This document shows positions 1 to 64,000 of a stretch of DNA of 64,000 nt, piece after piece. The notes under the pieces were generated by a model, which was given only the letters and a program-made list of their open reading frames with translations, made no database searches and had not been told where the DNA came from. The DNA comes from Gammaproteobacteria bacterium (GTDB lineage Bacteria; Pseudomonadota; Gammaproteobacteria; Steroidobacterales; Steroidobacteraceae), in contig JANXYK010000025.1 of the NCBI GenBank assembly GCA_025350055.1, forward strand, positions 1-64,000. Direction: 5' to 3'. The translations under genes were made by a program, and so were the position numbers. Numbering within the stretch: position 1 is the first letter of the stretch; each line of letters starts with the position of its first letter.

Positions 1-315
1 GGCGTGCTGCTGCGTGCCACACGCCTGTCCTGCAAGTATTCAATTGCTATCGGCAATGAAGTGCTGATCGAAGACGCCGGTCTCGCGGATACCGATTTTC
101 ACTCCATCGACCCGAGCCGTGCCGACGCGCAGGAAGATCCGGAGCAATGCCGCATTGTGATTGGCGAGCGCGCGGCGATCGGCTCACGCAGCGTGATCTG
201 CAAGGGCGTTACGCTGGGCGAGGGCGCGCGCGTCATCGCCGGAGCGGTGGTGCGCAAGTCGGTGCCTGCGGGCGTTACCGTGCTCGGCAATCCGGCACGG
301 CCGGTGCCTGCCTAG
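1..315 (+). CDS. Hexapeptide-repeat acyltransferase, C-terminal part (5' end outside the window)
   Basis: The reading frame is open from the first base and ends with TAG at 313-315, so only the last 104 residues are present. The fragment has the left-handed beta-helix periodicity of hexapeptide transferases (IVIGERAAIGSRSVICKGV and VTLGEGARVIAGAVV) and ends with the family's usual VLGNPAR tail. Such enzymes (WbbJ, WcaF, maltose/galactoside O-acetyltransferase types) acetylate sugars with acetyl-CoA in the cytoplasm. The acceptor cannot be told from the fragment. The gene is convergent with the next one and the two stop codons share the tetranucleotide CTAG at 312-315. Confidence 0.8.
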   Translation, partial: GVLLRATRLSCKYSIAIGNEVLIEDAGLADTDFHSIDPSRADAQEDPEQCRIVIGERAAIGSRSVICKGVTLGEGARVIAGAVVRKSVPAGVTVLGNPARPVPA

Positions 316-3300
316 TTGCAGTTTGCGTCCATGCTCATGATCCACTGCTGGATCAGCGCAACTGCGCTGCTGTGGATCACGTTCGAGGCCAATGGCGGCA
401 TCTGGTCAGTGCCGCGCCGGTTCATGCGCTGGTAGATCAGCGACTTCGAGACGTCCTGAGGCGCGATCCGCACGGCGCCCGTAATTCCCAGGTCACCGGC
501 TCCAGGAGCGACGTTGCAGGTCCGGGTCGCGCTCATCACAGTGTCGAAGCGCAGGTCCATGTCGACCGGTATTTGCGTCCCAGGCCGATGGCACTGACTG
601 CAATTGCTGTGCAGGTAGGAGCGTGCACGAGCACTCAGCGCCGCGGCACCAAACGGATCGGGTAACGCCGGCAAGGTCGAGGCGGCGGGTATGGCGGCGC
701 TGAACATGGCGATGTGCGCCAGCGTATCGATCTGGTTGGCCGTGCGGCCCGTCGATGGATAGTTGAAATTGCCGTTGAGCTGCGCGGTTTGCGTGCCCAG
801 CGCATAGCCTGCGGCCGAAGTGTGGCATTCCAGGCACTGCGCGCTGCTGGGGAAGGTCCAGTTCTGCCCGTTGATGCTGGTCGTCAGGCCGCCGTTCACC
901 ATCGTGGCGGCGCTCTGCGCCGAGTTCCACTGATAGGTGTAGCCGCCCCAGTTGCCGGTGTCGCGGTAGCGCATAAACAGGCGCGTCTCGATGATCTTGC
1001 CGCCGAGCCAGAAGTTCTTGACCAGCACCGTGCCGGGCGGGAACACAAAGTGGCCGTCGCTCGCCACCGTGATCGTGGTGCCATCGGGCAGCGCCATCCA
1101 GCGGTTCTTCGCGGCGCCATCGGACCAGAAGGGCGAATTCACGTTGTAGGGAATCAGGCCACTGGCCGGGGTCTGCGTGGCCAAGTTCGAAAAACAGCCG
1201 GTGTTCGCCAGGTTGCTGGCAACCGTGGTGCCGCTGCCACCCGTGGCGGGTACCAGCTTGTAGATGGCACTGTTGCCGTAGGTCGTCACATACAGTTCGC
1301 CGGCGTTGTCCTGGTTCACCGAGGTGAGATAGGTGCCGAGGTTCTGGATCAACGTGCGATCGTAGCCGCCACTCGCGTTGGCGCTGTAGAACGCCACATC
1401 GCCGACCACGAAATCAGCGTACACGTAGTCGCCTGCGAGCTGGGGCAGGGCACTGCCGCGGTACACGTAGCCGCCAATGATGGCGCCGCCGACCGCATGC
1501 GAATACTCGATGATCGGATCGATCAGCGGATCGCCGCTGGTGTTGCTGAGCCCGTTGCCGGCGTCATGCAGGCCCTCGCGAATTGGCCAGCCGTAGTTGC
1601 CGCCGGCGGTCACCCGATCGACTTCCTCATAGCTCGACTCGCCGACATCGCCTACCCACAGATCGGGCTGGCCTGAACTGCGATCAAAGCTCCAGCTGAA
1701 GGGATTGCGGAAGCCGTACGCATAGATTTCCGGGCAGTAGGCGCCGCTACTGTTCGCGTTGCTGCACAGTGCCGGTGAACCGGCCGCGTAGGGATTGCCG
1801 GCAGGAATTGCGTAATTCGCGCTCTGAGCGGTGTGGTTCACGTCGATGCGCAGCATCTTGCCAAACAGGTTGCGGCGATCCTGCGGCGCTGGCGGTACCA
1901 GTGCGAAGGGCTGCTGGCTGTCGCCCAGGCCAATGTAGAGGTAGCCGTCGGGTCCGAAGGCGATTGCGCCGCCCGCGTGGTGATCGGCGGTGCGCTCCGT
2001 GGTCAGCAGTATCACGGCCGAGGAAGGATCGAGTACATTGCCCGCACGGGTGTAGCGGGCAATGACGGTGCGCACCGGATTGCTGGGCACCGTGTATGAG
2101 AGATAGACATAGCCGTTGCTGGCGAAATTCGGATGGAATGCCATGCCCAGCAGGCCGCTCTCGCCCTGATTGGCAACCACTGCGCTCAGGTCGATGAAGG
2201 TACCGGTGCTGCTGCCCGCGCTGTCGTTGGCGCTGAAGTACTGCACGATGCCGCTCTGCTCCACGACATACCACGTGGAGGCGTCGCCTGGCGCCTGCAG
2301 CAACTTCAGCGCGAGCGGGAAGGTGCGATTGGGATACACGGGCTGCAATGCGAAGCCACTGCCGGCCACGGGTTCATTGGGTGCCAGGCAGCTGCTGTTG
2401 CCAGGGCGCGTGTCCAGTCCGAAGCTGCTGCCTATAAGCGTCGTCACCGAAACCGTGTTCGAATTGGCGGACACATTGCCAGCGCCATCCACTGCGCGCA
2501 CGTAGTAGGCATAGGCAGTGTTGGCCGCGAGGCCGGTATCGTTGTATGAATTGCCGGTCACCAATACCGTGCCGCTGACCAGTGCGCCACCGCGATAGAC
2601 GCGGTAGCCGGCGAGCCCGGAGGTACCGCTGTCAGTGGAGGCTTTCCAGGTCAGACTGACCTGCGAGGCGCTGGTGGCCGTGCCGCTGAGCGCGCCGGGA
2701 GCCGATGGTGGCGTGGTATCCGCATTGCTCGTCGTGCTCACCACCAGTTTGTTCGAATCTGCAGAGACGTTGCCTGCGCCATCGACTGCCCGCACCGTAT
2801 AGGCATAGGAATTCCCGGCGGCGAGACCGGTGTCGGCGTAGACCGTGGCCGCGACGACGCCGGTGCTGCTGATCAATGCTCCATCGCGATAAACGCGATA
2901 CCCCGCCATTCCCGACCCACCGGTATCAGTCGACGCATCCCAGGCCAGGTCGATCTGCGTCGATGACACACTGGTGGTGCGCAGCGCACCCGGCACGGAG
3001 GGTGCGATCGCATCTGCGCTCGTCGTTGGCATGGTGGTCTGCGACACCGGCGCCGATGCAGCGGAAGCGTTTCCGGCATTGTCGATGGCGACGATGCTAT
3101 AGGTGTAGCTGGTATTGGCCGCCAGGCCGGCGTCGACGTAGGAGGTCAGGGAAATCGCCGACGAGCCGGTGATGAGTACACCATCCCGATAGACGCGATA
3201 GCCGCCGATTCCAGCGCCGCCGCTGTCTGTGCTTTCCCGCCAGCTCGCGGTGAGCACACCGGGAGAGGTGGCCGTGACCGTGAGGCCCAACGGAACACTG

Positions 3301-3503
3301 GGAGCCAGCAAGTCGCTGTTGGTGGTGCCGCCGGTTTGAACGATGCCCACCTTCGTGCATGCGCTCAATAGCAGCACACAAGCACAGGCGGCGAATGTTC
3401 TGGACAAGTAACTGCGTCGCGTTTTCACTGCGAAATATTCGCACGCGGCACGCAACGCGGCTCGCAAAAAACCGTCGCCGATTTGAGTCAGCTTTCGCGA
3501 CAT
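312..3503 (-). CDS. Secreted FN3 + PQQ-type glucose/sorbosone dehydrogenase + diheme cytochrome c fusion protein
   Basis: From the ATG at 3503 the protein has 1063 residues. A lipoprotein-like signal with lipobox LLSAC follows a long N-terminus; a GTG at 3428 would give a normal-length signal and may be the true start. Next come three fibronectin type III domains of about 90 residues each, sharing the GYRVYR(D/G)G core. A six-bladed glucose/sorbosone dehydrogenase fold follows (TADHHAGGAIAFGPDGYLYI, YGFRNPFSW, YGWPIREG). The last ~300 residues resemble the SO2930-type cytochrome region and hold two heme-binding motifs, CLECH and CSQCH. The likely role is periplasmic or outer-membrane oxidation of a sugar-like substrate, with electrons passed to the fused cytochrome. 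The substrate is unknown. It lies just downstream of the 3577-6210 gene on the same strand, so cotranscription is likely. Confidence 0.8.
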   Translation of the reverse strand: MSRKLTQIGDGFLRAALRAACEYFAVKTRRSYLSRTFAACACVLLLSACTKVGIVQTGGTTNSDLLAPSVPLGLTVTATSPGVLTASWRESTDSGGAGIGGYRVYRDGVLITGSSAISLTSYVDAGLAANTSYTYSIVAIDNAGNASAASAPVSQTTMPTTSADAIAPSVPGALRTTSVSSTQIDLAWDASTDTGGSGMAGYRVYRDGALISSTGVVAATVYADTGLAAGNSYAYTVRAVDGAGNVSADSNKLVVSTTSNADTTPPSAPGALSGTATSASQVSLTWKASTDSGTSGLAGYRVYRGGALVSGTVLVTGNSYNDTGLAANTAYAYYVRAVDGAGNVSANSNTVSVTTLIGSSFGLDTRPGNSSCLAPNEPVAGSGFALQPVYPNRTFPLALKLLQAPGDASTWYVVEQSGIVQYFSANDSAGSSTGTFIDLSAVVANQGESGLLGMAFHPNFASNGYVYLSYTVPSNPVRTVIARYTRAGNVLDPSSAVILLTTERTADHHAGGAIAFGPDGYLYIGLGDSQQPFALVPPAPQDRRNLFGKMLRIDVNHTAQSANYAIPAGNPYAAGSPALCSNANSSGAYCPEIYAYGFRNPFSWSFDRSSGQPDLWVGDVGESSYEEVDRVTAGGNYGWPIREGLHDAGNGLSNTSGDPLIDPIIEYSHAVGGAIIGGYVYRGSALPQLAGDYVYADFVVGDVAFYSANASGGYDRTLIQNLGTYLTSVNQDNAGELYVTTYGNSAIYKLVPATGGSGTTVASNLANTGCFSNLATQTPASGLIPYNVNSPFWSDGAAKNRWMALPDGTTITVASDGHFVFPPGTVLVKNFWLGGKIIETRLFMRYRDTGNWGGYTYQWNSAQSAATMVNGGLTTSINGQNWTFPSSAQCLECHTSAAGYALGTQTAQLNGNFNYPSTGRTANQIDTLAHIAMFSAAIPAASTLPALPDPFGAAALSARARSYLHSNCSQCHRPGTQIPVDMDLRFDTVMSATRTCNVAPGAGDLGITGAVRIAPQDVSKSLIYQRMNRRGTDQMPPLASNVIHSSAVALIQQWIMSMDANCN

Positions 3504-3540
3504 AAGCAATCCAACATAAGATTGGAGCGTCAACAAATCA

Positions 3541-3564
3541 GCGCATCAGCGCATCAGGGCGTCA
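3541..3564. repeat. Short tandem repeat, 8-bp unit
   Basis: Two exact copies of gcgcatca are followed by a variant copy, gggcgtca, in the gap between two minus-strand genes. It is too short and GC-rich to call a regulatory site; it may be simple slippage DNA. Confidence 0.5.
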
Positions 3565-3576
3565 GCGCGCGGGTCT

Positions 3577-6210
3577 TTAGGGTGCGATGCCGTATACAGT
3601 CAGCTGTTTGGTGCCGCCGACGTATACGTGTCCGTTGGCGATCATTGGCAGCGTAAATTTCAAGGCACCGCCGTTGGTGTCATTCGCAGATGCGTCGCTG
3701 GTAAACAGCCTGGTTGTCAGATTGGCGGCGTCATACGCCCGCAGCACCGCCGGCGCAACCGCTCTGGTCGGTTTGCGGAACAGGCCATTGTCGAGTGCCC
3801 AGGCAATCGGCTCGCTGAGGCCGGCGGCGGAGATGCTGATTCCACAGCCGGGGAAGTCGCAGCTGTCGGCGGTCGCGGCGATGGAATCCGCAACAACCTC
3901 GCTGCCGGTGTTGGTACTGTTTGGCATGGAGGGAAACAGGCCACCGGACAACGCCATGGCCTGCACGGGTCTGGTGACCGGGCCGGCGTAGACCCGGCCG
4001 TTGAAATAGGCGGGCGGCGCGAACAGCAAGTTGTTACCCGTAGCCGCCAGATTGACCACGTCGAGCATCTGTACGACGTTGTCGCTGCTAGTGCTGAACT
4101 CTCCGAGCTGCACACGATCGAGCAGCCAGATGTGCCCCTGCTTGTCGCCGCCATACAGAAGATTGCTGTGGCCAAAGGGGCCAGCGCCGTCGGGCAATAC
4201 CATGACGCCGGGCGCCGAAATGTCGTAGTCGCTGGCTGACCAGGTGGCTTCCTGCGAAGGCGTGTAGAAATCGTTGAGAGTCAGGGTCGTGGGCTCGAAA
4301 CTCAGGAAGCTCATCGAAAAATCGTCGTTTGGCGAAGCCGGATTTCGCACGCCCTGCGTATTCGTGAACGAACCATTTCCCGTGCTCAGGTAGATCGAGC
4401 CGTTGGGATCGACGGCCGGGGCAGCCCCTGACATCCAGATGCCGCCCTGTCCGCCGTTGGGGGCGACGTTGAATGCCGCAGTCTGCATCAGCGTGGCGCC
4501 ATCGTAGCGGGCCATCCAGCCGTAGTAGGTGCCTATATCGCAATGCGAGGACCAGGTGACATACACGCCGCCACCTGAATTCACCAGGCCGGCACGCTGC
4601 AGCTGCATACTCGGATCAAACTGAACCTGCGTGCTGCCCGAAGTGTAGGTGGGAGCGAGGAACTGCGGTGAATGCGGCTGCTCGCTGCCCGTGGTGATAT
4701 TGAGAGCATGCAGGCGCTGGACGTCGTTGCCGCTTTCCTTGGTCGAGGCGACCACGTACAGGGTGCCGCTCACCGGATCGATGACCGGCGTGCCGACGAT
4801 GCCGTATTCGTCGAGAAAATCATTGCAGCCCGGATAGTCGCTGGCCGGAATTGTGGTCGCGCCGCCCGTCAGGAAGCTGGTTTGCCACAACGGCGTGCAG
4901 CTACCGTTGTCGCCATCGAAGGCATAGACCGAATCGTGATTGGTGGCGACAAACACTACGTTGTGGGTTGCGCCCGCGATCGTCAGGTTGGCGACATACA
5001 GCGGTTGCGCATAGACATCGCCATCGAGCGGGCAGCTCCAGCGCTTGCCGAATTGGCCGCCGCTGACCAGGGCCTGGGTGAGTGCGTATTCCTGCAGGTT
5101 CTGACCCGTGCGTTGCAGATCATTGTGATAGGTGTACACACCGGCCAGGTCGGTGATCGCGGCAGTGACGGTGCTGGAGAGGGCAGTATTCGCAACGCTG
5201 GTCGCAGTGACGCTGTGGAGTCCTGCGGCCTGGGGCGGTACATACAACCCGGTTGCGTTGATCGTGCCCACTGTCGCATTGCCACCGATGATCCCGTCGA
5301 CACTCCAGGTGACCGCGCCCGCACCAGGAGCCGTGGCTGTGAACTGTTGGGTCTGCTTGAGCGTGAGTGCTGCGACCCGCGGTGATGCGGTGACCGTCGC
5401 GGCGTCCACGGTGACGGTCGCAGTAGCGGGAGTCGGGCCACCCGGGCCGGTGCAGGTGAGCGTGTAGCTCGTGCTGCTGCTGAGCGGCCCGACCGGTGCG
5501 GTGCCGCTGGAAGCCGTTAAGCTGGTCCAGCCGCCCGTAGTGGCGCAAGTGTTCGCATTCATCGAGGACCAGCTGAGGGTCGAGCTGCCGCCACTGGCGA
5601 TAGCGGACGGGTTGGCCGTCAGTGTGACGGTGGGCGCGGCGGGCACGGTTACGGCGGTCGATGCGCTCGCGATGCCACCGGGGCCACTGCAAGCGAGTGT
5701 GTAGATCGTGTTGCTTGTGATGGGGCCGACACTGGCTGTGCCGCTGAGCCCCTGGGAGCCACTCCACGCGCCTCCGGACCCAGTACAGGCGGTGGCGTTG
5801 GTGGAATTCCAGGTCAGTAAGGACGAGCCGCCGCTCGCTACCGTCGAAGGCGCAGCGCTGAGCGTTGTAGTTTGAACGCTGACCGTGACCGACTGGGCAG
5901 CCGTGCCGCCAGCCCCTCTGCAGGTGAGAGTGAAGGTCGAGTCCTTGTTGAGCGCCGAAGATGTTCCGCTATCGCTCGGGAGCTTCGGTCCGCTCCAGGC
6001 TCCACTGGCCGTGCAGGCGGTCGCGCCAGTCGAACTCCAACTGAGCGTTGTGGTCGCGCCGGCGACGAGGCTGCTGGGCGCGGCGCTCAGCGTTACAGTA
6101 GGCAATACGCTTGCCTGGGCCGTAACCTTTGGCGCTGTACCGGCGCCTGACGAGCAACCCGCCAGCAGTACAACAGCCAGCATAGAAAGCCCCAGCAAAC
6201 TTTTAGACAT
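3577..6210 (-). CDS. Lipoprotein with Ig-like repeats and a PQQ-type beta-propeller
   Basis: The protein has 877 residues. A clear lipoprotein signal ends LLAGC with Cys19. Three near-identical Ig-like modules follow (about residues 38-270), each with a core such as LSAAPSSLVAGATTTLSWSS and two cysteines. A fourth Ig/BIG2-like module (about 275-350) precedes a C-terminal propeller rich in PQQ-enzyme-like blades (VFVATNHDSVYAFDGDNG, GTLYVVAST, HVYVGGTKQLTVYGIAP). No CxxCH heme motif is visible, so whether it is an active quinoprotein is uncertain. It may be a surface binding or scaffold protein. It precedes the FN3-dehydrogenase-cytochrome gene in the same direction with a short gap, which suggests a common role at the outer membrane. 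Confidence 0.75.
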   Translation of the reverse strand: MSKSLLGLSMLAVVLLAGCSSGAGTAPKVTAQASVLPTVTLSAAPSSLVAGATTTLSWSSTGATACTASGAWSGPKLPSDSGTSSALNKDSTFTLTCRGAGGTAAQSVTVSVQTTTLSAAPSTVASGGSSLLTWNSTNATACTGSGGAWSGSQGLSGTASVGPITSNTIYTLACSGPGGIASASTAVTVPAAPTVTLTANPSAIASGGSSTLSWSSMNANTCATTGGWTSLTASSGTAPVGPLSSSTSYTLTCTGPGGPTPATATVTVDAATVTASPRVAALTLKQTQQFTATAPGAGAVTWSVDGIIGGNATVGTINATGLYVPPQAAGLHSVTATSVANTALSSTVTAAITDLAGVYTYHNDLQRTGQNLQEYALTQALVSGGQFGKRWSCPLDGDVYAQPLYVANLTIAGATHNVVFVATNHDSVYAFDGDNGSCTPLWQTSFLTGGATTIPASDYPGCNDFLDEYGIVGTPVIDPVSGTLYVVASTKESGNDVQRLHALNITTGSEQPHSPQFLAPTYTSGSTQVQFDPSMQLQRAGLVNSGGGVYVTWSSHCDIGTYYGWMARYDGATLMQTAAFNVAPNGGQGGIWMSGAAPAVDPNGSIYLSTGNGSFTNTQGVRNPASPNDDFSMSFLSFEPTTLTLNDFYTPSQEATWSASDYDISAPGVMVLPDGAGPFGHSNLLYGGDKQGHIWLLDRVQLGEFSTSSDNVVQMLDVVNLAATGNNLLFAPPAYFNGRVYAGPVTRPVQAMALSGGLFPSMPNSTNTGSEVVADSIAATADSCDFPGCGISISAAGLSEPIAWALDNGLFRKPTRAVAPAVLRAYDAANLTTRLFTSDASANDTNGGALKFTLPMIANGHVYVGGTKQLTVYGIAP

Positions 6211-6289
6211 AATCCCCGTCGCTCGAGAATCAAGTCAGTGACTATATGAAAAGCGTAGCGTCAATACAGGGAGGCATTTCACTACCTGT

Positions 6290-6375
6290 CGCAAAATACC
6301 CACGATGCGGCCACTGCCGCGCAACCGGTTACCCGGCCGGGCGTGCAGCGGAGCATTGGTACGCGGTATTTTGCG
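6290..6375. repeat. Inverted repeat with 11-bp arms and 64-nt spacer
   Basis: CGCAAAATACC at 6290-6300 and its exact reverse complement at 6365-6375 bracket a GC-rich spacer. The element sits between the end of the qseF-like gene and the start of the Ig/PQQ lipoprotein gene, both on the minus strand. It could be a transcript stem, an operator pair or the ends of a tiny non-autonomous element. No flanking target-site duplication was seen. Confidence 0.5.
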
Positions 6376-6394
6376 GGGCTTGTGATCGGCGGGA

Positions 6395-7734
<1,340 letters not shown>

Positions 7735-7738
<4 letters not shown>

Positions 7739-8418
7739 TTAACTGTACCCTCGGGTTTGCGTTTGCGTTCACTGAGATTGCGTTCGATGTTGGCGATCGC
7801 ATCGAGCTTGGCCTGCGCTTCATCGAGCGCGCGGCGCAGGCGGGCGTTATCGTCCTGCTCGGTCTGCAGCTTCTTGTTGAGCGCCGTCAGTTTTTCCTGG
7901 TCAGCGCGACTGGCTGCCTGCTGCAGCCGCAGGTTGTCGACCTGCAGGCCCAGATCGCGATCGAGCTGTGCGAGTTCGAACAATGTGAGCGCGCGCTCCA
8001 CCGGCGCTAGCGTTTCCGGTTGCGCAGCCAGATCGCGCAGCAGCTGGCGGGCGCGCTCGGCGTCGCGGGCCGCATGGCCCGGCGTCGCCAGCGTCAGCGC
8101 ATAGCGCAATTGCGCGCCGCCACCGGGGGCACGCTCATAACCCTGGCGGGCCGTGGCGACGATCTCGGCCTGCTCGGCAGGGTTGCCGGCCGCGAGCCGC
8201 TGCAGCGTCTGGATCGTGCCTGCCAGCAACACCGCAACCTGCGTATCCCGATCGATGGTCGGGGCGCTGGGACGCGACTCGGCCGAGCTGCCGCGCAGAG
8301 TGCCGATGCCGCCGCATCCGGCCGCGAGCAGCAGCGCGATCAGCGGCAGGCTGATCAGTGGCAGACCGGCCAGCGGCCTGCGGCGGCATGCCGGTGCGCG
8401 ACTAGGCTGCATTGGCAT
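7735..8418 (-). CDS. qseG: QseG-like outer-membrane lipoprotein
   Basis: The ATG at 8418 gives 227 residues and overlaps the end of the kinase gene by 17 nt. The reading frame is open further upstream, but that part is antisense-like and lacks a signal. The protein starts with an Arg-rich stretch and a hydrophobic segment ending LLAAGC (Cys35, lipobox). A helical domain follows, then a coiled coil from about residue 150 rich in Gln, Lys, Asp and Leu (QQAASRADQEKLTALNKKLQ). In enterobacteria the equivalent gene lies between qseE and qseF and its lipoprotein modulates the QseE kinase. Position and architecture match here, though sequence similarity in this family is low. Confidence 0.75.
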
Positions 8419-9886
8419 TGCGCCTCTCGATCGCGCGTGCACCGGTGGTGCCCACTGCAGGTTGCCCGCGCAGCGGGATGCGGATGCGGAAATGCGCACC
8501 ACGGAACTCGCCATCGACGATCTCGATGGTGCCCTTGTGCACGGCCACGAATTCATTGACCACGGAGAGGCCGATGCCGGTGCCGCGCACGTGCCCGCCG
8601 GGCGCGCGACCGGTATGGAAGGCCTCGAACACACTGGCGCGCTCGGGCTTCGGAATGCCCGCGCCCGAATCGGCGACTTCGAGCTGCAGCCAGTTGGACT
8701 CGGTACGCGCGCGCACCACGATCGCGCCGCCGCGCGGCGAATACTTGATGGCATTGGAGAGCAGGTTCTCGAGGATCATGCGCAGCTTGCCGCGATCGGC
8801 CAGCAGCACCAGATCCTCGATCTGTACATCGAGGCGCACGCGCTGCGAGACCAGCGTGAGTTGCTGGTTTTCGAGCACCTGCTTCACCAGCGGGCGCAGG
8901 CGGAATTCCGAGAGCTCGAGGCCAACGCTGTTGCTCTGCCAGGCGCTGAAAGACAGCAGGTTCTCGATCATGCGCTGCAGTTTGATGCTGTTATCCTGCA
9001 AAATCGTCATCACTTCCCGTTGTCCGCCTGCCAGCGCGCCCACGGCGCCATCCATCAGCAGCTCCGTGCCTTCACGGATATTGGCGAGCGGCGTCTTGAG
9101 CTCGTGCGACATGTGGCGCAGGAACCGGTTGCGATCCTGCGCCAGCTCGAGCAATCGGCCGCGCAGCCACTCGAGCTGCTGGCCCAGGCGTTGCAGGTCG
9201 ACCGGACCTCTGACACTGATCTCGCGTGCGAGGTTCCCGCCGCCCAGTTCACCGATGGCGCGATCAACCTGGCGTATCGGCCGGCTGACACCGAGCGCAA
9301 AAATCAGCACGGCGGCCAGCGCCAGTGGCACCAGCAGCCCCGATTCCCACAGCAGTGAGCTGCGCGCGGACTCGGTTTGCGTATCGAGAGATTTCAGGTT
9401 GGCGTGGATCTGCTTGTTGATGATGCTGGCCGCCGCCGAGGCCTGTTTGAACAGCGGGGTGAAATCCGGTGGATCGGAGTGCGCCGCCGCCGCGTGCGGC
9501 CGCGCATGCGCCTGGGCCGAAGCGCCGGCGTGCAGCCTGGACAGGGTGTCGAGCGCCGCGGCCAATTCTCCATTGTGCATCTGCACGTGCAGTTCGGCGA
9601 TGGTTGCGATCAGGCTCTTGTAGTCATCCTCGAAATCGTTCAGGTAGCTGACATCGCCCAGCGCCTGGTAGTACTGCGCGTTATGCTCGAGTGAACTCAG
9701 GTACGCGAACATCTCCTGTGACAGCAGCGTAGTCTCCACGCTCTCGTTCACCAGGCGCTCGCTGACACTCGCCAGCCTGCGCATTTCAATGGTGGCGTGG
9801 ACGATCGCAAACAGCAGCGGCACGGCGATCATGCCGATGCCCCACCACAGGTATACGTTCAGGGACTTGGGCAGCAGCCAGCGCAT
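8402..9886 (-). CDS. qseE: QseE/GlrK-type sensor histidine kinase
   Basis: The protein has 494 residues. Two membrane segments (about residues 14-34 and 175-197) enclose a periplasmic helical sensor of about 140 residues. A HAMP linker follows, then a HisKA domain with the phosphoacceptor in MSHELKTPLANI, and a HATPase_c domain with N box LLSNAIKYSP, G1 box VADSGAGIP and G2 box GTGIGLSVV. All catalytic boxes are intact. It heads the qseE-qseG-qseF operon and is the obvious phosphodonor for the NtrC-type regulator. The GalE gene lies 105 nt upstream on the same strand. Confidence 0.9.
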   Translation of the reverse strand: MRWLLPKSLNVYLWWGIGMIAVPLLFAIVHATIEMRRLASVSERLVNESVETTLLSQEMFAYLSSLEHNAQYYQALGDVSYLNDFEDDYKSLIATIAELHVQMHNGELAAALDTLSRLHAGASAQAHARPHAAAAHSDPPDFTPLFKQASAAASIINKQIHANLKSLDTQTESARSSLLWESGLLVPLALAAVLIFALGVSRPIRQVDRAIGELGGGNLAREISVRGPVDLQRLGQQLEWLRGRLLELAQDRNRFLRHMSHELKTPLANIREGTELLMDGAVGALAGGQREVMTILQDNSIKLQRMIENLLSFSAWQSNSVGLELSEFRLRPLVKQVLENQQLTLVSQRVRLDVQIEDLVLLADRGKLRMILENLLSNAIKYSPRGGAIVVRARTESNWLQLEVADSGAGIPKPERASVFEAFHTGRAPGGHVRGTGIGLSVVNEFVAVHKGTIEIVDGEFRGAHFRIRIPLRGQPAVGTTGARAIERRNANAA

Positions 9887-9931
9887 CCCCCCATTCTAAG
9901 TCACTGCGGCAGCGGGCGGGTTAAGCAAGGA

Positions 9932-9947
9932 GTCGCCTGCTGGCGAC
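9932..9947. terminator. Perfect 6-bp hairpin between galE and qseE
   Basis: GTCGCC at 9932-9937 and GGCGAC at 9942-9947 enclose a TGCT loop. It lies just after the galE stop in the direction of transcription. It has no T tract, so it is at best a weak terminator or an RNA-processing stem. Confidence 0.25.
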
Positions 9948-9991
9948 CGACCGCTTAGGCAGGCACCAGGCTCTACGGTCGGGGCGTGGCA

Positions 9992-10987
9992 CTACCAGGG
10001 ATTGGCCAGCAGCTTTTCTTCCCAGTGCAGGGCGGTGCGTACGATGGTGTCGAGGTCATCGAGCTTCGGCTGCCAGCCGAGCAGCGCGCGGATGCGATCG
10101 GCGGCTGCCACCAGGCTGGGCGGATCGCCAGGTCGGCGCGGTTCCTCGCGGATGGCAATGCTCTTGCCGGCCACGCGCTGCACGCTGGCCAGCACTTCGC
10201 GCACGCTGTAGCCATGGCCGTAGCCACAATTGAGCACCGCGCTGGCGGCGCCACTGCGCAGGTAGTCGAGCGCATCGAGGTGGGCGCGCGCCAGGTCATC
10301 GACGTGGATGTAATCGCGCACGCCGGTGCCATCGGGTGTTGCATAGTCGGTGCCGTAGATCGAGACCTGCTTGCGTTTGCCGACCACGGCTTCGCAGGCC
10401 ACCTTGATCAGCAAGGTGGCATTGGCCGTGGCCTGGCCGATGCGGCATTGCGGGTCGGACCCGGCCACATTGAAATAGCGCAGGCTCACGTAGCGGAAGT
10501 CGGTGACCGCGGCGAGATCGCGCAGGATCCACTCCGACATCAGCTTCGAGGTGCCATAGGGATTGATGGGCGCCAGGGTCATGTCCTCGCGGGCCACGCC
10601 CTCGGCGGGCATGCCATAGACCGCGGCGGTCGATGAGAACACCAGCCGGCGCACGCCGACCTGCAGGCAGGCCTCGAGCAGGTTGCGGGTGGCGCTGGTG
10701 TTGTTGCCGTAGTACTTCAACGGGTCGCGTACCGATTCGGGCACCACGGTATTGGCCGCGAAATGCATCACCGTGCCCACGTTGTGCTCGTTGAAGGCGC
10801 GTGCCATCAGCGCGCGATCGGCCAGATTGCCGACGATCAGGGGCGTGTCGCCCACTGCCTGTCGGAAGCCGGTGGTGAGATTGTCGACCACCACCACTTT
10901 TTCGCCGCGGGCGCGCAGCTGCATCACCACGTGGCTGCCGATATATCCGGCGCCGCCGGTGACCAGCACGGTATCCTTCGCAGGCAT
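9992..10987 (-). CDS. galE: UDP-glucose 4-epimerase
   Basis: The start at 10987 is preceded by a good ribosome-binding sequence (GAAGGA) and gives 331 residues, the usual GalE length. The Rossmann NAD-binding motif is VTGGAGYIGSHV at the N-terminus. The catalytic Ser lies in FSSTAAVYG and the YxxxK pair in YGTSKLMSE. It interconverts UDP-glucose and UDP-galactose for cell-surface polysaccharide synthesis. It is divergent from srkA across 97 bp and may share the direction of the downstream qseEGF operon. Confidence 0.93.
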   Translation of the reverse strand: MPAKDTVLVTGGAGYIGSHVVMQLRARGEKVVVVDNLTTGFRQAVGDTPLIVGNLADRALMARAFNEHNVGTVMHFAANTVVPESVRDPLKYYGNNTSATRNLLEACLQVGVRRLVFSSTAAVYGMPAEGVAREDMTLAPINPYGTSKLMSEWILRDLAAVTDFRYVSLRYFNVAGSDPQCRIGQATANATLLIKVACEAVVGKRKQVSIYGTDYATPDGTGVRDYIHVDDLARAHLDALDYLRSGAASAVLNCGYGHGYSVREVLASVQRVAGKSIAIREEPRRPGDPPSLVAAADRIRALLGWQPKLDDLDTIVRTALHWEEKLLANPW

Positions 10988-11084
10988 CAGTATTCCTTCA
11001 CTCTCGAGCTTGGGCCCGGGCGGCGCAAATGATACCCACGTCAAATCGTACCGGTGTGACCGAATCCCCAGCTTGCGAGCGCTC

Positions 11085-12086
11085 ATGAATGGCCCCGATC
11101 TGACGCCCTTCGCGGGCCTGACCCCCGACAAGGTGTTGGCCGCCGCGGAGGCCGTGGGGCTGAAGCCCGATGGGCATCTTTTTGCGCTTAACAGCTATGA
11201 AAACCGCGTCTATCGGCTCGGCTGCGAGGACGCGCCGGCGCTGGTGCTGAAGTTCTACCGGGCTGGCCGCTGGAGCGATGCGCAGATCCTCGAGGAGCAC
11301 GCTTTCGCGCTGGAACTGGCCGCGGCCGAGATTCCGGTGGTGGCCCCGCTCGTGCTGGGTGAATCCAGCCTGCGGCACGTTGAGGGCTTTCGCCTCGCGG
11401 CCTTTCCGCTGCGACCCGGCGGCGCGCCCGACCTCGACCAGCCCGAGGCGCGCGAGCTGCTGGGCCGCACGCTGGGGCGCATCCACGCGATCGGTGCGCT
11501 GCGGCCCTTCGTGGCCCGACCCAGCCTCAGCGGCGAGCGGCTGGGTGCACGCGCCCGGCGCACGGTACTGGCGGCGCCGCAGTTCCCGCCGCATATGCAC
11601 GAGCGCTACGAGCAGGTGAGCGCGCGGCTGCTCGCCCAGGTGCTGGACGTCACTGACGAGGGCCACGGCTGGCGGCCGATCCGGCTGCATGGCGACTGCC
11701 ACTTGGGCAATATCCTCTGGCAGGCGCAGGGTCCGACCCAGGGCGCGGTGTTCGTCGATCTGGACGATTGCCTGAACGGACCGGCGATCCAGGACCTGTG
11801 GATGTTCCTTGCCGGTAATCCCGATGAGCGCGCCCACCAGTGGAGCGAGCTGATGGCCGGGTACCAGCGCTTCACCAGCATCGAGCGGCGTGAGACCCGC
11901 CTGATCGAGGCGTTGCGTGCAGTGCGCATGCTTAACCATGCGGCCTGGATTGCCGAGCGCTGGCAGGATCCGGCCTTTCCGCGTGCCTTCCCCTGGTTCG
12001 GCGAGGCGCGCTTTTGGGAGCAGCATGTGCTCGATCTGGCAGAACAGGCCCGGGTGCTCGATGAACCGGTAGACATAGGGTTATAG
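11085..12086 (+). CDS. srkA: Stress response kinase A (YihE/SrkA family)
   Basis: The ATG at 11085 gives 333 residues, the family's usual size; the open frame upstream overlaps galE and is not part of the gene. It is a choline-kinase-like Ser/Thr protein kinase. The catalytic HGDxxxxN element reads LHGDCHLGNIL and the metal-binding DLDD follows in VFVDLDDC. The N-terminal lobe NSYENRVYRLG carries the nucleotide-binding region. SrkA counters stress-induced programmed death in Escherichia coli; that role is inferred here from the family. The next gene follows after 10 nt. Confidence 0.9.
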   Translation: MNGPDLTPFAGLTPDKVLAAAEAVGLKPDGHLFALNSYENRVYRLGCEDAPALVLKFYRAGRWSDAQILEEHAFALELAAAEIPVVAPLVLGESSLRHVEGFRLAAFPLRPGGAPDLDQPEARELLGRTLGRIHAIGALRPFVARPSLSGERLGARARRTVLAAPQFPPHMHERYEQVSARLLAQVLDVTDEGHGWRPIRLHGDCHLGNILWQAQGPTQGAVFVDLDDCLNGPAIQDLWMFLAGNPDERAHQWSELMAGYQRFTSIERRETRLIEALRAVRMLNHAAWIAERWQDPAFPRAFPWFGEARFWEQHVLDLAEQARVLDEPVDIGL

Positions 12087-12096
12087 TGCGGGGGAT

Positions 12097-12642
12097 ATGC
12101 CGCACGGACGCATCTGCCGCCCCATCGCCCTGTGCCTGCTGGCTGCCCTGGCCCTGTTCGGTGGCTGCAGCAAGAGCAACGAGGCCGCCCGCGAGCAGCG
12201 CGAGGCGCATGCGCAGGCGCGCGCCGGTGCGCAGGCGGCAGCGGAGCGACTGGCCGCCGCCGACGCCGCTGCGGACGACCTGGTAGCCGCGGTCGGCAAC
12301 ACCGATACCTCCACGCTCGTGAGCCTGCGCTTCAAGCTGGCCGAACAACCGCGTGTGGGCAAGCTATTGCGGGTGCAGCTCGCACTGGCCCAGGCGCCGG
12401 GCCTGGAGATCGAAGCGATGCACGTATCGCTGGTGCCGCGTGATGGCCTGAACGTGCAATCGACTCGCACCATCGACTACATCGGACCGCCGACCGGTGC
12501 CACGCAGGAGATCCAGGTGGATGTGCTGCCCACGCAGACCGGTGTGCTCGGTCTTGCCGTGACCGTACTGGTGGACAGCGCCGGCGCCTCGATTGCACGC
12601 ACCTTCACGATACCGCTGATCGCTATCGGTCCAGAGTCCTGA
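12097..12642 (+). CDS. Small lipoprotein of unknown function
   Basis: The protein has 181 residues. The signal peptide ends LFGGC (Cys24), so the mature protein should be lipid-anchored. A helical, Ala/Glu/Arg-rich segment (about 28-60) with coiled-coil character is followed by a beta-rich domain (about 70-181). I recognise no family with confidence. It follows srkA by 10 nt and may be cotranscribed. Confidence 0.7.
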   Translation: MPHGRICRPIALCLLAALALFGGCSKSNEAAREQREAHAQARAGAQAAAERLAAADAAADDLVAAVGNTDTSTLVSLRFKLAEQPRVGKLLRVQLALAQAPGLEIEAMHVSLVPRDGLNVQSTRTIDYIGPPTGATQEIQVDVLPTQTGVLGLAVTVLVDSAGASIARTFTIPLIAIGPES

Positions 12643-12755
12643 GCGGGCGCGGCGCCGTGCGGCGCCTGCCATTTAGACTAAATCCGGGATGCGCCTCACG
12701 CGCTGCGCTGAGGCCTGTTCGTATGATCGTGGGCGTATCCATCCCCGCGCGGATT

Positions 12756-15700
12756 ATGACAAGAGAAACACTCAGCTCGCTCCCGGTTCCCACGCTGCAG
12801 CCGGCTGCCGCTGTGCCGCTCGATGATGCCGAATTGCATGAACGGCTGCGTGCGCAGCTCGACACGCTGAAGCCCGGCACCAGTCCCGCCGCGTTGCTCG
12901 GCCAATTGTTGCCGCTGGTCAGTCGCCAGTACGAGCAGATGGATGAGGAGCGGCGCGGTGTGGTGCGCTCGATGCAGCTGCTGGCCGAGGAAGCGCGCTC
13001 CTTCGCGCAGGGCCTGGCGAGCGCCGATGCCGGCCAGTCGCGCGCGATCCTGAATCACATCAAGGACGTGGTGATCACCGTCACCGCCGATGGCGCGATC
13101 TGCGTCTTCAATCCCACCGGTGAGCAGCTGTTCGGCTTCTCGCAGGCCGAGGTGATCGGGGTATCGATCGCACACCTGTTGCCGGATCTGCCCGTCCAGG
13201 GTTCATTGTTCCGCGGCCTGCAGGCCTTTGCGGTCAAGGAAGAAAAGGGCGCGCGCCCGTCGGAGCCGCGCGCCACGCAGGCGCGACGCAAGAACGGCGA
13301 GCTGTTTCCGGTCGAGGTGATCGCGAGCCTGGTGCGCATCGATCGGCGCGATGTCTATGTGCTGTGCCTGCGCGATATGAGCGAGCGGCGCGAATCGGAA
13401 CTGGCGCTGCGCGACAGCGAAGCGCGCTACCGCACGCTGGTCGAGAGCGCGCCGGAAGTGATCGTGGTGATCGACACCAACACCGGCTGCTGCACCGATG
13501 CGAACGAAAATGCGCTGCGCTTCTTCGGTGTGACGCGCGCAACCTTGAGCAGCCTGCAGCTGCGCGACCTGCTGGCCGCCGCCAGTGCGGCACCGCCCGG
13601 CACAGGCGAAGCGCCGGCGCCGCAGGTGTTCGAGTGGTTGTATCGCGCGGCAGGCACCGCGCAATCCGCTGCTGGTGCGGCCACGCTGGTGACCGAAGTG
13701 CGCCTGATGCCGCTGCCCGGCTCGCCGCAGCTGCTACGCGCCAGTATCACCGATATCAGCGAGCGCAAGCGCGCGCAGACCATCATGGCGGGCGAGCGCG
13801 ACATCTTCGCCCGCATTGCCGCCGATGCGCCGCTCCATGAAGTGCTGCAGGCCACGGTGGCGCTGGTTGAATCCATCTCGCACGATTTCATCGTCACCAT
13901 CGGGCGCCTGGGCCAGGACGGCCGCGGCTTCGTCGAAGTGATCGGCAACCGGCTTCCCGTGGCGCTGCGCGCCGCGGAAGAGCAGGCGGCGATCGATGTG
14001 CGCAATGGCTCGAGCGCAGCGGCCGTGTACCTGGGGCGCGCGGTGCTGGTGCCGAATGTGCGCACGGATCCTTATTGGCAGCGTCGGCGCGAGCTGGCGC
14101 AGCAGGTGGGCGTGGCGGCCGCGTGGGCACTGCCCATCAAGGCCGGCGGTGGCGGGCGCGTGCTCGGTGCGCTGACGGTCTATCGCGCTCAGGTGGGCAA
14201 GCCCGCCGAGCCGGATCTGCAGTTGATCACGCATGCGGCGCGGTTGGCGGGCATTGCGATGGAGCGGCGTTATGCGGCCGAAGCGCTGCGCGCCAGCGAG
14301 GCGCGCTTCCGCGGTCTTTATGAAAGCGTGATGGATGGCGTCTACCAGGTGTCGCCCGAAGGGCGCGTGCTGGCGGTGAACCCGGCCTTCGTGAAGATGC
14401 TGGGCTACAACACTGCCGAGGAAATCTATGCGCTGCCTTCCGCAGCGGCGCTCTGGTGGAACCCGGCCGAGCGCCCGGCCTTCCTGGATGAACTGCATCG
14501 CAACGGCGCGGTGCACATGATCGAATCGCTGCTGCGCAAGCGCGATGGCACGCAGGTGGTGGTGCTCGAGAGTGCGCGCGTGCTGCGCGATGAGCAGGAT
14601 CGCCTGCTGTCCTTTGAAGGCACGATTGCCGACATCACCGAGCGCAAGCGCGCCGAGCAGGTGATCTTCGAGGAAAAGGAACGCGCCCAGGTGACGCTGC
14701 AGTCGATCGGCGATGGCGTGATCACCACCGATCGCGAAGGGCGCATCGAGTATCTGAACCCGGTGGCTGAGCAGCTCTCGGGCTGGCGCGGCGCCGAGGC
14801 GCGCGGCGCCACGATCATGAACGTGCTGCGGCTGCGCGACGAAGTGACGCACAACGAGATCGAGAATCCGCTGCTGCGCTGCCTGCGCGAAGACAAGGTC
14901 ATCAACTTCGGCGAGCACAGCGTGCTGATCAACCGCCTTGGCCAGGAGATCGCGATCCAGGATTCGGCAGCACCGATCCGCGATCGCAACGGCTGCACGG
15001 TCGGCGCGGTGGTGGTGTTCCGCGATGTCACCAAGGAGCGGCGCCTCAAGCGCGCGCTCTCCTTCCAGGCCAGCCACGATGCGCTCACGGGTCTCATCAA
15101 CCGGCGTGAATTCGACAACCGCCTGCAGTCTGCACTGCAGGGCGCGCGCGACGGCGATGGCACGCATGCGCTGCTGTACGTCGACCTGGACCAGTTCAAG
15201 GTCGTGAACGACACCTGCGGCCACAGTGCCGGCGATCGGCTGCTGCGCGATGTGACGGCCCTGCTGCAGCAGCACGTACGTTCGGCGGATGTGATCGCGC
15301 GCCTGGGCGGCGATGAATTCGGCATCCTGGCGCAGCACTGCTCGATCGAGCAGGCGACGCGCATCGCTGAGGTGATCCGCCAGTCAGTGCGCGATTATCG
15401 CTTCACCTGGGAGCAGAACGCGGTCAGCATCGGCGCCAGCATTGGCGTGGTGGAGATCACGCGCGACAGCGAGAGCGTGGCCACACTGATGAGCGCCGCC
15501 GACATCGCCTGCTATGCCGCCAAGGACGCCGGCCGCAACCGCGTGCACGTGTATGACGCCGGCGAAATCTCGGGCCGCCATCGCGAGATGTACTGGGTGA
15601 GCCGCGTCACGCGCGCCGTCGATGACAATCGCCTGGAGCTCGAATACCAGCTGATCAAGCCCACCAGCGCGGCCACGGCGGCACTGCCGACCTTCTGTGA

Positions 15701-16358
15701 GCTGCTGGTGCGACTGCGCGGTGATGACGGCGAGCTGATCTTGCCGGGCGAATTCATTCCTGCCGCGGAGCGCTACAACATCATCGGCACGGTCGATCGC
15801 TGGGTCGTGGAGCGTGCGGTGAGCATCCTCAAGGACATCATCGACGCCGGTCGTGAGCCGCCGCTGCTGGCCGTGAATCTCTCGGGCAACTCGATCTGCG
15901 AGCGCAGCTTCCTCGATCTGGTGTTGTCGCTGGTCGAGGATCCGCGCATCGGACGCTGCCTGTGCTTCGAGATCACCGAATCCGCGGTGATCACCAGTCT
16001 GTCGCAGGCGGTGTTTTTCATGCAGGAGCTGCGCAAGCGCGGCTGCCGCTTCGCGCTCGATGATTTCGGCAGCGGCCTCTCCTCGTTCCATTACCTGAAG
16101 ACCTTGCCGGTGGATTTCCTGAAGGTGGACGGCCAGTTCTTCGGCGGCGCGACGCCCGACCCGGTCGATCGCAGCATGGTCGAGGCGATCAGCAAGGTGG
16201 CGGCGGCCTTAGGTATAGCCACCATTGCCGAGCGGGTCGAAAGTGCCGAGGCCATGGAACGCCTGACCGCGCTCGGGATCAATTTTGCGCAGGGCCATTT
16301 CCTGGCGCGGCCGCAAGCACTCGCGCACCTGTTCGAGCCTCATCCGAAGGCGTCTTGA
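12756..16358 (+). CDS. PAS/GAF sensor with GGDEF and EAL domains (cyclic-di-GMP turnover)
   Basis: The ATG at 12756 gives 1200 residues; an upstream ATG at 12723 is also possible. Order of domains: N-terminal helical region, PAS (about 105-210), PAS (about 220-340), GAF (about 345-490), PAS (about 505-620), PAS (about 635-755), GGDEF (about 765-930) and EAL (about 945-1190). The GGDEF signature is exact at 851-855 and the inhibitory I-site RSAD lies five residues before it. In the EAL domain the signature reads ELL (Glu982). Other catalytic elements (NLSGN, EITES, LDDFGSG, LKVDG, AERVE) are kept, so both synthesis and hydrolysis of cyclic-di-GMP look possible. There is no transmembrane segment, so it should sense a cytoplasmic signal. 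Confidence 0.88.
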   Translation: MTRETLSSLPVPTLQPAAAVPLDDAELHERLRAQLDTLKPGTSPAALLGQLLPLVSRQYEQMDEERRGVVRSMQLLAEEARSFAQGLASADAGQSRAILNHIKDVVITVTADGAICVFNPTGEQLFGFSQAEVIGVSIAHLLPDLPVQGSLFRGLQAFAVKEEKGARPSEPRATQARRKNGELFPVEVIASLVRIDRRDVYVLCLRDMSERRESELALRDSEARYRTLVESAPEVIVVIDTNTGCCTDANENALRFFGVTRATLSSLQLRDLLAAASAAPPGTGEAPAPQVFEWLYRAAGTAQSAAGAATLVTEVRLMPLPGSPQLLRASITDISERKRAQTIMAGERDIFARIAADAPLHEVLQATVALVESISHDFIVTIGRLGQDGRGFVEVIGNRLPVALRAAEEQAAIDVRNGSSAAAVYLGRAVLVPNVRTDPYWQRRRELAQQVGVAAAWALPIKAGGGGRVLGALTVYRAQVGKPAEPDLQLITHAARLAGIAMERRYAAEALRASEARFRGLYESVMDGVYQVSPEGRVLAVNPAFVKMLGYNTAEEIYALPSAAALWWNPAERPAFLDELHRNGAVHMIESLLRKRDGTQVVVLESARVLRDEQDRLLSFEGTIADITERKRAEQVIFEEKERAQVTLQSIGDGVITTDREGRIEYLNPVAEQLSGWRGAEARGATIMNVLRLRDEVTHNEIENPLLRCLREDKVINFGEHSVLINRLGQEIAIQDSAAPIRDRNGCTVGAVVVFRDVTKERRLKRALSFQASHDALTGLINRREFDNRLQSALQGARDGDGTHALLYVDLDQFKVVNDTCGHSAGDRLLRDVTALLQQHVRSADVIARLGGDEFGILAQHCSIEQATRIAEVIRQSVRDYRFTWEQNAVSIGASIGVVEITRDSESVATLMSAADIACYAAKDAGRNRVHVYDAGEISGRHREMYWVSRVTRAVDDNRLELEYQLIKPTSAATAALPTFCELLVRLRGDDGELILPGEFIPAAERYNIIGTVDRWVVERAVSILKDIIDAGREPPLLAVNLSGNSICERSFLDLVLSLVEDPRIGRCLCFEITESAVITSLSQAVFFMQELRKRGCRFALDDFGSGLSSFHYLKTLPVDFLKVDGQFFGGATPDPVDRSMVEAISKVAAALGIATIAERVESAEAMERLTALGINFAQGHFLARPQALAHLFEPHPKAS

Positions 16359-16365
16359 ACGATCA

Positions 16366-16414
16366 TTTAAGTCATTAAACGGCTGTTGAGTTGCGGGTTT
16401 GGCTGGCCTAGAAT
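16366..16414 (+). promoter_or_regulatory. Sigma-70-type promoter and possible operator of the TetR-Rieske gene
   Basis: TTGAGT at 16386-16391 and TAGAAT at 16409-16414 are separated by 17 bp, 29 bp before the ATG at 16443. Just upstream an AT-rich inverted repeat (TTTAA-gtca-TTAAA, 16366-16379) stands out in GC-rich DNA and could be an operator. The operator role is a guess. Confidence 0.5.
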
Positions 16415-16442
16415 GCGCTCCTGACGCAATCGGGGGTGCTCC

Positions 16443-18302
16443 ATGTCGGTCAACCTGGACCTCAAGAACGCCAGCCGACCCAGCGGCTCCAAGCTCGACC
16501 TAATCCACGCTGCGGTCGAGGCGATCTCGCGCTACGGCCTCTCCGAACTCACCTCGGCACGCATTGCCGGCGCCGCAGGGCACACCGCAGCCTCGATCAA
16601 TTTTCACTTCGGCAGCAAGGAAGCCCTGTTGCTGGCCACCTTGCGCGAGGTCTCGGAGGAGTACGCGCAGTTGCTGGCGGGCACGCTCGCCAACGCCGGC
16701 GACGATGCACTGCAGGCGCTGCTGGGCATCGTCGATCTGTCGCTGAGCCCGCAGCTCAGCGACTCGCACCGTATCGCGGTCTGGTACGCCTTCCTGACCG
16801 AGTCGGGCGCACGCGCCGCCTACCAGCGCATCTGCGGCGAGCGCGACCAGAACTACATCCAGAGCCTCACGAGGCTGTGCACGCGCCTCACCGAGGCGCA
16901 TGGCAATGCGCGCTGGCCCAATGCGCAGGCCGTCGCGCGCGGGCTTGCGGGCCTCGTGGACCAGCACTGGCAGGGGATCTTGTTCGCCGGGGACGCCTTC
17001 GATCGCGAGGCCGCGCGGCGCCAGTGCCGCGACTACCTGTGCAGCGTGTTCCCGTGGCTGGCGGTGCGCATCGAGGCGAGTCTGCCGCCCGCGCCGGCGA
17101 GCGCGCCCACGCCCGCGGTGGCGCCCGGTGTTGCGTCCGGCGCTGCCCCCGGTCTGCACTACACGTTGCCTGCGTGGATCTACCACAACGAGGAATTCCA
17201 AGAGCTGGAGCGCCAGCAGCTGTTCATGCCGTCCTGGCAGGTGGCGGCGCATGTCAGCGAACTGAAGCGCAGCGGCGACTACGTGAGCTTCGACTACTAC
17301 GGACAACGTGGTTTCGTAGTGCGCGACGAGACTGGCACGCTGCGCGCCTTCCACAATGTCTGTGCGCATCGTGCCCATGGCCTGGTCGAGGGCGAGCGCG
17401 GGCAGTGCGGCAAATTTCTCACCTGCAAGTACCACGGCTGGACTTACCATCTGGACGGCCGCAATCGCAGCATCAGCGCGCCCGAGAGTTTCGCGCCTTT
17501 CGATCGCAGCAAGTTCGGGCTCAAGCCCATCGAGCTCGAAGAGTGGCTGGGCTTCGTGTTCGTGCGTTTCCAGGGCGGGGAGCCCTCGGTCGCCGAGCGC
17601 ATGGCGCCGCATCAGGCGGAGCTCAGTCACTATCGCATCGCCGAGATGGAGCCGCTGACCGAGCTGTGGGAGCGCGAGGTGGCAATCGACTGGAAGAACG
17701 TGGTCGAGAACTACGTCGAGGACTATCACTTTCCGATGGGCCACCCGGGACTCGCGGCGCTGATGGATCCGGACTACGAGCGCCAGGTGTCGCCCGGGGG
17801 CACGATGCGACTCAGTCATCGTGTGCGCACCCAGCCGCGCCGCAGCTGGAGCGCCGAGCGCTATGCCGCGATATTGCCGGAGGTGGAGCACCTGCCGCCC
17901 GATATGCGCCGGCGCTGGAGCTATTTCGGGCTGTTCCCCAACATCTATTTCGATGTCTATCCCGAGTGGGTGGATTTCTTCCAGCTGCTGCCCATGGCGG
18001 CCGGACGCACCCGCCTGCGCGCGCGCGCCTTCGGCCTGGCGGATGACCGGCCTGCGATGCGCGCGGCGCGCTACCTGAACCGGCGCATCAACTATCGCGT
18101 GCAAGACGAAGACGAGGCGCTCACGCACTCGGTGCAGCGGGGTCTCGCCTCCGGTGCCTATACCCAGGGCATACTTTCGGACAAGGAAATGGTGCTGGCC
18201 GGCTTCCAGGACTGGGTAAGGGCGCGCCTGCCGGTGGCGGCGCTGGCGCAGGCGCCCACGCGTGGCACGATCGCGGCGCGTAACCTCGAATTGTCAGTCT
18301 GA
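16443..18302 (+). CDS. TetR/BetI-like regulator fused to a Rieske aromatic-ring-hydroxylase-type oxygenase
   Basis: One uninterrupted frame of 619 residues joins two proteins. Residues 1-213 are a TetR-family repressor of BetI type: helix-turn-helix SARIAGAAGHTAASINFHFG, then the helical ligand domain with the WYAFLTESGARAAYQRIC element. Residues 214-238 are an Ala/Pro linker. Residues 239-619 are a complete Rieske oxygenase alpha subunit with a [2Fe-2S] site CxH...CxxH (C307, H309, C328, H331) and a mononuclear iron site (H429, H434, probably D504). The bridging position three residues before H429 is Glu426, as in carnitine monooxygenase CntA, rather than the usual Asp. No reductase is encoded nearby. 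The HD-domain gene follows after 26 nt. Substrate is unknown; a quaternary or methylated amine is the best guess from the BetI-like part and the Glu bridge. Confidence 0.85.
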   Translation: MSVNLDLKNASRPSGSKLDLIHAAVEAISRYGLSELTSARIAGAAGHTAASINFHFGSKEALLLATLREVSEEYAQLLAGTLANAGDDALQALLGIVDLSLSPQLSDSHRIAVWYAFLTESGARAAYQRICGERDQNYIQSLTRLCTRLTEAHGNARWPNAQAVARGLAGLVDQHWQGILFAGDAFDREAARRQCRDYLCSVFPWLAVRIEASLPPAPASAPTPAVAPGVASGAAPGLHYTLPAWIYHNEEFQELERQQLFMPSWQVAAHVSELKRSGDYVSFDYYGQRGFVVRDETGTLRAFHNVCAHRAHGLVEGERGQCGKFLTCKYHGWTYHLDGRNRSISAPESFAPFDRSKFGLKPIELEEWLGFVFVRFQGGEPSVAERMAPHQAELSHYRIAEMEPLTELWEREVAIDWKNVVENYVEDYHFPMGHPGLAALMDPDYERQVSPGGTMRLSHRVRTQPRRSWSAERYAAILPEVEHLPPDMRRRWSYFGLFPNIYFDVYPEWVDFFQLLPMAAGRTRLRARAFGLADDRPAMRAARYLNRRINYRVQDEDEALTHSVQRGLASGAYTQGILSDKEMVLAGFQDWVRARLPVAALAQAPTRGTIAARNLELSV

Positions 18303-18328
18303 GCACGATCAGCGCGGGAGCAGCAGGC

Positions 18329-18910
18329 ATGCAGAAAGTGGTTTCGTTCACGCAGATGAAGTACGGCACCGGCGAGGACTACCAGTTCCTCGATGCCGAG
18401 GCCGACGAATATGCACGTGGCCTGCCGGGCGTGGTGCTCACGGCGCTGAAGCAACTGGGTCGCGGCCTGCAGGGCTATCGCGTGAGTCGCCTCGAGCATT
18501 CGCTGCAATGCGCGACCCGCGCGCAGCGCGATGGTGCCGATGACGAGATGATCGTGGCCGCGCTGTTGCACGATATTGGAGACGAACTCGCGCCCTTCAA
18601 CCATGCTGCGGTGGCCGCCGCGGTGATACGGCCCTATGTGCGTGAGGAGGTCACCTGGATCGTCGCGCAGCATGGGTTGATGCAGACTTATTACTACGCG
18701 CATCACTCAGGCGGTGACCGCAACATGCGCGACCAGCTGCGCGGCCATCGCTGGTTCGACGCGGCCGCGGCCTTCTGCGAGAACTGGGACCAGGCTTCCT
18801 TCGACCCCGACTACAAGTCACAGCCGCTCGAAGCCTTCGAGCCGCTGGTGCAGCGGATCTTCACCCGCAAGCCGCACGATCCGATGGTATTGCTGGCGAA
18901 CTCTGGCTGA
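18329..18910 (+). CDS. HD-domain protein, probable PhnZ/TmpB-like mixed-valent diiron oxygenase
   Basis: The protein has 193 residues. The metal-ligand pattern fits six ligands as in PhnZ and TmpB: His in LEHSLQC, His-Asp in ALLHDIGD, His in PFNHAA, His in VAQHG and Asp in ENWDQ. Most HD proteins are phosphohydrolases, but this six-ligand pattern with the LEHSLQ opening is that of the diiron oxygenase branch, which cleaves a C-H-activated hydroxylated substrate (C-P or C-C bonds). PhnZ has His three residues after the HD pair; here it is Asp (HDIGD), so substrate or gating may differ. It sits 26 nt behind the TetR-Rieske gene, an arrangement that suggests hydroxylation by the Rieske enzyme followed by cleavage here. 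Confidence 0.75.
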   Translation: MQKVVSFTQMKYGTGEDYQFLDAEADEYARGLPGVVLTALKQLGRGLQGYRVSRLEHSLQCATRAQRDGADDEMIVAALLHDIGDELAPFNHAAVAAAVIRPYVREEVTWIVAQHGLMQTYYYAHHSGGDRNMRDQLRGHRWFDAAAAFCENWDQASFDPDYKSQPLEAFEPLVQRIFTRKPHDPMVLLANSG

Positions 18911-18925
18911 GGGATCTGCGCGCGC

Positions 18926-19285
18926 CTATGCGGGCGCCACAACACCGGTGTTCCGGGCTGCCATTGCCAGCCGCTTGTCCAGTGTCCACAACGGCATCCG
19001 CGCGAGTCGCGCTGCGGCAAGCAGGTGAATGTCGATCCATCCCAGGCCACGTCCGTGCAGGCGTAGGGCGGCCATGAATTCCAGCACTTCGTCGTGTTCA
19101 TTGATCGGCAGGGTAGGTAGTGCCTGCAGCAGGCCCAAGATCTCGTCGCGTCGGGCCATATTGCCGCAGCCCAGTTCGCCGATAACGAAGGGATGGGTTG
19201 TGACCTGCGCTGCTTCCAGCGCGGCGACCAGCCGGGTATTGCGCCTTCGCAAGTGATCAACCCAAACCGAGGTATCGACCAGCAC
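18926..19285 (-). CDS. vapC: VapC-type PIN-domain toxin
   Basis: The protein has 119 residues from a GTG start. The PIN-domain acidic residues are present: Asp in LVDTSVW, Glu in VIGELGCG, Asp in GWIDIHLLAA and Asp in LWTLDKRL. VapC toxins are Mg-dependent ribonucleases that cut tRNA or rRNA. The start lies 21 nt after the vapB stop. It is convergent with the HD-domain gene, 15 nt away. Confidence 0.88.
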   Translation of the reverse strand: MLVDTSVWVDHLRRRNTRLVAALEAAQVTTHPFVIGELGCGNMARRDEILGLLQALPTLPINEHDEVLEFMAALRLHGRGLGWIDIHLLAAARLARMPLWTLDKRLAMAARNTGVVAPA

Positions 19286-19306
19286 GCTTTAGTCTGGCGC
19301 GGAAGA

Positions 19307-19507
19307 CTAGCGCGCAGCGCGGCTACGACGCCGCGTCACGGATTTCAGCCCGGGTTCGCTGCCGCCCAGGATTGCCAGCCGCCGCGCGCTTTCACGCGCG
19401 ATCAGCGCCTCGAGCCCGGCGTGGACCACCGCAGTCTTCTCGGCCAGCCCGCTCAGGCGCCGCGCCTTGCCGAGCAGCTCTTCATTCAGGATCAGTGTCG
19501 TTCTCAT
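19307..19507 (-). CDS. vapB: VapB-type antitoxin
   Basis: The ATG at 19507 (MRTTLIL) gives 66 residues; an ATG at 19513 is also in frame. The sequence matches short VapB antitoxins: an N-terminal ribbon MRTTLILNEELLGKARRLSG, then EKTAVVHAGLEALI and a basic C-terminus that should wrap the toxin. Its start lies at the edge of an inverted repeat that is the likely operator. Confidence 0.88.
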   Translation of the reverse strand: MRTTLILNEELLGKARRLSGLAEKTAVVHAGLEALIARESARRLAILGGSEPGLKSVTRRRSRAAR

Positions 19508-19547
19508 ATGCATAAGTATGGCTTATTTATGCATATTAAGCAAATGC
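19507..19547 (-). promoter_or_regulatory. vapBC promoter and operator
   Basis: Exact inverted repeat: TATGCATAA at 19507-19515 and TTATGCATA at 19527-19535, with an 11-nt spacer. On the minus strand a TTGCTT and a CATACT hexamer 17 bp apart overlap it. This fits autorepression by the VapBC complex. Confidence 0.6.
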
Positions 19548-19570
19548 GTCGATGCCCGCAATTCCGGGCC

Positions 19571-20947
19571 TCAGATCGCGCGCAGGTACCACTCGTAGTC
19601 GCGATCGCTGATCTCGGCGTGGAAGCGCGCGCATTCCTCGCGACGGCAGGCGGCGTACAGCTTGTGGTAGCGCTCGCCCAGGTAACGCGGCAGCACGGTG
19701 CCGGCATCGAAGGCATCGAGTGCTGCTTCCCAGCGTAGCGGCAGTTCGATCTTCTCCACGATTTCAGTACCGGGCAGGGTCATCGGGCCAGGCTCGCGGC
19801 GCGTGGTGAGGCCATGATGGATGCCGGCCAGGATCGCCGCCATCACCAGGTACGGATTGCCATCTGCGCCGCCTGGCCGGTGTTCGACGCGCGTGTCTTC
19901 AGCTGCGGACAGCGGGATGCGCAGCGCGACGCCGCGGTGGTTGACGCCCCAGTTGGGCGCCAGCGGCACGAACAGTCCCGGGCGGTAGCGGCGATAGGAG
20001 TTCGCGGTCGGCGCAAAAATCGCCATGCTCTCAGCCATCGTCGTCGCGAGGCCACCGATCGCATGGCGCAGGGTGTCGGAGCAGGGCTGCCGCGAGTCGG
20101 TGGGCGCAAAGACATTGTGGCCCTGTGCGTCGAGCAAGCTGACATGCACATGCAGGCTGCAGCCGGCGTACTCGGCGAAGGGCTTGGCCATGAAGGTGGC
20201 GCCCAGGTTGTGCCGCAGCGCAACTGCCTTGACCGCACGCTTGAGCAGTACCGCGTGATCGCAGGCCAGCTCCGCGTTGGCAACGTGGTGCAGGTTCACT
20301 TCGATCTGGCCGGGCGCAAACTCCTTGAGCGTGGCGCCGACAGGAATGTTCTGCGCGGCACACACAGCGTAGAGCTCGCGCAGAAACGGATTGATGTCCT
20401 CGACTTCCTGCGGGCTCGCGTATTGCGTGCCGATCTGGCGGCGGTGCGTACCTGGCATCAGGCCCACGTGTGGCACGGGCCGCTCGCCGCCGTGGTCGAG
20501 CAGGTAGAACTCCAGCTCGGTGGCCGTGACCGCGGTCAAGCCCATCTCGCTCAAGGGTCGCATGGCATTGCGCAGTACTACACGCGGGTCGGTGTAGTGC
20601 GGTGTGCCCTCAGGCTCGGCCAGCGTCAACAGCAGCTGGGCGCTGGGCACCGGAGCCCAGGGCACGGGGGCGAGCGAGCCCGGGACTACCGTCGCCACGA
20701 CGTCGGGGTCACCATCGCGACTGCCTTGGGCCAGCTCGTCGAAGGTGGAGCCCTTGGCATCGAGCAGCACCGCGGCGCCACAGTAGTTCACGCCGCGCGC
20801 GAAGACGCCCGCGAACTCATGTTCGACCACGCGCTTGCCGCGCAGGATGCCGAGCATGTCTGGCTGCAGCAGCTCGAGCCACTCGGTTTGCGGGTGACGC
20901 TTGAGGTATTGCTGCAGTTCGCGTTGTCCGGCATTGCTATCGCTCAT
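19571..20947 (-). CDS. Glutamine-synthetase-family gamma-glutamyl-amine ligase (PuuA-like)
   Basis: The protein has 458 residues with the glutamine-synthetase fold. The catalytic-domain motifs read TATELEFYLL, PGQIEVNLHH, LHVHVSL, NSYRRYRPGLF and VEHRPGGADGNPYL. GQ(F/I)E(I/V)NLHH is typical of the PuuA/GlnT branch, which ligates glutamate to putrescine, methylamine, ethanolamine or similar amines rather than to ammonia. It is the last gene of the minus-strand operon and starts 2 nt after the stop of the enoyl-CoA hydratase gene. In this setting it could trap an amine freed by the pathway. Confidence 0.82.
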   Translation of the reverse strand: MSDSNAGQRELQQYLKRHPQTEWLELLQPDMLGILRGKRVVEHEFAGVFARGVNYCGAAVLLDAKGSTFDELAQGSRDGDPDVVATVVPGSLAPVPWAPVPSAQLLLTLAEPEGTPHYTDPRVVLRNAMRPLSEMGLTAVTATELEFYLLDHGGERPVPHVGLMPGTHRRQIGTQYASPQEVEDINPFLRELYAVCAAQNIPVGATLKEFAPGQIEVNLHHVANAELACDHAVLLKRAVKAVALRHNLGATFMAKPFAEYAGCSLHVHVSLLDAQGHNVFAPTDSRQPCSDTLRHAIGGLATTMAESMAIFAPTANSYRRYRPGLFVPLAPNWGVNHRGVALRIPLSAAEDTRVEHRPGGADGNPYLVMAAILAGIHHGLTTRREPGPMTLPGTEIVEKIELPLRWEAALDAFDAGTVLPRYLGERYHKLYAACRREECARFHAEISDRDYEWYLRAI

Positions 20948-20949
20948 GG

Positions 20950-21783
20950 CTATTCCCTCGTACGCGCGCTGCGCCAGGCGATCGCGGCCTTCGCGCCATC
21001 GCGCGCCAGGATCGCATTGAACTCGCGTGACTCGGCAGTCTCGCTGGTTTCGATGGTGATGTTGATTTCCAGCGCCTGGCGCAGCGCTTTGCGCATGCCG
21101 GCCGCATCGAGGCTGCGATTGATGGCCTGCTTGGTGAGCGTGACGGCTTGCAGGTCGTTGCCGGCGACGCGCTGGGCGAGCGCCAGTGATTCTTCGAGCA
21201 CGCGGCCGGTCGGCACTACGCGATTGACCATGCCTGCCGCCAACGCCTCGGCGGCGCTGACGCGATCATCGCCGCTCAACAGCAGCTGCTTGGCGCGCTT
21301 AGGGCCCGCGAGCCAGGGCAACAGCATGGCAACGATGCCGCTGCCGAAGCGCACTTCCGGCGCACCGAACAGGCATTCTTCGCTGGCGATCGTGAGGTCG
21401 CAGGCGAGCGCCAGTTCCAGCGCGCCGCCGAGGCAATAGCCGTGCACGGCCGCGAGCGTGACCTTGGGGCTGTCCCAGAAGCGCACGATCAGGCGGAAGT
21501 CGTTCTCGAGTGCGCGGCGCACGGCGCTGGCATCGGGCCTCGCGCCGCTTCCCAGCCCCATGTCCAGATCAAAGCCTGCCGAGAAGGCGCGACCCGTGCC
21601 GTTCACCACGATCGCACGCACCGTGGCATCGGCTTCAGCCATCGTCAGCGCGCGATCGAGTGCGCCCTGCATCGCGACGTTGATTGCATTCAGCTTGTCG
21701 GGACGATTGAGCGTCAGCAGCGCCACGCTGCCGTGGCGCTCGTAGCGCAACAGCTCAGCGCTGGTGGCGGGCGCCGTGGCCAT
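20950..21783 (-). CDS. Enoyl-CoA hydratase/isomerase family protein
   Basis: The protein has 277 residues with the crotonase fold. The oxyanion-hole region is FSAGFDL and the two catalytic glutamates of true hydratases are present, in GGALELALACD and FGAPEVRFG. It should hydrate an enoyl-CoA. The ATG overlaps the TGA of the upstream acyl-CoA synthetase (TGATG), which implies coupled translation. Together with the synthetase and the acyl-CoA dehydrogenase across the divergent promoter it completes a short beta-oxidation-like or CaiA/CaiD-like set. Confidence 0.88.
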   Translation of the reverse strand: MATAPATSAELLRYERHGSVALLTLNRPDKLNAINVAMQGALDRALTMAEADATVRAIVVNGTGRAFSAGFDLDMGLGSGARPDASAVRRALENDFRLIVRFWDSPKVTLAAVHGYCLGGALELALACDLTIASEECLFGAPEVRFGSGIVAMLLPWLAGPKRAKQLLLSGDDRVSAAEALAAGMVNRVVPTGRVLEESLALAQRVAGNDLQAVTLTKQAINRSLDAAGMRKALRQALEINITIETSETAESREFNAILARDGAKAAIAWRSARTRE

Positions 21784-23912
21784 CAGGCGCGCTGCGCAAG
21801 GGTTTCAGGCCGCTGTGCTGCGTTGCCTAGCGCGCTGCCCGGCACGATCAGCGCATCGACAATGGTGCAGCCGCCCGCGTGCACGATTACCGGGTTCAGG
21901 TCGAGCTCCGCGAGCCGCGGACCGAGTCCCGCGAGCAGCGACGAGAAGCGCGCTGCCATGCGGCAGAACTCGTCCACAGCCAGCGGTTGGCGATGGCGCC
22001 TGCTGTGCAGCAGCGGGGCGATGCGCAGCGAGGCCACCAGGCGAGCTGCGTGTTCGGCGCTGAAGGGCGGCAGCGCGTAGGCGACGTCGGCCAGTGCTTC
22101 GACATGCAGGCCGCCAGCGCCCAGCATCACCACCGGGCCAAACTGCGGGTCCTGGAACATGCCCAGCAACAGTTCCACCCCTGGTGCGGCCACCATGGGC
22201 GCGATCAGTGCGCGCGGGCCAATGCGGCCGCTCATGTCCTCATAGGCGTTCAGCAGCGCGGCCACATCGCGCAGGCCCAGGCGCACACCGTCCTGATCCG
22301 ACTTGTGGTGAATGCCGGGCATCGCGCTCTTGAGCACCAGCGGGAAGCCGAGTTCGCGGGCGGCGGAGCGCGCCGCCGCGGCGCTCTCGACCAGGCGCGC
22401 AGGGTTGGCGGGCAGGCCGGCCTCGTTCAGCAGCGCCATCGCAGTGACCTCGTCGATGGCATTGCCGGATCGCAGCTGCGCAAGCCACGAGGATAGGGCT
22501 GTCGCCGCAACGGGCTCGAGCGCTTCATGCCTCCGTGCCGCGTGGTCGCGAAATTCCAGCAGGCAACGGGCGCCCTGCAGGAAAGAGTGCACGCCATCGA
22601 GCACCGGGAAACCCGCGCGCGTTGTCGTGACCACCTGCGGATCGGCACCGGTGCCCTGGCGATTCGCGACCAGGAAGGCCGGCTTGCCCGAGGCCTCGTG
22701 GCCCGCGCGCAGGTAGTCGATGTACACCGGGAAGATGCCGCCGGTGGCACTGCGATCATGGATCACCGCGCCGAAGGCTGCGCCCGGATCGCGCATCAGC
22801 GCGCTGAAGCACTGCTGCATCGTCACATCATAGTCGGCGCCGCCCGTGCTCCAGCCATCGAGCGGATTGACCGGCGGCAGGCCAGGATCGAGCAGCGTTT
22901 GCAGCTGGCGCGTGCTTTCATCTGTCAACACAGTGAGCGGCACTTTGGCATCGTGCGCGAGATCGATCAGCAACTGGCGCTCGCCGCCCGAGTCATGGAT
23001 CGACACCAGCCCCCCGGCACCCGGCGCATGCGGCTGCGCGAACATAATAAGCGCGGTGGCCAGTTGATCCATGTCGGCCACGCGCTGCACGCCGTAGCGA
23101 TCGAAGAGCGCCTGGTAGGCGCCATCGTCGCCGGCAATCGCGCCTGAATGCGACATCGTGAGCCGGGCCGAGAGTTCCGTGCGCCCGACCTTGAGTGCCA
23201 CGATGGGAATGCGCCGTTGCTGCGCCTTCTCGAAGGCACGTTGCAAACCCTGCGGATTGCGCGCGGTTTCCATGAACAGCCCCACCACGCGGGTGCTGGG
23301 TTGGTCGAGGGCGTAGTCCAGGTACTCGTCCATCGTGACGCCAAGTTCCTGGCCGGTGGAGACCACCAGGTTGAAGTCGATGCGCTCCTCGCAATCGACA
23401 ATGCCGCACATACCCGAACCCGAGTGGCTAATGAAGGCCACATTGCCGCCGCGCACATGCGCGCGGGTCTGGAACCCGCAGGCCCACACGCCGGCCTCGA
23501 AGTTGTAGTAGCCCATGCCGTTGGCGCCGCAGACCGCGAGCTTCGCGGCCTGGATCTGCGCGCGCACGCGCTCGCGCAGCGGCGGGTCCTGGTCCTGTTC
23601 GAGCACCAGCGCCGACATCAGCGTCGCGGCGCGCGCGCCATGGGCGATGGCATCCGCCAGCGCAGCTTCGATGCGCTCGTCGCTGACCGCGAAGATCACC
23701 TGCTCAGCAGGCTCCGGCAGGGCGGCGAGCGAGGGGAAGCAACGCACACCGCAGACCGACTGGTAGCGCGGGTTGACGGCGTACAGCGGGCCGGCAAAGC
23801 CGCCGGCCAGCAGGTTCTCAATCGTGGTGCGGCCGACCGTGGCGGCGCGCTCGCTCGCGCCGAGCACCGCGATGGATCGTGGTCGCAGCAGGGGTTCGAG
23901 ACGATGCGGCAT
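21783..23912 (-). CDS. ADP-forming acyl-CoA synthetase (acetate-CoA ligase family)
   Basis: The protein has 709 residues in the fused alpha-beta layout of ADP-forming acyl-CoA synthetases: CoA-binding Rossmann domain (about 1-130), two succinyl-CoA-ligase-like domains (about 150-455) and an ATP-grasp domain (about 470-700). The likely phospho-histidine lies in MSHSGAIAGDD. It makes an acyl-CoA from an acid, ATP and CoA with release of ADP. Acid specificity is unknown. It follows the GcvT-like gene by 21 nt in the same operon. Confidence 0.85.
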   Translation of the reverse strand: MPHRLEPLLRPRSIAVLGASERAATVGRTTIENLLAGGFAGPLYAVNPRYQSVCGVRCFPSLAALPEPAEQVIFAVSDERIEAALADAIAHGARAATLMSALVLEQDQDPPLRERVRAQIQAAKLAVCGANGMGYYNFEAGVWACGFQTRAHVRGGNVAFISHSGSGMCGIVDCEERIDFNLVVSTGQELGVTMDEYLDYALDQPSTRVVGLFMETARNPQGLQRAFEKAQQRRIPIVALKVGRTELSARLTMSHSGAIAGDDGAYQALFDRYGVQRVADMDQLATALIMFAQPHAPGAGGLVSIHDSGGERQLLIDLAHDAKVPLTVLTDESTRQLQTLLDPGLPPVNPLDGWSTGGADYDVTMQQCFSALMRDPGAAFGAVIHDRSATGGIFPVYIDYLRAGHEASGKPAFLVANRQGTGADPQVVTTTRAGFPVLDGVHSFLQGARCLLEFRDHAARRHEALEPVAATALSSWLAQLRSGNAIDEVTAMALLNEAGLPANPARLVESAAAARSAARELGFPLVLKSAMPGIHHKSDQDGVRLGLRDVAALLNAYEDMSGRIGPRALIAPMVAAPGVELLLGMFQDPQFGPVVMLGAGGLHVEALADVAYALPPFSAEHAARLVASLRIAPLLHSRRHRQPLAVDEFCRMAARFSSLLAGLGPRLAELDLNPVIVHAGGCTIVDALIVPGSALGNAAQRPETLAQRA

Positions 23913-23933
23913 GGGAGTGGCGCAATGCGCGAC

Positions 23934-25136
23934 TCAGAAATCGGCAGCGGGAGTGGCTCGCCGGCGTGGCGGATCGTAAAAGGCCCCGGGTACGACGCGG
24001 CAGCGCGCCATCACCTTGGACCATTTCAGTTCGCGCTGGTAGTAGATCTCGGCCCACAGTTCATCGTCGGGCAGGCCCCAGGGCATCTGCAGGGAGGCCA
24101 GGGCGATGTTGGCCTTGGCCGAGGGCGACCATTCAGCCGAAGTGACCGTGCCGACCACGGTGCGCTTGCGGTCGTAAATATAAGCAGACCGCGCCGGCTT
24201 GTTGCCTTCGATGTCGAGCCGCACCAGGCGATAGCGTGAGCCGCGCTTCTGCTCTTCGAGCAATGCGCGCCGGCCATTGAAATTGGGTTTGCTGAAATCG
24301 ACCAGGCGCCCCAGGTCCAGCTCGAAGGGCGAACGGGCACGATCCTGGTGGATGGCCTGGTCGGCCGGCATGAAATCCACCTGCGCCTGGATGAAGCCGG
24401 CCTCGATGCGCGAGACCTCGAGCGCATGCGTGCCCATCGGGCGGATGCCGTGCGCGGCGCCCACGCAGAACAAGGCATCCCACAGCGCAACCGCGCGCTC
24501 CGGGTCGATCCACAGCTCGTAGCCGAGGTCGCCGGTGTAACCGGTGCGCGAGACCATCAGTTCGCCGCCGGCGAAGGGATACCAGCCGATCGCGAAGGGT
24601 GAGAGCTTCTCGACGCCGCTGCAACCGATGCCTTTGAGCACCGCGCAGCTGGTCGGGCCCTGCAGTGCGACGCCGCACACATCGTGCGTGTCTTCGACGA
24701 TCGAGACATCGAAACCGTAGGCCGAGCGCGTCAGCCAGTCCAGCTGCCGCTCCTGCGAGCACAGGCGGTAGTCGCCCGGGCGCATGTGGAACACGGTGCC
24801 ATCATCGATCACCTTGCCCCCATCGTCGCACCACACGCAGTAGCCGACGCGCCCGGGCTTGATCTTGGCGATATCGCGCGTGATCAGGCGGTTCAGGAAG
24901 GCCAGGGCATCGGGGCCGGTGATGCGATGCTTGGTCATCGGCGTGAGATCGAACACGGCGCAGGCGTTGCGGATCGCCGCGTATTCCAATGCCTCGTCGA
25001 AGTAGGCATCAGCGATCGTGTAGTCCTTCCAGCGATGCCACTCGTTCAGCACGTTGAGCTGCGAGGTGCGCGGATGGAAGGGCGTCTGGTAGACCGCAGT
25101 CCGGTAGTGTTCCTTGACCAGCATTTCCGGTTTCAT
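23934..25136 (-). CDS. GcvT-family (aminomethyltransferase-like) protein, possible folate-dependent demethylase
   Basis: The ATG at 25136 gives 400 residues and overlaps the stop of the upstream flavoprotein gene (ATGA); the long frame upstream is not coding. It has the GcvT fold: an N-terminal folate-binding domain (VFDLTPMTKHRITGPDA, SRTGYTGDLGYELWI) and the C-terminal barrel. The family includes GcvT, the demethylases DmdA, LigM and DesA, and the folate domains of sarcosine and dimethylglycine dehydrogenases. In this operon, transfer of a methyl or methylene group to tetrahydrofolate is likely, but the donor is unknown. Confidence 0.8.
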   Translation of the reverse strand: MKPEMLVKEHYRTAVYQTPFHPRTSQLNVLNEWHRWKDYTIADAYFDEALEYAAIRNACAVFDLTPMTKHRITGPDALAFLNRLITRDIAKIKPGRVGYCVWCDDGGKVIDDGTVFHMRPGDYRLCSQERQLDWLTRSAYGFDVSIVEDTHDVCGVALQGPTSCAVLKGIGCSGVEKLSPFAIGWYPFAGGELMVSRTGYTGDLGYELWIDPERAVALWDALFCVGAAHGIRPMGTHALEVSRIEAGFIQAQVDFMPADQAIHQDRARSPFELDLGRLVDFSKPNFNGRRALLEEQKRGSRYRLVRLDIEGNKPARSAYIYDRKRTVVGTVTSAEWSPSAKANIALASLQMPWGLPDDELWAEIYYQRELKWSKVMARCRVVPGAFYDPPRRRATPAADF

Positions 25137-26701
25137 GCCGCACGCTCCGACTTGAGCACTGCCTGTGCGGCATTCCTGCCCGCCGATCCCATGACGCCGC
25201 CACCCGGATGGCAGCCGGCACCGCAGAGGTACAGGCCGTCCAGGGGCATCGCGTACTGCGCGGCGCCCGGCACGGGCCGTAGCATCAGCAACTGGTCGAG
25301 CGCCAGCTCGCCGTGATGCCAGTGGCCGCCGCTGATGCGGAATTCCTGTTCGATGTCGGCCGGCAGCAGCAGCTCGGAGGCCACCACCTGCTGGCGCAGG
25401 CCCGGCGCATGGCGCTCGAGCACCTGCAGGCAATTCTCCATCAACTCGCTGCGCGCGACATCGCCGCTGGCGCGCGGATCAAAGGGCGCATACAGCACGA
25501 TCGCCGAGAGTACGTGCTTGCCTTGCGGCGCCAGCGACGCATCGTGCACGCTGGGAATCGTGATCTCGAGTGCCGGCTCCGGCGAGCACTGGCCGTATTT
25601 CGCGCGATCGAAGGCGCGCTCGATGTAGGCGGCATCAGGAGCAACCAGCAGTCGCTCACCGGCCAGTGAGGCCTGCAGACCCTTGAAGGTCGGCAGACCC
25701 GAGAGCGCCAGGTGCAGCTTGGCCGCCATGCCTTTGGCGCGGAAATGACGTACACGATGCACGAAGCCGGTCTCGAAATGACGGGCGCCCACGAGCTGCA
25801 GCAGCGTGCGTGCGGGATCGGCGTTCGAAACCACGACGCCGGCAGCTATCTGCTCGCCATTCTCGAGCTCGACGCCAGACACATGATCGCCATCGAGCGT
25901 GATGCGTTTGACCGCAGCGCCGGTGCGCAGCGTTGCACCGCTGGCGCGCGCCGCATGGGCGAGCGCATCGCTGATCGCGCCCATACCGCCAGCGGGCAGG
26001 GCCAGGCCGCCGGGTGCGTCCATGGCCTCACCGCTCAGTCGATGCAGCAGGGCGAGCACGGAATTGTTCGAACGCGGCGCCAGGTTCGTGCCGAGCACCG
26101 CATCGAGGGCCAAGGCGCCCTTGAGCTGCGGGGACTCGAACAGCTCTTCGAGCACGTCGTAGATATTGATGCCGGCGATGCGCAGGAACTCGCGCATCGA
26201 GTCGCGCCCGAGCCGGCGGATATCGAAACCCAGTTTCGCCGCGCCGATCACTTCCTCGCGGCCACCGCCGGCGATGCGCGGCGGGCGGCGGTTGTGCTGC
26301 CGGCCCAGCACCTGCGCGAAGCGCAGCATGCGGCGGCGATAGGCCACCAGCGCGTCGGCATCGTCGTGCCCCAGCTTGCCGCCCTCGACCTGCGCGCCGT
26401 TGAGCACCAGGGGCTCGCCCTCGGCGGCCAGCGCTACCGTGCGCAGGTTCGAATGCGCCCACTTGAGGCCATGCGTAGCGAGCTTGAGCTCGCGATGGAT
26501 CTGCGCGTCGAGCAGATAGCTCAAGTGCGCGCAGGCCGACACGCTGAAGCCCGGCGCAAAGCTGCGCGTAATCGCGGCGCCGCCGAGGCGCTCGGCGGCC
26601 TCGAGCACGAGCACTTCGCGGCCGGCCCGCGCGAGATAGGCCGCGCACACCAGGCCATTGTGACCGCCACCGACGATGAGGATGCGCTTGTGGTCAGTCA
26701 T
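25133..26701 (-). CDS. PYROXD2/phytoene-desaturase-like FAD oxidoreductase (copy 2)
   Basis: The protein has 522 residues. The N-terminal dinucleotide-binding motif is VGGGHNGLVCAAYLARAG, and the C-terminus has the FAD-contacting YLCGAGCHPGGGVMGSAGRNA seen in the family. Members are usually annotated as phytoene desaturase-like, but the branch with HNGL and SGxHPGGGV is nearer to PYROXD2 and amine-oxidase-fold enzymes. No carotenoid genes are nearby. It overlaps the preceding paralogue by 8 nt. Substrate unknown; oxidation of an amine or a C-C bond is plausible. Confidence 0.8.
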   Translation of the reverse strand: MTDHKRILIVGGGHNGLVCAAYLARAGREVLVLEAAERLGGAAITRSFAPGFSVSACAHLSYLLDAQIHRELKLATHGLKWAHSNLRTVALAAEGEPLVLNGAQVEGGKLGHDDADALVAYRRRMLRFAQVLGRQHNRRPPRIAGGGREEVIGAAKLGFDIRRLGRDSMREFLRIAGINIYDVLEELFESPQLKGALALDAVLGTNLAPRSNNSVLALLHRLSGEAMDAPGGLALPAGGMGAISDALAHAARASGATLRTGAAVKRITLDGDHVSGVELENGEQIAAGVVVSNADPARTLLQLVGARHFETGFVHRVRHFRAKGMAAKLHLALSGLPTFKGLQASLAGERLLVAPDAAYIERAFDRAKYGQCSPEPALEITIPSVHDASLAPQGKHVLSAIVLYAPFDPRASGDVARSELMENCLQVLERHAPGLRQQVVASELLLPADIEQEFRISGGHWHHGELALDQLLMLRPVPGAAQYAMPLDGLYLCGAGCHPGGGVMGSAGRNAAQAVLKSERAA

Positions 26702-28316
26702 CGCGCCAACCCTCCGGTACCGGGTTGGGCCGGCGCAGATCCATCAGGATCTCGCGCGCTGCATTGGCGCCAGGGGCGGCCATCACGCCGCCGCCCGGGT
26801 GCGTGCCCGAGCCGCACATGTAGAAGCCGCCCACCGGGCCGCGATACTGCGCAAAGCCGGGGAAGGGGCGATTGAACATCAGCTGGTCCATCGTCAGCTC
26901 GCCCTGGAAGATGTTGCCCTCGGTCAGGCCCACTTCGTTCTCGATCTCGCGCGGCGTGCGCACTTCCACGTGGCGGATCAGGCTCTTGAAGTTGGGGCTG
27001 TAGCGCGCAATCTGGTCGAGCACCGTATTCTTGAAGGCCTCGCGATCCGCATCGGTCCAGTCGCGGCCGTGGATCTGGGCCGGCACGTACTGCACGAACA
27101 CCGACATCCAGTGCTTGCCGGTCGGCGTCATGGTCGGATCCGTCATCGAGGGCATCAGCAGGTCGAGGTAAGGTTCCTTCGACCAGGTGCCGCTCTTCCA
27201 GTCATCGTAGGCGTGCTCCATCTTCTCGAGTGAATCGAGGAAATGCATGTCGCCGAAGCGCAGCGGATTGTTCTCGCCGAGCGCCGTGAACACCGGCAGC
27301 CCGTCGAGCGCGATGTTGAGCTTGCCCGAGGAGCCGCGGATCTTGAAGTTGCGGGCGCGCTTCATGAACGAGGCGCCGATGTCTTTTTCGCTGAACAGTT
27401 TCGTGAAGGTGCGCTTCGGGTCCAGGTTCGAGACCACGATCTTGGCGTGATACTCATTGCCATTTGTGAGCGCAACGCCGCTGACCTTGCCATGGCGGAC
27501 AATCACGCGATCGACCGGCGCATCGGTGACGATCTCACCGCCATGCGCCGTGAAGGCCGCGGCCAGCGCCTTGGACACGGAGCCCATGCCGCCGCGCGCG
27601 AAGCCCCAGGAGCCGATCGAGCCGTCCACATCGCCCATGTAGTGGTGCAGCAGCACGTAGGCCGTGCCGGGCGAGTACACGCCGAGTGCGGTGCCAATGA
27701 TGCCGCTGCCCGACAGGTGCGCCTTGATCAGATCGGACTCGAAATACTCGTTCATGAAATCCGCGATGCTCATGGTGTAGAAGCGGATCGTGTCGTAGAT
27801 CACGCGCTCACCGAGCTTGCGGAATTCCTTGCTCAGGAAAAGCATCTCGCGGATGTCGCGCGGCTTGAGCGAGGTCGGGTCGGGCGGGGTGCGCAGCAAC
27901 AACGGGCGGATGAACTTGCACTGGCGCATCACGTCAGTGGAATAGCGCTGGTAGGAATCGCCATCGCGCGGGCTGTGGCGCGCGAACTCGCGCCGCTGCA
28001 CATCATGGTCGGTGTAATTGCCGAGGATGTCGCCCGTGCTCGTGATCGAGACGCCGCCGCCATAGGGCACGATCTGCAGGCCGTGGCGCGCGAGCTCGAG
28101 GTCGCGGAAGATCTCGGGCCGCAGCAGGCTGCACACGTACGAGCAATTGGAGTAGATCCAGCCCTTCTCGATCTCGCGGCTGACCGCCGCGCCACCGATC
28201 CAAGGGTTGCGCTCGAGCACCAGCACTTTGAGGCCGGCGCGTGCCAGATACGCCGCGTTGGTCAGGCCGTTGTGGCCCGCCCCGACGACGATCGCATCGT
28301 AATTGGCTGCCCCCAC
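26694..28316 (-). CDS. PYROXD2/phytoene-desaturase-like FAD oxidoreductase (copy 1)
   Basis: The protein has 540 residues and is a paralogue of its downstream neighbour. N-terminal FAD motif VGAGHNGLTNAAYLARAG; C-terminal motif YMCGSGTHPGGGVMAAPGAN. The two copies differ enough to suggest a heterodimer or successive steps. The gene starts 7 nt after the aminotransferase stop, in the middle of a tightly packed operon. Confidence 0.8.
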   Translation of the reverse strand: MGAANYDAIVVGAGHNGLTNAAYLARAGLKVLVLERNPWIGGAAVSREIEKGWIYSNCSYVCSLLRPEIFRDLELARHGLQIVPYGGGVSITSTGDILGNYTDHDVQRREFARHSPRDGDSYQRYSTDVMRQCKFIRPLLLRTPPDPTSLKPRDIREMLFLSKEFRKLGERVIYDTIRFYTMSIADFMNEYFESDLIKAHLSGSGIIGTALGVYSPGTAYVLLHHYMGDVDGSIGSWGFARGGMGSVSKALAAAFTAHGGEIVTDAPVDRVIVRHGKVSGVALTNGNEYHAKIVVSNLDPKRTFTKLFSEKDIGASFMKRARNFKIRGSSGKLNIALDGLPVFTALGENNPLRFGDMHFLDSLEKMEHAYDDWKSGTWSKEPYLDLLMPSMTDPTMTPTGKHWMSVFVQYVPAQIHGRDWTDADREAFKNTVLDQIARYSPNFKSLIRHVEVRTPREIENEVGLTEGNIFQGELTMDQLMFNRPFPGFAQYRGPVGGFYMCGSGTHPGGGVMAAPGANAAREILMDLRRPNPVPEGWRDD

Positions 28317-28323
28317 AATCTTC

Positions 28324-29661
28324 CTAGCCGGTCAGATGTTTCGCGTCTGCACCGCGGGTCTGGTGCAGCACGAGATCGACCGCGGTTTCGAAGCGGTTCA
28401 GGGTTTCATCCAGGCACTTCGCATCGTGCGCCTCGCAGATGAACCACGGCTCACGCGAGTCGGGTTCGCACAGGATACCGAGCTCATGCAGGTGAGGTGC
28501 CATGGTGTCGTAGAAAGTGTAATCGCTGCTGGCCCAGTCGCGATAGTTGCGCGGCGGCTGTTCGGCGAAGAACAGGCCGCTCATCGAGGGGTGACCGCTG
28601 AAGGAGTGGCGGATGCCCCGCTGGCTGAGAATCTGGCTGATGCCGGCGCGCATCCGGGTGCCGTAGTCGGCAATCGTCTGCAGGGCAGGGGTCTCGGCCA
28701 GGATCTCCAGGCACTTTTCCGCGGCGGCCAGCGCCACGGAGTGGCAGGTGAAGGTGCCGCCGTGTACCACGCCCTTGCCGAACTTGCGCATGATGTCTTC
28801 GCGCCCGGCCACCACCGAGATCGGATAGCCGTTGCCCATGGCCTTGGCGAAGGTGCATATGTCGGCTTTCACGCCGAACAGCTCCTGCACGCCGCCGCGC
28901 GCCACGCGAAAGCCGGTTTTCACCTCATCGATGATCATCAATACACCATAGCGGTCGCACAGGGCGCGCGCCGCGTGCAGGAATTCCCGGGTGGCCGAGA
29001 TCGAGCAGCAGTTGCCCATGATCGGCTCGATCAGGAAGGCCGCGATCTCATGGCCGTAGGCCTTGAAGATGCTCTCCAGGCGCTCGGCGTCGTTCATCGG
29101 CGTGGCGTGCACGAGCGAGCGCAGCATGCCGGGCACACCGGCGCTGTAGGGCACCAGGTGCGGATCGCCGCCATTCGGGCGCCAGCTATCCACCGGCGTG
29201 CACCACAGTGCGGCGTCGAACAGGCCGTGGTAGCCGCCCTCGACCAGCACGTAGGAATCCTTGCCGGTGTAGGCGCGCGCCACGCGCAGCGCCGACATCA
29301 CGGCCTCGGTGCCGGAGTTCGAGAAGCGCACCATCTCGGCGGCCGGCACCATGCTGGCGATGCGATCGGCCACAGCCAACTCGCGCTCGGTGGAGAGGGC
29401 GAACACGCCACCGACTTCCATGCCAGCACGCGCGGCGGCGTCGACCCGGTCGTCGGCGTAACCCAGGATGCAGGGGCCATAAGCCAGGCGGTAGTCAATG
29501 TATTCGTTGCCATCGATATCCGTCAGCCGGGCGCCCTTGCCCTTGGCGACGTAGATGGTCCGCTCCTCACCCCAGTAGCGGAAGTTGGAAGACACCCCCA
29601 GCGGCAAGCGCTTGATGGCCTTCTGGAACTGCGCGTTGGACTTCTTGAGGCTGCGCGTCAT
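28324..29661 (-). CDS. Class III PLP-dependent aminotransferase (glutamate-1-semialdehyde aminomutase-like)
   Basis: The ATG at 29661, preceded by GGAG, gives 445 residues. Motifs: FSNSGTEAVMSALRVARAYT near the N-terminus, PLP-binding MIIDEVKTGFR and the Schiff-base lysine in FAKAMGNGYPISVVAG. It resembles the HemL-like branch of class III enzymes, but it sits in a catabolic operon far from heme genes, so an amine or amino-acid transaminase is more likely than tetrapyrrole synthesis. It is the first gene of the minus-strand operon and faces the tetR gene across a 156-bp promoter region. Confidence 0.87.
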   Translation of the reverse strand: MTRSLKKSNAQFQKAIKRLPLGVSSNFRYWGEERTIYVAKGKGARLTDIDGNEYIDYRLAYGPCILGYADDRVDAAARAGMEVGGVFALSTERELAVADRIASMVPAAEMVRFSNSGTEAVMSALRVARAYTGKDSYVLVEGGYHGLFDAALWCTPVDSWRPNGGDPHLVPYSAGVPGMLRSLVHATPMNDAERLESIFKAYGHEIAAFLIEPIMGNCCSISATREFLHAARALCDRYGVLMIIDEVKTGFRVARGGVQELFGVKADICTFAKAMGNGYPISVVAGREDIMRKFGKGVVHGGTFTCHSVALAAAEKCLEILAETPALQTIADYGTRMRAGISQILSQRGIRHSFSGHPSMSGLFFAEQPPRNYRDWASSDYTFYDTMAPHLHELGILCEPDSREPWFICEAHDAKCLDETLNRFETAVDLVLHQTRGADAKHLTG

Positions 29662-29763
29662 GGGGTGGTACTCCTGCCGGTTTGGCCTTTTGTGATCCCC
29701 CCGGGGATGGCCCCCTGGAGCCCGGCAAGGTTCCCACAAACCGGGTCTGCCGTCCATTCCCAC

Positions 29764-29809
29764 TGAATAGCCATTCATTCATTGCAATGCGGCCCGGGGA
29801 GGCTAGAAT
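29764..29809 (+). promoter_or_regulatory. Promoter of the BetI-like regulator operon with overlapping inverted repeats
   Basis: TTGCAA at 29782-29787 and TAGAAT at 29804-29809 are 16 bp apart. The -35 hexamer lies inside the palindrome CATTGCAATG (29779-29788), and TGAAT-agcc-ATTCA (29764-29777) lies just upstream. These could be the operator of the BetI-like repressor controlling both divergent operons; this is inference. Confidence 0.45.
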
Positions 29810-29817
29810 CGGGCCCA

Positions 29818-30576
29818 ATGCCGGCGGCGCGAGCGCTCCGGCGGCCGCGTATGCAGGGGTCGAATCTGAACAGGAAACGTCCGCGGGCGGGGCAGGCGCG
29901 GCGCCGCACGGCGCCGGCCGGCGAGCGCCGGCAGCAATTGATCGCCGCCACCATCCGCAGCATCGCCAAGCGCGGGCTGGGGGAGACCACCATCGCGACC
30001 GTGGCGCGCGAGGCCGGGCTCAGCCAGGGCATCATCAACCTGCATTTTCGCAGCAAGGAGCGCCTGCTCACCGAGACGCTGCGCAGCCTCTCCGACGAGT
30101 ACCGCGATGCCTGCCGCGATGCCTCGGCTGCGGCCGAGATTTCGCCCGCCGCGGGCCTCGCGGCGATGGTCGACATCGATTTCCGGCGCGACCTGTGTAC
30201 CCGCGACAAGCTGGCGGTGTGGTTCGCCTTCTGGGGCGAGCGCAAATTCCGGCCCACTTACCGGCGGCTGTGCGCCGCGCGCGACAAGTACTACGACGAC
30301 ATGGCGCGCACCATGTGCGCGCGCGTATGCGAGCAGGGCGACTATCCCGGCCTGGAACCCGTGCTCGTGGCCGAGGGCCTCTCGGCACTCACCGACGGCC
30401 TGTGGCTCGACCTGCTGGTGAGGTCGGACACGATGAGCAAGGCGCTGGCCAGGCGCATCACGCTCGCGTACCTGGCGAACGCATTCCCTAAACATTTCAG
30501 TCCACCGAGCGCGGCCGACGGGAACCCGATGCGCGCGCGCGCAGGAACCAAGGATCATGCACATCAGGCTCGATGA
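29818..30576 (+). CDS. TetR-family transcriptional regulator, BetI type
   Basis: The start is uncertain: ATG at 29818 gives 252 residues, ATG at 29851 gives 241, and an ATG at 29782 lies within the probable -35 box and is rejected. The helix-turn-helix region (TTIATVAREAGLSQGIINLH, then FRSKE) and the C-terminal WFAFWGERKFRPTYRRLC block match BetI, the choline-responsive repressor. It stands at the divergent promoter of the two large island operons and is their likely regulator. The last 20 nt overlap the acyl-CoA dehydrogenase gene. Confidence 0.87.
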   Translation: MPAARALRRPRMQGSNLNRKRPRAGQARRRTAPAGERRQQLIAATIRSIAKRGLGETTIATVAREAGLSQGIINLHFRSKERLLTETLRSLSDEYRDACRDASAAAEISPAAGLAAMVDIDFRRDLCTRDKLAVWFAFWGERKFRPTYRRLCAARDKYYDDMARTMCARVCEQGDYPGLEPVLVAEGLSALTDGLWLDLLVRSDTMSKALARRITLAYLANAFPKHFSPPSAADGNPMRARAGTKDHAHQAR

Positions 30577-31723
30577 AACGGCGCTGGCCTGGCGGGAGCG
30601 CGCTGCGCAGTTTGCCACTCAGGAACTGATTCCCTTCGAGGTCGAGGCGGAATTCAACAGCGGCGTGCTGCCCACGGAAGTGCGCAAGCACCAACGCAAG
30701 CTGGCCATTGAACTCGGCTTCAGCGGCATGGATGTGCCGCGGGCCCATGGAGGGCGCGAGGCCCGCGTGGTCGACCAGGTGGCCGTCTGGGAGCAGCTCG
30801 GCCGGGTCACCAATGCGCTGTGCTGGTGTTTTTCCGAGGCGCAGCGCTGGATGTTCGAAGTCTGCAGCCCCGCGCAGCTCGAGCGCTACATCCTGCCGCT
30901 GGTCAGCGGCAAGCGCAAAGAATGCTATGCGATCACCGAGAGTGGCTCGGGCTCGGAGGTCGACATCCAGGCCACCGCGCGCCGCAGCGAGGGCGGCTAC
31001 CTGATCAACGGCGAGAAGTGGTACGTGACCAGCGCCAACCATGCCGATTTTTTTATCCTGCAGGCCGCGCTCACCGATGGGCCACATGCCGGCTCGCACT
31101 CGCTGTTCTTCATCGACAAGGACCAGCCCGGCATCGAACTGCTGCGCACGCCGCTGTTCAGCCACACTTTCAGCGATCATCACCCCACCTACCGCTTCCA
31201 TGACGTGAAGGTGAGTGATGCCCAGCGACTGGGGCCCGAGGGCGATGGCATGCGCTGCACGCATAGCTGGTTCCGCCGCGAGCGGCTGATGATCGCCGCG
31301 CGCTGCTGCGGTGCCGCGGGTCGCATGATCGAAGAGGCACGTGCCTTTGCCGAGTCGCGCATGATCAGCGGCGAGCCACTGGCCGAGAAGCAGATGATCC
31401 AGGCGATGCTGGCCGACAGCGTCACCGAGCTGTGGGCAGCGCGCCTGCTCACCTACGAAACCGCGGCCGCGCACGATCGCGGCGATGCACTGCACTCTCT
31501 CCATGCGCAATGCTCGATCGCCAAGCTCTATGCCTCCGAGGCTGCGAACCGCATTGCCGATCGGGTGCTGCAGATCTTCGGCGGGCGCGGCTATATGCGC
31601 GAGAATTCAGTGGAGCGCTTCTTCCGCGAACTGCGCGTCGATCGCATCTGGGAAGGCTCGAGCGAAGTGCAGCGCCTGATCATCGCGCGCGCCTTTCGCA
31701 AGCGCGGCTTCGAGGGCATGTAG
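30557..31723 (+). CDS. Acyl-CoA dehydrogenase family protein
   Basis: The protein has 388 residues with the FAD-dependent acyl-CoA dehydrogenase fold. Signature ITESGSGSEVD near the flavin site; C-terminal block QIFGGRGYMRENSVERFFRE. The catalytic base appears conserved as Glu in RIWEGSSEVQR. It introduces or removes an alpha-beta double bond in a CoA thioester. Its start lies inside the end of tetR (20-nt overlap), and its stop shares a base with the GTG of the next gene (TAGTG). CaiA-like crotonobetainyl-CoA chemistry is possible in this context but not shown. Confidence 0.87.
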   Translation: MHIRLDETALAWRERAAQFATQELIPFEVEAEFNSGVLPTEVRKHQRKLAIELGFSGMDVPRAHGGREARVVDQVAVWEQLGRVTNALCWCFSEAQRWMFEVCSPAQLERYILPLVSGKRKECYAITESGSGSEVDIQATARRSEGGYLINGEKWYVTSANHADFFILQAALTDGPHAGSHSLFFIDKDQPGIELLRTPLFSHTFSDHHPTYRFHDVKVSDAQRLGPEGDGMRCTHSWFRRERLMIAARCCGAAGRMIEEARAFAESRMISGEPLAEKQMIQAMLADSVTELWAARLLTYETAAAHDRGDALHSLHAQCSIAKLYASEAANRIADRVLQIFGGRGYMRENSVERFFRELRVDRIWEGSSEVQRLIIARAFRKRGFEGM

Positions 31724-32871
31724 TGGCGCCACGACGCGCGTTGCGATGGGCCGCGCTGCTGGTGACAGTGGCGGTCGCGTTGGCGGTGGCGCTGTCCTTG
31801 CGGCCGCCCGTGGCGCCAGCGCGGGCAGCGGGTGCGCCGGCGGCCGAAGAGCAGCTGCTCAACATCTTCACCTGGCCCGACTACATCGCCCCCGACACGA
31901 TCGCCAATTTCGAGCGCGAATACGGCATCAAGGTCAACTACGACACCTACGATTCCACTGAGATGGCCGAGGCGCGCCTACTCGCAGGCCACACCGGCTA
32001 CGACGTCGTCGACCATGCCGAGCGCTACTCGGCGCGGCTGATTCCCATCGGTGTGTACCAGCCGCTGGACAAGAGCAAGCTCACGAACTGGGGCAATCTC
32101 GATCCCTGGGTACTGCAGTGGCTCGATACCTCGGATCCGGGCAACCGCTACGGCGTGCCTTATCTGTGGGGCACCACCGGCTTCACCTACAACGAGCGCA
32201 TGATCCGCGAGCGCATGCCCAATGCGCCGGTGACCAGCGGCGACATGCTGTTCAAGCCCGAAGTGGCCAAGAAGTTCGCCGATTGCGGCATCACCTTCAT
32301 CGATGAGCCCACCGATGTGATCCCGATGGCGATGGCCTACCTGGGCCGCGACCCCAACAGCCTGGATCCGAAGGACCTCGCCGACGTCGAGGCGCTGCTC
32401 AATGGTGTGCGCCCGTATATCCGCTACTTCAGTTCTGCCAAGATGCTGATCGATCTGCCCAATGAAGAGGTATGCGTGGCGATGAGCTGGTCGGGTGACT
32501 ATTCGCAGGCGATGCTGCGTGCCCGGCAGGCCGGCCGTCCGGTGAAGCTCGCCTACACCACGCCGCGCGAGGGCGCGCTGGCCTGGTTCGACATGTGGTT
32601 CATTCCGGCCGACGCCCCGCATCCGAACAATGCCCATCTGTTCCTGAATTACCTGCTGCGACCGAGCGTGATCGCCGCGGTCAGCAACGAAACCCGCTAC
32701 GCATCGCCCAATATCAAGGCCCTGCCGCTGTTGCTGCCCGAGGTGCGCAATGACCCTGCCGTGTATCCGCCGGAATCGGTGCGCAACCGGTTGTTCAAGG
32801 GTGTGCTGCGCGATCCCAAGGAAGAGCGTACCCGCTCGCGCCTGTGGTCGCGGGTGAAGGCGCGCCTGTGA
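31723..32871 (+). CDS. Periplasmic binding protein of a polyamine-type ABC importer (PotD/PotF family)
   Basis: The GTG at 31723 gives 382 residues. An N-terminal hydrophobic segment after RRALRW serves as signal peptide. The mature protein begins with the family hallmark NIFTWPDYI and contains GVPYLWGTTGFTYNE. Relatives bind putrescine, spermidine and other amines, and some bind 2-aminoethylphosphonate or opines. The ligand here is unknown. The gene is coupled to its neighbours on both sides (TAGTG, GTGA). Confidence 0.88.
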   Translation: MAPRRALRWAALLVTVAVALAVALSLRPPVAPARAAGAPAAEEQLLNIFTWPDYIAPDTIANFEREYGIKVNYDTYDSTEMAEARLLAGHTGYDVVDHAERYSARLIPIGVYQPLDKSKLTNWGNLDPWVLQWLDTSDPGNRYGVPYLWGTTGFTYNERMIRERMPNAPVTSGDMLFKPEVAKKFADCGITFIDEPTDVIPMAMAYLGRDPNSLDPKDLADVEALLNGVRPYIRYFSSAKMLIDLPNEEVCVAMSWSGDYSQAMLRARQAGRPVKLAYTTPREGALAWFDMWFIPADAPHPNNAHLFLNYLLRPSVIAAVSNETRYASPNIKALPLLLPEVRNDPAVYPPESVRNRLFKGVLRDPKEERTRSRLWSRVKARL

Positions 32872-33968
32872 ACGAAGCCACACCGATGGTGCAGATCCGC
32901 GGCCTGTCGAAGCATTTCGACGGCGTGGTGGCAGTGAACAATGTCTCGCTCGATATCCAGCGCGGCGAACTGTTTGCGATCCTCGGCAGCTCCGGCTGCG
33001 GCAAGACCACGTTGCTGCGCATGCTGGCCGGCTTCGAGCGGCCGAGCTCGGGCCAGATCCTGATCGACGGCGTGGACATGACCGAGGCGCCGCCCTATGA
33101 GCGGCCGGTCAATCTGATGTTCCAGTCCTACGCGCTGTTCCCTCACATGAGCGTGGAAGGGAATGTGGGCTATGGCCTGCGCAAGGAAGGGCTGCCGGCG
33201 GCGCAGATCCGTGAGCGCGTGGCGGAAATGCTGGCGCTGGTGAAGCTCGATAACCTGGCCGCGCGCAAGCCCGACAAATTGTCCGGCGGGCAACAGCAGC
33301 GCGTGGCATTGGCGCGCGCGCTGGTCAAACGCCCGAAGCTCCTGTTGCTCGATGAGCCGCTGGCGGCGCTCGACCGGAAACTGCGCGAGCACACGCAATT
33401 CGAACTGGCCAACCTGCAATACCAACTCGGCACCACCTTCGTCGTGGTGACGCACGACCAGGACGAGGCCATGGTGCTCGCGAGTCGCATTGCGGTGATG
33501 GCCGAGGGCCGCATCGCACAGGTGGGTACGCCGGCCGAGGTCTATGAGTATCCCGCCAATCGCCACGTGGCCAGCTTTGTCGGCAACATCAATCTCATCG
33601 ATGGCGTGGTGACCGACGCCGGGGCAGGGCGCGCGACCTTGCGCTGCGAGGCGCTCAATGCCTCGCTCAGCGTGGTGTGTGAGGACGCACCGGCGGCTGG
33701 CGCAGCCCTGTGCATTGCGGTGCGCCCCGAAAAGATCACCATCAGCCGCGCGGCGCCGGAAGGCCAGGATCGCAACGTCGTCAAAGGCGTGGTGCGCGAT
33801 CTGGGGTACTTTGGCGATCAATCCTTGTATCGGGTGCGATTAAGTAGTGGCACCGTGCTGCAGGTCAGCGCCCAGAACCTGCGCCGCTCGGCGAGTCTCA
33901 CGATCGAATGGGATGACGAGGTGTATCTGTCGTGGGAAGTGGCCAGCACGATCCCGCTGCGTTCCTGA
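32868..33968 (+). CDS. ABC importer ATPase, PotA/PotG family
   Basis: The GTG at 32868 overlaps the binding-protein stop (GTGA) and gives 366 residues. Walker A GSSGCGKTT, Q-loop MFQSYALFPHM, signature LSGGQQQRVALARAL, Walker B LLLLDEPLAALD and switch His in VVTHDQDEA are all intact. A C-terminal TOBE domain (about 275-360) follows. It energises the importer encoded by the adjacent genes. Confidence 0.92.
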   Translation: MNEATPMVQIRGLSKHFDGVVAVNNVSLDIQRGELFAILGSSGCGKTTLLRMLAGFERPSSGQILIDGVDMTEAPPYERPVNLMFQSYALFPHMSVEGNVGYGLRKEGLPAAQIRERVAEMLALVKLDNLAARKPDKLSGGQQQRVALARALVKRPKLLLLDEPLAALDRKLREHTQFELANLQYQLGTTFVVVTHDQDEAMVLASRIAVMAEGRIAQVGTPAEVYEYPANRHVASFVGNINLIDGVVTDAGAGRATLRCEALNASLSVVCEDAPAAGAALCIAVRPEKITISRAAPEGQDRNVVKGVVRDLGYFGDQSLYRVRLSSGTVLQVSAQNLRRSASLTIEWDDEVYLSWEVASTIPLRS

Positions 33969-33994
33969 GCCAGCCTTGTGAACACACCCGTCAA

Positions 33995-34909
33995 GTGAGC
34001 GCGCCAGCCAAAAAGGCCACCGATCCGCAGTTGTGGCTGCGGCGCGCGCTGCGCATGCCGTACCTGTGGCTGCTGCTGTTCTTCCTCGCGCCCTTCCTGA
34101 TCATCCTGAAGATCAGCGTGGCGGAGCCGATGATCGCGCAGCCGCCCTTCAGCGCGCTGCTGGTGTGGGGCGCGCATGGCCTGCAGGGCATCCGCGCCAC
34201 CTTCGAGAATTACAGCTTCCTGTTCCGCGACGGCTACTACGGCATCATCGTGCTCTCGTCGCTGAAGATGGCCGCGATCGGCACCGTGTTGTGCCTGCTG
34301 CTGGGCTATCCGATGGCCTATTTCATTGCCCGCCAGCCGCCGCGCCGCCGCCAGATGTTGCTGCTCGCCGTGATCCTGCCGTTCTGGATCTCCTTCCTGC
34401 TGCGCGTCTACGCCTGGATCGGCCTGCTCGACAACCACGGCATCATCAACCACGCGTTGATGAGTATGGGCATCATCCACAAGCCGCTGGCGATGCTCTA
34501 CAACGATTTCGCGGTGTATCTGGGCATCGTCTATTCCTACCTGCCGTTCATGATCCTGCCGCTGTATTCCACGCTCGAGCGGCTGAACGTCGATCTGCTG
34601 GATGCCGCGGCCGATCTGGGCGCACGCCGCTGGCGCGCCTTTGTCGATGTGACCTTGCCGCTCTCGATGCCCGGCATTCTCGGTGGGTGCCTGCTGGTGT
34701 TCATCCCGGCGGTGGGCGAGTTCACGATTCCGGCGCTGCTGGGCGGCGCCGACACGCTGATGATCGGCCGCGTGATGTGGGATGAATTCTTCGTGAGCCG
34801 CGACTGGCCGGTGGCCTCGGCCGTGTCAGTGGTGCTGCTGCTGCTGCTGATCGCGCCGATTCTCTGGTTCCAGCACCTGCAGAATCGTGAGCACGAGGCC
34901 GGATCATGA
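33995..34909 (+). CDS. ABC importer permease, PotB/PotH family
   Basis: The GTG at 33995, 26 nt after the ATPase stop, gives 304 residues; the open frame upstream overlaps the ATPase gene. About six membrane segments are visible. The EAA loop that docks the ATPase is LDAAADLGARRWRAFVDVTL. Its last bases overlap the next permease (ATGA). Confidence 0.88.
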   Translation: MSAPAKKATDPQLWLRRALRMPYLWLLLFFLAPFLIILKISVAEPMIAQPPFSALLVWGAHGLQGIRATFENYSFLFRDGYYGIIVLSSLKMAAIGTVLCLLLGYPMAYFIARQPPRRRQMLLLAVILPFWISFLLRVYAWIGLLDNHGIINHALMSMGIIHKPLAMLYNDFAVYLGIVYSYLPFMILPLYSTLERLNVDLLDAAADLGARRWRAFVDVTLPLSMPGILGGCLLVFIPAVGEFTIPALLGGADTLMIGRVMWDEFFVSRDWPVASAVSVVLLLLLIAPILWFQHLQNREHEAGS

Positions 34910-35712
34910 GGCGCCGTTCGATCTTCCTGATCAGCGTCGCCTGCTTCGGCTATGCGCTGCTCTACATGCCGATCGTGTCGGTGGTCGTGTATTCCTTCAA
35001 TGCCTCGCGGCTCGTGACCCTGTGGGGAGGATTCTCCACGCGCTGGTACGTGAGCCTGCTGTCGGACGACAAGCTGCTGGCGGCGGCCTTCCTCAGCCTG
35101 CGCATCGCGGTGGTCAGTGCCACGCTCGCGACCGCGCTGGGCGCGATTGTCGCCTTGGCCTTGCACCGCGTGCGCCGCATTCCTGGGCGCATCCTGCTCA
35201 GCGGCATGATCACGGCGCCGCTGGTGATGCCGGAAATCATCACCGGCCTCTCGCTGCTGTTCCTGTTTATTTCGATGGCGAGCCTGATCGGCTGGCCGGC
35301 CAGCCGTGGCGCGCTCACCATCACCATTGCGCACGTCACCTTCTCGATGGCCTACGTGGTCGTCGTGGTGCGCTCGCGGCTCGCGGTAATGGACGAGTCG
35401 CTGGAGGAGGCGGCCATGGACCTGGGCGGTCGTCCACTGGCGGTGTTCTTCGACGTCACGGTGCCGATGCTGCTGCCGGCGCTGCTGTCCGGGTGGTTGC
35501 TGGCCTTCACGCTCTCGCTCGACGACCTGGTGATTTCCAGTTTTGTCTCTGGGCCGGGCGCCACCACCTTGCCGATGCTGATCTTCGCCAAGGTGAAGCT
35601 CGGCGTGACACCGGACATCAACGCGATCACAACCATCATCATTGGCCTGGTGATCGTGGCGGTCACCACAGCCGGGCTCGTGACCAACCGGCGCAAGGCG
35701 GCCAGCGCATGA
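34906..35712 (+). CDS. ABC importer permease, PotC/PotI family
   Basis: The protein has 268 residues with about six membrane segments. The EAA loop reads LEEAAMDLGGRPLAVFFDVT. It completes a four-gene polyamine-type importer. The ATGA at the end couples it to the second Rieske gene, which ties import directly to oxidation. Confidence 0.9.
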   Translation: MRRRSIFLISVACFGYALLYMPIVSVVVYSFNASRLVTLWGGFSTRWYVSLLSDDKLLAAAFLSLRIAVVSATLATALGAIVALALHRVRRIPGRILLSGMITAPLVMPEIITGLSLLFLFISMASLIGWPASRGALTITIAHVTFSMAYVVVVVRSRLAVMDESLEEAAMDLGGRPLAVFFDVTVPMLLPALLSGWLLAFTLSLDDLVISSFVSGPGATTLPMLIFAKVKLGVTPDINAITTIIIGLVIVAVTTAGLVTNRRKAASA

Positions 35713-36965
35713 ACAGCGGCAAGGACCCGGTACTGGTGGCGTTGCAGAACTGGCGCAGCGGCCATGGCTTGCCCGGCCTGCTCTACCACGATGCCGCGCT
35801 GTACGAGCGGGAGGTCCAGCGCATCTTCTTCCGCTCGTGGCTGTACGTCGGGCATCAGAGCCAGCTTCCGCAGCGGGGCGATTACCTGTTGTTCGAGATC
35901 GCCGGCGAATCGGTGATCGTGGTGCGGCAAGGCGAGAGCGCGGGGCAGATAGGTGCGATGCTCAACGTCTGCCGTCATCGCGGTTCGAAGCTGTGCGATG
36001 CGGCCACTGGCCATGAGGCCCGCTTCGTGTGCCGCTATCACGGCTGGACCTATGGCCTCGACGGGGCCCTGCGCGGCGCCAGTCATATGCCCGAGGGCTT
36101 CGATCGATCGCGGCACAGTCTGCGGCAATTGCAGTGTCGGGTGTTCGCCGGCCTGATCTTCATCAACTTCGCTGCCGATGCCGCACCCTTCGAGCTGCTG
36201 AGGGACGACATGGCCGCCCCATTGGCGCCCTATGGCCTGGAGCACACCAGGATCGCGCACCGCCAGAACTATCCGATCACGAGCAACTGGAAGCTCGCGG
36301 TCGAGAATTACTGCGAGTGCTATCACTGCGGGCCGGCGCATCCTGAATATTCCGTGGGCCATGGCCGCGCGATTCCCAAACCCGAGTGGGATCACCTGAT
36401 GCACGAGATCCTGGCGCGGGCGCCGCAGATGGGTCTCACCCAGCACCACATCCGGCGCATGTGGCTCGATGCCGGCGCTTTCGGCGTCGATCGCAGCTTT
36501 GAGCGCTATCCGCTGCTGCGCGGGCACCAGAGCGGCAGTCGCGATGGCGCGCGCCTCGCTCCGTTCCTCGGCTCCATCACGGGTTTCGATGGCGGCGCCA
36601 CGGATTTCCAGCTCGGGCCCACCACCTTCGGCCTGGCGTACTGTGATCACGTGCTGCTGTATCGCTTCACACCGCGCGGCCTGCGCGACACCGACTGCGA
36701 GATCACCTGGCTCGTGAATGAGTCAGCGGTCGAAGGTCGTGATTATGAACGCGAGCAGCTGATCTGGCTGTGGCATGTGACCACGCTGGCCGACAAGAGC
36801 ATCATCGAGCGCAACCAGGCGGGCGTCGACTCGCGCTACTACGAGCCCGGGCCGCTCTCGCCGATGGAAGATTTCGCAAATCATTATCTGCGCTGGTACG
36901 TCGCGACGATGAGCGACACAGCTGGCCAAACGGAACGACTTCGCTCAGGAGGACAACATGCTTAA
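35709..36965 (+). CDS. Rieske non-heme iron oxygenase, alpha subunit
   Basis: The ATG at 35709 gives 418 residues. Rieske cluster: CRH (C88, H90) and CRYH (C108, H111). Mononuclear iron site: ENYCECYHCGPAH (H206, H211), with Asp in AYCDHVLLY as the probable third ligand. The residue three before H206 is Glu203, as in CntA. The overall length and the HGWTYGLDG and NWKLAVEN blocks place it among GbcA/CntA-like oxygenases acting on quaternary amines such as betaine, carnitine and stachydrine. No ferredoxin-reductase subunit gene is in the window, so electrons must come from elsewhere. Confidence 0.87.
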   Translation: MNSGKDPVLVALQNWRSGHGLPGLLYHDAALYEREVQRIFFRSWLYVGHQSQLPQRGDYLLFEIAGESVIVVRQGESAGQIGAMLNVCRHRGSKLCDAATGHEARFVCRYHGWTYGLDGALRGASHMPEGFDRSRHSLRQLQCRVFAGLIFINFAADAAPFELLRDDMAAPLAPYGLEHTRIAHRQNYPITSNWKLAVENYCECYHCGPAHPEYSVGHGRAIPKPEWDHLMHEILARAPQMGLTQHHIRRMWLDAGAFGVDRSFERYPLLRGHQSGSRDGARLAPFLGSITGFDGGATDFQLGPTTFGLAYCDHVLLYRFTPRGLRDTDCEITWLVNESAVEGRDYEREQLIWLWHVTTLADKSIIERNQAGVDSRYYEPGPLSPMEDFANHYLRWYVATMSDTAGQTERLRSGGQHA

Positions 36966-39456
36966 GGCAACGCGCACTGCTGCAATCACATCCATACTCG
37001 CCGGGCTGGCGCCGGCACAGGCACTGCTGCTGGCGTGGCCAGCGCGCGTGCAGGGCGCCAGCGCTTCCAGCAGCAACGATCTCGAGGAGATCGTGGTGAC
37101 CGCCACGCGCCGCTCGGAGAGCCTCAGCAAGGTGCCCGTCAGCGTGACGGCGCTCTCGCAGGATGCCATGGACGATCGCGGCATTAAGGATTTCCAGGAC
37201 ATCGCCCGCTACACGCCCGGCATCAACATCGACAGCGCCGGCACCAACGCGATCTCGATCCGCGGCATCTCCTCCTCAGGCGGTGCCGGTACCACCGGCA
37301 TCTACATCGACGACACACCGATACAGATGCGCTCGCTCGGCTTCAATCCTGATGACACCCTGCCCAAGACCTTCGACCTCGATCGCATCGAGGTACTACG
37401 CGGCCCGCAGGGCACCTTGTTCGGCGCCGGCTCGGAAGGCGGCACGGTGCGCTACATCCTGGCGGCACCGAAGCTGACGGGCTCGAGCACTTACCTGCGC
37501 AGCGAGTTGTCGATGACCCAGGGCGGCCAACCAAGTTACGAGTTCGGCATTGCACATGGCGCCGCGTTGATCGACGGCAAGCTGGGCGTGCGCGCCAGTA
37601 TCTGGTATCGCAACGACGGCGGCTGGATCGATCGGGTCGATCCGACCAGCAGGGCGGTGACCGAGACCAATGCCAATCACGGCGACTCCTACAATGTGCG
37701 CCTGGCGGCGGTGTGGCAGCCCGCGAGTGCCGTTATCGTGACGCCCAGCATCATCTACCAGAAGGCCAACAAGCACGATCAGTCGACTTTCTGGCCGGCG
37801 TACTCGGACGCCGCCGGCGGCCACTTCAACAACGCGACGCCGGAGCGCATTCCGGTGAATGACAAGTACTATCTGCCATCGCTGAAGATCGAGGCCGACT
37901 TCGCGCACAGTCAGTTGATCGCCACGACTTCCTATTTTTCCCGCGATGAACTGTCGGGTTACCAGGGCACGGTCTACGACATGGCCTACTACCAGGCGCT
38001 GGGTTGGGCCGGCAATCCCAATACTGGCGGCCTGTCATGCGGCGCGAGCTCGGTGGCAACCGCACCGCCGTGCGACTGGTATCCGCTGATCGACGAGAAA
38101 GGCATCCATCTGCCCGCCGGGTTCAGCGGGTATCAAACCCCCAACACAATCACCAATTCGCAGCGCAGCTGGACCCAGGAAGTCCGCTTGCAGTCGAGCG
38201 ATGATCAATCCAAGTGGCGTTGGACTGTGGGCGCTTTCTGGCAGCAATCGAAGGAAGGCAGCCTCGAGGAGCTGAAGGATACGCAGATCAACGATCTGAT
38301 CACCGCGCTCTATGGTGTTGACGCTTTCAGCATCTTTGGTCAACATTATTCCTGCAACGGCGTTGGCACCTACACTGGGATCCCCGCCTGCGACATCTAT
38401 TACAACAACAACTCGACTACCGACCGGCAGGTGGCGGGTTTCGGCGAGCTCAGCTACGCCTTCGACGATCGCTGGCGCCTCACGGTAGGTGAACGCGTCG
38501 CGCGAACCAAGTTTTCCCTGAATCATCTCGGCGACGGGCTTGAAAATTTTATACGGGAGACTCGCGATGCGTCGCAGTCCGAGAGTCCGAATACCCCCAA
38601 GGCGAGCCTCGCTTTCCAGATGGATCAGCGCAACCTGTTCTACGCCACTGTGGCCAAGGGCTTTCGTGTGGGCGGCGGCAATGCGCCGCTGCCACAGTTC
38701 TGTGATTTCGATATCCACGCGCTGGGATACCCCAATGGCGCGCCGCTGACCTACAAATCGGATTCGACGCTGAGCTACGAAGTCGGATCGAAGAACAGCT
38801 TTGGGCCGGCACTGAAGATTGCAACCAGTGCGTACTACATCAAGTGGCGTGACATCCAGCAGAGCGTCTACGTCGCCGGTGGCTGTGGGCTGCAATTCAC
38901 CGACAACCTCGGTACCGCGGTTGCGAAGGGCTTCGATCTGCAGGCGGAATCCAGGCTCGGACCCATGAATTTCGATCTGGCCGTCGGCTATACGGACGCG
39001 CGTTACAGCAAGGCAACGCTGCTGGCGAATGCCGGTGATGCCATTTCTGGCCAGGACTCGATCAATCAGAGTCCTGGTACCACTTCGCCGTGGACCGTTG
39101 CACTGGGCGCCGAATACGGCTTCAAGCTCGCCGAACACCAGGCCTTTGTGCGCATGGACTGGCAGTACCAGAGCCGCAACAACTGGTACTCCACCTTCCA
39201 GGACCCGAACTCACTGCAGAACAACCCCGACACCTACGCGCTGCCGGCCACGAGCTTCGTGCAGCTGCGCGCCGGCCTGCACCTGGGCAACTGGCAGGTC
39301 GCGGCCTTCGCCGACAACCTGTTCAATTCGCACACGGTCACCAACTACCAGCTCGGACAGCTCGACGGCTTCAATCCGACGCCACCGCATGAGCAGGAGA
39401 ACCAGTACACCTTCCGGCCGCGCACCTTTGGCCTGACGGCCACGCTGCACCTCTAG
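36958..39456 (+). CDS. TonB-dependent outer-membrane receptor
   Basis: The protein has 832 residues. A signal peptide ends near residue 34 and is followed by the TonB-box-like EEIVVTATRR. The plug domain (about 50-165) contains IEVLRGPQGTLFGAGSEGGT, and the beta-barrel ends with TFGLTATLHL, an aromatic-poor but acceptable C-terminal strand. It should carry a substrate too large or too scarce for porins across the outer membrane. It overlaps the Rieske gene by 8 nt and is the last gene of the plus-strand operon. Confidence 0.9.
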   Translation: MLKATRTAAITSILAGLAPAQALLLAWPARVQGASASSSNDLEEIVVTATRRSESLSKVPVSVTALSQDAMDDRGIKDFQDIARYTPGINIDSAGTNAISIRGISSSGGAGTTGIYIDDTPIQMRSLGFNPDDTLPKTFDLDRIEVLRGPQGTLFGAGSEGGTVRYILAAPKLTGSSTYLRSELSMTQGGQPSYEFGIAHGAALIDGKLGVRASIWYRNDGGWIDRVDPTSRAVTETNANHGDSYNVRLAAVWQPASAVIVTPSIIYQKANKHDQSTFWPAYSDAAGGHFNNATPERIPVNDKYYLPSLKIEADFAHSQLIATTSYFSRDELSGYQGTVYDMAYYQALGWAGNPNTGGLSCGASSVATAPPCDWYPLIDEKGIHLPAGFSGYQTPNTITNSQRSWTQEVRLQSSDDQSKWRWTVGAFWQQSKEGSLEELKDTQINDLITALYGVDAFSIFGQHYSCNGVGTYTGIPACDIYYNNNSTTDRQVAGFGELSYAFDDRWRLTVGERVARTKFSLNHLGDGLENFIRETRDASQSESPNTPKASLAFQMDQRNLFYATVAKGFRVGGGNAPLPQFCDFDIHALGYPNGAPLTYKSDSTLSYEVGSKNSFGPALKIATSAYYIKWRDIQQSVYVAGGCGLQFTDNLGTAVAKGFDLQAESRLGPMNFDLAVGYTDARYSKATLLANAGDAISGQDSINQSPGTTSPWTVALGAEYGFKLAEHQAFVRMDWQYQSRNNWYSTFQDPNSLQNNPDTYALPATSFVQLRAGLHLGNWQVAAFADNLFNSHTVTNYQLGQLDGFNPTPPHEQENQYTFRPRTFGLTATLHL

Positions 39457-39487
39457 CGGGCGGTGGCTCCAACCAGCAGGTCCCCGT

Positions 39488-40978
39488 TCATGAAGGTGAG
39501 CGCACCTGGGTGGCGAGGACTTCGCTGCTGGCGCTCGCATCGTCCAGGCGACGATCGAGCACGATGAGGTCGGCGGCCTTGCCGGCCTGCAGTGAACCGA
39601 GGTTGGCGTCGAGGCCCAGCATGCGCGCGGCATCAATGGTGCAGGCGGCAAACAAGTCGCGTAGCGGCAGGGTTTCATTTGCGCCGAGTTCGCCGCGTTG
39701 CGGCTCCGCCGGATTGCGCCGCGAGATCGCAATGGCCATCGCCTCGAAGGGGCTGAAGGTCGAGACGTTCCAGTCGCTGCCACCGACGATCGTGGCGCCC
39801 GCGTCCTTGAGCGATCGTTCGGGGTAGGGGCGTTGCTGGCGTGCGGCGCCGATGTAGGGCAGCACCGCCTCGACGCTGTAGTTGTCGGGCCTTGCCCACT
39901 GCAGCTGCAGCGAGGGATACACGTTCAGCGCCTTGAAGCGCGGCAGATCCTGCGGATCGACCAGCTCCAGGTGCGCGATGCTGTAGCTGCGCTGGCCGCC
40001 GTGCGCGCGGGAATCGGCGTAGGCGTCGAGCGCAATACGCGCCGCGCGATCGCCGATCGCGTGGATGTGCACATTGAAACCCTCGCCGTCGGCATGGCGG
40101 ATGAACCAGCTCAGCACGTCGGGTAGCAGATAGGTCGGCCCGAAATTGCGCCCCGGCTTGCCGTCGGCCTCCAGGTAGGGCTCGAGCATCGCGGCTGACT
40201 GCGTTGGGAACTCCATGAGGCCGTCGGCAAACAGCTTGATGTAGTCGGCGCGCAGCAGCGGCTCGCTCGCCGCCAGCGTGCGCAGCACTTTGAGCCGCGT
40301 GAACTCGGCCTCGCTGTCGATGCCATCGCTGCGCAGCGCCATGACCACATGCGCATGTAGCTGCTGGTTGCGCGCCAGCTGCACGTAGTTGCGCACCGTC
40401 TCCTCGCTGGTGTTGGCCTCCAGGTAGCTGGTGATGCCAGCTTTTGCCAGCGCATCGAGGGCGGCCAGCAGCGCGCGCTCGCGCACGATCTTGCCCCGCG
40501 GCGGATCGACGCTCTAGCGGCTGATGCCGGCGCGCTTCAGTGCCTCGCTGTTGACCCAGGCTTCGTGGCCGTCCGCGGCCCACAGCAGCAGCGGGCGATC
40601 CTTGAGGATGGTGTCCAGATCATGGTTGTCGGCGTGGAAGCCCGCGGCATTGAGCTGCATCACCACGACCCAGCCGTTGCCCGGTGAGCGCGCAGCGCAC
40701 GCGAGAATGATCGGCTTGATCTGCGCCACATCCATTACCTTGTTGTCGAAACTGCACGCGCCCTGGTCGAGTGCGCCTTCCATCACATGGATATGCGTAT
40801 CGATCAGTCCTGGCAGTACCGTCGCGCCAGCCACGCGCAACACGCGCGTCGCATGGCCAATCCAGTCATGTGCACCAGCATTGCCGCCGACGTAGACGAT
40901 CTTGCCGCCTTTGACCGCCAGTGCGCGCGCCTGCGGCTGTGCGCTGTTCATGGTCTGCACGTCGGCGTCGAGTATCAC
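39488..40978 (-). pseudogene. Amidohydrolase family 3 (YtcJ-like) gene broken by an amber codon
   Basis: The frame reads as one YtcJ-like amidohydrolase from about 40978 to 39488 (HxH metal motif in LIDTHIHVM, later GEGFNVHIHAIGDRA, GGSDWNVSTFSP, LQAGKAADLIVLD), but TAG at 40516-40514 interrupts it between KRAGISR and SVDPPRGKIV. Upstream, the same frame encodes a lipobox-like LVAGCS (about 41010) with no start codon ahead of it before an in-frame stop. At the 3' end a +1 shift would extend the protein with LTFMNGDLLVGATAR instead of stopping. Three lesions make a decayed gene the simplest reading. It is convergent with the TonB receptor gene. Confidence 0.7.
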
Positions 40979-41036
40979 CAGGTCTGCAGTGCTGGAAGAC
41001 TGTCCGGTACTGCAGCCCGCAACGAGCCAGTGCGCA

Positions 41037-44000
41037 TCAATCGCGTTCTGTCGCTACCGCGACAGCGCTGTCAGCCTCACGCGAGTGGCGCAGCGCTTCG
41101 ATCGCCGCGTACTGCGAGCCGAGCTGCTGCGCGGCCAATGCGGCGATCGGCTCCTGGTGTTCACGCTTGAGCGCATCGTTCAGCGGCGGCAGATCCTTGT
41201 CGATGAAGGCCTTGGTGCGAGTCTCGAGCTCGCCCAGTTCCCGCTCCAGCGCCGCCACGCGCGCTTCCTGGTAGTTGCCCGGGCGGCCCTCGTAGCTGAT
41301 CAGCGCGCCGTAGACTTCATCCAGGTGTTCGCGCAGGCGCTCTTCGCCCGTGATGGCGCCGCCTTCCTTGGTGGCGACAATTTCCTTGCGCAGCACATCG
41401 GCCTGGGTGACAAATTTGTCGGCCAGTGCCTGCGTGCCTTTCGACAGGCCAGAGGCGCCCTGGCGCGCTTCGCCCATGGCCTTGAGGCCTGCGAGCCGAT
41501 CAGCAAGATCTGTCATGCGCCCGAACAGCGCATGCGCGCGCATCGCGGCAGCGAGCTGGAGCTTGCGATCTTCGATGTTGAAGTTCGCGCGCCGGTCGAG
41601 CGTGATATGCAGTGGCGCCTCGTATTGCTTGCCCGCCTTGGTGAGGCGCACGGTGTAATCGCCAGGCAGCAGTCGTGGGCCCTGCCGGCCGGCGTTGGCC
41701 GGTTGCGCGGCGGTGGGCACGCGCGGTGGTGAGGCCTGCATCGACCAGACCACGCGGTTGATGCCCTTGCGCTTGGAGGCGGGCAGGGAATCGATCACCT
41801 TGCCAGAGGCATCGAGGATCTCGAGCTTCAGGCGACCGAACACGTGCCGCGTCTTCTGGTAGTAGTTGATCACCGCGCCAGGCGCCGGGTTCTCCCCTAA
41901 GAAACTGGCATCGCCTTCCGGCCAGCCACCATTTCCGTCGAGGCGCTGTTGCGCGGGGCGCGAGGGCAGGAAGCCCACTTCGCTGGCCAGCACCGCGGGT
42001 GTAAGCGCACGCAGCGCGCTCAAGTCATCGATGATCCAGATGCCACGCCCGTGCGTGGCGATCACCAGGTCGCCGTCACGCTGCTGGAAGGCCAGGTCGC
42101 GTACCGCCACCGCGGGGAAATTGCTGCCAGTGAACGCCGCCCAGCTCGCGCCGGAGTCGATCGAGATCCACAGGCCGAACTCCGTGCCCAGGTACAGCAC
42201 GTTGGCGGCCGCCGGATCCTCACGCAGGATATGCGCGTAGCCGCGTATGCCCTGCGTGGGCGCCACGATACGCGTCCAGGTCTTGCCGTAGTCCGTGGTG
42301 CGATAAGCCCAGGGGTCCATGTCGCCATAGGTGTGGCGATCAAAGGTGGCGTAGCCAGTGCCGGCCGCAGACGGGCTCGCCGTGACCGACGATACCCAGC
42401 TCGCCGCCGGCAGGCCCTTGATGTTCGGCGTGAGATTGCTCCAATGCGTGCCGCCATCGCGCGTCAGCTGCACATTGCCATCGTCGGTGCCGACCCAGAT
42501 CTGCTTTTCATCCCGTGGACTTTCGGCGATCGAATAGATCGTGGTGTGCATCTCGGCCGAGGAATTGTCGACCGTGATGCCGCCCGATTCTTCCTGCTTC
42601 TGCTTGTTCGGATCATTGGTAGTCAGGTCGGGCGAGATGCGCGCCCAGGACTGGCCGTGATCGTGGCTCAGGAACAGGAACTGCGAACCGATGTACAGCG
42701 AGTTGCGATTGGTGGGCGAGAGCGCAATGGGCGTGTTCCAGTTCCAGCGCAGCTTCTCCTTGTAGTTGGCAGTGGGCTGGATATCGCGCTGTAGCATCAT
42801 GCGCCTGTCGATGCGCCCGATGTGCCCGCCCTGGGCTTCCGCGTAGGCAAAGTTCGAATCGGAGGGATCGGCGAAGGTGTAGAAGCCATCGCCGCCGTAC
42901 AGGTTTTCCCAGCGGCTGTTGCTGATGCCACCCGGGTACGAGGAGTCGCCCGCCCAGGAGCTGTTGTCCTGCAGGCCGCCGTATACCTGGTACGGGTCTT
43001 TATCATCTACCGACACATGGTAGAACTGCGAGACCGGCAGGTTGTTCGCCTTCCACCACTTGTTGCCGCCATCGTGGCTGATCCACAGGCCGCCGTCGTC
43101 GCCGGTGATCACATGCTTCGGGTTCTTGGGGTTCACCCAGACATCGTGATGATCGCCGTGCGTGCCGCCGCTGATTACCGCAAAGCTCTTGCCACCATCT
43201 TCAGAGGCAATCAGCCGCAGGTTGGGCTTGAAGATGCGCTCGGCGTTGGTCGGATCAACGATCAGCTTGGAGAAATAGAAAGGTCGCCACACCATGCGCT
43301 GGCTGGCATCGCGCGCTTCCCAGGTCTTGCCACCATCGGCCGAACGGAACAGGCCGGACTTCACGCCTTCGATCACCGCGTAGACGATGTCGGGCGAGGA
43401 GGGCGCGATCTCCACATCGAGTCTGCCCCAGGGTGCCGGTGGCAGCCCTGCGGAATTCTTTGCATCGAGCTGCTTCCAGGTCTTGCCGCCATCCTCGGTG
43501 AGGAACAGGCCGGAGCCTGAAGTGGCCTTGGGGCCGTCACCGCCGGAGCGGAAGCTCCAGCCCTTGCGACGGAAATCCCACAGGCCGGCGAACAGGCGCT
43601 GTGGATTGCGCGGATCCATCGTAAGGCCCGAGCAGCCGGTGGAGAGATTCGTGCCCTTCAGCACCTGCGACCAGCTCTTGCCGCCATCGCTGGTCTTGTA
43701 GAGACCGCGATCGGCGGAGTCGGACCACAGCGCGCCGGGTACGCAGGCGTAAACCGTGTTGCTGTCCTTTGGATCGATGACGATCGCGTTGATGCGCTCG
43801 GAATTCGGCAGCCCCATGTTCTGCCAGGTGTCACCGCTGTCGGTGGAGCGGTAGATGCCGTTGCCCACCGAGGCCGAGTTGCGGGTCCAGCTCTCGCCGG
43901 TGCCCACCCAGACGGTCTTCGCAGTCGACGGGTCGAGCGTGATCGCGCCGATCGATTGCACCGGTTGCTTGTCGAACACGGGCTGGAAAGTGGTGCCGCC

Positions 44001-44255
44001 ATCGTAAGAGCGCCACACGCCGCCCGAGGCCGCGCCCACAAAGAGCGTGACCTTGCCGTCGCTTTCCTGGCGTGCCGCGATCGCCGCGATGCGGCCGCTC
44101 ATCTGCGCCGAGCCGATGTTGCGGGCACCGAGGCCGGAGATCGTGGCCGCATCGATGCCATCAGCGGCCGCGCTGCCCGCCGCTGCGATCGCCAATACGG
44201 CCAGTGCGCCCGGCAAACCGATCCTGCGCCCCTGCGCCCGGTTGAAGCCGCTCAT
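41037..44255 (-). CDS. Secreted sortilin/VPS10-like BNR-repeat beta-propeller protein
   Basis: The protein has 1072 residues. A signal peptide ends near residue 31. Most of the chain (about 35-770) consists of BNR or sortilin-type repeats with Asp-box motifs such as YRSTDSGDTWQ, FRSADGGKTWE and LFLSHDHGQSW, forming one or two propellers. The C-terminal ~300 residues have beta-sandwich and helical segments. Such proteins resemble exo-sialidase or xyloglucanase propellers but have no recognised catalytic residues here. It is coupled by ATGA to the LolA-like gene upstream. Confidence 0.78.
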   Translation of the reverse strand: MSGFNRAQGRRIGLPGALAVLAIAAAGSAAADGIDAATISGLGARNIGSAQMSGRIAAIAARQESDGKVTLFVGAASGGVWRSYDGGTTFQPVFDKQPVQSIGAITLDPSTAKTVWVGTGESWTRNSASVGNGIYRSTDSGDTWQNMGLPNSERINAIVIDPKDSNTVYACVPGALWSDSADRGLYKTSDGGKSWSQVLKGTNLSTGCSGLTMDPRNPQRLFAGLWDFRRKGWSFRSGGDGPKATSGSGLFLTEDGGKTWKQLDAKNSAGLPPAPWGRLDVEIAPSSPDIVYAVIEGVKSGLFRSADGGKTWEARDASQRMVWRPFYFSKLIVDPTNAERIFKPNLRLIASEDGGKSFAVISGGTHGDHHDVWVNPKNPKHVITGDDGGLWISHDGGNKWWKANNLPVSQFYHVSVDDKDPYQVYGGLQDNSSWAGDSSYPGGISNSRWENLYGGDGFYTFADPSDSNFAYAEAQGGHIGRIDRRMMLQRDIQPTANYKEKLRWNWNTPIALSPTNRNSLYIGSQFLFLSHDHGQSWARISPDLTTNDPNKQKQEESGGITVDNSSAEMHTTIYSIAESPRDEKQIWVGTDDGNVQLTRDGGTHWSNLTPNIKGLPAASWVSSVTASPSAAGTGYATFDRHTYGDMDPWAYRTTDYGKTWTRIVAPTQGIRGYAHILREDPAAANVLYLGTEFGLWISIDSGASWAAFTGSNFPAVAVRDLAFQQRDGDLVIATHGRGIWIIDDLSALRALTPAVLASEVGFLPSRPAQQRLDGNGGWPEGDASFLGENPAPGAVINYYQKTRHVFGRLKLEILDASGKVIDSLPASKRKGINRVVWSMQASPPRVPTAAQPANAGRQGPRLLPGDYTVRLTKAGKQYEAPLHITLDRRANFNIEDRKLQLAAAMRAHALFGRMTDLADRLAGLKAMGEARQGASGLSKGTQALADKFVTQADVLRKEIVATKEGGAITGEERLREHLDEVYGALISYEGRPGNYQEARVAALERELGELETRTKAFIDKDLPPLNDALKREHQEPIAALAAQQLGSQYAAIEALRHSREADSAVAVATERD

Positions 44256-44998
44256 TTGCGCACCGGAAAGGCAAACTGCGCCGGGTCGGCGGCCATATTC
44301 ACCTCGGCTGTATCGAAAACCAGCTGCTGTTTCTGCGAGCTGTCGGAATTCTTCGGTCCACTGTCTTCAGTCATGGGTACAAATACTCCGCCGATTTTTT
44401 CGTATTCGCCGTAGTCGGTCTCGGTTTCCTGTTCGGCGCCGCGTACCAGCTGTTTCTGCACGTCGCGGATGATCATGAAGGTATCGGGATCGATGTAGTA
44501 GACCACCTCGTCGCCCGATTTCAGGTGCAGGCGCAGCTTGTGCGCCGGCGTGCCATCGACGTCATCCAGGCCCAGGTACTCGACGCTGTGGCCCTTGCCG
44601 CGGTAGTCGAGTAGCGGCGAGTCGATATCCGACTGCAGCAGCAGCGACTTCGCCTCGTCTGCGGACATGCGCTCCGGATCCTTGCGGCCCTCCGAAGGGT
44701 CGACCTTCCACGCGTCCTTGCCATCGAAGGCATTGATGAAGTTCAGACCCTGGAACGCGAACTCGGCGCGTACGCCGCTGCCGCGCACCACGAGTGTCGA
44801 GGCGCTGATATCAAAATTGGCGCCCGGGATGATCAGGTGGCCTTTGCGGTGCAGGCTCTTGAGCGCGCGCAGTGCCTCGGCACCACCGCGTGCCTCGATA
44901 TGCCTGGTGATCAGCTGGTCAGCGTCGAGCGCGTGTGCCGGAATGGCCGGCAGCAAGGCGAGCAGCGCCGCCGCCGCCAGTGCGAATCTGTTGAACAT
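44252..44998 (-). CDS. LolA-like outer-membrane lipoprotein-sorting-type protein
   Basis: The protein has 248 residues with a signal peptide ending PAHALDA. The repeated beta-strands (HRKGHLIIPGANFDISAST, YRGKGHSVEYLGLDDVDG, YYIDPDTFMIIRDVQ) resemble the open half-barrel of LolA and RseB proteins, which bind lipid or acyl chains in the periplasm. It is unlikely to be the housekeeping LolA. Coupling to the sortilin-like gene suggests a shared secreted function. Confidence 0.7.
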   Translation of the reverse strand: MFNRFALAAAALLALLPAIPAHALDADQLITRHIEARGGAEALRALKSLHRKGHLIIPGANFDISASTLVVRGSGVRAEFAFQGLNFINAFDGKDAWKVDPSEGRKDPERMSADEAKSLLLQSDIDSPLLDYRGKGHSVEYLGLDDVDGTPAHKLRLHLKSGDEVVYYIDPDTFMIIRDVQKQLVRGAEQETETDYGEYEKIGGVFVPMTEDSGPKNSDSSQKQQLVFDTAEVNMAADPAQFAFPVRK

Positions 44999-45048
44999 GG
45001 GAATACCTCAAGGGCTGGTTTAGTGCCAATTGCGCAATGCTAGGCGGG

Positions 45049-45387
45049 TCAGTCGCGGCGCGCAAACTTGCCGAGCTGCACCCGTACCCGGGCCAGGCAT
45101 TCAGCCTCGGTGCGCCGGTAGGCCCGCACCAGCGCCTTGCCGGAACGGGTCAGCGCGGCGCCGCCCCCGTGGCGGCCGCCCTTGGCGGATTCCAGTGCCG
45201 GCTCGCGCAGCGCCTCGTTGAGGCTGCGCATCAGCAGCCAGGCGCGGCGGTAGCTCATGTGCAGCGCGCGCGCCGCGCTGGCGAGCGAGCCCGTGCGCTC
45301 GATGTGCTCGAGCAGCTCGATGCGACCCGGCCCGATCGCGAGTTCCTGATCGACATAGACCCGCAACCGTATGCTGATTGACTTCAT
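45049..45387 (-). CDS. modE: Short ModE-type winged-helix regulator (DNA-binding domain only)
   Basis: The protein has 112 residues. It matches the N-terminal LysR-like winged helix of ModE (RIELLEHIERTGSLASAARA, MSYRRAWLLMRSLNEAL, GGRHGGGAALTRSGKALV). The C-terminal molybdate-binding MopI pair of full-length ModE is missing, so it either senses molybdate another way or acts constitutively. It is divergent from modA, with a ModE-like palindrome between the two genes. Confidence 0.85.
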   Translation of the reverse strand: MKSISIRLRVYVDQELAIGPGRIELLEHIERTGSLASAARALHMSYRRAWLLMRSLNEALREPALESAKGGRHGGGAALTRSGKALVRAYRRTEAECLARVRVQLGKFARRD

Positions 45388-45476
45388 GCCTGCCTCCGGG
45401 CGCAGACTGTAATCGAGCCCGGGCAGGTACGCATCTGTACCCGGGCAGGCAGGGACGCCACTGGTCTGCTAGAGTT

Positions 45477-45502
45477 TCGATATATCTAAATAGATATATC
45501 GA
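45477..45502. promoter_or_regulatory. ModE-like operator palindrome
   Basis: Perfect inverted repeat with 11-bp arms (TCGATATATCT at 45477-45487 and AGATATATCGA at 45492-45502) around a 4-nt loop. The pattern CGnTATAT-N8-ATATAnCG is that of ModE boxes. It lies 20 bp before the modA start and 90 bp from modE, well placed to control modA. Confidence 0.7.
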
Positions 45503-45521
45503 TACCAAGGGGGTGTCGCCA

Positions 45522-46358
45522 GTGCCAAGTCGCCATCGAAGCCCATTGTTCAGCGGCATGTTTGCCGCCCTGTTGTGTGCGCTCATGTGCATGCCCACGC
45601 GCGCCGGTGCCGCGAATGCGCACACGGGCGCACCCACTGTTGCACCGGCGGCAACGTCGGCACGCAGCCTCACGGTATTCGCTGCCGCCTCGCTCACCGA
45701 CGTGCTGCAGGAGCTGGGCGATCAGTACACGCGCGATACAGGTGTAAAACTGATCTTCTCATTTGCAGCCAGCCCGATGCTGGCGCGACAGATCGAGAAC
45801 GGCGCGCAGGCTGACCTGTTCATCTCAGCAGACCAGGAATGGATGGACTACCTCGATCAGCGCGGCCTGATCCAGCGCTCCTCGCGCCATAACCTGGTGG
45901 GCAACCGGCTCGCGCTGGTGGCCCGTGCGGATAGTCCGGTTCAATTGACGATCGCGCCGCATTTTCCGCTGCGCGCAGCGTTGAAAAACGAACGTCTCGC
46001 GGTCGCTGATCCCGATTCAGTGCCAGCCGGTCGCTACGCTCGCTCCGCGCTGGTGAGCCTGGGTGTGTGGGATGAGCTGGCCGAGCGCCTGGTGCGCGCC
46101 GAGAACGTGCGTGGTGCGCTGTTGTTCGTCACTCGCGGCGAAGCGCCGCTGGGCATCGTCTACGAAACCGATGCCTTGATCGAACACAGGGTGAAGATTG
46201 TCGGCTTGTTTCCAGAGGAATCCCATGTGGCGATAACCTATCCTGCGGCATTGACCAAAGTCGCCAATGAGCATTCCCGTGCTCTAATAGAATATCTGGA
46301 TGGACCAGTCGCCCAGGCGGCGTACCAGAAATATGGATTCTTGATCGCGAAGAAATAG
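45522..46358 (+). CDS. modA: Molybdate-type periplasmic binding protein
   Basis: The GTG at 45522, preceded by AAGGGGG, gives 278 residues; a GTG at 45513 is also in frame. A signal peptide is followed by the ModA core LTVFAAASLTDVLQELG, FSFAASPMLARQIENGAQAD and VTRGEAPLGIVYETDA. The family binds molybdate or tungstate. No modB or modC gene follows, so the permease must be elsewhere. The porin gene begins 48 nt downstream. Confidence 0.87.
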   Translation: MPSRHRSPLFSGMFAALLCALMCMPTRAGAANAHTGAPTVAPAATSARSLTVFAAASLTDVLQELGDQYTRDTGVKLIFSFAASPMLARQIENGAQADLFISADQEWMDYLDQRGLIQRSSRHNLVGNRLALVARADSPVQLTIAPHFPLRAALKNERLAVADPDSVPAGRYARSALVSLGVWDELAERLVRAENVRGALLFVTRGEAPLGIVYETDALIEHRVKIVGLFPEESHVAITYPAALTKVANEHSRALIEYLDGPVAQAAYQKYGFLIAKK

Positions 46359-46406
46359 CAAGCGCTGCGCGAATCAGCAGCGTCGCACTACCCATTGGAG
46401 AGCATC

Positions 46407-48068
46407 GTGAAGCAAGTATTGAAGATCGCCATTGCCGCAGCCTTTTGCATCCTGGCGCAGGCTACGGCAGTCGCGGCGGCTCCTGCCTCGGGCAGCGTTG
46501 CGAAGCAGCTCGAGGCCATGCAGAAGACGCTGGCCGCCATGCAGCAGCAGCTCGAGGCGCAACAGCAGCAGATCGCCGCACAGCAGGCCGCGCTCGAAGC
46601 ACTGCACGCACAGCAGCCGGCTGCCAAGGAGCAACCCGCACAGCTCGCGCAACAGCAGCGGGAACAACAGCAACAGGCGGCCATCGACGCGCTCGAACAA
46701 GCGGCCACCAAGGCGCGCCTGGCCGCGCAGGAGCAGCCCAAGCTCACATTCTCGAACAACCGCCCGACCATCACCAGCTTCGATGGGCGCTCTTCCATCG
46801 CGCTGCGCGCGTTGGTGCAGCTAGACGCAGCCCACTACAGCCAGGACGCTGCCGGCCCGCTCACCAGCGACTTTCGTCGTGGCTCGGTGGGCGCTACCGC
46901 CAATCGCGAGACCGACGCAGCCCGTGACCTGAGCGATGGCGGCTATTTCCGGCGCGCGCGTTTCGGTGTGGAAGGCAAGATCGCGCAGTTCTTCAACTAC
47001 AAGCTGCTGCTCGAGTTGGGCGGTGCCGGCACCGAAGGCCCGACACGCATCAACGATGCCTGGATCTCCTACACGGGTATCGCGCCTTTCACGTTCCAGC
47101 TCGGTGCCTTTGCGCCTACTGCGGGCCTGGCGGACAGCACCGTGCCCGATGACCTGCTGTTCATGGAGCGTCCGAGCAGCTCGGAGCTGGCGCGTGCACT
47201 GAGTGGTGCCGATGGCAGAATCGCCCTCTCGTGGCGTGCCGGTGGTCCGCGTTGGTTGAGTGCGCTTACGCTCACCGGCCGCACCGTCAACGATGCCGAA
47301 GTCAATGACGCACAGACTGCGCTGGTGGGGCGCGTCGCGGGTTTGCTGGCCACCAGCGACAACTACAATGTGCACCTGGGTGCCAACGGCACTTACGTGA
47401 TCCATCCGGCTGATCAGGGCCCCTCGGTCACTGCTGGTCGCTATGCGGTTCGCCTGCGTGATCGGCCTGAACTGCGCGTCGACAGCACACGCCTGATCGA
47501 TACGGGCTCCATCGATGCCGATCACGTCTATGCCATGGGTGTGGAACTCGCCGCCAACCGGCGCAACTGGTTGCTGCAGGCCGAGCGCAACTGGCTCGGC
47601 ATCGAGCGTCGCGCCTCCACGCTCGCGAATCCGCACTTCAGCGGCTTCTACGTTGAAGGCAGCTGGGTGATCACGGGCGAGAGCCATCGCTACAACGCCG
47701 CCACCGGTTCGTACCAGTCACCGCGCCCTGCCATCCCCTTCGACGGCAAGGGCGGGTGGGGCGCCTGGGAGCTGGCGCTGCGCTACAGTCGCGCGGACCT
47801 CGACAGCGACAGCGGCGCTGTCGGCTTCGCAGCACCGGCCGACGGCATCCGCGGCGGCGTGCAGTCAATCACCACGGCTGGGCTCAACTGGTATCCCAAC
47901 AGCAACGTGCGTTTCATGTTCGATGTTCTGCACGTGAACGTGAACCGCCTGAACCCGGCCAGCGCCACCGGCACGCCCTTCGGCGCCGCGCCGGCGACGC
48001 CGCCCGTGGGCGCCCAGATCGGTCAGGACTTCAACGCCTTCGCGCTGCGCTCGCAATACAGCTTCTGA
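46407..48068 (+). CDS. OprP/OprO-like porin with N-terminal coiled coil
   Basis: The GTG at 46407 with GGAG six bases before it gives 553 residues; a TTG at 46395 is in frame but less likely. After the signal peptide comes a Gln-rich coiled coil (about residues 35-105), as in OprO/OprP-type porins, then the barrel (GYFRRARFGVEGKIAQFFNY) ending in a C-terminal Phe (SQYSF). Relatives conduct phosphate or polyphosphate. Its place after modA suggests an anion channel, possibly for molybdate, but this is inference. Confidence 0.83.
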   Translation: MKQVLKIAIAAAFCILAQATAVAAAPASGSVAKQLEAMQKTLAAMQQQLEAQQQQIAAQQAALEALHAQQPAAKEQPAQLAQQQREQQQQAAIDALEQAATKARLAAQEQPKLTFSNNRPTITSFDGRSSIALRALVQLDAAHYSQDAAGPLTSDFRRGSVGATANRETDAARDLSDGGYFRRARFGVEGKIAQFFNYKLLLELGGAGTEGPTRINDAWISYTGIAPFTFQLGAFAPTAGLADSTVPDDLLFMERPSSSELARALSGADGRIALSWRAGGPRWLSALTLTGRTVNDAEVNDAQTALVGRVAGLLATSDNYNVHLGANGTYVIHPADQGPSVTAGRYAVRLRDRPELRVDSTRLIDTGSIDADHVYAMGVELAANRRNWLLQAERNWLGIERRASTLANPHFSGFYVEGSWVITGESHRYNAATGSYQSPRPAIPFDGKGGWGAWELALRYSRADLDSDSGAVGFAAPADGIRGGVQSITTAGLNWYPNSNVRFMFDVLHVNVNRLNPASATGTPFGAAPATPPVGAQIGQDFNAFALRSQYSF

Positions 48069-48084
48069 GTCGCCAGAATAGCCG

Positions 48085-48495
48085 CTATGAGGTGGCAACT
48101 GCAGTTACGGCGCGCTTTTGGTCTTTGAACAGTGTGACGCAGAATCGGGCATCGGAGGTGAAATGCTGGTCAATGGAAAGCACGCGCATCCGTTCGCCGA
48201 CCGAATGCAGCAGCAAGCGATACACGAGTTGCATCGTGTTGATGATATCGGTAATGGCGAGCACGATTGCGTCCGGACCGTGCGCTTAGATCGTGTCGAG
48301 CGTAGTCACTACCGATTTCCTCCGCGAGTTTCTGATCGACCGTACCCAGCAACTGCATCAGGCCGCCCCACTGAAACGCCTTCTTCGCGGCCTTGCGCTC
48401 CGGCTCGCCCTCTTGCCCCAGCGCTCAGGCACATCGCGCAAGACGCGTCGGCTTGGTGCGTAGGCCGAGCCGCCGCCTGTGATCTTTTGATTCAT
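48085..48495 (-). pseudogene. Small gene of unknown function with two compensating frameshifts
   Basis: An ATG at 48495 and a TAG at 48085 are in the same frame and 137 codons apart, but the frame between them is interrupted. Coherent protein-like sequence is regained by adding one G near 48419 (run of G after GAGCGCT) and removing one A near 48287 (CTAAGCG). The reconstructed protein would contain KKAFQWGGLMQLLGTVDQ, then GPDAIVLAITDIINTMQLVY and SIDQHFTSDARFCVTLFKDQ. I do not recognise the family. It starts 28 nt after the AbiEi stop, so it may have been the third gene of that operon. Decay or sequencing errors could explain the shifts. Confidence 0.5.
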
Positions 48496-48523
48496 GTTGC
48501 GCCTGCCCCGGGATTGCTCGTAT

Positions 48524-49132
48524 TCATCCAGTTCTCAAGATTCTGACGCGCTCGGCGATAAACGCCTGCCGACCAGATGACTTCACCAAATGGGTATATT
48601 CCTTCAGCCGCTGCCACTGAAAGCGACGCGGAATCGTGAGTTCGGGAAGCTTTGAGAACACCCGCGATCTTCCCGGTGCGAGATACACGAGGTCGAACAG
48701 GGCTTTCTCGGGCGTCGCGATCTTGGCATCGGAGGCGGTGGCAAGCTCAAAACCCTTGAAGAGCTCTGGCGGCATGCGATGGAAGGAAATCGTGCCCATC
48801 GGTGTCCGCAGGCGGCGGGGTCGCGCTGGCGTAACGGCGTAGATGACCGAGGGAATCTGCTCGATCATTCCATGATGGAACAGCGCCGATTGCAGTGAGA
48901 TGTAGGCCGGGTAGGGCGCGAGGATCAGTTCGGGCAGCGCAAGGCGGTCAAGCCTCTGGTTCACCAGCCAGCGACCCCGGCTGAGATGGATGATCATTCC
49001 TTCTGCCGCGAGGCGGCGGAGGATGGTGGTGGCATTGCTGCTTGAAACCTGCAGCAGCGCGGCAACATCGCGCGATTCCACCACGGGGGTTGCAAGCGCT
49101 TGCAGTTGCTGCAGGGCTTCGATCTGGTTCAT
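48524..49132 (-). CDS. abiEi: AbiEi-type antitoxin
   Basis: The protein has 202 residues. An N-terminal winged helix (VAALLQVSSSNATTILRRLA) is followed by the AbiEi domain (ALPELILAPYPAYISLQSAL, IATPEKALFDLVYLA). AbiEi antitoxins repress their own operon by binding inverted repeats and counter the nucleotidyltransferase toxin. The ATG overlaps the stop of the toxin gene (ATGA). The usual order is antitoxin first; here it is second. Confidence 0.85.
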   Translation of the reverse strand: MNQIEALQQLQALATPVVESRDVAALLQVSSSNATTILRRLAAEGMIIHLSRGRWLVNQRLDRLALPELILAPYPAYISLQSALFHHGMIEQIPSVIYAVTPARPRRLRTPMGTISFHRMPPELFKGFELATASDAKIATPEKALFDLVYLAPGRSRVFSKLPELTIPRRFQWQRLKEYTHLVKSSGRQAFIAERVRILRTG

Positions 49133-49887
49133 GGCCGCAGGGCCTCCAGACCGCCCACGACTTGTTCCAGCAGCTCGTTCCAGGCCTGCTTGTTGCCGTA
49201 GTGGCCCTGATACTCAGGCTCCAGAAAGGCGAGGACTTGACCGGCGAATGCGTCGTAGTCCACCGCCATCGCATTGTTGATGGCTGCAGCAAGGTGGGCA
49301 GCGGCTGGCACGGGCAGCGCCTTCTCGCCCCCGCCCGCATCCATCAGCAGTTTCAGATCGAATACGTCCCGCGATTGAACCTGTTCGCGCAATGCCAGCG
49401 CCGAAACCTTCTGGGCCAATGCGGCATGCACTGTGTAGTGCTGCACGATTACCGGATAGAGGCGGTACGTCCGGATGATTCCCGCGTCCACGGCTTTCAC
49501 TTCCTTCTGATCGTCCAGGCCACGGCGTGAGAATTCGATCTTTGTTGGCACTTCGGCGCCAGATTCCGTGTTCCGCAGGGTCAGTTTCCAACGCTGCGTT
49601 GTCTGTGCCTGCTTGGGTTGAGTGGTTTTGACCAGTTCGATGCCTTGTGCCCGCAGCGCCTTCAAGAAACCTGGCTCGACTAGCAGTCGATTCACGTTGT
49701 TCTGGAGGGAGCCAACGGCCATCGTCTGGATGTCCAGATCCATGTCCTCTGAGTAGCGGATGCTCTTTAGGAAGAACCGCAGGTTGCTGCCGCCCTTAAG
49801 GGAAAAGAGAACTTTGTTCACGCGCGTGCCGAAGACCCTCAGGAACAGCAGGTGGAAGATTTCGATGGTTTGACGTTCAGTCCACAT
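49129..49887 (-). CDS. abiEii: AbiEii/AbiGii-type nucleotidyltransferase toxin
   Basis: The ATG at 49887 gives 252 residues; an ATG at 49914 lies in the middle of the operator palindrome and is less likely. The nucleotidyltransferase motif with its paired aspartates reads KGGSNLRFF followed by SEDMDLDI. Downstream are the family's helical KVSALALREQVQSRDVFDLK block and C-terminal helices. Such toxins are bacteriostatic and protect against phage through abortive infection. It is the first gene of a toxin-antitoxin operon. Confidence 0.87.
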   Translation of the reverse strand: MWTERQTIEIFHLLFLRVFGTRVNKVLFSLKGGSNLRFFLKSIRYSEDMDLDIQTMAVGSLQNNVNRLLVEPGFLKALRAQGIELVKTTQPKQAQTTQRWKLTLRNTESGAEVPTKIEFSRRGLDDQKEVKAVDAGIIRTYRLYPVIVQHYTVHAALAQKVSALALREQVQSRDVFDLKLLMDAGGGEKALPVPAAAHLAAAINNAMAVDYDAFAGQVLAFLEPEYQGHYGNKQAWNELLEQVVGGLEALRP

Positions 49888-49893
49888 GGGATC

Positions 49894-49937
49894 CACATTA
49901 CGCGTAATCGACATATATGTCGACTACGCGTAATGTG
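49894..49937. promoter_or_regulatory. 44-bp palindromic operator upstream of abiEii
   Basis: CACATTACGCGTA at 49894-49906 and TACGCGTAATGTG at 49925-49937 are perfect inverted arms. Between them is a perfect 16-bp palindrome, TCGACATATATGTCGA (49908-49923). The only mismatch is 49907/49924. The block starts 7 nt before the abiEii start codon and is a strong candidate for AbiEi binding. Confidence 0.65.
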
Positions 49938-50184
49938 AAAGAGTTTGTCATTTGGGAAGGCGTGGATGGGTCGGCGCCCCGCCCATCCGCCGGCTCCTCG
50001 TCCATCAGGCTCAGCCCCGCAACCGTTCGGAACGGGAACTCGCCGGGTACCGCGATGCCTTGGCGCTGATCCACGACTCAGGGCGGACGCTGGAAGCCGA
50101 CCGACAATGACGTCGTCGATAGCAGGCGCAGCCAAACAGTCTGGAAAGCATCATGTCTCCCCGGCAAACGATAGACTACCCGGA
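49938..50184. other. Intergenic stretch between the AbiE operator and dusA
   Basis: It contains a hairpin (GGATGGG and CCCATCC, around 49966-49990, enclosing GGCGCC). A plus-strand stretch reads like a protein tail, ERELAGYRDALALIHDSG, and ends with TGA near 50110 with no good start. It may be a gene remnant. No promoter was recognised with confidence. Confidence 0.3.
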
Positions 50185-51258
50185 ATGCGCAGGAATCCCG
50201 CAGAAACAGCACGAGTGGAAAGCACTACAACAATAGGCACTTCCGCCGAGAAACGCAGCGATTCGATTGATCGCCGAGTGTCAGTTGCCCCGATGATGGA
50301 CTGGACCGACCGCCACTGCCGCTACTTCCTGCGCGGCTTCTCCCCACGCGTGCTGCTCTACACCGAGATGATCACCAGCGAGGCGCTGCTGCGTGGACAG
50401 TCCGCGCGCTTGCTGCACTTCGATCCCGCCGAGCAACCTGTGGCCCTGCAGCTGGGTGGCAGCGAACCTGCGCGTCTCGCGGCGGCGGCGCGACTGGGCG
50501 AGGCGGCCGGCTACCGCGAAATCAACCTGAACTGCGGCTGCCCCAGCGATCGCGTACACGCCGGCGCGTTCGGCGCCTGCCTGATGGCAGAGCCCGCGCG
50601 CGTGGCCGAATGCGTGAGTGCGATGTGCGCCGCAGTCAATATCCCTGTCACCGTGAAAATGCGCATCGGCATCATCGCGGGTGGCAAAGCCGCGAGCCCC
50701 TTGCGCACGCGCTTGCAGGACTACGCGGAGAGCGACTTCGAGCGCCTGATCGAATTCACCAGCGCAGTCAGTGCTGCGGGTTGTGGGGTATTCATCGTGC
50801 ACGCGCGCCAGGCCGTGCTCGGCGGCCTCTCGCCGAAGGAAAATCGCGAAGTGCCGCCACTGCGTGCGGATATCGTGCAGCGCCTGGTAGCGCAGTTCCC
50901 GTCACTGCGGTTCGTGCTCAATGGCGGCCTGCGCACTGCCCCGCAGGTGCAAGCAGCGCTGCAGTGGAGCGCCGGTGTGATGCTCGGTCGCGAGGCCTAT
51001 CATCGTCCGTACATCCTCAGTGAATTGCATCAGGCCGTGTTCGATGAGCCTTGGCAGCGCCCGGAGGAGGGCGCGCTGCTCGATCGCATGGCGGACTACG
51101 CCGAGCGTGAGCTGGCCGCGGGCGAACCGCTGAGCGCCATCACGCGGCACATGTTCGGCCTCTACGCAGGGCAGCCCGGCGCGCGCGCGTATCGTCAACG
51201 CCTGTCACTGGGCGTGCGCGAACCTGGTGCCGGAGCTGCGTTGCTGCGCGCCCCATAG
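50185..51258 (+). CDS. dusA: tRNA-dihydrouridine(20/20a) synthase
   Basis: The ATG at 50185 gives 357 residues; a GTG at 50278 would remove a poorly conserved N-terminal extension. The FMN/tRNA motifs are VAPMMDWTDRHCRYFLR, the catalytic Cys in NLNCGCPSDRV, IVHARQAVLGGLSPKENRE and LNGGLRTAPQV, typical of DusA. Compared with E. coli DusA, a segment of about 15 residues is inserted after KMRIGI (IAGGKAASPLRTRLQDYAES). It reduces uridine 20/20a in the tRNA D-loop. Confidence 0.9.
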   Translation: MRRNPAETARVESTTTIGTSAEKRSDSIDRRVSVAPMMDWTDRHCRYFLRGFSPRVLLYTEMITSEALLRGQSARLLHFDPAEQPVALQLGGSEPARLAAAARLGEAAGYREINLNCGCPSDRVHAGAFGACLMAEPARVAECVSAMCAAVNIPVTVKMRIGIIAGGKAASPLRTRLQDYAESDFERLIEFTSAVSAAGCGVFIVHARQAVLGGLSPKENREVPPLRADIVQRLVAQFPSLRFVLNGGLRTAPQVQAALQWSAGVMLGREAYHRPYILSELHQAVFDEPWQRPEEGALLDRMADYAERELAAGEPLSAITRHMFGLYAGQPGARAYRQRLSLGVREPGAGAALLRAP

Positions 51259-51299
51259 CCGCCTCTCATATATATGTGCAGGCCCGGCCCCCCCGGTGG

Positions 51300-51351
51300 C
51301 CCCTATTGAGGGGTCTAAGCCGATGGTCAGGAAGGCACTCTTGCGTATAAT
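51300..51351 (+). promoter_or_regulatory. Small hairpin and TATAAT hexamer before the cyclase-FHA gene
   Basis: CCCCT-attg-AGGGG (51300-51313) follows the dusA stop and has no T tract. A perfect -10 hexamer TATAAT lies at 51346-51351, 35 bp before the GTG at 51386. No convincing -35 is seen. Confidence 0.35.
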
Positions 51352-51385
51352 CATCGGGTTGCTCCCATCTTATGTGAACTAGGGT

Positions 51386-52330
51386 GTGGATCTGGGGGCT
51401 GAGCGCCGAGGCGCCAATCAGAGCATGGTCAAGGACATCGAGCTGGCGATCCTGTTTGCCGACGTGGTCGGCTCCACCCGGCTGTTCGAGGAGCTGGGGG
51501 ATCAGCGCGCGCGCGCGATGGTGGCGATCTGCATCGATGTGATGCGCACGGCGACCGAGCAGCACAACGGCACGGTGATCAAGACCATCGGCGATGAGGT
51601 GATGGCCACCTTCCCCACGGCCGATGACGCGCTCAATGCCGCCGGCCAGATGCAGAAGCAGATCAATGCGCACGCCGAACTGAAGAACGAGGGCCACGCG
51701 GTCGTGATCCGCATCGGCTGCCACTTTGGCCCTGTGGTGATCGAGGCGCGTGATGTGTTCGGTGCCAGCGTGCACACCGCCAATCGCATGACCAGCCAGG
51801 CGAAGGCCGGGCAGATCATCACCACCGCGGCCACGGTCGAGCGGCTCTCACCCGAGTGGCGCGCATCGGTGCGGCAGATCGATGTCGCCACCATCCGCGG
51901 CCAGGGCGGCGAAGTGGCACTCTACGAAGTGCTGTGGCAGACGGAAGATGTCACCAGCATGTTGCCGGCGATCGCGCTCAACGCGCACGACCGGCGCCGC
52001 ACGCTGCGGCTGCGCCTGCGCATCGGTGAGCGCGAAGTGGTGGTCGATAACGAGCACGTGCAGATGGTGATCGGCCGCGCCGACGAGTGCGATCTGATCG
52101 TGCGCGGCAACCTGATCTCGCGCCTGCATGCGCGCGTGGATTTCAATCGCAACCGCTTCGTGCTGACGGACCAGAGCACCAACGGCACCTTCGTGCAGAT
52201 GCAGGGCCAGGAAGAGGCATTCGTACGGCGCGACAGCGTCGCCATCAAGGGCGAAGGCATGATCGGGTTGGGCAAGGTGCCGACGGCCGATGACGCGCAG
52301 ACTATCCGTTTCGTCAGCGAAGAGAACTGA
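51386..52330 (+). CDS. Class III nucleotide cyclase domain fused to an FHA domain
   Basis: From the GTG at 51386 the protein has 314 residues; the ATG at 51425 is an equally good start. Residues about 15-180 are a class III cyclase homology domain with both metal-binding Asp (FADVVGSTRL, KTIGDEVMATF) and the base-selecting Lys of KTIGDE. The segment DVFGASVHTANRM has His where the transition-state Asn normally stands (VNxxxR), so activity is uncertain. Residues about 205-300 are an FHA domain (VIGRADECDLIV, ISRLHARV, STNGTFVQ) that should bind phosphothreonine. It may be a kinase-regulated cyclic-nucleotide enzyme or a scaffold. There is no membrane segment. Confidence 0.82.
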   Translation: MDLGAERRGANQSMVKDIELAILFADVVGSTRLFEELGDQRARAMVAICIDVMRTATEQHNGTVIKTIGDEVMATFPTADDALNAAGQMQKQINAHAELKNEGHAVVIRIGCHFGPVVIEARDVFGASVHTANRMTSQAKAGQIITTAATVERLSPEWRASVRQIDVATIRGQGGEVALYEVLWQTEDVTSMLPAIALNAHDRRRTLRLRLRIGEREVVVDNEHVQMVIGRADECDLIVRGNLISRLHARVDFNRNRFVLTDQSTNGTFVQMQGQEEAFVRRDSVAIKGEGMIGLGKVPTADDAQTIRFVSEEN

Positions 52331-52345
52331 GCCCTGCTCGACGGC

Positions 52346-52364
52346 AACGCCCTGTAGTGGCGTT
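52346..52364. terminator. Small hairpin between convergent genes
   Basis: AACGCC at 52346-52351 and GGCGTT at 52359-52364 with a 7-nt loop lie between the cyclase-FHA gene and pckG, which end facing each other. There is no T tract, so the terminator role is tentative. Confidence 0.3.
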
Positions 52365-52375
52365 CAGCCCCGGTG

Positions 52376-54145
52376 CTACAGTCGCTGCAGCGCTGCCTCG
52401 AGTTCCTCGTACAGCGCCGAGGGTACGCGCGGCCCCAGCGAATCCAGGTAACTGCGCACGCCGACCAGTTCAGCGCGCAGCGCAGCGGCCGGCACTTCGG
52501 TGAGATCCCGCAGTACCGCGTCACTGAGGTTCAGGCCCGCGAGCTGCAGATCCTGCGGTCGCGGCAGCAGGCCGATGCTGCCCTCATGCGCGCCGCCACG
52601 CCCTGCACAGCGATCGAGTATCCAGGCGAGCACGCGCAGGTTCTCGCCGTACCCCGGCCACAGGAACTTGCCGGCGGCATCCTGGCGAAACCAGTTCACA
52701 TGGAAAATGCGCGGCGCGCGGCGCAGGCGCGCACCTATGCGCAGCCAGTGCTGGAAGTAGTCGCCGAAGTCGTAGCCGCAGAAGGGCTTCATGGCCATCG
52801 GATCGCGACGGACCACGCCGACCGCACCTTCGGCGGCAGCCGTGGTCTCTGAAGCCACCGAAGCGGCCACGAGTACGCCATGGCGCCAGCTGCGCGCCTC
52901 ATACACGAGCGGCGCGAGTTCGCGTCTACGGCCGCCAAATATCAGCGCCGAGATCGGCACGCCGCGCGGATCCTCGACGGCGGCGGTGTAGGCCGGGTTG
53001 TGCTGCGCGGATACCGTGAAGCGCGAATTGGGGTGAGCCGCCGGGCCGTTCGCGGGGTCGTAGAGCCGGCCCAGCCAGTCGGTGGCGGGCGCGTTCTCAT
53101 CGCATCCCTGCCACCAGGGTTCGTTGTTGGCCGTCACCGCGACATTGGTATACAGCGTGTCGCGGCGGATCATCTCGCAGGCATTGCGATTGGTCTTGCG
53201 GCTGGTGCCCGGCGCCACGCCGAAATAGCCCGACTCCGGATTGATCGCCCACAGCCGGCCGTCTTCCCCAGGGTGCAGCCAGGCGATGTCATCGCCAATC
53301 GTGTACACCTTCCAGCCCGGCATGGAATCGGGCGGAATCAGCATCGCGAGGTTGGTCTTGCCGCAGGCCGAAGGGAAGGCCGCGGCGACATAGTGCGTTT
53401 CGCCCGCAGGGCTCTCCAGGCCCACGATCATCATGTGCTCGGCCAGCCACCCTTCGGTGCGCGCCTGCCAGCTCGCAATGCGCAGTGCGTGGCACTTCTT
53501 GCCCAGCAGTGCATTGCCGCCATAGCCTGAACCGAAGCTCTCGATCGCGAGCTCCTCGGGGTAGTGCATGATGTAGCGGCGCGCCGGGTCCAGATCGCCG
53601 GTGGAGTGCAGGCCGCGCACGAATGTCTCATCGCCCGCGATGCGCTCGAGTGCCGCGCGCCCCATGCGCGTCATGATCGCCATGTTCAGCACCACGTAGG
53701 CGCTGTCGGTGATCTCGACGCCACAGCGGGCATAGGGGGAATCGAGCGGCCCCATGCAGTAGGGCACCACGTAGAGCGTGCGGCCGCGCATGCAGCCCTG
53801 GAACAGGCCGCGCATGCGCGCGCGCGCCTCGACGGGCGCCATCCAGTTGTTGTTCGCGCCGGCGTCGTCCTGCGCAGCGGTGCAGACGAAAGTCAGGTGC
53901 TCGACGCGCGCCACGTCGGTGGGGTCGGAGCGGTACAGGTAACAGCCGGGGTTGGTCTGTTGGTTCAGTTCGCGCAGCTCGCCGCGGGCGACCAGTTCGC
54001 CCCGCAGGGCTGCGATGTCGGCATCGCTCCCCTCGCACCAATGGATGCGGTCCGGGGTGGTCAGGGTGGCGACCTCGGCCACCCAGGTGCTGACGTTTTT
54101 GGAAATATCCGACAGTGCGGCTAATAGGTAGGGAGCTGTCGCCAT
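52376..54145 (-). CDS. pckG: Phosphoenolpyruvate carboxykinase (GTP)
   Basis: The protein has 589 residues, close to the GTP-dependent family's size. Key elements: GYGGNALLGKKC, the GTP-enzyme P-loop FPSACGKTNLAM, the metal site GDDIAW, and the nucleotide region with FGGRRRE and KPFCGYDFGDYF. It converts oxaloacetate and GTP to phosphoenolpyruvate in gluconeogenesis. It is divergent from the helicase gene across 85 bp and convergent with the cyclase-FHA gene. Confidence 0.95.
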   Translation of the reverse strand: MATAPYLLAALSDISKNVSTWVAEVATLTTPDRIHWCEGSDADIAALRGELVARGELRELNQQTNPGCYLYRSDPTDVARVEHLTFVCTAAQDDAGANNNWMAPVEARARMRGLFQGCMRGRTLYVVPYCMGPLDSPYARCGVEITDSAYVVLNMAIMTRMGRAALERIAGDETFVRGLHSTGDLDPARRYIMHYPEELAIESFGSGYGGNALLGKKCHALRIASWQARTEGWLAEHMMIVGLESPAGETHYVAAAFPSACGKTNLAMLIPPDSMPGWKVYTIGDDIAWLHPGEDGRLWAINPESGYFGVAPGTSRKTNRNACEMIRRDTLYTNVAVTANNEPWWQGCDENAPATDWLGRLYDPANGPAAHPNSRFTVSAQHNPAYTAAVEDPRGVPISALIFGGRRRELAPLVYEARSWRHGVLVAASVASETTAAAEGAVGVVRRDPMAMKPFCGYDFGDYFQHWLRIGARLRRAPRIFHVNWFRQDAAGKFLWPGYGENLRVLAWILDRCAGRGGAHEGSIGLLPRPQDLQLAGLNLSDAVLRDLTEVPAAALRAELVGVRSYLDSLGPRVPSALYEELEAALQRL

Positions 54146-54230
54146 GTCGTATCCTGTGCCGGCCAGTATAGCCGGCAGGCGCTGAAGGTATTAGCCTGCA
54201 ATCGTTTGCAGATTTTATGACAATCGACCC

Positions 54231-56195
54231 ATGACAGCTATCGAAGAAGTGTTCCGGGCCGGCGGCCTGCTGGCGCGTACGTTGTCGGGCTTCAGCGCGC
54301 GTGCTTCGCAGCGCCAGATGGCGCTGCGCGTGGCCGAAAGTCTCGCGGCGCGCGAACATCTGCTGGTCGAAGCGGGCACTGGCACTGGCAAGACCTTCGC
54401 CTACCTGGTGCCGGCCCTGCTCTCGGGACTGCGCATCCTCATATCCACCGGCACGCGCACGCTGCAGGATCAGCTGTTCATGCGCGACATCCCGCTGCTC
54501 GGCGGCGCACTGGGCCGACCGATGAAGACCGCGCTGCTCAAGGGCCGGGCCAATTACCTCTGTCGCCTGAAGCTCGTGGATGGCGACGCGCAGCAATCCC
54601 TGTTCCCGCGCGAGGATCGACCGCTGCTCAGCGAGATCGCGCGCTGGGCCGAGGGCACGCGCAGCGGCGATCTTGCCGAGGTCGCGCAGCTCGGTGAATC
54701 GCATCCGCTGCGTGCGGCGCTCACCAGCTCGCGCGAGAGCTGCAGCGGCGCGCGTTGCGCGGAGTTCTCGCGCTGCCATGTGTTCGCCGCGCGGCGCGCC
54801 GCGCTCGAAGCGGATCTCGTGGTCGTCAATCACCATCTGCTGCTGGCTGACCTCGCGCTCAAGGAAGATGGCTTCGGTGAGCTGCTGCCAGGCGTCGATG
54901 CGCTGATTCTCGATGAGGCGCACCAGCTGCCCGACCTGGCCTCGGAGTTCTTCGGTGTCAGCTGTTCGAGCCGGCAGCTCGAGACCTTGTTGCAGGATGC
55001 GCGTCGCGAGCTGACCGCGCTCGCCATCGCCGCCGACGGGATCGCCAACCTGAACCTGTTGCTCGAGCCGCCATTGCGCTCGCTGCAGGCGCAGCTTGGC
55101 CGCCAGGAACGCCGCGATGCGCTGGAAGACCTGGGTCCCGCGTTTCGCACCGATGCCAAGGCACTGCAGGCAGCGCTGCATGGCTGGGCCGATGCCATCG
55201 AGCATCAGGCCGAGGGGCCGGGCGTGAACCAGTGTGCGGCACGCGCGCGCGCGTTCGCGGCAGATCTGGCGCAACTGCTCAGCGCCCCGGGTGAGGGGCT
55301 GGATGGCGCGCGCAGTCTCGCGGTGACCGCGCGCGGTTTTACGCTGAGCCTCTTGCCCTATGACATCTCAGTGCGCTTCCGTGCGCTGATGGATCAGCAT
55401 CCCAGTGCGTGGATTTTCACCTCGGCCACGCTGGCCTTGGGCGAGAGCTTCCAGCATTTCTCGCATCGCCTCGGCCTCGAGAGCGCGGCGACGCTGTGCC
55501 TGCAGAGTCCGTTCGACTACGAGCAGCAGGCCATGCTGTATCTGCCGCAGGGCTTGCCTGATCCGGGCGCGGCGGAGTTCACAGCGAGCGTGTTGGCCGC
55601 CGTGCGGCCGTTGATCGAGGCCAGCGCTGGCGGCGCCTTCTTGCTGTTCACCAGTCATCGCGCGCTGCGCGCCGCGGCGCGCGAATTGCGCGCGGGCGAT
55701 TGGCCAGCCGAGTGGCCGCTGCTGGTGCAGAACGACGCGCCGCGCGAACAGCTGCTGCGGCGCTTTCGCGAATCCGGGCACGCTGTGCTGCTGGGCACCG
55801 CGAGCTTCTGGGAGGGCGTTGACGTGCAGGGCGCGGCACTGCGGCTGGTGGTGATCGACAAGATTCCCTTCGCGCCGCCCGATGATCCGCTGGTGCGCGC
55901 GCGGGTGCAGTACCTGCAGAAGCAGGGCAAGAACCCGTTTCGTGATTTCCAGTTGCCGGAGGCAGCGCTCGCACTCAAGCAAGGCGTGGGTCGACTGATA
56001 CGCAGCGAAGTGGATCGCGGCGTGGTGGTGATCTGCGATCCGCGCCTGCGCACGCGAGGCTACGGGCGCTCGTTGCTCGCGGTGCTGCCGCCGATGCGCA
56101 TGGCCGAAACGGCGGACGAAGTCGCGGCCCTGCTGCGCCGCTGCGCGCGTGAGCTGCCCGCAGCGGCCGACGTGCCGGTGGGTGTGGCGCTGTGA
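54231..56195 (+). CDS. DinG/YoaA-type iron-sulfur DNA helicase
   Basis: The protein has 654 residues. It is a superfamily 2 helicase of the XPD/DinG class: Walker A EAGTGTGKTFAYL, four candidate iron-sulfur cysteines (one in NYLCRLK, three in SCSGARCAEFSRC), helicase box LILDEAHQLPDL, VVNHHLLLADL and C-terminal motif VGRLIRSEVDRG. It is nearer to YoaA than to DinG in length. Role: 5'-3' unwinding in repair or replication restart. Its stop overlaps the tsaB start (GTGA). Confidence 0.9.
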   Translation: MTAIEEVFRAGGLLARTLSGFSARASQRQMALRVAESLAAREHLLVEAGTGTGKTFAYLVPALLSGLRILISTGTRTLQDQLFMRDIPLLGGALGRPMKTALLKGRANYLCRLKLVDGDAQQSLFPREDRPLLSEIARWAEGTRSGDLAEVAQLGESHPLRAALTSSRESCSGARCAEFSRCHVFAARRAALEADLVVVNHHLLLADLALKEDGFGELLPGVDALILDEAHQLPDLASEFFGVSCSSRQLETLLQDARRELTALAIAADGIANLNLLLEPPLRSLQAQLGRQERRDALEDLGPAFRTDAKALQAALHGWADAIEHQAEGPGVNQCAARARAFAADLAQLLSAPGEGLDGARSLAVTARGFTLSLLPYDISVRFRALMDQHPSAWIFTSATLALGESFQHFSHRLGLESAATLCLQSPFDYEQQAMLYLPQGLPDPGAAEFTASVLAAVRPLIEASAGGAFLLFTSHRALRAAARELRAGDWPAEWPLLVQNDAPREQLLRRFRESGHAVLLGTASFWEGVDVQGAALRLVVIDKIPFAPPDDPLVRARVQYLQKQGKNPFRDFQLPEAALALKQGVGRLIRSEVDRGVVVICDPRLRTRGYGRSLLAVLPPMRMAETADEVAALLRRCARELPAAADVPVGVAL

Positions 56196-56929
56196 AACTG
56201 CTGGCACTGGAAACCGCGACGGAAACCTGTTCCGTGGCGCTGTTGGTCGATGGCGAAACGCACTCGCGCAGCGCGCGCAGCGAGCGCGGGCATGGCGAGC
56301 ACCTGCTGCGCATGATCGATGAACTGCTGGCCGAGGGCGCGATGTCGCTGCGGCAGTTTGATGCGATCGCCTTTGGCGCGGGGCCTGGCGCATTCACTGG
56401 CGTGCGCCTCGCTGCCAGCATTGCCCAGGGGCTGGCATTCTCCAGTGGACTGCCGGTAGTGCCGATATCCACATTGCGGGCCAGTGCGCAGCAGGCGCTG
56501 TGGCCGCCAGTCACAGCAGTCGCGCCGCTTGCGTCGAGCGCAGCGGAGCGCGTGGTGGTGTGCCAGGACGCACGCATGGGCGAGGTGTACTGGGCGCTGT
56601 TCCGGCGAGAGCGGGGCGTGGCAGTGGCCGAAGGCGCAGAAATGCTCGGGCCGCCCGCAGTGGTGCTGGCGCGCCTGCGAGAGATCGAGCCGGGGCGCTC
56701 GCTGTGCGGCGCCGGCAGCGGCTTCGCCGTCCACGCTGATCTGGCACCTGCCTTTGTGAGCCGAGAGGCGGCGGTTCTTCCGGAACTCGCGCCCCATGCC
56801 CGCGAGATCGCCCTGTTGGCAGCGCATGCGGGCCTTGCGGCTGCGCTGCCGCCGGCCGAGGCGCAGCCGGTGTACCTGCGCAATAATGTGGCCGCGATTC
56901 CTGCCACCCGGCCTGTCCCTGCGCGGTAA
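56192..56929 (+). CDS. tsaB: tRNA threonylcarbamoyladenosine biosynthesis protein TsaB
   Basis: The GTG start at 56192 gives 245 residues. The N-terminal ASKHA motif is LALETATETCSVALLV, and GAGPGAFTGVRLAASIAQGLA is the most conserved TsaB block. TsaB pairs with TsaD and TsaE to place threonylcarbamoyl on A37 of ANN-decoding tRNAs. The gene is coupled to the helicase gene, as in many gammaproteobacteria. Confidence 0.93.
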   Translation: MKLLALETATETCSVALLVDGETHSRSARSERGHGEHLLRMIDELLAEGAMSLRQFDAIAFGAGPGAFTGVRLAASIAQGLAFSSGLPVVPISTLRASAQQALWPPVTAVAPLASSAAERVVVCQDARMGEVYWALFRRERGVAVAEGAEMLGPPAVVLARLREIEPGRSLCGAGSGFAVHADLAPAFVSREAAVLPELAPHAREIALLAAHAGLAAALPPAEAQPVYLRNNVAAIPATRPVPAR

Positions 56930-56937
56930 TCTAGTCG

Positions 56938-56971
56938 CTGTCATGAATCTGTAACACAGCCCGCCTAGGGT
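56938..56971 (+). promoter_or_regulatory. Pho box and -10 of the phoB promoter
   Basis: CTGTCAT (56938-56944) and CTGTAAC (56949-56955) are 4 bp apart, matching the PhoB repeat pattern. TAGGGT (56966-56971) lies 10 bp further, the spacing expected when the Pho box replaces the -35. This predicts autoregulation of phoB. Confidence 0.75.
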
Positions 56972-57002
56972 GACGCCGCCTGCCAGTCGAAACACAGATG
57001 TC

Positions 57003-57701
57003 ATGAGCGCCAAACACATCCTCGTAGTCGAAGACGAGCGGCCGATACGCGAGATGATCGCCTTCGGACTCAAACGCGCCGGTTTCGAGGTCAGTGAAGC
57101 CGAGGACAGCCGCAGCGCGCGCTCGGCGCTGGTCGATCGCCGCCCCGACCTGATGCTGGTCGACTGGATGCTGCCCGACACCAGTGGCCTCGAACTCACG
57201 CGCTCCATCAAGCGCGAGCGCGAGACGCGTGATCTGCCGATCATCATGCTGACGGCGCGCGCCGCGGAAGCCGACAAGGTAACGGGCCTCGACGGCGGTG
57301 CCGATGACTATCTCACCAAGCCCTTCTCGCCACGCGAGTTGGTGGCGCGGGTCAATGCACTGCTGCGTCGTTCGGCCGGCGCCGGAGTCGGCGAAGCCAT
57401 CAGGCTGGGCAAACTGCTGCTCGATCGCGCCGGGCACCGCGTCAGTTCGGATGGCGTGCCGGTGGTGCTGGGCCCGACCGAGTACCGCCTGCTGGAGTTC
57501 TTCATGCTGCATCCCGATCGTGTATACAGTCGCGAGCAACTGCTCGATCGCGTCTGGGGGGGCAATGTCTACGTGGAGGAACGCACCATCGATGTGCACA
57601 TCCGGCGGCTGCGCAAGGTGCTCGAGGCGCACGAGTGCGATCAATACATCCAGACCGTGCGCGGCTCGGGCTACCGTTGTTCCGAGCGCGTAGATACCTG
57701 A
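57003..57701 (+). CDS. phoB: Phosphate regulon response regulator
   Basis: The ATG at 57003 gives 232 residues. Receiver domain: acidic pocket VVEDE, phosphoacceptor in LMLVDWMLPDTSG, Lys in YLTKPFSP. The OmpR-type winged helix has LGPTEYRLLEFFM and the recognition region ERTIDVHIRRLRKVL, as in PhoB. It activates Pho-box promoters when phosphate is scarce. It is followed directly by its kinase gene. Confidence 0.94.
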   Translation: MSAKHILVVEDERPIREMIAFGLKRAGFEVSEAEDSRSARSALVDRRPDLMLVDWMLPDTSGLELTRSIKRERETRDLPIIMLTARAAEADKVTGLDGGADDYLTKPFSPRELVARVNALLRRSAGAGVGEAIRLGKLLLDRAGHRVSSDGVPVVLGPTEYRLLEFFMLHPDRVYSREQLLDRVWGGNVYVEERTIDVHIRRLRKVLEAHECDQYIQTVRGSGYRCSERVDT

Positions 57702-57723
57702 CACCCGTGTGGGGCGCAGGCCG

Positions 57724-59049
57724 ATGAATATGTCGCTGTGGTGGTGGCTGTTGGCGCGCATCGTGGCCGCGCTGCTCGCGGGATTGCTTGCGGGCCTGCC
57801 CTTCGGTCATCCGGCAGCGGGTGTCGCGCTGGTTGCAAGTGTCGTGGTGGCGCGCCTGCTGTACCTGCTGCGCACTACACAGCGTTGGCTGCGCGGGCTC
57901 AGCGGCGCGGAGGCGCCTGAAGCCAGTGGCGCCTGGGGCGAACTGATCAGCCTGATTGCGCGCTTGCAGCGCCGCAAGCAATACCACAAGCGCCGTCTGA
58001 TGCGCCTGCTGCGCGAACTGCGCCGCTCCACGGCGGCGATTCCCGACGGTGTGGTGGTGCTCAATCCCCAGGGCGAGATCCTGTGGTTCAATCGCATGGC
58101 GGCGCGGCTGCTGCACCTGCGTTCGCGGACCGATGTAGGCATGCGCATCGAGAACCTGATGCGCCAGCCCGAGTTCATCCGTTACCTGCGCAGCGGCGAC
58201 TACGCACTGCCGGTGCTGGTGACTGCCTCCGTCGACGCTGACGTCTGGCTGCAGATCCATCTCGTGCCTTATGGCGACGGGCAGTCGCTGATGCTGGTGC
58301 GCGATGTCACGCGCGCGCAGCGCCTCGAGGCCATGCGCAAGGATTTCGTCGCCAACGCCTCACATGAGTTGCGCTCGCCCCTGACAGTGATCGCCGGTTA
58401 CCTGGAGACACTCGGCCAGGACCTGGATCTCGATCCGGCGCTGGCCGCGCCGATAGCCGAGATGCGGCGCCAATCAACGCGCATGACCGGCATCATCGAA
58501 GATCTGCTGTCGCTCTCCAGGCTCGAGGCCAGTGGGGACGCGGCCGAGCGTACGCCGATCAATGTCGTCAGCATGCTCGAGCATCTGCGCCGTGACCTGG
58601 TTGCGCGGCTGGGGCAGGGCGCCAGCGTACAGGTGGAAGCCGCCTCCACGGCATGGCTGCTGGGCGATGAGGCGCAGATCCATTCGGCCTTTGCCAACCT
58701 CGTGGACAACGCCGCCAAGTACACGCCGCAAGGTGGCGCGATCACGCTGCGCTGGACCAGCGACACCGCGGGCGGACATTTCTCGGTGCAGGACACCGGC
58801 ATCGGCATCGGCCCCGAGCACATTCCGCGACTGACAGAGCGTTTTTATCGCGTGGATCCGGGTCGCAGCCGGGCCACGGGAGGTTCCGGCCTCGGTCTGG
58901 CGATCGTCAAGCATGTGCTGCAGCGGCACGGCGCCACACTGGAGATCACCAGCAACGAGGGTCGCGGCAGCATCTTCAGTTGTCACTTCCCGGATGACAG
59001 ATTGGTGACGGAATCGAAACTGCCGCAGACGCGCGGCGCGCATGATTGA
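57724..59049 (+). CDS. phoR: Phosphate regulon sensor histidine kinase
   Basis: The ATG at 57724 gives 441 residues; a GTG at 57709 is in frame. N-terminal membrane region (about 3-47), charged region, PAS domain (PDGVVVLNPQGEILWFNRMA), HisKA with NASHELRSPLTVIAGYL and HATPase (LVDNAAKYTPQ, DTGIGIGPEHIPRL, GSGLGLAIVKHVL). This is the standard PhoR layout. It overlaps the frame ahead of phoU by a few bases only; the phoU start is 25 nt downstream. Confidence 0.93.
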   Translation: MNMSLWWWLLARIVAALLAGLLAGLPFGHPAAGVALVASVVVARLLYLLRTTQRWLRGLSGAEAPEASGAWGELISLIARLQRRKQYHKRRLMRLLRELRRSTAAIPDGVVVLNPQGEILWFNRMAARLLHLRSRTDVGMRIENLMRQPEFIRYLRSGDYALPVLVTASVDADVWLQIHLVPYGDGQSLMLVRDVTRAQRLEAMRKDFVANASHELRSPLTVIAGYLETLGQDLDLDPALAAPIAEMRRQSTRMTGIIEDLLSLSRLEASGDAAERTPINVVSMLEHLRRDLVARLGQGASVQVEAASTAWLLGDEAQIHSAFANLVDNAAKYTPQGGAITLRWTSDTAGGHFSVQDTGIGIGPEHIPRLTERFYRVDPGRSRATGGSGLGLAIVKHVLQRHGATLEITSNEGRGSIFSCHFPDDRLVTESKLPQTRGAHD

Positions 59050-59074
59050 GCCCCGATTGAGCTATAGTAAGCGC

Positions 59075-59803
59075 ATGGAAGCCGCCGATCTTTCACACCA
59101 CACCTCGCGCCGGTTCAACGAAGACCTGGAGCGCGTGCGCAGCAAGGTGCTCGCCATGGGTGGGCTGGTCGAGGAACAACTGGCCGGCGCACTCAACGCG
59201 CTGATCGATGGCGACAGCCAGCTCGGCCAGGCGATTGCAAAAAAGGATTACCAGGTCAACGGCATGGAAGTGTCGATCGACGAGGAGTGCAGCCGCATCC
59301 TCGCGACACGCGCACCGGCCGCCGGCGACCTGCGCATGATCGTGGCGACGATCAAGACCATTACTGATCTTGAGCGCATCGGCGACGAGTGCGAGAAGAT
59401 TGCGCTGATCGCCGCGCGTCTCGCCAGCGAAGAGCGGCCGGCGGACCACTATCGTGAGGTCAAGCACCTCGGGCGCATCACCAGGACCATGGTGCACGAG
59501 GCGCTCGACTCTTTCGCGCGCCTCGACGCGGAGCTTGCGATCACGACCGCGCGCAGCGATCGAGTGATCGACGAAGAGTACGAGGCCATCCAGCGGCAGA
59601 GCATCACGTTCATGATGGAAGATCCGCGCTCGATAAGGCGCGCGCTCGACATCATGTGGGTGGTGCGCGCCATGGAGCGCATTGGTGATCACGCCAAGAA
59701 TGTGTGCGAATACGTGATCTACATGGTGCACGGCAAGGACGTGCGCCATACGTCGCTCGAGCGCGTCGAGCAGGAAATCAAGAGTCGCAGCGCACGTCCG
59801 TGA
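59075..59803 (+). CDS. phoU: Phosphate signalling accessory protein PhoU
   Basis: The ATG at 59075 gives 242 residues. Two PhoU repeats of three helices carry the metal-binding E/DxxxD signatures (KTITDLERIGDECEKI and VVRAMERIGDHAKNVCE). PhoU links Pst transporter state to PhoR. The gene follows phoR and its stop overlaps the GTG of dsbB (GTGA). Confidence 0.95.
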   Translation: MEAADLSHHTSRRFNEDLERVRSKVLAMGGLVEEQLAGALNALIDGDSQLGQAIAKKDYQVNGMEVSIDEECSRILATRAPAAGDLRMIVATIKTITDLERIGDECEKIALIAARLASEERPADHYREVKHLGRITRTMVHEALDSFARLDAELAITTARSDRVIDEEYEAIQRQSITFMMEDPRSIRRALDIMWVVRAMERIGDHAKNVCEYVIYMVHGKDVRHTSLERVEQEIKSRSARP

Positions 59804-60297
59804 AGTCCCCGACGCGGCGCAGTCTCAACCTGGCGGGGCTCCTGTGCTGCGCGGCGCTGCTGGGCTACGCCTGGTACGTGCAGGGCGTGCTGCGTATCGA
59901 TCCCTGTCCGCTGTGCATCTTCCAGCGCGTTGGCGTGGCCGCCACGGGCGTGTTGTTCCTGCTGGCCTGGCTGCATGCGCCCAATGGCTGGGGTGCGCGT
60001 GCCTATGGTGTGCTGATCGCGCTTGCAGCGCTGCTGACGATGGCGATTGCGGCGCGGCACGTGTGGATCCAGCATCTGCCCGAAGGCGCGGTGCCGGTCT
60101 GCGGCGCCACGCTCAACTACATGCTCGATGTGTTCCCGATCAGCGATGTGATCCGCAAGGTGCTCACCGGTTCGGGTGAGTGCCACGCGGTGTCCTGGAG
60201 TTTCCTGGGCCTGGCAATGCCCACCTGGGTGCTGATTGCCGCAGCGGGACTGGGCTCACTCGGTGTCTACGCCAACTTCAGCGGTCGGCGTCGCTGA
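59800..60297 (+). CDS. dsbB: Disulfide bond formation protein B
   Basis: The GTG at 59800 gives 165 residues. Four membrane segments are visible. The first redox pair is in RIDPCPLCIFQRV and the second pair in PVCGATLN and GSGECHAVSW. DsbB reoxidises DsbA with quinones. Its coupling to phoU is unusual and means it may be expressed from the Pho-box promoter. Confidence 0.93.
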   Translation: MKSPTRRSLNLAGLLCCAALLGYAWYVQGVLRIDPCPLCIFQRVGVAATGVLFLLAWLHAPNGWGARAYGVLIALAALLTMAIAARHVWIQHLPEGAVPVCGATLNYMLDVFPISDVIRKVLTGSGECHAVSWSFLGLAMPTWVLIAAAGLGSLGVYANFSGRRR

Positions 60298-60312
60298 GCC
60301 GGGCAGGCCCGC

Positions 60313-61476
<1,164 letters not shown>

Positions 61477-61563
61477 TTATACGGATACGCAGGGTTTGAG
61501 GCAAGAGGCAGTGCCCGTTGATTAGCCCAATACAATCAGGGGGATGGCTGCTCGGCCAGGCCG

Positions 61564-61597
61564 CTGACACACAACTGTCACAGAGCGGGTCTATAAA
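61564..61597 (+). promoter_or_regulatory. Pho box and -10 of the pstS promoter
   Basis: CTGACAC (61564-61570) and CTGTCAC (61575-61581) are 4 bp apart. TATAAA (61592-61597) follows after 10 bp. This is a textbook PhoB-activated promoter, 50 bp before the pstS start. Confidence 0.85.
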
Positions 61598-61646
61598 TCG
61601 TGGCGAATCTTCGAACCACTTGCCGAGTCCACAAGAGGAAAGTCCA

Positions 61647-62699
61647 GTGAGCATACGTAGCATCAAGTTGCGCGCCATCGTCGGTGCGCTGGCCATCGGT
61701 GGCGCCCTGGGCGTTGCTTCGGCGGCGGACATCTCCGGCGCCGGCGCCACGTTCCCGTATCCGGTGTATTCCAAATGGGCCGAGGCCTACAAGGTCAAGA
61801 CTGGCGACGGTTTGAACTACCAGTCGATCGGTTCGGGCGGCGGCATCAAGCAGATCAAGGCCGCGACGGTCACCTTCGGCGCCTCCGACAAACCCCTCGA
61901 AGCCAAGGACCTGAATGATTCGGGCCTTGTGCAATGGCCGATGGTCATCGGCGGCGTGGTGCCGGTCGTCAACGTTCCCGGCATCAAGGCCGGCGATCTG
62001 GAAATCGACGGTCCCACGCTCGCCAGCATTTATCTGGGCGAGATCAGCAAGTGGAACGACGCGCGCATCAAGGCGCTGAACCCCAAGGCCAAGCTGCCGG
62101 ACCTGGCGATTGCACCGGTGTACCGCTCGGATGGCTCGGGCACGAATTTCCTGTTCACCCATTACCTCTCCAAGGTCAGTCCGAGCTTCCAGAGCAAGGT
62201 CGGCGCCAATGCCTCGGTCGAGTGGCCGGTCGGTATCGGTGCCAAGGGCAACGAGGGCGTGGCCAACATGACGCAGCAGACTTCGGGCGCTGTCGGCTAC
62301 ATTGAATATGCCTTCGCCAAGCAGAACAACATGGCGTACCTGCGCATGAAGAACGCCGCCGGCAAGGTGGTCGCGCCCGAGGCTGGCGCCTTCCAGGCTG
62401 CCGCTGCCAATGCTGACTGGGAGAAGGCTGAGGGTTTCTACCTGATCCTCACCGACCAGCCCGGTGCCGCCAGCTGGCCGATCACTGGCGCCAGTTTCAT
62501 CATCATGTACAAGACGCCGAAGAACGCCGCCGATTCGCTGGCAGCACTGAAGTTCTTTGCCTGGGCCTACAAGAACGGGGCCGACCTCGCCAGGCAGCTG
62601 GACTACGTGCCGCTGCCGGAGAAGGTTGTTAAGCTGGTGGAGAAGACCTGGGTGGCCTCGATCAAGGCCGACGGCAAGCCGGTCTGGACCGAGAAATAA
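61647..62699 (+). CDS. pstS: Phosphate-binding protein of the Pst ABC importer
   Basis: The GTG at 61647 is preceded by AAGAGGAAA and gives 350 residues. A signal peptide ends ASAADISG. The mature protein has GAGATFPYPVYSKWAEAY, GSGGGIKQI and YRSDGSGTNFLF, all typical of PstS. It binds phosphate in the periplasm for the PstCAB importer. Confidence 0.95.
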   Translation: MSIRSIKLRAIVGALAIGGALGVASAADISGAGATFPYPVYSKWAEAYKVKTGDGLNYQSIGSGGGIKQIKAATVTFGASDKPLEAKDLNDSGLVQWPMVIGGVVPVVNVPGIKAGDLEIDGPTLASIYLGEISKWNDARIKALNPKAKLPDLAIAPVYRSDGSGTNFLFTHYLSKVSPSFQSKVGANASVEWPVGIGAKGNEGVANMTQQTSGAVGYIEYAFAKQNNMAYLRMKNAAGKVVAPEAGAFQAAAANADWEKAEGFYLILTDQPGAASWPITGASFIIMYKTPKNAADSLAALKFFAWAYKNGADLARQLDYVPLPEKVVKLVEKTWVASIKADGKPVWTEK

Positions 62700-62734
62700 C
62701 CGCCAGCATTGGCGCACAAGTAGTCAGTCGATCT

Positions 62735-62762
62735 GCAGCCGGGGCGGCAACGTCCCGGCTGC
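62735..62762 (+). other. Intergenic hairpin between pstS and pstC
   Basis: GCAGCCGGG (62735-62743) and CCCGGCTGC (62754-62762) are perfect 9-bp arms around a 10-nt loop. It has no T tract. Such stems after pstS commonly protect or partly terminate the transcript, so more binding protein than permease is made. Confidence 0.5.
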
Positions 62763-62784
62763 TGCATTGTCGGTGGGAGAACAA

Positions 62785-63753
62785 TTGAGTACGCCAGCAA
62801 TGGTATTGTCCGCGCGCCTGCGCCGCGAGGCGCGCGCCGAGAGCGTGTTCCGCGTCGCGACGCTGACCTCGGCACTGCTGGTGCTGGCCCTGCTGGCCGG
62901 CGTGCTGCTGACGCTGATCCACGGCAGCTGGCCGGCACTCAAGACTTTCAAATGGTCGTTCGTCACCGGTGAGCGCTGGAATCCGGTGGCTGACATCTAC
63001 GGCGCACTGACGCCGTTGTACGGCACTGTTGCGACCTCGATCATCGCGCTGTTGATTGCCGTGCCCATTTCCTTCGGCATCGCCGTGTTCCTCACCGAGA
63101 TCTGCCCGCGCTGGCTGCGTGGTCCCATCAGCACTGGCATCGAGCTGCTGGCCTCGGTGCCCAGCATCGTCTATGGCATCTGGGGCCTGTTCGTGCTGGC
63201 GCCGATCCTGCAACACAGCGTGCAACCCTGGTTGATCGTCCACCTGGGGCCGCTGCCAGTGGTGGGCAGGCTGTTTCAGGGCCCGCCCTATGGCATCGGG
63301 CTGCTGACCGCGGGTCTGGTGCTGGCGATCATGATCCTGCCGTTCATCACCTCGGTAATGCGCGAAGTGTTCCGCATGGCGCCGCTCTCGCTCAAGGAAG
63401 CCGCCTACGGACTCGGTGCGACACAGTGGAATGTCGTCTGGGATGTCGTATTGCCCTGGTCGCGCACCGGCGTCATCGGCGGCATCATGCTGGGGCTGGG
63501 CCGTGCGCTGGGGGAAACCATGGCGGTCACTTTCGTGATCGGCAACGCGCATCGCATCAGCGCCTCGCTGCTGGCGCCTTCGACCACCATCTCCGCCGCG
63601 GTTGCCAATGAATTTGCAGAGGCGGTGGGAGATCTGTACACCTCGGCGCTGTTCGCACTCGGCTTGTTGCTGTTCGTGCTCACTTTCGCAGTGATCGCGG
63701 GCGCACGCCTGCTGATGATGCGGCTCGAGCGCGGCACGGTGCAGCGCGCATGA
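62785..63753 (+). CDS. pstC: Pst phosphate importer permease PstC
   Basis: The TTG at 62785, five bases after GGGAG, gives 322 residues; ATG at 62800 is the alternative. Six membrane segments and the EAA loop LKEAAYGLGATQWNVVWDVV are visible. It forms the channel with PstA. Its stop overlaps the pstA start (ATGA). Confidence 0.93.
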   Translation: MSTPAMVLSARLRREARAESVFRVATLTSALLVLALLAGVLLTLIHGSWPALKTFKWSFVTGERWNPVADIYGALTPLYGTVATSIIALLIAVPISFGIAVFLTEICPRWLRGPISTGIELLASVPSIVYGIWGLFVLAPILQHSVQPWLIVHLGPLPVVGRLFQGPPYGIGLLTAGLVLAIMILPFITSVMREVFRMAPLSLKEAAYGLGATQWNVVWDVVLPWSRTGVIGGIMLGLGRALGETMAVTFVIGNAHRISASLLAPSTTISAAVANEFAEAVGDLYTSALFALGLLLFVLTFAVIAGARLLMMRLERGTVQRA

Positions 63754-64000
63754 GTACGCTACGTCGCCGCCGCATCGTCAACGTCATCGCCTTCTCGATG
63801 AGCATGGTGGCCACCGCCATTGGCCTGGCGCTGCTGTGCGCGATCCTCTGGACACTGCTGTCGCGCGGCTTTGGCGCCTTGTCGTTCTCGGTCTTCACGC
63901 AGATGACGCCAGGCCCCGGCAGTGCGGGCGGCCTGCTGAACGCCATTTACGGCAGTCTCGTCATGACTGCGTTGGGCATCCTGATCGGTGCGCCGATCGG
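63750..64000 (+). CDS. pstA: Pst phosphate importer permease PstA, N-terminal part (runs off the window)
   Basis: The ATG at 63750 overlaps pstC. The visible 83 residues begin MSTLRRRRIVNVIAFSMSMV with a membrane segment, then FTQMTPGPGSAGGLLNAIYG and the start of the next segment. This matches the N-terminus of PstA. The remainder, and presumably pstB, lie beyond the end. Confidence 0.9.
   Translation, partial: MSTLRRRRIVNVIAFSMSMVATAIGLALLCAILWTLLSRGFGALSFSVFTQMTPGPGSAGGLLNAIYGSLVMTALGILIGAPI

Follow-up and report, generated by a model that had tools for sequence, protein, structure and literature searches.

A catabolic island with a TetR-Rieske oxygenase chimera, putatively devoted to an N-methylated polyamine-like amine, in a gammaproteobacterial genome

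A single open reading frame joining a BetI-like TetR regulator to a Rieske oxygenase heads a catabolic island at 16443-39456 of the window, i.e., the whole stretch of 64,000 nucleotides analysed. With a probability of roughly 55%, the island was read as importing and demethylating an N-methylated polyamine-like amine and degrading it by CoA-linked steps, with the TetR-Rieske chimera as a second regulator. All the protein families named in a first-pass annotation of this DNA were recovered where it had placed them:

16386-16414, plus strand: promoter-like element of the fusion gene (TTGAGT 16386-16391, 17 bases, TAGAAT 16409-16414)
16443-18302, plus strand: TetR (BetI-like)-Rieske oxygenase fusion, 619 aa (Pfam, AF2, Foldseek and orthologues)
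18329-18910, plus strand: HD-domain (PhnZ/TmpB/MIOX-like) putative diiron oxygenase, 26 bases past the fusion gene
19571-20947, minus strand: glutamine synthetase-like ligase (PuuA/GlnA III-like)
20950-21783, minus strand: enoyl-CoA hydratase
21783-23912, minus strand: ADP-forming acyl-CoA synthetase
23934-25136, minus strand: GcvT-like folate-dependent demethylation protein, 400 aa
25133-26701, minus strand: PYROXD2/CrtO-like flavoprotein a (PYROXD2a)
26694-28316, minus strand: PYROXD2/CrtO-like flavoprotein b (PYROXD2b, the survey anchor)
28324-29661, minus strand: class III aminotransferase (GntE/GSAM-like), longest reading frame from 29778
29764-29777: inverted repeat TGAATAGCCATTCA, a candidate operator lying where the aminotransferase and TetR2 genes diverge
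29782-30576, plus strand: stand-alone BetI-like TetR regulator (TetR2), with 29818 or 29851 as the probable true start
30557-31723, plus strand: acyl-CoA dehydrogenase
31723-32871, plus strand: PotF-like periplasmic binding protein
32844-33968, plus strand: PotG/PotA-like ATPase (longest reading frame)
33932-34909, plus strand: PotH-like permease (longest reading frame)
34906-35712, plus strand: PotI-like permease
35709-36965, plus strand: Rieske oxygenase 2 (Rieske2; Stc2/GbcA-like)
36958-39456, plus strand: TonB-dependent receptor

The stop-start overlaps proposed to join importer, oxygenase and receptor were found (4 bp for PotH/PotI, 4 bp for PotI/Rieske2 and 8 bp for Rieske2/TonB receptor), as were minus-strand overlaps between the GcvT-like and PYROXD2a genes (4 bp) and between the two flavoprotein genes (8 bp). 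The domains assigned to the first regulator and to the first Rieske oxygenase were present, but in one 619-aa reading frame rather than in two genes. The probable aminotransferase start was set at 29661 because of homologue coverage. No reductase gene for the Rieske oxygenases was found among the island's genes. An aldehyde dehydrogenase gene was also missing from the island, while it adjoined the CoA synthetase in all five relatives with the same fusion type (clade A, see below) whose cluster reached that place (G706, G691, G416, G022 and G159); the best copy in the source genome (63% identity) lay on a different contig.

No island enzyme reached the profile cut-off for any named pathway step among the enzymes and regulators scanned. 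The only equivalog model passed in this set was NF001978 (BetI), by TetR2 (122.5 against a cut-off of 118), and both TetR2 and the TetR half of the fusion exceeded the Pfam cut-offs for TetR_N and TetR_C_6. Scores fell below the cut-offs of the BetI equivalog TIGR03384 (201.3; fusion 76.7, TetR2 120.1), the GbcA glycine betaine monooxygenase model NF058607 (670 bits; Rieske2 281, fusion 127), the PotF equivalog NF007962 (636; binding protein 370.7), the PotG, PotH and PotI equivalogs, the glycine cleavage GcvT model TIGR00528 (235.85; GcvT-like protein 139) and the TmpB model NF049941 (300; HD protein 39.3).

Conservation was surveyed at 80 genome loci anchored on PYROXD2b, 33 of them with at least 9 kb on each side. 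PYROXD2a and the GcvT-like protein were present at 33/33 of these well-covered loci, homologues of Rieske2 and TetR2 at 25 each, a class III aminotransferase (AT3 or SpuC) at 21, the glutamine synthetase-like ligase at 17, and the CoA synthetase, acyl-CoA dehydrogenase and binding protein at 16 each; anchoring on PYROXD2b biases the survey towards clusters, and the control loci for paralogues spanned only about 3.2-4.6 kb. The widely conserved core thus comprised the paired PYROXD2-like flavoproteins and the GcvT-like protein. Four alphaproteobacterial plasmids, of Rhizobium, Parasedimentitalea, Fuscovulum and Shinella, carried related clusters in which the PYROXD2 pair and GcvT were accompanied by a Pot-type ABC importer, an aminotransferase and a Rieske oxygenase. 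The neighbours were therefore conserved together, with the core kept in Gamma- and Alphaproteobacteria, which supports the earlier view of one functional island. Clusters of this kind, present in many uncultured Gammaproteobacteria as well as on the plasmids of Alphaproteobacteria, match no pathway that we could name and very probably serve to consume methylated nitrogen compounds. The HD protein and a close TonB receptor fell outside this core (0/80 loci, with thresholds of 35% identity and 40% coverage); in sister clusters, HD homologues (60-66%) occurred at six loci and receptor homologues (58-66%) at three (G001b, G003 and G008).

A methylated or quaternary amine, the substrate class suggested at first, was supported by the best matches of three proteins: carnitine monooxygenase for the oxygenase half of the fusion (Rieske1), 3n0q and Stc2, among solved chains, for Rieske2, and the C-terminal part of trimethylamine N-oxide (TMAO) demethylase for the GcvT-like protein. 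CntA and Stc2 were among the best sequence matches of both Rieske proteins. The binding protein was compared with PotF, whose position numbering and aromatic and acidic site roles we take as given. Across 35 binding proteins (alignment rows chosen at >40% identity), W37, D39, W244, D247 and Y314 were kept in all and Y40 and D278 in 33 each, while E185 was replaced by D in 24 and by S or T in 11. Most of the PotF diamine site thus appears to be preserved in the island importer. The polyamine assignment is made uncertain by the loss of E185 and by the very different binding protein (22-24% identity) of three of the four plasmid clusters. Relatives' clusters encoded a PuuC/BADH-like aldehyde dehydrogenase, a SpuC-like aminotransferase and an oxidase nearest to AmaA, which we read as PuuB-like. 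The island resembles the PotFGHI/Puu polyamine pathway in its PotGHI-like subunits and PuuA-like ligase, in the PuuB- and PuuC-like enzymes of relatives and, apart from E185, in its apparently PotF-type site; unlike that pathway, it couples uptake to N-demethylation and CoA enzymes, and its Pot-like proteins stay under the PotF, PotG, PotH and PotI equivalog cut-offs.

Degradation of a carnitine- or gamma-butyrobetaine-type betaine, through crotonobetainyl- or carnitinyl-CoA to a chain-shortened betaine that Rieske2, the flavoproteins and GcvT would demethylate to an amino acid, seems a rather unlikely alternative. Rieske1 is CntA-like and TetR2 passes one BetI model, and sister cluster G003 holds an aminobutyraldehyde dehydrogenase exceeding its subfamily cut-off (768 bits), a BKACE-type cleavage enzyme, a thioesterase that matches carnitine 3-dehydrogenase in its C-terminal part, and a hydratase with crotonobetainyl-CoA hydratase as its best match (292 bits against a cut-off of 500); BKACE homologues occur in further sister clusters. 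However, the gene calls for the island included neither a BKACE enzyme nor a thioesterase, and its CoA enzymes share only 26-38% identity with the G003-type set. The carnitine-like acyl chain put forward earlier finds indirect backing only in the sister type of cluster, read in detail in G003. The importer appears to keep a diamine-type site, the glutamine synthetase-like enzyme and the PuuB-, PuuC- and SpuC-like enzymes of relatives are of polyamine type, and we judged the polyamine signal to be at least as strong as the carnitine one.

For an N-methylated polyamine-like substrate, uptake would rely on the TonB receptor together with the Pot-type ABC importer, and one or both Rieske oxygenases would open a quaternary or tertiary N-methyl centre. 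Further N-methyls would be stripped by the two flavoproteins, with the GcvT-like protein handing the one-carbon unit to tetrahydrofolate. Conversion of the freed amine to an aldehyde would then fall to the class III aminotransferase, the aldehyde dehydrogenase encoded elsewhere in the source genome would yield the acid, and the ADP-forming CoA synthetase, acyl-CoA dehydrogenase and hydratase would complete the breakdown. In glycine betaine demethylation, the GbcA Rieske step is followed by dimethylglycine and sarcosine dehydrogenases, and folate captures the one-carbon unit. The logic of Rieske and then flavoprotein steps with folate capture is the same here, whereas the flavoproteins of the island are of PYROXD2/CrtO-like type and a separate protein handles folate. 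TetR2 would guard the divergent promoter, and in the chimera release from DNA would report on the oxygenase, through its occupancy, its turnover or its redox state.

The fusion protein comprised a TetR region (residues 20-202), a Pro/Ala-rich linker (about 205-240) with no internal ATG in its coding sequence, a Rieske domain (264-350) and a catalytic domain (409-596). Domains were confident in the AF2 model, and the best Foldseek matches of the oxygenase half were CntA and Stc2 (about 25% and 22% identity). These group V Rieske oxygenases have the same fold and metal ligands as the oxygenase half; unlike in them, one of the two island Rieske proteins is fused to TetR, and the island is without a reductase gene. 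In PutA and other trigger enzymes, an enzyme and a DNA-binding activity reside on one chain and couple metabolism to transcription; the one-chain layout is shared by the chimera, while the folds differ and the enzyme half is degraded in one clade of fusions. We know of no description of a Rieske oxygenase with a trigger-enzyme role, and none of the literature matches listed describes a TetR-Rieske fusion. The Mycobacterium tuberculosis pair Rv3160c/Rv3161c, in which a TetR repressor controls a putative oxygenase, likewise matches a regulator with an oxygenase, but on two separate proteins (PMC7810876).

DNA-binding and enzyme domains on one chain recurred in other genomes, with fusions in at least 28 of 396 genomes of the order. 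Clade A grouped seven intact fusions, including that of the window, with the Rieske CxH and CxxH ligands and the mononuclear-iron ExxHxxxxH motif (its Glu as in CntA) plus distal Asp in 7/7. Clade B grouped 19 degraded fusions, with the canonical iron-site motif in none of the 18 proteins reaching that region; CxxH was kept in 19/19 and CxH in 3/19, so that the two Rieske-site cysteines and one histidine remained in all 19. In its least degraded branch (G001b, L200 and L210), the distal Asp was kept, CxH was found in two, and two had HxxxxH two residues out of register and without the acidic residue. Because of these retained residues and ligands, clade B may still bind metal. A stand-alone Rieske1 copy was present at 16/19 clade B loci, with Rieske and triad ligands in 15 of the 16; the remaining copy, cut by a contig end, shows the triad. 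The degraded domains remained under constraint (dN/dS 0.22-0.36 against 0.08-0.19 for TetR, six pairs from 11 proteins), and the two halves of clade A were about equally constrained (0.12-0.20, two pairs). A single Rieske clade for clade A and the G252 fusion was rejected (p-AU 4.2e-7); G252 thus has a separate origin, and at least two fusion events are required. Living sequences span an unfused pair overlapping by 4 bp (contig C34 of the source genome), intact fusions, degraded fusions and a stub.

It is also doubtful that the chimera arose by chance read-through between the two genes of an operon pair, its halves unchanged in function and without regulatory coupling. The precursor layout does exist on C34, and the about equal constraint on the clade A halves is consistent with such an event. 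Against it stand the recurrence of fusion, its retention in at least 28 of the 396 genomes, and the constrained yet degraded domain of clade B with a stand-alone copy usually in the cluster. A sensor role fits clade B because its canonical iron site was lost while the cluster usually encodes a stand-alone copy; the oxygenase may have been recruited as the sensor of the repressor, while the clade A oxygenase half may be merely an enzyme tethered to its regulator. Tentatively, TetR-Rieske chimeras could form a new class of one-component regulators, with a quaternary-amine oxygenase site as sensor, controlling a pathway for N-methylated-polyamine demethylation and consumption. If so, the window-type enzyme would still work and inform its own promoter of substrate turnover or of the redox state of the cluster, and the derived domain would be a ligand receptor controlling genes including its stand-alone sister oxygenase. 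The fusion family makes it testable whether an enzyme active site can become the receptor of a transcription factor.

The six-ligand pattern first proposed for the HD protein was borne out, the candidate ligands (H, HD, H, H, D) being invariant in 13/13 aligned relatives. This pattern is shared with PhnZ, TmpB and MIOX oxygenases, unlike which the island protein stays under the family cut-offs. The fusion and HD protein could form a TmpA/TmpB-like two-step cleavage pair for trimethylaminoethylphosphonate or an analogue, with Rieske hydroxylation replacing TmpA, an improbable arrangement. The proximity of the two genes and the PhnZ/TmpB-like nature of the HD protein are in its favour, and the gene for the HD homologue of G003 (65% identity) overlaps one for a TmpA-like protein (366 bits against a cut-off of 400), a pair also found in G008. 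However, the HD protein scored far under the TmpB cut-off (39 against 300), HD was absent downstream of all five other clade A fusions read (G706, G618, G691, G416 and G159), TmpA was lacking in the island and, among the six sister loci that carry HD, at four (G016, L199, L202 and L209), and the importer is of Pot rather than phosphonate type. A side-by-side assembly of unrelated catabolic operons was largely refuted and is very improbable, since the core is found together with the divergent importer operon across differing orders and classes, even though the 80-locus survey did not show the TonB receptor and HD protein to be conserved alongside the other genes.

The search for the candidate operator repeat gave one match, and 6 of 100 shuffles gave at least one; matches from a looser inverted-repeat search were not above chance. 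Upstream of clade A fusion genes, TTGAGT was kept in 6/6 aligned regions and TAGAAT in 4/6, the others showing TAGGAT and TACAAT. A partly conserved AT-rich block lay directly upstream of the promoter-like element of the fusion gene.

From 16.4 to 39.5 kb the genes of the island formed three packed units, as proposed by the first-pass annotation; this layout was borne out by the ORF listing, codon-position GC and family scans, and several adjoining island genes overlapped by 1 to 20 bases. The window sits on contig C29 of a 3.29 Mb genome in 76 contigs. The features were as follows.

Unit 1, 16443-18302, + strand: fusion of a BetI-like TetR regulator with a CntA-like Rieske oxygenase (Rieske1 type), 619 aa
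Unit 1, 18329-18910, + strand: HD protein, a PhnZ/TmpB/MIOX-like putative diiron oxygenase
Unit 2, - strand: class III aminotransferase (AT3), flavoproteins PYROXD2b and PYROXD2a, GcvT-like protein, CoA synthetase, enoyl-CoA hydratase, GS-like protein
Unit 3 (divergent), 29782-30576, + strand: stand-alone BetI-like TetR regulator (TetR2)
Unit 3, + strand: acyl-CoA dehydrogenase
Unit 3, 31723-32871, + strand: PotF-like binding protein
Unit 3, + strand: PotG, PotH, PotI
Unit 3, 35709-36965, + strand: second Rieske oxygenase (Rieske2)
Unit 3, + strand: TonB receptor

An interrupted gene or frameshift lay next to the TonB receptor, where two minus-strand ORFs (39488-40486 and 40514-40978) matched the C-terminal and N-terminal parts, respectively, of one amidohydrolase (Amidohydro_3). 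Other neighbours were a c-di-GMP protein with PAS, GAF, GGDEF and EAL domains, encoded immediately before the fusion gene (1233 aa, 12657-16358, + strand), a sortilin/BNR-repeat protein with the F510_1955 glycosylhydrolase as nearest model (1072 aa, 41037-44255, - strand), and an FHA domain joined to a guanylate/adenylate cyclase catalytic domain (51386-52330, + strand).

A common core around the PYROXD2 pair was shown across relatives by sequence comparison. The survey was anchored on one cluster member, PYROXD2b, which was searched in 40 relatives and a 321-genome class sample before the contig stretches around the pair were taken; GTDB genomes were scanned with a 14-sequence alignment, and the best 80 of 595 relatives were used as loci. 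Neighbours were scored by tblastn of the window proteins (identity of at least 35%, coverage of at least 40%). Among the 33 of these 80 loci that were flanked by 9 kb or more on each side, PYROXD2a and the GcvT-like protein were found in all 33, Rieske2 and TetR2 in 25 each, AT3 or a SpuC-like aminotransferase in 21, the GS-like protein in 17, and the CoA synthetase, acyl-CoA dehydrogenase and binding protein in 16 each, followed by PotG (15), PotH and PotI (14 each), a PuuB-like protein (13), an aldehyde dehydrogenase (9) and the hydratase (4). The TonB receptor and HD protein, as well as TmpA and BKACE from sister-type clusters, were found in 0/33 at these thresholds. Across all 80 loci, many of them on short contigs, PYROXD2a was detected in 76, GcvT in 68, TetR2 in 51 and Rieske2 in 44. 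Named carriers, among the matches listed, included the marine gammaproteobacterium HTCC2148, which is available in culture, as is Shinella zoogloeoides among the plasmid carriers below; others were metagenome genomes assigned to Halieaceae, Porticoccaceae, Woeseiaceae and Steroidobacteraceae. Plasmid clusters of Rhizobium sp. SL42, Parasedimentitalea marina, Fuscovulum ytuae and Shinella zoogloeoides held the PYROXD2 pair, GcvT, a Rieske oxygenase, an aminotransferase and a Pot-type importer. Few other members accompanied the pair and GcvT in six genomes (G023, G002, G001 at its first place, G013, G028 and G032). The first-pass annotation would have been refuted by neighbours not conserved together in other genomes; the survey showed the opposite for the core. 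Seven paralogous loci (38-47% identity) lacked any other component, a weak control with loci of only about 3.2-4.6 kb.

The fusion was encoded in a single 619-aa frame, with Pfam domains TetR_N (20-65), TetR_C_6 (91-202), Rieske (264-350) and Ring_hydroxyl_A (409-596) and a Pro/Ala-rich linker. The AlphaFold2 model (mean pLDDT 84) was confident for the TetR helices and mostly so for the oxygenase half, fell below 50 at residues 220-236, and best matched Stc2 and CntA (TM by target of about 0.71-0.84); none of the 59 matched solved sequences covered both halves. TetR dimers and Rieske trimers differ in symmetry; one self-consistent assembly would be a hexamer in which three TetR dimers join two trimers. 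Internal translation of the Rieske half was set aside for the window, whose linker contained four GTG/TTG codons, none with a Shine-Dalgarno-like sequence, and no ATG. In three other clade A linkers (L191, L194 and L195) such a sequence precedes a GTG or TTG, and internal translation starts are possible there.

Fusions fell into clade A, with intact metal ligands, and clade B, with a degraded oxygenase half. Among the matches listed from 396 genomes of the order, clade A fusions occurred in at least six (the window, G706, G618, G691, G416 and G022), the five others being 66-70% identical to the window's over nearly the whole length; a seventh member came from a different order (G159, 51%). A more divergent match, beginning in the TetR half and extending into the Rieske half, was found in at least 22 genomes of the order, in 20 of them with no in-frame stop in the match. 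All seven clade A proteins kept CxH and CxxH, ExxHxxxxH and the distal Asp. Of 19 clade B proteins read, CxxH was kept in all and the CxH histidine in three; canonical ExxHxxxxH was found in 0/18 reaching that region, the frame of L202 ending earlier. L200 and L210 carried HxxxxH two residues out of register and lacking the acidic residue. The branch formed by these two and G001b kept the distal Asp; both features speak against a clean loss in clade B. Clade A is predicted to be active, and clade B to lack mononuclear iron.

A stand-alone Rieske1 was encoded within the cluster in 16 of the 19 clade B loci, with the Rieske ligands and triad present in 15 and the L196 copy cut by the contig end; none was seen in the stretch examined of L200, L206 and L210. 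Fifteen of these 16 copies were convergent with the fusion (10 at a gap of -8 to 114 bases, five at 1.5 to 3.3 kb), and the G001b copy was divergent and 16 kb off. No TetR2 was detected at 35% identity or above in clade B loci; it was present in all four clade A genomes read as far as its place (the window, G159, G022 and G416). Clade B dN/dS ranged from 0.08 to 0.19 for the TetR half and from 0.22 to 0.36 for the Rieske-derived half (six pairs, one protein used twice), and was 0.12-0.20 for both halves in clade A (two pairs). Clade B is thus constrained in the TetR half and the Rieske-derived half alike.

Unless domains were swapped, the fusion must have arisen at least twice. In an oxygenase tree of 53 rows built by a quick method, the fusion of G252, with intact ligands, grouped with alphaproteobacterial stand-alone enzymes; holding clade A and G252 together was rejected (p-AU 4.2e-7), as was holding clades A, B and G252 together (p-AU 0.001), which argues for separate events unless domains were swapped. 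Clade B sat on a long branch of this tree and its placement was unsure. The midpoint-rooted TetR tree set TetR2 apart from the fused type, which included a few unfused members (SH-aLRT 99). The window's own genome carried TetR and Rieske as separate genes sharing 4 bases on contig C34 (L213, 10048-11924), 39-42% identical to the fusion halves, a plausible precursor arrangement. TetR-half matches occurred in 7/321 genomes of the class sample, the window's own included, among them the fusions of G159 and G252 and, in G303 (L215, 2318-3220), a TetR with a degraded Rieske stub (about 80 residues) behind it; the gene alongside presumably encodes a trimethylamine methyltransferase. The phylum sample gave matches in 16/398 genomes, the window's own included, with no clear fusion in the 15 others; a 344-aa frame (G721 C11) and a 618-aa frame with a stop inside the match (G761 C25) are candidates.

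Upstream of six clade A fusions, an invariant TTGAGT and, some 17 bases further on, TAGAAT or a variant differing by one base were preceded by a partly conserved AT-rich block, so that this region resembles a promoter with an operator close by. A shared operator was rejected: the palindrome at 29764 had no second exact counterpart in the window, a looser search gave four matches, with as many in 24/100 shuffles, and the block upstream of the fusion differed in sequence. We infer that the fusion would repress its own gene, and possibly the whole island, as long as its oxygenase half has not met the substrate; the degraded oxygenase of clade B would act likewise, as a receptor. Clade A could possibly be a tethered enzyme with no regulatory coupling. 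Among the matches listed in open-licence PubMed Central full text, no description of a TetR-Rieske chimera was found, and the matches listed on trigger enzymes with TetR added nothing. Sensing through the oxygenase half is the bold reading of the fusion.

Each part of the island falls in a known superfamily, and the pathway could not be named. The residues kept in the importer's binding protein would favour a di- or polyamine-like cation as substrate over a plain betaine. The binding protein was a PotF homologue (E 6e-107), and 35 cluster binding proteins, selected at more than 40% identity, were aligned at W37, D39, Y40, E185, W244, D247, D278 and Y314, which we take to be the putrescine-site positions of PotF. 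W37, D39, W244, D247 and Y314 were kept in 35/35, Y40 and D278 in 33/35 each; E185 was replaced by D in 24/35 and by S or T in 11/35, and positions 84-88 varied. A carboxylate-binding Arg at position 87, considered as a sign of a zwitterionic ligand, was set aside, as it occurred in only 4/35.

The enzymes bear a signature of demethylation: both Rieske oxygenases had 3n0q, Stc2 and CntA as their closest matches, and the GcvT-like protein, encoded beside two flavoproteins, most resembled the folate part of TMAO demethylase. Glycine betaine demethylation proceeds through Rieske, flavoprotein and folate steps; we read the same logic here for a longer amine, which would then undergo transamination, oxidation and breakdown linked to CoA. 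A three-carbon (aminopropyl) fragment is possible, given best models of acryloyl-CoA reductase for the acyl-CoA dehydrogenase and, among others, 3-hydroxypropionate-CoA ligase for the CoA synthetase, both well below cut-off. Delta-valerobetaine fits the order aminotransferase, aldehyde dehydrogenase, CoA synthetase and acyl-CoA dehydrogenase, but was set aside because the importer keeps a diamine-type site. Titles and abstract openings of the literature matches listed described neither this gene set nor any such cluster for homarine, trimethyllysine/valerobetaine or diatom long-chain polyamine catabolism, which were rejected as named pathways.

Relatives of the island added further enzymes. 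An aldehyde dehydrogenase adjoined the CoA synthetase in 5/5 clade A relatives read at that place; this family (about 508 aa, in 22 loci) most resembled the models of PuuC and betaine-aldehyde dehydrogenase, was absent from the corresponding place in the window, and had its best copy in the same genome on contig C18 (63% identity). Many marine clusters added a SpuC-type aminotransferase and an oxidase that was closest to the pipecolate oxidase AmaA and that we read as PuuB-like. Sister-type clusters encoded HD homologues in six loci (60-66%; G003, G008, G016, L199, L202 and L209), with a TmpA-like dioxygenase alongside in G003 and G008, and receptors close to the window's TonB receptor in G001b, G003 and G008 (58-66%). 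Several also held a BKACE homologue and a second CoA-enzyme set, both with carnitine-like signals in G003. On the P. aeruginosa plasmid pF045_1 (L004, 12863-18820), an HD homologue (57%) lay between a TauD/TfdA dioxygenase and choline-type transporter/dehydrogenase genes, another setting of this HD family among quaternary-amine genes.
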